NCBI GenBank assembly: GCA_027604185.1
Contig: JADGKB010000170.1
Location: 1 to 21,696, forward strand
Source of the DNA: Boothiomyces macroporosus
Lineage: Eukaryota > Chytridiomycota > Chytridiomycetes > Rhizophydiales > Terramycetaceae
Length of the DNA: 21,696 nucleotides
Reading direction: 5' to 3'
Shown: positions 1 to 21,696 of the stretch, piece by piece
Position numbering within the stretch: position 1 is the first letter of the stretch
Layout: every line of letters begins with the position of its first letter
Notes under the pieces: generated by a model
What the model saw: only the letters and a program-made list of their open reading frames with translations
Told to the model about the DNA's origin: nothing
Database searches by the model: none
Position numbers and translations under genes: made by a program

Positions 1-440
1 GTGAACGCCACCTTTAATCCTAAACCTCGTAATCCTATGGTGAACCAGGCTCTAATGGAAGACTTGTATTCGAAGAAGGACTAAGTAGTTTCAAGATTGT
101 TCCGGAACATCAATTGAATTATCCCAGTTTCAGCGGTTGGTATTATGAACACGATAATTTCTCTCATGCTGTATTTACCACCGCAATGATTCAGAAGTAT
201 ATTCCAGATTTCCCAATCAAGATGAATCAGCGAATAATTATTCCTGCAGAAAACCCTAAAAACAAAATTACTGAAGAGCGAAAGTGCTGGAATCAATTAC
301 GATTGGTATCTTTAGTTGATTTAAATGCTGCATACAAAAGCTTCTTTGAACTGTATGGCTGGAAAGTAGGGTTTGAACCAGGGTTTCCTATTAGAGTATC
401 AGGCGTAATTCGCTCGTGCATTGTATTAAAAAAAGTTTAA
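1..440 (+). CDS. 3' end of an unrecognised gene (partial, enters from the left edge)
   Basis: Partial CDS, join(1-28, 49-440), reading frame open at the left edge. The 1-28 frame and the 51-440 frame become one reading frame if a 20-nt GTAATC...CCAG intron at 29-48 is removed. This intron has a weaker branch element than the others here, so the junction is less certain. The visible C-terminal piece is about 139 residues, rich in aromatic residues (motifs FSGWYYEHDNF and LYGWKVGFEPGFP), and ends with a basic tail before TAA at 438-440. I see no membrane segment and no catalytic motif I can name, and I do not recognise the family. It is followed on the same strand by the first succinate/fumarate carrier gene, 149 bp downstream. 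Confidence 0.5.
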
Positions 441-589
441 TCTCAATTTCCTGGCTAAATAAAGCATTCTGAATTACCATTCATCTCTAGCAAAATAGTA
501 GTTGCCCCGTCTACATGACCTTCCATGTGAAATCAACGCGTGGCTGAAGGATGATCACCTAGTATACCATTGTCCTATTTTTTGCAATA

Positions 590-1688
590 ATGTCCACAAC
601 GGAAAAAAAGCCAAAGAAGAATCTAGCTATCCATTTGATCTCTGGGGGTATCGCAGGTTGCTGCGAAGCATTGGCCTGCCACCCTTTGGATACAATTAAA
701 GTCCGTTTGCAGTTGCGTGGTGAAAGACAAATTAGAACAAAGACTGCTGGGAGCGCAGCTGCAGATGCCGCAAAGGTAGCTACCATTAACGACAGCCAAA
801 AAGAGTTGGGTTTATTGGAACTGGTATTTCAATTGTGCAAAAGGAAGGATTTTTGTCCTTGTACAAAGGATTGGGAGCTGTAGTTACTGGAATCGTTCCA
901 AAGATGGCTATCAGATTCTCCTCGTTTGAATTTTACAAGGAAAAATTGACTGATAAGGAAGGATATATCTCCTCTGCAGGGATATTTTTAGGTATTTGTG
1001 TCTAATTTTAGCTGGTTTGGGAGCTGGTGCAACTGAATCTGTGATGGTTGTTACTCCTATGGTAATTTATTTTTAATGGCAGGATGTAATCAAAATTCGT
1101 TTGCAAGCCCAGAGACATTCCATGACCGATCCTTTGGATATTCCTAAATACAGAAATGCCGCTCATTGTGCGTATGTTATGGTAAAGGAAGAAGGTATCG
1201 CATCACTGTACAAGGGTGTGACTTTAACAATCATTCGTCAAGGTAAATATCTAGTTCATGCTAGGTACAAATCAGGCCGCAAACTTTACCGTTTATCAAT
1301 ACTTGAAGAAAGCTGCTTCCGAATACCAGCCTACTTTGGATGCATTACCATCTTATCAAACTGCAATTATTGGTTTTATTTCTGGTGCTTGTGGACCGCT
1401 ATTCAATGCACCAGTGGATACCATCAAGACCCGTATTCAAAAGAATCCATCCACTGAAAATGGATTCGTTCGTGTGGTCAAAATATCAAAGAACATTATC
1501 CAAAATGAAGGCTATGCAGCTTTCTATCGTGGTCTCACCCCTAGAGTTCTTCGTGTTGCTCCTGGACAATCCATTACCTTTATGGTAAGCTAAATTAATG
1601 CTAGGTCTATGAAAAGGTGTACAAATTCTTGTCTGAAATGAATCAAACAGTACATGTCGACGACTTGAAATCCATTAAAGATGAATAA
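590..1688 (+). CDS. SFC1: Mitochondrial succinate/fumarate carrier, paralogue A (six exons)
   Basis: Spliced CDS join(590-775, 796-991, 1012-1061, 1083-1242, 1265-1584, 1605-1688), 331 aa. It belongs to the mitochondrial carrier family (SLC25): six membrane helices in three repeats, each with the Px[DE]xx[KR] signature (HPLDTIKVR, TPMDVIKIR, APVDTIKTR). The closest family by eye is fungal Sfc1/Acr1, which exchanges cytosolic succinate for matrix fumarate across the inner membrane and links peroxisomal or cytosolic C2 metabolism to gluconeogenesis. The five introns are 20, 20, 21, 22 and 20 nt; removing them restores collinearity with the paralogue at 2385. Compared with that paralogue it has an insertion of roughly 20 residues in the first matrix loop, rich in Ala, Arg and Lys, just before intron 1. 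The apparent stops and frame breaks are introns, so I do not call it a pseudogene. The transported substrate is inferred from similarity only. Confidence 0.88.
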
Positions 1689-2070
1689 TAATCAAATATA
1701 ATATTTGTCAATATAATTCACAAAAGTCTTTATTCATGATTTGCCAATTAGAGTGGTGTTTAGGATAACATTCACCGCCTGGTTTCAATTCTTGTGTTGA
1801 ATAGCGATGTGATTTTACGAAACGCAGGTCTCTGATCCCATCTCTATTTTTTTGGTTTTGGCGATTAGCAGGTGATTAACCGCAACGTGAAGGTAACACA
1901 GTGATTGATAGAATATAGAAAGAATGCCTTAATAATTCAGTAGCACCGAGTCGTTCATCAAGAACGCGAAATATAACATAGTGAATAGGGAAACGGTTAA
2001 GCACAAATCTTACGCAAGTGTACCACTTGATGAAGACGATTTTAGCAGTAGAATTCAGCTATGTTTAATT

Positions 2071-2119
2071 TGATGAATTCCACTACAGTTGTTGATGAAT
2101 TCCACTACAGTTGTTGATG
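2071..2119. repeat. 22-bp direct tandem repeat, about 2.2 copies
   Basis: Two perfect adjacent copies of a 22-bp unit beginning TGATGAATTCCACTAC occupy 2071-2092 and 2093-2114, followed by the first five bases of a third copy (TGATG, 2115-2119). It lies in the spacer about 270 bp upstream of the second carrier gene. No function is evident; a replication-slippage duplication is the simplest explanation. Confidence 0.9.
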
Positions 2120-2350
2120 CATTGAAAAAACAAAAAAGCCTGATGGCAATTTCACATGGTTGCTTGCCAACACTCAAATTCACTGTTATTCACAATTTTT
2201 TAAATAATCCATAGTATCTAAAATATCAATAATGGAAAAATAATTGAGCTGACCTTTGTTACCCTGCGATGTTTCATTAGAAATGCCGCTTAAATCGGAC
2301 AAACATTCAAAACAGTTGGGCGCCGTTACCCACCTGATGATCATGCAAAT

Positions 2351-2358
2351 TATAAATA
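2351..2358 (+). promoter_or_regulatory. TATA-like element upstream of carrier paralogue B
   Basis: TATAAATA lies 27-34 bp upstream of the ATG at 2385. Position and sequence fit a core promoter TATA box if the 5' leader is very short. It is the only clear TATA box directly ahead of a start codon that I noticed in the window. Inference from sequence only. Confidence 0.4.
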
Positions 2359-2384
2359 CCCAGCGATTTTCAAAATAGAAACTT

Positions 2385-3335
2385 ATGTCAAAAGCACCGC
2401 AAAAGAAAAAGAACACTGCTGTCCACTTGGCTGCTGGTGGTATTGCTGGTTGTTGCGAAGCTCTTGCATGTCACCCTCTAGATACCATCAAAGTTCGCTT
2501 GCAACTGGCTAAAGCGCAAGCTAAAAGAGGGTTTATTGGAACTGGTATCGCCATAGTTCAAAAAGAAGGTTTCTTGTCCTTGTACAAAGGATTAGGAGCT
2601 GTCACCGCAGGAATTGTCCCTAAAATGGCCATCAGGTTCTCCTCCCTGGAATTCTACAAGGACCAGCTTAGAGATAAGCAAACTGGGTATTTATCTTCTG
2701 CTGGTGTGTTTTTGGCCGGTCTTGGTGCCGGTACTACTGAATCGATAATGGTTGTCACTCCAATGGACGTTATTAAAATTCGTCTGCAAGCACAAAGAAA
2801 CTCAATGACTGACCCACTTGATATTCCAAAGTATAGAAACGCCTTCCATTGTGCCTATGTGATGGTAAAGGAAGAGGGTGTCAGTTCTTTGTACAAAGGG
2901 CTTGGATTGACTGTTATCCGACAAGGAACAAACCAGGCTGCCAACTTTACCGTTTATGAATTCCTAAAGTCTAAATTCAGCGAAATGCAACCAACAGCAC
3001 AGTCTCTTCCTTCATACCAGACTGCATTTATCGGATTGATTTCCGGTGCTTGCGGACCACTTTTCAATGCTCCAGTCGATACAATTAAAACCAGAATCCA
3101 AAAGAACCCATCAACCGAAAACGGGCTGATCCGTGTTGTGAAAATCTCAAAGAACATCTTGCAAACAGAGGGCTTCTTTGCGTTCTACAAAGGATTGGTT
3201 CCGAGAGTTCTTCGTGTTGCTCCTGGACAGTCAATCACATTTATGGTAATTACAATTTAACTTTAGGTGTATGAAAAAGTATACAAAGCACTGTCCGACT
3301 TGAACAACCCAATTACCGCTGATATGACAGCTTAA
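2385..3335 (+). CDS. SFC1: Mitochondrial succinate/fumarate carrier, paralogue B (two exons)
   Basis: Spliced CDS join(2385-3245, 3267-3335), 309 aa, within the usual 290-330 aa range for SLC25 carriers. It has three mitochondrial-carrier repeats with signatures HPLDTIKVR, TPMDVIKIR and APVDTIKTR, and family-typical stretches such as YKGLGAV, PKMAIRFSS, TNQAANFTVY and RVLRVAPGQ that match fungal Sfc1/Acr1. Predicted role: succinate/fumarate exchange across the inner membrane. It is very similar to the upstream paralogue at 590 at protein level, with many synonymous differences, so the duplication is not recent. Only the 3'-most of the five introns in paralogue A is kept (21 nt, same position, after FM); the other four positions are continuous here. 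Without splicing the frame would end at TAA 3258-3260, a false C-terminus. Confidence 0.92.
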
Positions 3336-3413
3336 TATAATAGTTTTAATTTCCTACCGCAGTTAAAATTCAATTCCGTCCAATTCTTTTTCCTCGTGTT
3401 TTCACTGGCCAAA

Positions 3414-5107
3414 ATGTTGCAAAGATTCACACCAGTAGCGATAAACAAACTTGTATATTCAGCAAAAGTGAATTTGACGCTAACAAGACCGCGGTATCAG
3501 AAACTTGTTATTCCTGCTCCACAGCCGGTCATTATTAAACTGCAAGTAAACACCGCTATACTTTTCAAGCTTGTATCGGTAACTAAACAAATATTGAGGA
3601 TGGCTGTAGTGGGGATCGGAACTGCAGTGCGATTTACATCATTGGCAATATTATATGGACCGCTAATAATTACCTTCCCAGCTTGGCTATTGATGGAATA
3701 CCAGTCAATTATGGAAGACAAAGTGCCCCGCCTTTGGTGGGTCAAATGGATGGTATGGGTAATTGAAACCTCTGGACCAACATTTACGAAATTGGGCCAG
3801 TGGGCATCATCACGATCTGATCTATTTCCTCAATATGTTTGCACAGAGTTATCTGAGCTACAATCCAACAATAGAGCGCATTCATTCATACACACTAGAA
3901 ACACAATAGAAGACAATTTTAACGAAAAGCTTGAAGATGTATTTTCAGAGTTTGAACGGAAGCCGATTGGTGTAGGAGCAATTGGACAAGTATACAAAGC
4001 GAAATTGCGAGAAAGTGATCAGTATGTGGCAGTTAAAGTGCTGCATCCCTACGTCCGGTATTTAGTAAATGTAGATTTGGATATTATGAAATTTTTTGCC
4101 ACAGTTATCGAATACACAATACCCAACTCTCACTGGCTCAGCTTACCTGAAGAGGTAGATATGTTTTCTTCAATGATGAGAGCTCAACTAGATCTCTCCG
4201 TGGAGGCTCAACATCTGGTGCTGTTTGGTGAAAACTTTGACAAGTGGGACTCTGTTGGGTTTCCTCAACCAATTCAAAAATATGTTAGAAAAGACATACT
4301 TGTTGAAAAATGGGTCGATGGAATTTTAATGGAAAAGTTCTTAAAGTGGGGAGGCAGTTGCTATGATAAGCAAGTGGCAACAATTGGATTGACTTCATTC
4401 TTGGTATATCAGCTTTAATCTAGAAAATGCTGATCCTCGATAATCACTTACATGCTGACCTACATCCTGGGAATATTATTATATCTTTCCAATCAAAATT
4501 TGATCCAGAGTTATTCTTGGATGATACACATATTGACAGAATCGCAAAATCAAAAAACAAAGAAGAATGGAAGCAAGCACTATTAGAGATTCATCAAGAC
4601 TACAACCCTTACCTGTATTACATTGATGCAGGCTTAGTCTCTCAATTATCTGTTCAACACTTTTCTAATTTCATTGATTTGTTCAAAGCAATCACTGATT
4701 TTGATGGTAATTTGATTTCAAAGTTGATGGTGGAACGCTCCAGAACTCCAAACACTGTCATTGACTTTAAAGGCTTTTCTGAAGCAATGAAACAGTTTAT
4801 GATTCGGATAAAGGAAAACGCATTTGCATTAAAGCATATTCAGGTGACTGAAATCCTTACATTTGTATTTGATATTGTACGCAAGCATCACGTAAAAATC
4901 GAAGGCGATTTTGCAAATGTAGGGGTAGCCATCATACTGCTCGAAGGTGTTGGAAAACAGCTTGAGCCTGATCTTGATTTGCTTAAAGCAAGCGTTCCTT
5001 TCCTATCGAAGGCAATCAAAAACAGAGTTCAAGGAGATGTCTCAAAAACTGAACTGGGAGTTTGGAATTATCTAAAGATCACCTTTTTATCATCAATATT
5101 TAAATAG
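3414..5107 (+). CDS. ADCK2: UbiB/ABC1-family atypical kinase, ADCK2-like
   Basis: Spliced CDS join(3414-4403, 4424-5107), 557 aa, one 20-nt intron. ABC1/UbiB atypical kinases act at mitochondrial membranes in coenzyme Q homeostasis. Visible hallmarks: a basic N-terminus compatible with mitochondrial import, a membrane segment around residues 65-95, the family-specific KLGQ motif (126-129), GAIGQVYKA in place of the Gly-rich loop, VAVKV with the ATP-site Lys near 208, HADLHPGN (340-347) as catalytic loop, and DAG (398-400) in the metal-binding position. DAG and the C-terminal stretch around FANVGVAIILLEGVGKQL resemble animal ADCK2 more than COQ8/ADCK3, and the A-rich loop typical of COQ8 is not seen. 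Splicing joins TSFL to KMLILDNHLHADLHPGN exactly where the family is continuous. I chose the first ATG of the frame. Its stop is 7 bp from the stop of the convergent VOC gene. Confidence 0.88.
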
Positions 5108-5114
5108 AAACAAC

Positions 5115-6900
5115 TTATATTGATTTACTCTTTTCTCTCGATATAAACGTTTCCCTTTGCAGATCATCTCTTTCTTTAACTTTCTGGGGTTTGGGTTTGA
5201 CTCTAGGTTTTCGTCCAAACTGAAGCAAATCCTGGGAGCCAAAAGGCGTAGAATCGTTCTCCGCGACGGGCATACTAATAATCTTTCTATCAAACTTTCT
5301 TCCTCCTTTCATTAGAGGCTCTTCTGTTGGCGGGACTGGCTTATCGACCGGGTCTTTTAGCAAATGTTGACCAAATCCTTTTAGACAAATTATTGCCCCT
5401 TCAGACAAATTCCTAGAATGACCCCCAAGATGATTCAGATTAATAATGAAATCGAATTCGTCTTTAGCCGCAGCTTCAATTGGCTTTTGAATAACAGACA
5501 TAGATCTTCCTCCATTCCCTTTGTTTGGTAAGACAGAAGTTTCAATTTTCTGGCAAAACAGCTCCAGATAGATTCCTTCATTAATCTTTTCTGAAAATCT
5601 AGCACACACGCCGGCCTCTAATGTTAGGTAATCTTACTTCCAATCTTTAATCTAACTGGATCCCATTCAAATTCTAGCTTTTCTTGCTTAAATCTATTGA
5701 TCATTGCCTCTATACTTGGGACCTCAAATCCTAATATAAGTTTGATGTACCAATTCCAATGAGTGGAGATGTATCAGGATTGTGCGATGTGATTGCCTGT
5801 CCCGTATCGGCATTGCTTACTTCCGTGACACATACACAACAAGCTTGTGTTCTCATATCGTTTCCTAGCCAATAAAAGACGGTGTTCATCAATCCAATTA
5901 CTAAATCATCCATATCTACAATTCTAAACCCAGAGCCTTTCGCCAAAGCGTTCTTTACTGTCTGATTAGCACCAACTTTTCTAATGTTTACTTCAGGAGG
6001 ATCGGGTAACAAAATTGGGTCCTTGTCTTTCTTTTCTCTTGGTTTATTTACCACTCTCTGACGAAATATGGACTCGTAAAGTTGAGCAGTTCCGTCTGCA
6101 TTTGCAGTAGCAATAGAATAATATCCTAATCTAGCAAACCACTGTTTTTTACTACTATCATTCAAGTAGCTGTCAGGCATTTCCACAAAGCGGATTTGAA
6201 TATTGTTGGGGTCCCTCATTATTGCCAGTTTAACACCATCAAAATTCGTAACATCCATTTCCACTTCATAGTTTTTCGAAGCCATTCTCTTTACTAGCCT
6301 TTGCAAAAAGTGGACGTATATAACCAAGTATTCATATTGATGTCCACTTTCAGTAGATTTCCCTTTTGACGGATCTGGAATTTTTCCCTCTGCAATATTC
6401 TGTTGCTCAGTTTTGGTATATTGCAGTTCTTGTGAATACTGCTTTTAGCTTAAACTTACTTTTAAATCTTCTTCAAACAACAGCATTACTCTGTTATGAA
6501 ACGAGGTTCCAAAGGATGATCCGCCAAAAGACATGGCAAACACTCGTCCATTAGCAGCGACATGCAGTTTGGATTTATGCAGTTCTACAGTGGAATCTTT
6601 TTCTAGTGTTCCCTTCTTGAAGATATTGTCAAAATTAAGCGCGGGGTTCTTGACAGCCTGAGCAGTATGCATCGTAGGTGGTTTAATACATTCTTGATAG
6701 CCTTCAAATTCCACATTCATTCCACATGATTTATAAAAGTCTATTGTTTTATTCACATCCCGACACCGAAATCTAAAGTACCTCATCTTTGAAAATTCGC
6801 GGATTTGATTTTTTGCCTTTTTAATCATTGATGCTGCTGCTACTGTAGCTTTATCAGTTTGTGGTTTCGCACTCCTTTGTGGGTGTTGGATAGTGTTCAT
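5115..6900 (-). CDS. VOC/glyoxalase-like protein with repeated modules
   Basis: Spliced CDS complement(join(5115-5617, 5638-5730, 5751-6438, 6460-6900)), 574 aa; introns of 20, 20 and 21 nt, each joining frames cleanly. The N-terminal part (about residue 39 on) opens with a strand-helix pattern, MRYFRFRCRDVNKTIDFYK, typical of the betaalphabetabetabeta modules of vicinal-oxygen-chelate proteins (glyoxalase I, bleomycin-resistance, dioxygenases). Similar module starts follow later, one near FARLGYYSIATANADG and one near IGIGFEVPSIEAMINRF, followed by a strand ending in YLELF. This suggests two or more VOC folds in tandem. The C-terminus is a basic, Pro/Lys-rich tail. Metal ligands cannot be assigned with confidence, so enzymatic activity is unproven; substrate unknown. 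It lies tandem to SNU114 (36 bp between that stop and this ATG). Confidence 0.72.
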
Positions 6901-6931
6901 TAACGCGACGAAAAAAATGAGAATTAGATAT

Positions 6932-6937
6932 TTTATT
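6932..6937 (-). terminator. AATAAA poly(A) signal overlapping the SNU114 stop
   Basis: On the minus strand the last base of the TGA stop (6937-6939) is also the first base of AATAAA. The hexamer sits in the 36-bp gap before the next same-strand gene. Its role in polyadenylation is inferred from the eukaryotic consensus. Confidence 0.4.
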
Positions 6938-9900
6938 CAACGATTTAGAAACACTCCATCTAACTTTGCCAAGTCAAGAATCTATGTTAAACAAGTATTA
7001 CCATTGGGTCATCAAAGAATTTGGTAATGGAGACATCCTCACTCAAACCTTTACGTCTTCTGGTTTTCACCAAAAAGTCTCTTGCAAGATGAGGAGCAGG
7101 ACTTGGCTCTAATGGTCGCAGGGCTATGGTTTTGTCCAATGGGTCACCAGGAACAATCTATTTTAAGTTCAGAATTACCTGCCAATGGTCAAATATTTGT
7201 TGACAGAATGCTTGTCCTTGTGTGTGTGTTCTTAAATCAGTCTCAAACCCAAAGGAGTCAATGGCTGGAATCAACGCCTTGATTGTATACAATGGCGATC
7301 CAGGTTTAGGCAAGTCTTGGGTTACATGCCCTCTTCTTCTCGCTAAAACAGTATATACCGATTGGATACAGTCTGACGGAGCTTGAATTTCAACGTAGAA
7401 AATAGGTTCCATTAATCTAGGGGTTGCCTGAAATTAACTTAAATTACCATCAAGAATGAAGAATAGCAGACTCTTCTAGCAGTTGGGATTACTTGACCAC
7501 CACCTCGGTAAATAGGTTCTTCAGCAATAGTAGCATCCAATATTCTAAACTTTAAATTTCGAATTGCTAAGTTAATGCAGAATTACGTTCATCAGTTAAT
7601 GGGCCTTCCCTAGTTGCCCATTGGAACCCTTGCTTAATTGAATCTTTGATCGAGAATAACAACTTTTTGTTTGTTTCTGCTGGAAGAGTATCGTTGATTA
7701 GCATGTTTGGACCATTTTCGTCAGGTCCAAATGCCCAAATATTTCTGGCTGCAAGGATATCCCATTCGTATTTAGAGACAAAATGTTCAGCGAGAACTTT
7801 TGGAGGTGAATTGATATTGACTTTATAGTTTTCAATATCTTCGGCAATACCTCTTTCAAGCGGTTCGCAAATCATTGTGATCTTATTCTTCTTGTTTGGA
7901 GTTTCTGCGTAGCATTTAATCTGGGATACTTCTACCACTGTTTCACAGAATCTAACAACTGGGTCAGCAATTTTGATATCAATCTCTGCATACAACTTTC
8001 GCAAATCATGCATCACACAATCCAAGTATAGTTCTCCAGTGCCTAATAAAATATGCTCTCCAGATTCTTCAACTTTGGTGGACAGAATTTGGTACGATTT
8101 GTTTACTTTACGCAGTCCTTCCAACATTTTTGGCAGTTCAGTTGGATTAACAGGCTCCACTGCTACTTTTAAAACTGGAATTGTGTTGAATCTTAGGGGC
8201 TTGAAAATATAGACTGGATCATCTTCATCTTCATTTGTATCAGTGATGGTAGCTGTTTTGATAATTGTACTATCAACTCCAGACAAAAGGACCCAGTTAC
8301 CGGCAGATGCAGATTCAACATTGATCTTGTATCTTGACTGATATACTGCGATATTAGATACCGCATGAACTGCCATGTCTTCTTCATCATCGGGCGAATA
8401 GCCTTCTCCCAGAACTCTAACTGACTGCCCTTTGTTCAAAGTACCAGACAAAATTCTTCCAAACGCATCAAACGATAGAACATTGTCTGCATTGTACAAT
8501 TTCACAATTTGAATCATCAAAGGGCCTTCAGGATCACATTCAGTCATTGCAGTTCCGTATTTGCCTTTTAGATCTCCTGAATACATTCTTTCAATCTTGG
8601 TTTTTGCACTTTCAACAGGTGATGGAATCAGGTTTACACACATGTCTGTTAAGCCATTCAAGTTGCCAAAGAATTGATCAAACACCAATCGCAGCAATGG
8701 TTTCATATTCAATTTGTAAGCACTATTCTTCAAGACAATCCCGAGCGAGGCAAGTGTTTCCCTTAACTCTTTTGGATCCTCTCCAAGCACTTGTCCGTAA
8801 AGCTTGTATAAGGGCTCTAAAATAAAGTGACTAAATGTGCGCAGTCTTGGTTCTCCTTCTCTCGGAGCTTTTCTGAAAGATCTTTTTTCGCTATCAAAGA
8901 AAATATCTCCCCACAATCTTCTAGCAAAAGCATCAACATCGAAAGATTCTGGATTAAATAATAACTACCTTCGGAATTTTCGCAATATTTGGCAGCAAAA
9001 GATTTTAAAGAAAAACACCAGCCCATCTCAGTGGATCCAAAGAGTACATTTCCCTTTTCTGGTGATAATCTGATGTCGGATATTTTGAATAGGATTGAAT
9101 TCACTTCCTCGATAGTATGTTTGAGCTTGAAATAAGCATCTTCAGGGGGTAATTTAAGTTCCAAAATCAATCGATCTACTTTGTTGACCATCAAAAAGAA
9201 GGGAATGTTTTCATTTACCAATTGTTTGATAATATTTTCCGTATTTGCCATCACCTATCATTAACTGCCCTTTTAAAAAACAAATAGCTGAAATATTTGC
9301 AAACTTACCCCTTCAACGGCATCTACCAAAAGAATTGCACCATCAGCAATTCTAAGTGCAGCAGTCATTTCATCAGTGAAATTCACATGTCCTGGCGTAT
9401 CAATAAAGTTCAACAAGTGCGATTTGTGCTTGAGATTTTGCATTACAAAGGACATTGGCATGCTCTTGATACTGAGGCCACGATCTCTTTCCAATAAATG
9501 AACATCTGTGTATCTTAGTGGTTTTTCTGCATCCATAAATATTTCATGGGAATGCGATACCAGCATATCCATAAATGAAGTCTTTCCATGATGTAAATGT
9601 CCTACCAATGCAACATTCCTTATTAAATCAGGATATTTCATTAGATCTACAAGAAACTCTTTCTTGAATGCAGTCTCTGGCAATCCTTTTTCTTGAACAA
9701 ATGACAGAGCGGTTTTAATTGGAGCAATAATTGGTTGTGTAAGCGGCTGGGTATCTTCTTCTTGAACCAATGTTTCTACTCCAGGACCGTATATTTCTAA
9801 TGCTGAGGGATAGTATTTTTTATCTTCGTGAAGGACAATTTGATTGGCAAAGTTTTCTGTGTTAATTGAAAGATACCATCGTGAACGACAACTTCATCCT

Positions 9901-10027
9901 CCTGAGGTTCATCACCGTAATCAACTTGCGGTTCTTGTCTTTCTGGCTCTTCCTCCACTTCACTATCTTCATCTTCTATATCCGGTCCAATATAATTCCC
10001 AAATTCATCGTACAAATCGTCGTCCAT
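6937..10027 (-). CDS. SNU114: U5 snRNP GTPase Snu114 (EFTUD2), complete
   Basis: Spliced CDS complement(join(6937-6981, 7002-7157, 7179-7427, 7448-7566, 7587-8948, 8969-9254, 9309-9856, 9877-10027)), 971 aa, almost the same length as human EFTUD2 (972). Snu114 is the EF-2-like GTPase of the U5 snRNP that controls Brr2 helicase during spliceosome activation and disassembly. Visible: the conserved N-terminus [11 protein letters not shown] followed by an acidic stretch, [10 protein letters not shown]-loop GHLHHGKT (136-143), DTPGH (203-207), NKVD (257-260), then EF-2-like domains II-V including [47 protein letters not shown] and [12 protein letters not shown]. Introns are 20, 54, 20, 20, 20, 21 and 20 nt. 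The last, at 6982-7001, restores the conserved DDPM...LAK ending; without it the protein would stop at 6987. The 54-nt intron is an outlier. Confidence 0.97.
9255..9308 (-). other. 54-nt intron of SNU114, the only long intron in the window
   Basis: On the minus strand it runs GTAAGT ... TTAATGATAG. Removing all 54 nt joins the conserved EG|VMANTE segment of the G domain. It contains an internal 21-nt GTAAGT...TTTCAG stretch at its 5' end (9288-9308) and a 27-nt GTTTTT...GATAG stretch at its 3' end, separated by six bases. Retention introduces an in-frame TAA. Confidence 0.8.
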
Positions 10028-10340
10028 TTTGATCTCTTGATTTGCAAACTTTTTTTTAAAAACAGAAAGTGAGCTTACAAAGAGAAAACTACTACTGTTG
10101 ATCAGCTGGTTTATTCTTTGAAATATCTTGAGACAAAGCGATCATCTTGATTGGAATCGAACAGTCGGAATACTTTCACAAGCGATCCACGCATTTCAAA
10201 GAAAATGTGTACCAGCAATATTGACCAATCTCTTACCATCCTATTAAACAGTTATATTATCTGGAAGGTTGAAAGGCTCAATCGTTACACAAGTGAATTC
10301 CATCGAGCTTTATATAAGACTTGTTATTTCAAGATATTGG
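10028..10340. other. 313-bp gap between SNU114 start and methyltransferase stop
   Basis: Must hold the SNU114 promoter and the methyltransferase 3' UTR (both minus strand). Short AT-rich runs, with a TATATAA-like sequence near 10313-10319. Short minus-strand open stretches can be read here, but no consistent set of short introns joins them into a protein, so I annotate no gene. Confidence 0.5.
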
Positions 10341-11150
10341 TTATTTTGTCGCTAATAATAGTAATGCATGAGTTGCAAGCACCACCGGCGTATTCCAAAA
10401 GTTGTCTTTGAATCCCATATCTGCAAACTTTAAAACCAACAGATCAGTCACTTTATCTTTTCCCAATTCAGCAATGCGTCCAATACAAAAAGGGCTCGAA
10501 ATGAAAAAGTTGATGGCTTCTTGGCCATTATCGAATACCAAGTCGTGATTTTCCTTCACCACTTGTGCAGCAAAAAATCCGGTTTCAATGACCAATTCCA
10601 CCAATGTATTTTCAAACATGCATGGGTTCTTTGGGATATCTGCTTGGTCTGGGTATTTCGATGGATCCTTTCCCATATAAAACTGGATATATGTAGCAAT
10701 CTCTACTATTTGGTTTTGCACATCTGTATCTGCGTTGAATGATACCATGGCCAGTATTCCACCTTGTCGTAGTACTCGGAAGGCACTCTTTAACGCTGCA
10801 CTTTTGTCTGGAACTAGAAAGAGTGCGAATACCGACACTGCAGCATCAAAACTTCCATCTTGAAGTTTATCCAATGTTTGAGCATCACAAACAAATGCTT
10901 CCAGAGGTAGGTTGAGTTCCTTTGCCTTTTGAGTTACTTTACGAATCATTCCTGGAGAGATATCTGTAGCAACAGTGTTGTATTTTGCAGCAGATAACAA
11001 TGCAAATGCCCCAGTTCCACAACCAATGTCCAACACTTTGTTTACTTGAAATCTTTCCACCTCTTCCATTACATCACTACTGTATTTGGTCGTCATTTCG
11101 GAGTATGCCTTATCGTACTCTTCTGTATGATCACCCCAAGGATCATCCAT
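10341..11150 (-). CDS. Class I SAM-dependent methyltransferase (Methyltransf_11/25 type)
   Basis: Single-exon CDS, 269 aa. Starts at the ATG at 11150 (MDDPWGD); the frame is open only two codons further upstream with a non-ATG codon. Rossmann-fold methyltransferase: motif I VLDIGCGTG (39-47) binds S-adenosylmethionine, acidic end of beta2 in VATDISPGMI, motif II region FVCDAQTLDKL, motif III-like SFDAAVSVFALFLVPD and the post-motif helix LKSAFRVLRQGG followed by a strand. This is the architecture of UbiE/COQ5-like and many small-molecule methyltransferases. The C-terminal third is not diagnostic, so the acceptor is unknown; a lipid, quinone or small metabolite is possible. No clear targeting peptide. 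The stop (minus TAA at 10341-10343) lies 313 bp upstream of SNU114 on the same strand. It is divergently arranged with FUN14 paralogue 1. Confidence 0.88.
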   Translation of the reverse strand: MDDPWGDHTEEYDKAYSEMTTKYSSDVMEEVERFQVNKVLDIGCGTGAFALLSAAKYNTVATDISPGMIRKVTQKAKELNLPLEAFVCDAQTLDKLQDGSFDAAVSVFALFLVPDKSAALKSAFRVLRQGGILAMVSFNADTDVQNQIVEIATYIQFYMGKDPSKYPDQADIPKNPCMFENTLVELVIETGFFAAQVVKENHDLVFDNGQEAINFFISSPFCIGRIAELGKDKVTDLLVLKFADMGFKDNFWNTPVVLATHALLLLATK

Positions 11151-11513
11151 TCTCAAAAAAGTTAAAAGTGGTTAATGATACGATTCAATTCAAAACTGAA
11201 CAATAGCTTGATTTTCGGTAAATGAATGTACGTGATACCAAACACTTGGTTTACAATAATCGCTTTAATCATCTCCAATATGGTAAACCCAAATCAAGTC
11301 AGATGGTATCAATACAAAACGATGAAATTCAATTGAACTCTTTAAAATAAGTAATGTCAATTTATCCAAACGATAGCTCTAGTCTTTCTCGTTTATCTGT
11401 ATTTGGATCAAATGTGTCTTGATCAATCGAGAACCGGCTTCTAAATTCGAGCGTGTTAGCCATCTGTACTTTGAAACACTCTTTGCTCATTGCCACTCAA
11501 AAAAAGTTTCACC
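11151..11513. other. 363-bp divergent promoter region (methyltransferase / FUN14)
   Basis: Shared upstream region of two divergent genes. AT-rich with short A-runs just before both start codons (TTTTTTGAGA next to the methyltransferase ATG, CAAAAAAAG before the FUN14 ATG). I see no recognisable RNA gene, repeat or conserved operator. Confidence 0.5.
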
Positions 11514-11930
11514 ATGACTCCTGAAGAATTAAAAGAAAAGGCAGTTGAAGCATTCAAGGGCCCGGCTAACCCAACTGAAGTCAGTGTGGTAACAATGATT
11601 TAAATATCAGGCAGCTCTATTTGGTGCCGCTTCTGGGTTCGCCTCAAAAAAAGTATCCAAAACTGCTGCTTTCTTTGTGGGATTAACGTTTATGGGATTG
11701 CAGGTACATTTAAAGTAATGCAGGGGTTGTCGCATGCAAAAGTTATTACAATTAACTGGGATAATTTGGAAAAAATGGCAATTGAAAAGCTGGATGCAGA
11801 TGGTGATGGCAAATTAGACTCGAAAGACTTGCAACTATATGCGAATAGATTTGTGCACAATTTGTCCAACGATATTCCATCTTCTGCCTCCTTTATTGCT
11901 GGATTCTGGTTAGGGTTTAGATACGGATAA
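11514..11930 (+). CDS. FUN14: FUN14-domain mitochondrial membrane protein, paralogue 1
   Basis: Spliced CDS join(11514-11588, 11611-11703, 11724-11930), 124 aa; introns of 22 and 20 nt. FUN14/FUNDC proteins are small integral membrane proteins of the mitochondrial outer membrane; FUNDC1 acts in mitophagy and contact sites, while the function of fungal Fun14 is less clear. Seen: first hydrophobic hairpin with AALFGAASGFASKK and SKTAAFFVGLTFMGLQGL, then a stretch with a complete 12-residue EF-hand-like loop (DADGDGKLDSKD, residues 80-91), then the family's C-terminal FIAGFWLGFRYG. No FUNDC1-type YxxL LC3-binding motif near the N-terminus. A second, longer paralogue lies at 20412-20911. The orphan membrane protein at 11993 starts 62 bp downstream. 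Confidence 0.85.
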
Positions 11931-11992
11931 ATAGCAAATATCATTGCATCTAAAGTAATAAAAATATCAAAGTCAAATTTCTTTCGCGTTTT

Positions 11993-12796
11993 ATGAGTGA
12001 CTACAATCCGTCTACACTAACCGTATTTATTGGCCTTTCAATTGCGTTCGCAGGGTTATCATTACTATTGGCCGGTTATTTTATAAATATTCACTTACAA
12101 AAAGGACGAGCTTTCAATATATACAATTCGACTTTGGTGGTAATTCTGGCAAGTCAGATTGCAGTCTTTGGAACACTGTCGGAAGGAACATTTTACAAGT
12201 ACATGTACGGAGACCCTTCAAGTTCCCTGAAAGGTAATGGCGTTGCTTATGCTTTCATCAACTACTTTACTGCAATCATACTGTTTGGGTTGACATTGTA
12301 TTTCAACCAAAGATGCAAGATATTTCCGGTATTATTCGTACACCAAAAAGCAACTGAGCTAGTGTTGCTCGTAATTCTGTTTGTCTTGCTATTGCTATAC
12401 AATATTCTGCTAATCGTTGGTTTCGCAATGAATAGCAATGATATATATAATGCTGGAGAGGACTGTATTCTAGCGGGGGGAATTATAGTGCTTGTCTTTA
12501 CAGCCTTGTATCTTTCAACATTGTTAAAGTACCAGAAAGGAGGAGTTGAAATGACTGATTTGCAGAACGGAATTGTAACAGACGGGATTAAAACGCTCTC
12601 GCTCATGTTATTCAGCTTTGCTATTTATGTTAGTTACATGTTTGTCTCAGTGGGCACTTTTGCCTGCCTTTTGCTGGCGTTCTTGACATATGTCGCCCAA
12701 TGGATGGTGGTGTTCTATATGACAATGCTGGAACTAAACCTGGCGGCAATCTCAGAGGTCGTCATTATAGTCCCTCATATCGTCCAAGCGGAATAA
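11993..12796 (+). CDS. Orphan multi-pass membrane protein, about seven helices
   Basis: Single-exon CDS, 267 aa, ATG at 11993. I do not recognise the family. Hydrophobic segments by eye: about 9-31, 41-62, 83-104, 120-146, 157-177 and a long C-terminal stretch 197-250 that is enough for two helices, giving about seven. The short hydrophilic N-terminus (MSDYNPST) and hydrophobic first helix suggest no cleaved signal peptide. Loops are short; the segment around YKYMYGDPSSSLKGNG is the longest between helices 2 and 3. No DRY, NPxxY or other GPCR hallmark is present, so the seven-helix count alone does not make it a receptor. The TAA stop is embedded in AATAAA. It lies between FUN14 paralogue 1 and COX5A/COX6 on the same strand, with gaps of 62 and 82 bp. 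Confidence 0.75.
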   Translation: MSDYNPSTLTVFIGLSIAFAGLSLLLAGYFINIHLQKGRAFNIYNSTLVVILASQIAVFGTLSEGTFYKYMYGDPSSSLKGNGVAYAFINYFTAIILFGLTLYFNQRCKIFPVLFVHQKATELVLLVILFVLLLLYNILLIVGFAMNSNDIYNAGEDCILAGGIIVLVFTALYLSTLLKYQKGGVEMTDLQNGIVTDGIKTLSLMLFSFAIYVSYMFVSVGTFACLLLAFLTYVAQWMVVFYMTMLELNLAAISEVVIIVPHIVQAE

Positions 12797-12797
12797 A
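12792..12797 (+). terminator. AATAAA poly(A) signal containing the stop codon
   Basis: AATAAA spans the TAA stop (12794-12796) of the orphan membrane protein gene. Functional role inferred from consensus. Confidence 0.4.
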
Positions 12798-12878
12798 TCC
12801 TTTTGAAATATTTGACATTTCCAGCCACTGTTGTATGAGTAAAAATGTCTAAAATTTCAATTTTTTTCCATCAGCAAA

Positions 12879-13360
12879 ATGAATCGCTTCATTACCAGAC
12901 AAGCATTATCAACCAAATTCGCAGGTAATTCACAAAATAACAACCAGCTAGATTCAGTTTGATCAGAAATATTCAACCAACCATCGCTCGCCGTCACTAT
13001 TCCGACCTTGACCCAGCAGACAAGAAGGATTATCAAGCTTATGTAGATCAATGGCAAGCTCATTTCAAAAATGTCGATGATGATTTTGAGCTCGAAAGAG
13101 GATTAAACCACATTTTTGCCGCTGATTGGGTTCCTTCAGTTGAAGTTGTCAGTGAAGCTTTGAGAGCTTCCCGTCGTTTAAATACCTTTGCAACTGCTGT
13201 TCGTATCCTCGAAGGTCTCAAGGACAAGGCATACAAGAAGGAACAATACGATGCTTATATTCGTGAATTGAAACCGCTATTGGATGAATATGGAATTGTT
13301 GAAAAGGCTGATTTGGGAGAATTCCAAGTAATTAGAGACAGAACTCCATGGACTGAATAA
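12879..13360 (+). CDS. COX6: Cytochrome c oxidase subunit Va/VI (COX5A; yeast Cox6)
   Basis: Spliced CDS join(12879-12924, 12948-13360), 152 aa. Nuclear-encoded, matrix-facing subunit of respiratory complex IV. The first 35 or so residues (MNRFITRQALST...RNIQPTIARRHYS) are Arg/Ser-rich and free of acidic residues, a classic mitochondrial presequence. The mature part holds the family pattern: YVDQWQAHFKNVDDDFELERGLNHIF, VPSVEVVSEALRASRRLN, AVRILEGLKDK and YIRELKPLLDEYGI, the alpha-helical repeat core typical of Cox5A/Cox6. One 23-nt intron lies in the presequence. Of three nearby AG acceptors only the first (12947) keeps the frame, giving A-ARFSLIR. Presence of this subunit indicates an organism that respires through complex IV. 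Confidence 0.93.
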
Positions 13361-13610
13361 TTTTGTTCCAAATACATATTTTTGGTTTTATAATTTGTTT
13401 TTCAACCCTGAGAATAGCCCTGAATCAATTCTCTAGTAGTGCTCCAGAACCTTGGAAGAGTCTGTTGATAGCCAAGTAATATTCTATCCGCCGGTTGTTG
13501 CTTGGACACACGACTGAAGGAGCAACGCAGCCCCACAGTTCATAAAGATAGGAATGTGATGTCTGCCATCTTAATCATTTCATTGTGCCACCAACTTTTT
13601 TGACTTTTTA

Positions 13611-15354
13611 ATGGAGAACGAAACGCAACCATTAATTCAAAAGCCAGCAACCTCAAGGAAACGTACCCTTTCAACTGCTTTGAAAGTTTTGATTTTCGCC
13701 GCTATCTTGGCAGTTGCTGGATACTGGTATTATTTCACTTCTCCTGTCGATACTTCAAAGTATACCAATTCCAAAATCTTGAAGACTCCTTCAAACAAAG
13801 AAATTGAACTTTACTGGAGCGTTGATGAAAAGGCAAATGAAATTGAATTTGCTGTAGTCTCAAAGAACGGGGCAACATGGGTTGCTATAGGAACCTCCGA
13901 TGCTGGTAAGTCATGTTAAAACCAGGTGGTATGAAAGGAGCAGATATCTGGCTGGGATACAAAAAGAACGACGAGTTTATCCTTGAAGATAGGTTTTCCG
14001 AAACATATGGATATCCAGTTCTAGATCAACAGCAAGATTTACAATTGTTGTCGTGGTACCAATCGTACTTTACCACCGCTTTTACTTTTAAAAGAGCACT
14101 TGAAAGTTGTGATGATCAAGATGCAAAGCTAGTAACTAAACATCCAATGTGGTTTGTTTTTGCTATTGGGGTGTCCAATGAATTTACTATGCATGCCCCT
14201 GGAGATAACGCTCAAATTTATCTCGATCTAGATGGTCACTTTTTCGATGACTACGTCGATGTGCCTTTGGATGATGATACTGTTGAATACTCAATGATTG
14301 CTCCAGGTATTTTCCTTTAATGTTAGCTTACGAAATTCCGGCCGAAGATACCGTGTACTGCTATTCCTATTTTGATATCTCAAAAGACCTGACTGAAAAA
14401 CACCAAGTGGTTGTTGAAGACATTTCTATTGCCTCAAAGTATGTTCATCATATGGTTGGGTACTTGTGTGACGAACCACTTCCTGAATTTGAGACTCCAA
14501 ACACCCACTTTTGCAATTACTATCGTCCAGTCAATCCAGTAATCAACTACAGCCCTCGCTGTGGAGCAATTCATTTTGCTTGGGCAAAGGGTGGTGTTAA
14601 AAAGACTTATCCGGCAAATATGGGAAAACCCATCGGACCTGGAGATCTTCCAGTAAAGTATCTCATTTTGGAAACTCATTATTCCAATCCTTCGCTAACA
14701 CCTGGCCAATACGATCCAGGCTCTGGATTTAAGCTCAAGATTACAAAGAAACTCCGTGAATTGGATGTAGGTGTTTTCACTGTTGGAGTCCCACAAAATT
14801 ACATGTACTTGCCACCCGGTCAGTTTGCTTCAGTTGAAGGAGAGTGTGGTACCAAGTGCACAATGAAGGACAGTATTCCTGAAACCGGGTTAAATGTACT
14901 TTCTTCTCAATTGCATATGCACCGAAGAGGCAAAGCAATGTCTACCAAGCATATTAGGGATGGGGTTGAACTATCGCCACTGCCATCAATGGAGTACTTT
15001 GACTTTAACTACCAATCATACAACTTTGTTCCAAAAGACCAAGAAAAGATTATGCGTGGTGATCGATTGATTACCAAGTGCACTTACGATACCACAAAAG
15101 ACACTGAAATGGTAGTAGGCGGATGGTCTTCTGAACAGGAAATGTGTTATGCATTTGTAGAATACTACCCTGCAATGCCAAATTACTCTTCTTGCTTGCA
15201 AATTCCTGACCTTGAAGCATTCCCAAAGAAGGCAAAGAAAAGCTACACTATGATTTGCGATGCTGGCGACGATGATTTGGACCCAGTAATCAAAGCTGGA
15301 CCAAAGGATCCTTTTGTCAAGTACCAACCAGATTCTGTTTGCTATGCAAAATAA
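13611..15354 (+). CDS. DOMON plus copper type II monooxygenase (DBH-like/MOXD1-like)
   Basis: Spliced CDS join(13611-13905, 13926-14306, 14327-15354), 567 aa, introns of 20 and 20 nt. Single N-terminal membrane anchor (about 24-42) after a short basic cytosolic tail, consistent with a type II secretory-pathway protein. A DOMON domain follows (about 60-215; strands WVAIGTSDAG, GADIWLGY, MWFVFAIG). Then the two-lobed copper, ascorbate-dependent monooxygenase domain: CuA-type ligands HH at 266-267 (YVHHMVGY) and His 343 (LETHYSNP), CuB-type HxH at 422 and 424 (QLHMHRRGKAM) and Met 498 (QEMCYAF). All expected copper ligands are present, so the enzyme looks active. This is the architecture of dopamine beta-hydroxylase and MOXD1; the natural substrate is unknown. 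The stop is embedded in AATAAA. Converges on the CDF gene, 60 bp away. Confidence 0.9.
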
Positions 15355-15355
15355 A
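15350..15355 (+). terminator. AATAAA containing the monooxygenase stop codon
   Basis: AATAAA spans the TAA at 15352-15354. A second AATAAA occurs at 15386-15391, 32 nt after the stop, and may be the functional one. Confidence 0.4.
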
Positions 15356-15413
15356 GGTATCGATATTTCGTTTTTATGCACTTTCAATAAAATTCAAAAG
15401 CAACTATAAAGTC

Positions 15414-15419
15414 TTTATT
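15414..15419 (-). terminator. AATAAA containing the CDF transporter stop codon
   Basis: On the minus strand AATAAA spans the TAA stop (15415-15417). It faces the signals of the convergent monooxygenase gene, so the two 3' UTRs probably overlap. Confidence 0.4.
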
Positions 15420-16539
15420 TGTACTTCATATGCTCTGGCTTATGGTCAATTTCATAATCCAAGTGGACATATGCGCGATCGACATCCGGAAGTTCTTCCA
15501 ACCTATTTTGCAAACTTTCGCCGATATCATGACTTTCATCTAATCGCATTTGAGGAGGTAGAACGATATCAACTTCACAAAAGACATTGTTCCCTGAATG
15601 ATAAGCTCTGCAAGTGTCTACATAAATGATTCTGTCATCATGTGTCATTGAAATATAAACGGCTTGGTTCAAGAAAGTAGTTTCGGCTCTTTTGCCTACT
15701 ATTAACTGAATGTGTTCAGCAGCAGTTCCAGACCATGATTTAAGAATTAGCAGAGCAATCAATATCGCACCAACAGAGTCAATCCACCAGTAAAAGTAAG
15801 TGGCTAAGAGAGCAGTCACAATACCAGTAGAGTTGAACATGATATCATTCAGGTGATCCTGTGCAAGAAGATTAATTGATGGTAAATGGTTTTGAAGCTT
15901 GCAGTAGATGAACAAAATCATTTTTGTTGCGATGGCTACAATAACAAGTGACAAGGACAACCATCCTACATCTACTTTGTGATCACTTCCAACAAGAGAT
16001 CTAATACTTTCGGTTATGATCTGCAGCGACAGAGTTCCCATTAGAGTTGAAAATATAATGATGCCAACTGTCTTGTACTTTGCTTTTCCTGCTGGATATT
16101 TGATGTAGTTTTGTTTAGAAGCCAGGTGATTTGAATAGATTAAAACTGCTTGAGACGCCAAGTCCATAAACGCATCCGCAGTCGAAGCCAGCAAAGCGAG
16201 CGATCCAGAAAAGATACCAGCCAAAAGCTGCATAGTAAAGAGAGTGATGTTGGCGGCCAAAGACCCGTACATCCCAATTTTATATTCAATGACATCCGTT
16301 TCATCTTCAAACGAGTCAACTTCATTGAGTCCAAGGAATACGTTGATTTGATGGTTTTGTTCCTTGTAGAACTCTACAATTTCCTTTCCTTTCTTTCCCA
16401 TTTTAGATAATTCCAACAACTTGGATTTTGGGCAAATATACTTGCTCAGCCTGAGAGGGTCTCTGTCGTCGGTAACTACAGATGCTGCTTCTTCCAGGTC
16501 AACCAAATAATTGTTTTGGTTGAGTCTCATAACATTCAT
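15415..16539 (-). CDS. Cation diffusion facilitator, Mn-type by motif
   Basis: Single-exon CDS, 374 aa, ATG at 16539. CDF (SLC30-like) proteins are dimeric, proton-coupled exporters moving divalent metals from the cytosol into organelles or out of the cell. A soluble N-terminus of about 85 residues precedes six membrane helices (roughly 88-110, 114-135, 158-178, 192-212, 236-252, 256-270) and a C-terminal cytosolic ferredoxin-like domain (PDVDRAYVHLDYE). Metal-site motifs are DxxxD in helix 2 (D122, D126 in ADAFMDLAS) and DxxxD in helix 5 (D228, D232 in DHLNDIMFNSTG), with the family signature YPAGKAKYKTVG between. The double DxxxD pattern characterises Mn2+-transporting CDFs (plant MTP8-11 and fungal relatives) rather than HxxxD zinc carriers. 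No His-rich loop between helices 4 and 5. Divergent from PCNX4; no introns. Confidence 0.9.
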   Translation of the reverse strand: MNVMRLNQNNYLVDLEEAASVVTDDRDPLRLSKYICPKSKLLELSKMGKKGKEIVEFYKEQNHQINVFLGLNEVDSFEDETDVIEYKIGMYGSLAANITLFTMQLLAGIFSGSLALLASTADAFMDLASQAVLIYSNHLASKQNYIKYPAGKAKYKTVGIIIFSTLMGTLSLQIITESIRSLVGSDHKVDVGWLSLSLVIVAIATKMILFIYCKLQNHLPSINLLAQDHLNDIMFNSTGIVTALLATYFYWWIDSVGAILIALLILKSWSGTAAEHIQLIVGKRAETTFLNQAVYISMTHDDRIIYVDTCRAYHSGNNVFCEVDIVLPPQMRLDESHDIGESLQNRLEELPDVDRAYVHLDYEIDHKPEHMKYK

Positions 16540-16848
16540 CCCACAAAAAGAAAAAAAAATATGGAGATGGATTTGACTTTTGCCAAAAGAATAAGCGCTG
16601 ATTAACGATATTTTGATATCTTATATTTTGGACTCAAAGCTATTCCAACACGATCCGCCTTGGAAACTCTTGGAAATTCAGAATAATAAAAAGTTGAAAA
16701 AGTGCCTTCGATAGCTCTGTATTTACAATGGGTATTCAAGATTTGATTTATAATACCCACGCAGTTAGTATTAATTTGGGTAAATTCTTTGCTCTTCATT
16801 TTTTAACCACAACAGTTAAATTGCGTAATACAACCCTTGAACTAAAAC
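16540..16848. other. 309-bp divergent promoter region (CDF / PCNX4)
   Basis: Upstream sequence shared by two divergent genes. An A-rich run (AAAAAGAAAAAAAAATATGG, 16544-16563) lies just beyond the CDF start codon. No RNA gene, repeat or open frame I can support. Confidence 0.5.
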
Positions 16849-19800
16849 ATGGCGGCACCATTACTTAATGAATACAAATATGAATTCACGCTCAGAAGAT
16901 TATTATTGACAATGTCTGGAGGGCTGCCGATTGGTAATCCTACTTTAACCAAGCACCACGCGAAACACCCTTTGTCCATGCGTGTCTGGTGTTCTTGATT
17001 TCCCTGATAGTATTCATATTACCAGCAGCAGCAGGAATTATTGTATATGAAATATATCAAGCGAATATTCCCACTGGGGTGTTGATAGTTGTTGGAGGTA
17101 GTTATCCTTAACCAAGTTGCGTATCTTTTATTACATGTGATTATTAGGGGTTTGGAATTCATATGCCAACCAGAAGATGAAATTCAAGGTTCTAGGACGT
17201 TGTTTGAAAGTGAAAATGACCCACCACTTGAAGGGAATCCATTTGCAGCCTCTTTCAAGTATATTTTTGTTCAGAAATATCAACATCGCCAACTATTTCC
17301 TATCATATTGAAAATAGTGGTCTCTGTGTTTTTGGTTGAGCTTGGAATGATTTATCCACCACTTGCATATGTTCCATTAATGTAACTCTGTTTTAACATA
17401 GATTCGACAATCAGATACTATTTTTCTTGGTTAACGTTGGTGTTTGGTGTGGACTGTGTATCGCAAACTGGTGCCTGATTGCAAAGAACCCAGTTGAACC
17501 AAATTCCTATCATACACATGATACATTTCGAATTGACGATTTCACGAGAGCGTTTCATTTCGGATTAGGTACCCTAGCGGTATATTTAGTAATATCTTTT
17601 TAACAAGTCCATTCCATCACAGGTGATAGCTGTCCCAATGATAATTGTGACTATTCATTCGTTATTACCCGTAATGGCGGGCATAGGTGTGCTACCAAGC
17701 TTTAGAGTGACCTTGCTGCTTATCTTTGAAAGGTACAACTCTGTTTTGTATGGATCTTCTCAATTCATGTCTGACACGGTTGGATTTGTATACGCTTTCT
17801 TGAACACAACTATTGCAGCGATAATTTTTATACTGCTGTGGAACTCAAAGCAACAGCCGAATAGTTCTATTGGGTATCTAGTAGCTTCCGTTACTGGAGT
17901 GTTGTTAAGTAGTAGATTGTTTATGGACCTGATTTCCCTAAACTATCCTGGATCCAGACGAACGAATTTTGCGCTATTTACACAAATAACAAAAAATACA
18001 ACTTGGAAATTTAAAATTTCTTGGATCTATTTCGTCCTTCGAATGGTATTTGTAGGAATTTTATCACACGAATACATTGAAAACTTTAAAAATTCACAAA
18101 TATCCACGGACAGTATAATACCGATACTAGGTGGGACTTTGATTGCCAGAAAAACATTCAGAGAAGTGCAGCAAGTCTACATTCCAACAATGCTACCAAT
18201 AATACGGAATCCTTTTGAACGGTCTGGTGTATTTACTGGTTTCTTTGGTTTTTTCCATTCAATAACTTACTATATACTTCCGTATCTATCGCATGCATAT
18301 ATTCTTTTGCGATTTTTACCAGAGCCAATCCCAAACTCAGTGCCTGCTTTCATATGGCGTGCAGTGGTTACCTGTAGATCATTCACAGTAATTTGGAATA
18401 GGGTAGAAAATTCAGCTACTTCCCTTTGCATACTATATTTGGTGGAAACCAATCTACCAGGCAATACACCATCAAATTTTGTTGATTTTGGGACAAAGTT
18501 TCTCTTGGTAGAATTGTGTGTAAATATTGTATTTAGAACGACAGAAAAGTTTATTTATTGGATTATAGCTCTGAAGCACTTTTTGTTTTACAAGAAAGAA
18601 AGACATCAACTGTGGTACCTCATTTTACCAGTAACTTTGATGATTTCCCCAATCACAATAATACTCTCTAGTATAATTGATGCTCCAGCAATGTTATATT
18701 TAGGACTGCCGTTACTAATAACAAGCTTTCCAAGACCAGAAAAGTTCTGGGAGGAGCTAAAAACAGATTATTCATCAGGAAACGACTCTCCGATTTATTC
18801 TTCAATGGCACCATCTTTAATGGATGTAATGGCAAATGGTGTATCTAAAGGGAAAATTCCATTATCACATAATGGGTCTGAATATTTAGTGCGGTTTGAA
18901 TCAAAGATTCTACTAGTCCGATTGGTAGAAAATTGGTATGAGGGGGCTTCTGTATATATAACGGGAACAGAACTGGAACCTACTAGTTGCCATTCGCTGG
19001 AAGGCACTGAGGTAGATCATGTCTTGGATGCAGCGTTGGACGAGAGACATATATTCAACCAGAATTTATTGCACACTCTACTAGTAATTACTATTAATAT
19101 TAGCCAGTATCTACAGTAAGAGGCACTGCGTATTCAGAAACAAATCAAATAACAACTGGAATAATAGACGACCAAAATTTTTCCAAACCACTTGCCCAAA
19201 CATTCATGAAATTCTTGATTTTCTTTTTCTTTCAAAAGTTGGATTTGGAATCCATTCTTTCGTACAGAGATGTTCCAGCCAACAGAGCATTGATTCAACA
19301 CTATCGCGCAGCGTTTCCTGTCAAATGGTTTGACTTGGTAAAGCAATATTCAATCCAATACAGTAAAAGTGCAGTAGGGATTAGTTTTGGCCGACATTTG
19401 GATATTGATGAAAGTATTATCACCATAATTTTGTCTGGATACATAATTATGCTGGGAATTAGTAATTGATCATTAAAGCAGCTTCTCCCCAACCTGTCAA
19501 TCTAACTACAACAATGATATATGACCTGTATCGTGGACAACTATCTTATAACGTACACCAAGAAGCTAGATTATGGATACAGCATCAAGCCAGAAAAGCA
19601 TTTCGGGCTATTTGTATCGAATCATTCAGATACACTATAAAATATTTGTATGACATCAAAGTATTGGATGAACCTATTCAGGATATGGAAGAGTTGTATA
19701 AAACACTTTCATATATCAGTGCGCAATGGTTAGTTAGTGTGGACTTGAATCAACAGATAGCAGGCGATCCGACCAATCCAACTGTTAGATTCCAGAAAGC

Positions 19801-20286
19801 CATAACGAATGGAGTAGCTGGAATATTCCAACTCTCTGTAAAGAAAAGCGGTGACCCGTTACGAGTCAGATTGCTGATAAAGAATGAAACCAGCAAATTC
19901 AAAATCGCAAAGATGAATATGGAAGCATTAAAAGTACTAGAATTGCTAAAACAGGGAATTTGGGCTAATCTGTTGTATGAACTATTGTATTTCACAAATG
20001 ATGACGATGAAAGGTTCAGCATTCAAGCCCATGCAGTAACTGAATACTAATGCAGAAACTATTACGCAATTTAACGGTACAGACATCACACCCGCCATTC
20101 GGGTATCCTCTTTGGTTAGCACCAGCAAAGTTAGATTATGGTGGTGGCAATTTCTTGGCAAGTACCTTTTCATTCCTTCAATCCAGTTCGAATGCCAGAG
20201 TCGAGCCGACCGGCTACCATGGGAAGAAGAATGAAGTCAGAGGGCATCATCAAACCATCAAGAGAATTTACCCAGATAATGCTTGA
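16849..20286 (+). CDS. PCNX4: Pecanex-like protein 4 (PCNX4), eight exons
   Basis: Spliced CDS join(16849-16933, 16954-17097, 17117-17381, 17402-17588, 17608-19083, 19104-19461, 19482-20035, 20056-20286), up to 1099 aa (human PCNX4 about 1170). Pecanex proteins are large multi-pass membrane proteins of the secretory pathway; PCNX4's molecular role is unknown. Seen: conserved N-terminus PLLNEYK, two hydrophobic blocks totalling about 12 helices, the FPRPxxFW turn after the last helix, the pecanex-C hallmark TELEPTSCHSLEGTEVD, and the C-terminal module AFRAICIESFRYTIKYLYD ... LLYFTNDDDERFSIQAHA ... LLRNLTVQTSHPPFGYP. Introns are 20, 19, 20, 19, 20, 20 and 20 nt; three have AAG acceptors. The tail beyond GYPLW (from about 20115) has no family match and untypical codons and overlaps another ORF, so the true stop is uncertain. 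Confidence 0.88.
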
Positions 20287-20347
20287 ATATAATTTGTATG
20301 CCATTGTTTTCGGTGTTTTCTTTGGTGGATCAAAAGCAAGCCACTGA
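20192..20347 (+). CDS. Possible small single-span membrane protein overlapping the PCNX4 3' end
   Basis: ATG 20192 to TGA 20347, 51 aa, in a different frame from the PCNX4 C-terminus; an in-frame ATG further upstream (20138) would add 18 residues. It has a hydrophilic, basic N-terminal half (MPESSRPATMGRRMKSEG) followed by one hydrophobic segment (YNLYAIVFGVFFGG) and a short polar end, KASH. Its codon choice looks more like the genes around it than the overlapping PCNX4 frame does. Size and layout recall small mitochondrial membrane subunits, but I cannot place it in a family. It may instead be a spliced alternative last exon of PCNX4 (25-nt GTACC...CCAG at 20162-20186 would connect them). 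Uncertain. Confidence 0.4.
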   Translation: MPESSRPATMGRRMKSEGIIKPSREFTQIMLEYNLYAIVFGVFFGGSKASH

Positions 20348-20411
20348 CTGCCGAAGCCTTTTTCATTAAATTTCAATTCTCTCCTCATAAAATATATCTC
20401 ATAGACACACA

Positions 20412-20911
20412 ATGTTTGGTACTCGAATGCTGAGATAGGTTTTACGTTCTTTGCTCAAAAGCCCCAACCAGAAATAAAGAAGGAGCCGCAGTCATTCGCA
20501 GAAGTATTCAACATTGATCTGGACAAACCAATTACATTGGACCTAAAGGAATTCCAAAAAGATTTTCAAAGCGGAATGGATGGTCCTATTGAACTAAAGG
20601 ACCTTGGGATCGCCTCTGTGTTTGGAGGAAGTGCTGGATTCGCTTTGAAAAGATTAACAAGGACCGCTGCGTTCTTTGTAGGATTAGCAGCTACAGGAAT
20701 TCAAGGTTTAGCTTATAGCGACATTATCAGAATCAATTGGCCCAAAGTAGAGCAGCTAATGGTTACTCACTTTGACCAGAATGGCGATGGTAAATTTGAT
20801 CAAGATGATATCACTTTTGGAGTATCAAAAGTAATGAGAAAATTGGGCAGCGACTTTCCTACCGCATCCGGATTCGCAACAAGTTTCTGGCTGGGATATA
20901 GATATGGCTAA
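20412..20911 (+). CDS. FUN14: FUN14-domain mitochondrial membrane protein, paralogue 2
   Basis: Spliced CDS join(20412-20418, 20439-20911), 159 aa. The first coding exon is only ATGTTTG (7 nt), followed by a 20-nt intron; without splicing the ATG meets a TAG after eight codons. The N-terminal extension (about 55 residues, hydrophilic) is absent from paralogue 1. The FUN14 core follows: ASVFGGSAGFALKR, RTAAFFVGLAATGIQGLAY, then a complete EF-hand-like 12-residue loop (DQNGDGKFDQDD, residues 115-126) and the C-terminal hairpin ending GFATSFWLGYRYG. Expected location is the mitochondrial outer membrane, by family knowledge. If the 7-nt exon is wrong, the protein could start in an unseen upstream exon, or at the internal Met 49 or later, which is unlikely because the family core begins near residue 55. 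Confidence 0.8.
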
Positions 20912-20913
20912 GA

Positions 20914-20932
20914 CTATCAATTTGTTTTATAT
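20914..20932. repeat. 19-bp direct repeat, copy 1
   Basis: CTATCAATTTGTTTTATAT occurs here, just after the FUN14 paralogue 2 stop, and again at 21672-21690. Both copies are followed shortly by ACCCTC. The two copies flank the small orphan gene at 21130-21426. Confidence 0.8.
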
Positions 20933-21129
20933 TTTTAAATAAACCCTCATATCATTCTTTTGGTGATTGGTTTTGTAGTCCCTGACCCTATAAGCCTCAT
21001 CGCAATAGTCTAATGCATAATCTTTATGCACTGGACCAAGTCTGACAGCATTTTTTTTGAAATTCTAATTTTAAGTTATGCAAATAAACTTTTGTGCCGT
21101 TGTTTCATGTTAATTTTTTTCACCAAAAC

Positions 21130-21426
21130 ATGGACAGCGTTGGAAAATTGATAATGGCAGTAGGAGGGACATTGATAGGGATTTCCTACGTAAGGAAGTA
21201 TTGGCAGGAAACAAGAATCAAGCTGTTTGGAAGGGCAGTTGTGGTTGGAACAACTGTTCTTCCAGAATCAATTCCAGTTGAAGGGATTATATTTGATACC
21301 TTGGTAAAGGCGACAGTATGTAATATCTCAGCTAGCCCTGCAAATGTAACTCTTTTGTAATGATAGACTACAAGCGAAAAAGATGCCAACTCTCCTGGAA
21401 AAGACTCTGGATATCTCTCCATGTAG
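21130..21426 (+). CDS. Small orphan protein with N-terminal hydrophobic segment
   Basis: Spliced CDS join(21130-21345, 21367-21426), 91 aa, one 21-nt intron in phase 0 with in-frame stops. I do not recognise it. The N-terminus (MDSVGKLIMAVGGTLIGISYV) could be a membrane anchor or uncleaved signal, followed by RKYWQETRIKLFGR, a basic amphipathic stretch, then a beta-rich region AVVVGTTVLPESIPVEGIIFD and a polar Ser/Asn/Lys-rich tail. The length is short, so a missed downstream exon is possible, but the spliced end at TAG 21424-21426 is clean. Unspliced, the frame would stop at 21360, six codons into the intron. Downstream sequence to the window edge is AT-rich. Confidence 0.55.
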
Positions 21427-21696
21427 TTTATATGTTTAATAAACTTTGCTATATTCTATGTACATTCTGCCGTATGCACTCTCCAGCTCTCATTTAAATT
21501 GAAATAATTCAAGTGCCAGAATGATTAGAATCAAAAGGAAGCCGCTCTTACTTTCTCGTATTCTTGCATCTGTTCAAATCCCTTTAATAAAAATATGCCA
21601 TCCATGAAACCACGATTGCTCTAAACAAGCCAATGATTTGTATCGGTACTCCCTCTCAAGTATATAACAGTCTATCAATTTGTTTTATATACCCTC
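21427..21696. other. 3' flank to the window edge
   Basis: AT-rich, no gene I can support. The minus strand has a short open stretch at 21490-21573 ending in a hydrophobic tail, but no start or acceptor fits it. Contains copy 2 of the 19-bp repeat at 21672-21690. Confidence 0.4.
21672..21690. repeat. 19-bp direct repeat, copy 2
   Basis: Identical to 20914-20932; see that entry. Followed directly by ACCCTC at the window end. Confidence 0.8.

Follow-up and report, generated by a model that had tools for sequence, protein, structure and literature searches.

Can an ordinary spliceosome remove introns of only about 20 nucleotides from the genes of a free-living fungus? The question is raised by a stretch of 21,696 nucleotides of Boothiomyces macroporosus DNA (the window, by which we mean the whole stretch analysed), in which a sequence-only reading had counted 32 introns, nearly all close to 20 nt, called the pattern genome-wide from this one contig, and added that it would be striking if the organism were an opisthokont. 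It is one: B. macroporosus is a chytrid fungus (Chytridiomycota). We find that a U2-type spliceosome of the ordinary kind very probably does remove 20-nt introns in this free-living fungal nucleus.

We placed 30 introns in the window, of which 29 are 19 to 23 nt long and one is 54 nt (two of 19 nt, nineteen of 20, five of 21, two of 22, one of 23 and one of 54). The dominance of ultrashort introns is upheld and the class is the same, but the tally holds two fewer 20-nt introns than had been counted. Gene-finder runs supplied 29 of the calls, and one was found by reading and then checked; a 21-nt candidate at 19934-19954 was left out as probable exon. All 30 begin with GTA and end with AG, as had been stated for every intron, but outside the window the GTA start drops to 92% of 278 introns. 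Protein evidence (an alignment, a deposited protein, the position in a paralogue or a Pfam match) supports 18 of the 30, while the other 12 (three at 5115-6900, six in the Pecanex-like gene, and those starting at 12925, 20419 and 21346) are supported only by coding bias, reading frame and splice-site consensus.

The mitochondrial carrier gene (590..1688, + strand) has five introns, at 776-795 (20 nt), 992-1011 (20), 1062-1082 (21), 1243-1264 (22) and 1585-1604 (20), and its spliced product is identical over 331 aa to the deposited protein HK103_002171 (P0121), in which all five are removed. Its paralogue (2385..3335, +) has a single intron, 3246-3266 (21), at the place of the first copy's last intron, and, as read from the two copies, lacks the other four. 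An ABC1-kinase-like gene (3414..5107, +) carries an intron at 4404-4423 (20), within the ABC1 Pfam match 149-430, and a gene with no Pfam match (5115..6900, −) is read from coding bias and site consensus with introns at 6439-6459 (21), 5731-5750 (20) and 5618-5637 (20). The gene for SNU114, the U5 116 kDa protein (6937..10027, −; 971 aa), holds seven introns, at 9857-9876 (20), 9255-9308 (54), 8949-8968 (20), 7567-7586 (20), 7428-7447 (20), 7158-7178 (21) and 6982-7001 (20); that at 9255-9308, with a GTAAGT donor, is the single longer intron of the window. One alignment to human hSnu114 (1338.7 bits, query residues 1-967) spans all seven, and the deposited model P0001 retains the 20-nt intron at 7567-7586 and stops at 788 aa. 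A FUN14-family gene (11514..11930, +) has introns at 11589-11610 (22) and 11704-11723 (20), both within the Pfam match and the first close to the domain edge. The COX5A/COX6 gene (12879..13360, +) has one at 12925-12947 (23), upstream of the COX5A domain match, and the DOMON/copper monooxygenase gene (13611..15354, +) has two, at 13906-13925 (20) and 14307-14326 (20), both within Pfam matches and the second close to a domain edge. Six introns, at 16934-16953 (20), 17098-17116 (19), 17382-17401 (20), 17589-17607 (19), 19084-19103 (20) and 19462-19481 (20), lie in the Pecanex-like gene (16849..20050, +), whose Pecanex_C match is weak (30.9 bits, cut-off 27) and does not cover them. A second FUN14-like gene (20412..20911, +), which by eye resembles that at 11514-11930, has its intron only a few codons from the start, at 20419-20438 (20), and a small gene (21130..21426, +) is given one at 21346-21366 (21) by coding bias and site consensus only.

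Genes elsewhere behave in the same way. The mitochondrial EF-G gene contains ten introns of 19 to 23 nt whose junctions agree with the human protein, and those of DYNLT are continuous against its human counterpart; in SNU114, EF-G and DYNLT, as in the flat-prior gene finder described below, GT..AG ends restore a conserved reading frame. Of the 45 introns in seven sampled genes, 39 fall within a domain or full-length match, or 36 if three on propeller models under the cut-off are dropped. An NCBIfam search with two proteins returned no match.

To ask how far the length class exceeds chance, a gene finder was given only GT..AG ends and a flat length prior of 10-300 nt over 243 kb. It called 56 introns of 18-23 nt, against 1 to 12 for nine control dinucleotide pairs, although its coding model had been retrained on GT..AG models and so carries a slight bias toward them. 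These 56 are part of 123 calls, of which the rest stand at control level, with no excess at other lengths. The peak was already present in a first pass, which learned from long open frames alone and was run without controls; there 54 of 116 introns were 18-23 nt long or below by one, and 52 of 116 were 18-22 nt. The gene models come from our own simple finder and are sequence-based, and since the control pairs also yield 1 to 12 such segments, some single calls must be false; yet that the class as a whole is an artefact of gene finding or assembly, made of frameshift errors or of GT..AG segments that restore the frame by chance, is hardly credible against the excess over the controls, the junctions shared with human SNU114, EF-G and DYNLT, the branch and acceptor consensus common to the introns and the deposited annotation of the five-intron carrier gene.

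A second possibility is that short introns are in the minority, with ordinary introns of 40-100 nt dominating elsewhere in the genome. Of 230 introns modelled in 20 stretches outside the window, 223 fall within 18-23 nt and seven do not; this sample covers 196 kb of 15.2 Mb (1.3% of the genome, to which a few further loci add), and its calls, like the refined set, depended on a mild length term and on a matrix whose training introns were 18-23 nt long. Neither enters the first-pass and flat-prior runs or the protein alignments. In the flat-prior run, longer calls fell below or near the controls (16 against 26-35 at 30-60 nt, and 39 against 40-55 at 61-300 nt), and a donor-specific scan found 0 to 4 long introns per donor type, with 0 to 1 in its controls. 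With the matrix but no length term, the strictest setting still placed 87 of 322 calls outside 18-23 nt, and laxer settings placed more there; we take these scattered long calls as noise. Two longer introns are well placed, that of 54 nt in SNU114 and one of 46 nt in ISY1, both with GTAAGT donors, and they speak for the minority view, as does the size of the sample; but with most introns in a narrow mode below about 25 nt, whether by the modelled set or by the flat-prior run, we consider it very improbable. The claim of a genome-wide class, made from a single contig, has thus survived a look at the length mode outside it, and on this evidence the ultrashort introns are real and extend beyond the window; the 15.2 Mb genome is estimated to contain about 17,000 introns. 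Two environmental relatives likewise carry segments that read as 19-nt introns.

The introns are alike in layout as well as in length. Among 278, the branch A lies at +14 or +15 in 239, and in 242 it precedes the last G by 5-6 nt, in keeping with the earlier description of donor, branch and acceptor with almost no spacing. The best-scoring branch sites have T in 98%, A in 83% and A in 99% at the three core positions, percentages inflated by the choice of the site by score, and the consensus YTAAY matches the GUAGUA of U2, intact in both U2 copies. The donor has G at +5 in only 56 of 278 introns and pairs on average with 5.7 of nine U1 positions. With a site score set to retain 250 of 277 introns, 45 decoys remain in 185 kb of spliced coding sequence. 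Most of the signal thus appears to lie within the intron, although the test is partly circular, the same score having helped to call the introns. Selection against decoys in exons found no support, as they show no depletion (45 sense, 42 antisense, 50.6 in synonymous shuffles). A bias of 21-nt introns toward stop codons (nonsense-mediated decay) was also rejected: an in-frame stop occurs in 56 of 61, compared with 58% after shuffling, but the count is biased because the finder reads stopless introns as exon. Nor is there a sign of an Introner burst, since 4 pairs of introns have no more than 2 mismatches, where column shuffles give 3.0. Pairs at up to 3, 4 and 5 mismatches number 45, 178 and 512, above all 100 shuffles (means 24, 105 and 379), and two branch registers may be the cause of this excess.

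What machinery would read such introns? A survey of U1, U2, U5 and U6, proposed in the sequence-only reading, recovered three of the four: U2 in two copies (142 and 135 bits), U6 (62 bits) and U1 (68.8 bits, just under the cut-off of 69.5), with their key segments GUAGUA, ACAGAGA and ACUUACCU intact; the search of the assembly for U5 RNA gave no match, a negative that is no proof of absence. U2AF65, searched exon by exon, scores 230.7 bits, short of the cut-off of 310.3 that applies to whole proteins, and once spliced it matches the RRM1-RRM2 and UHM of its human counterpart; SF1 is represented by an SF1-HH match of 114.6 bits, and Yju2, Cwc25 and Isy1 were found. Introns, lengths, spacing and consensus, together with canonical U1, U2 and U6 and several splicing proteins, can all be read from the DNA itself. 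It is nonetheless conceivable that a modified spliceosome permits the short introns, its branching factors reshaped against the clash of a tight lariat, as proposed for Stentor. The N-terminus of Isy1, up to residue 33 of the model, does not align with human ISY1, as in Stentor in the part of the account cited (PMC9505925), although the start of the gene model is uncertain and the Isy1 Pfam model matches from its position 4. Cwc25, by contrast, begins with MGGGDLNLKKSWHP, identical to human, and so keeps the glycine plug that the same part of that account describes as lost in Stentor (PMC9505925); U2AF65, SF1 and Yju2 match their families, and the branch A is at +14/15, not +10. We judge a modified spliceosome unlikely.

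We therefore hold it highly likely that the short segments are U2-type spliceosomal introns, with a length mode of 20 nt and nearly all between 18 and 23, handled by ordinary machinery through intron definition. Each intron consists of little more than a donor (mostly GTA, with the +5 G in about one fifth), a YTAAY branch and an AG 5-6 nt past the branch A, and the major spliceosome would recognise it as a single unit. The U1 and U2 contacts would nearly touch, and the fixed spacing could therefore provide the specificity that the weak donor lacks. Neighbouring introns would be excised in succession, and exons of 2 or even 0 nt would thus be tolerated.

Beyond the 20-nt class, the DNA suggests two further features, a 2-nt exon and abutting introns. 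In VPS4 (C25:33718-33757), an exon of 2 nt within the Walker A motif is predicted from sequence only between two 19-nt introns; among the VPS4 matches listed (120 of 5781), none exceeds 79% identity. Elsewhere two or three predicted introns abut directly, with zero-length exons (C1:220938-220975, C6:28632-28688, C8:114397-114453). Duplication of an identical unit was rejected as the general cause, since of four places read it fits only the C8 array. Zero-gap counts of 10 and 31, for two patterns, compare with 1.05 and 5.2 under uniform placement and with about 4.5 and 22 given the introns' observed preference for a preceding AG, over which the excess is modest. Gaps of 1-7 nt gave 15 matches, 14 of them distinct, which is no depletion relative to roughly 1.05 for each gap length. 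The abutting introns might also be single introns of 38 or 57 nt with unused inner sites, which would give the same mRNA, and introns of 46 and 54 nt do exist; but donor, branch and acceptor are all present in every unit at normal spacing, two partly overlapping patterns find 25 and 31 genome matches against 0 and 2 when reversed, and a single intron could not make the VPS4 exon. We regard single introns as quite possible, if somewhat disfavoured. At a little under an even chance, we tentatively propose instead a spliceosome of fixed length, which would read donor and branch at one spacing of 14-15 nt, so that exon length is irrelevant and introns may land anywhere, even side by side. Arrays of two or three 19-nt introns would then be removed by repeated recursive splicing, and exons down to the 2 nt of the VPS4 Walker A motif kept in the mRNA.

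The literature searched gave no report of ultrashort introns in chytrids, and they are known in other lineages. The lengths had been compared with those of nucleomorphs, Stentor and haplosporidian relatives, the last presumably the mikrocytids. As far as the cited part of PMC10245619 goes, that comparison is sound: chlorarachniophyte nucleomorphs have more than 800 introns of 18-21 nt, Stentor introns are 15-16 nt long and those of mikrocytid parasites 16-17 nt (PMC10245619). B. macroporosus shares with nucleomorphs a narrow class near 20 nt and many introns (PMC10245619, in part), but its genome is a fungal one rather than the relic nucleus of an endosymbiont. As in Stentor, the entire intron is donor, branch and acceptor, and the most abundant Stentor intron, starting GUAAUU, likewise lacks the +5 G; the Stentor branch A, however, is at the 10th or 11th position (PMC9505925, in part). 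Uniform length is shared with mikrocytids, for which 17-19 splicing proteins have been identified, with 224 introns in M. mackini (PMC10245619, in part), whereas B. macroporosus has every factor searched except U5 RNA. In Paramecium too, only ultrashort introns are reported, though longer ones (~25 nt), along with selection on stopless 3n introns (PMC5014332, in part). Successive U2 reactions likewise excise the complex intervening sequences known in fungi as stwintrons (PMC9024468, in part), but in the [D1,2] type the inner intron splits a splice element of the outer, whereas the abutting units here are complete and stand head to tail. The 1-nt exon of Arabidopsis APC11, for which stepwise removal of the flanking introns is proposed, is likewise too small for exon definition, but lies in a 422-nt interval (PMC4674806, in part). 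Common descent with the nucleomorph, heterotrich or mikrocytid lineages does not apply, B. macroporosus being a chytrid of the Rhizophydiales, as the names attached to identical proteins show; its introns work like theirs but lie outside those lineages.

Studies of the lower limit of intron size have so far drawn on relic nuclei, ciliates and reduced parasites, and there a reduced or altered splicing apparatus is easy to invoke as the reason. B. macroporosus nears the same limit as an opisthokont with canonical-looking U1, U2, U6, U2AF65, SF1 and Cwc25, and its spliceosome is closer to the human and yeast ones of known structure. Direct mechanistic questions therefore become testable: the minimal distance from donor to branch, joint binding of U1 and U2, and whether the Cwc25 plug has to be lost only below about 14 nt. 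For the organism itself, deposited gene models break at the short introns: SNU114 is left without its last part, and the VPS4 listing, with nothing above 79% identity, points the same way. More broadly, B. macroporosus gives an idea of how short a stretch of RNA may suffice for an ordinary spliceosome.

The window belongs to an assembly of 15,203,306 bases in 216 contigs. In a protein search, the spliced SNU114 product matched the deposited HK103_002176 of Boothiomyces macroporosus (Fungi, Chytridiomycota, Rhizophydiales, Terramycetaceae) at 100% identity over 81% of the query, followed by 21 matches at 66–72% identity, of which those with names are chytrids in the broad sense. The carrier protein led to HK103_002171 of the same species. 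The deposited SNU114 model keeps the intron at 7567–7586 and ends at 788 aa. Since the deposited HK103_002171 has five such introns spliced, public annotation already reflects at least part of these introns, apparently without discussion. Elsewhere in the assembly, three features on contig C20 recur at a 45,067-base offset (38207/83274, 66642/111709 and 74242/119309), which is probably a large tandem duplication; C49 and C100 have two features in common with the same 1,595-base offset, and C74:71149 and C106:1433 have one identical 43-base match in common, both pairs being duplicated or haplotype contigs.

That ultrashort introns are the genome-wide norm had been proposed from the window alone, and it is borne out beyond it: across 20 stretches sampled by place (196 kb), 223 of 230 introns are 18–23 nt long. 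Every one of these stretches holds introns, from 2 to 22 apiece, at a density of 1.55 per kb of coding sequence. Scaled from this sample, the genome would hold an estimated 17,000 or so introns. That figure includes some false calls and leaves out 21-nt introns that lack a stop codon; a laxer setting recovered two of this kind in mitochondrial EF-G, and reading gave a further candidate in a protein kinase gene.

The length class appears before any splice-site matrix is used. On 243,270 bases (the window, the 20 stretches and eight search loci), a finder that combined a coding model with GT..AG ends and a length prior kept flat over 10–300 called 123 introns, 56 of them at 18–23 nt, while nine false dinucleotide pairs run in place of GT..AG gave 8, 5, 7, 1, 10, 12, 4, 3 and 7 segments of that length, the coding model having been retrained beforehand on GT..AG models. 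No excess of GT..AG over the controls was found in the other ranges compared: 8 against 7–28 at 10–17 nt, 4 against 5–17 at 24–29 nt, 16 against 26–35 at 30–60 nt and 39 against 40–55 at 61–300 nt. Several of the longer flat-prior calls, when read, enclose an intron of 19–20 nt. An initial pass, for which training used long open reading frames and no controls were run, had placed 52 of 116 introns at 18–22 nt. A site matrix trained on the 56 flat-prior introns of 18–23 nt, used without a length term at three settings, put 235 of its 322 calls at 18–23 nt under the strictest one; once a mild length term was added, 153 gene models carried 283 introns, of which 278 are 16–24 nt long.

Homology places many of these introns inside conserved coding sequence. 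The window holds 30 introns, 29 of 19–23 nt and one of 54 nt (25 from the gene finder, four from a second pass over parts of the window, and 17589–17607 by reading, checked for frame); protein support covers 18, including all seven of SNU114 within a single alignment to human hSnu114, and for the other 12 the grounds are coding bias, reading frame and consensus. Of the five introns in the carrier gene at 590–1688, the paralogue at 2385–3335 has just the last, the four unshared ones suggesting either loss or gain. The 16 most intron-rich models include 14 from the sample, and seven of these 14 were tested: ten introns of mitochondrial EF-G lie within its alignment to the human protein, and 29 of 35 lie within Pfam matches in genes for PLAA-like, VPS4 and what we take, from their domains, to be a protein kinase, MECR-like, V-ATPase subunit a and PDK-like proteins. 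Jointly this makes 39 of 45; setting aside the three PLAA-like propeller introns that rest on Pfam models below cut-off, the count is 36 of 45.

Among 278 introns, the lengths are 19 nt (59), 20 (122), 21 (61), 22 (23) and 23 (8), with five others. The branch A, taken at the best-scoring site, lies at +14 in 113 and +15 in 126, and 5 nt (119) or 6 nt (123) from the last G. All window introns begin with GTA, as the sequence-only reading had stated, but this does not extend to the wider set, where the share is 92%; +4 is A in 59%, +5 G in 20% and +6 T in 62%. AG precedes the donor in 28% of introns versus 6.5% in coding sequence, and phases 0/1/2 number 122/96/60. GTAAGT is the donor of each of the two clear longer introns, the 54-nt one of SNU114 and the 46-nt one of ISY1.

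Some predicted exons are very small. In the VPS4 gene (C25:33718–33757), a 2-nt exon, CC, stands between two 19-nt introns; with it the product reads YGPPGTGKS, the Walker A motif, as does the Globomyces protein P0199, whereas removing all 40 nt, exon included, loses the frame. A search limited to proteins at least 0.55 times as long as the query returned, among 120 listed of 5781 matches, none above 79% identity and none named Boothiomyces, as would be expected if the deposited model were broken or missing. Near their C-termini, the relatives' VPS4 proteins P0194 and P0199 both stop shortly past one shared KWT/IWT position, as though translation had run into an intron there.

Introns may also abut with no exon between them. 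A pattern for two introns 0–8 nt apart, in certain registers only, matched the genome 25 times, ten with zero gap, and its reversal had no match genome-wide; a zero-gap-only pattern matched 31 times and its reversal twice. The two lists overlap, and three zero-gap sequences occur twice, in duplicated stretches. The zero-gap places include C1:220938, C6:28632–28688, C8:114397–114453 and about 26 others, with up to three introns in a row; the C8 array has two identical units. Four places were read. At L050, removing two abutting 19-nt introns (38 nt together) and a further 19-nt intron found by reading gives a gap-free alignment of 87 residues to human DYNLT1. Removing three different abutting 19-nt introns at L049 yields HNAWDNVE, as in METTL2; the product has a METTL6-like match only downstream of the junction. 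At L048 the first two of three abutting introns are identical and the frame resumes after 57 nt; L051 reads ambiguously. Against an expectation that keeps the preceding-AG preference, zero gaps are modestly over-represented (10 versus about 4.5; 31 versus about 22), and gaps of 1–7 nt are not depleted; nothing in these counts therefore suggests selection against very small exons.

Relatives may share the class. Among seven proteins examined, two environmental carrier proteins, P0167 and P0160, break off precisely where the shared intron lies, with the ends ITFM-VLFIDVGL and ITFM-VYIFYLGL, and these tails can be spelled as a retained GTA..AG intron before the known exon at a length of 19 only (15–23 tried); random tails fitted some length of 17–23 in 9 of 20,000 trials. 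From the protein letters we infer a 19-nt intron at this site in both. Ultrashort introns are established in other systems (PMC10245619, PMC5014332, PMC9505925), and a 23-nt Trichomonas intron is called one of the shortest known in PMC12316389. The portion seen of Lim et al., who reconstructed intron density in 263 fungi, mentions no such class (PMC8476143), and among the matches listed by literature searches (titles and abstract starts, with subscription journals mostly uncovered) none concerned ultrashort introns in chytrids.

As for the splicing machinery, U1 carries AUACUUACCUG, both U2 copies contain GUAGUA and U6 contains ACAGAGA; U5 RNA was not found in a search of the assembly. By eye, the U2 genes at C80:60682 and C178:9607 differ mostly in the 3′ half. 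Spliced U2AF65 aligns to human RRM1-RRM2 and UHM chains, and the U2AF65 gene is itself modelled with five introns, each 19–21 nt long. SF1-HH was found, its exon-wise match including one in-frame stop, and the SF1 model is interrupted by three introns, 24, 22 and 21 nt long. The Isy1 alignment to human starts only at residue 34 of the gene model; at the uncertain gene start (L043:1259–1299) a possible 1-nt exon lies between two 20-nt introns. The start of Cwc25 is MGGGDLNLKKSWHP, the same as in human. In Stentor, by contrast, with 15-nt introns and the branch A at the 10th position, this plug is absent from Cwc25, according to PMC9505925, whereas B. macroporosus keeps the plug with its branch A at +14/+15. 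A distance of 14–15 nt from donor to branch thus would not require loss of the Cwc25 plug.
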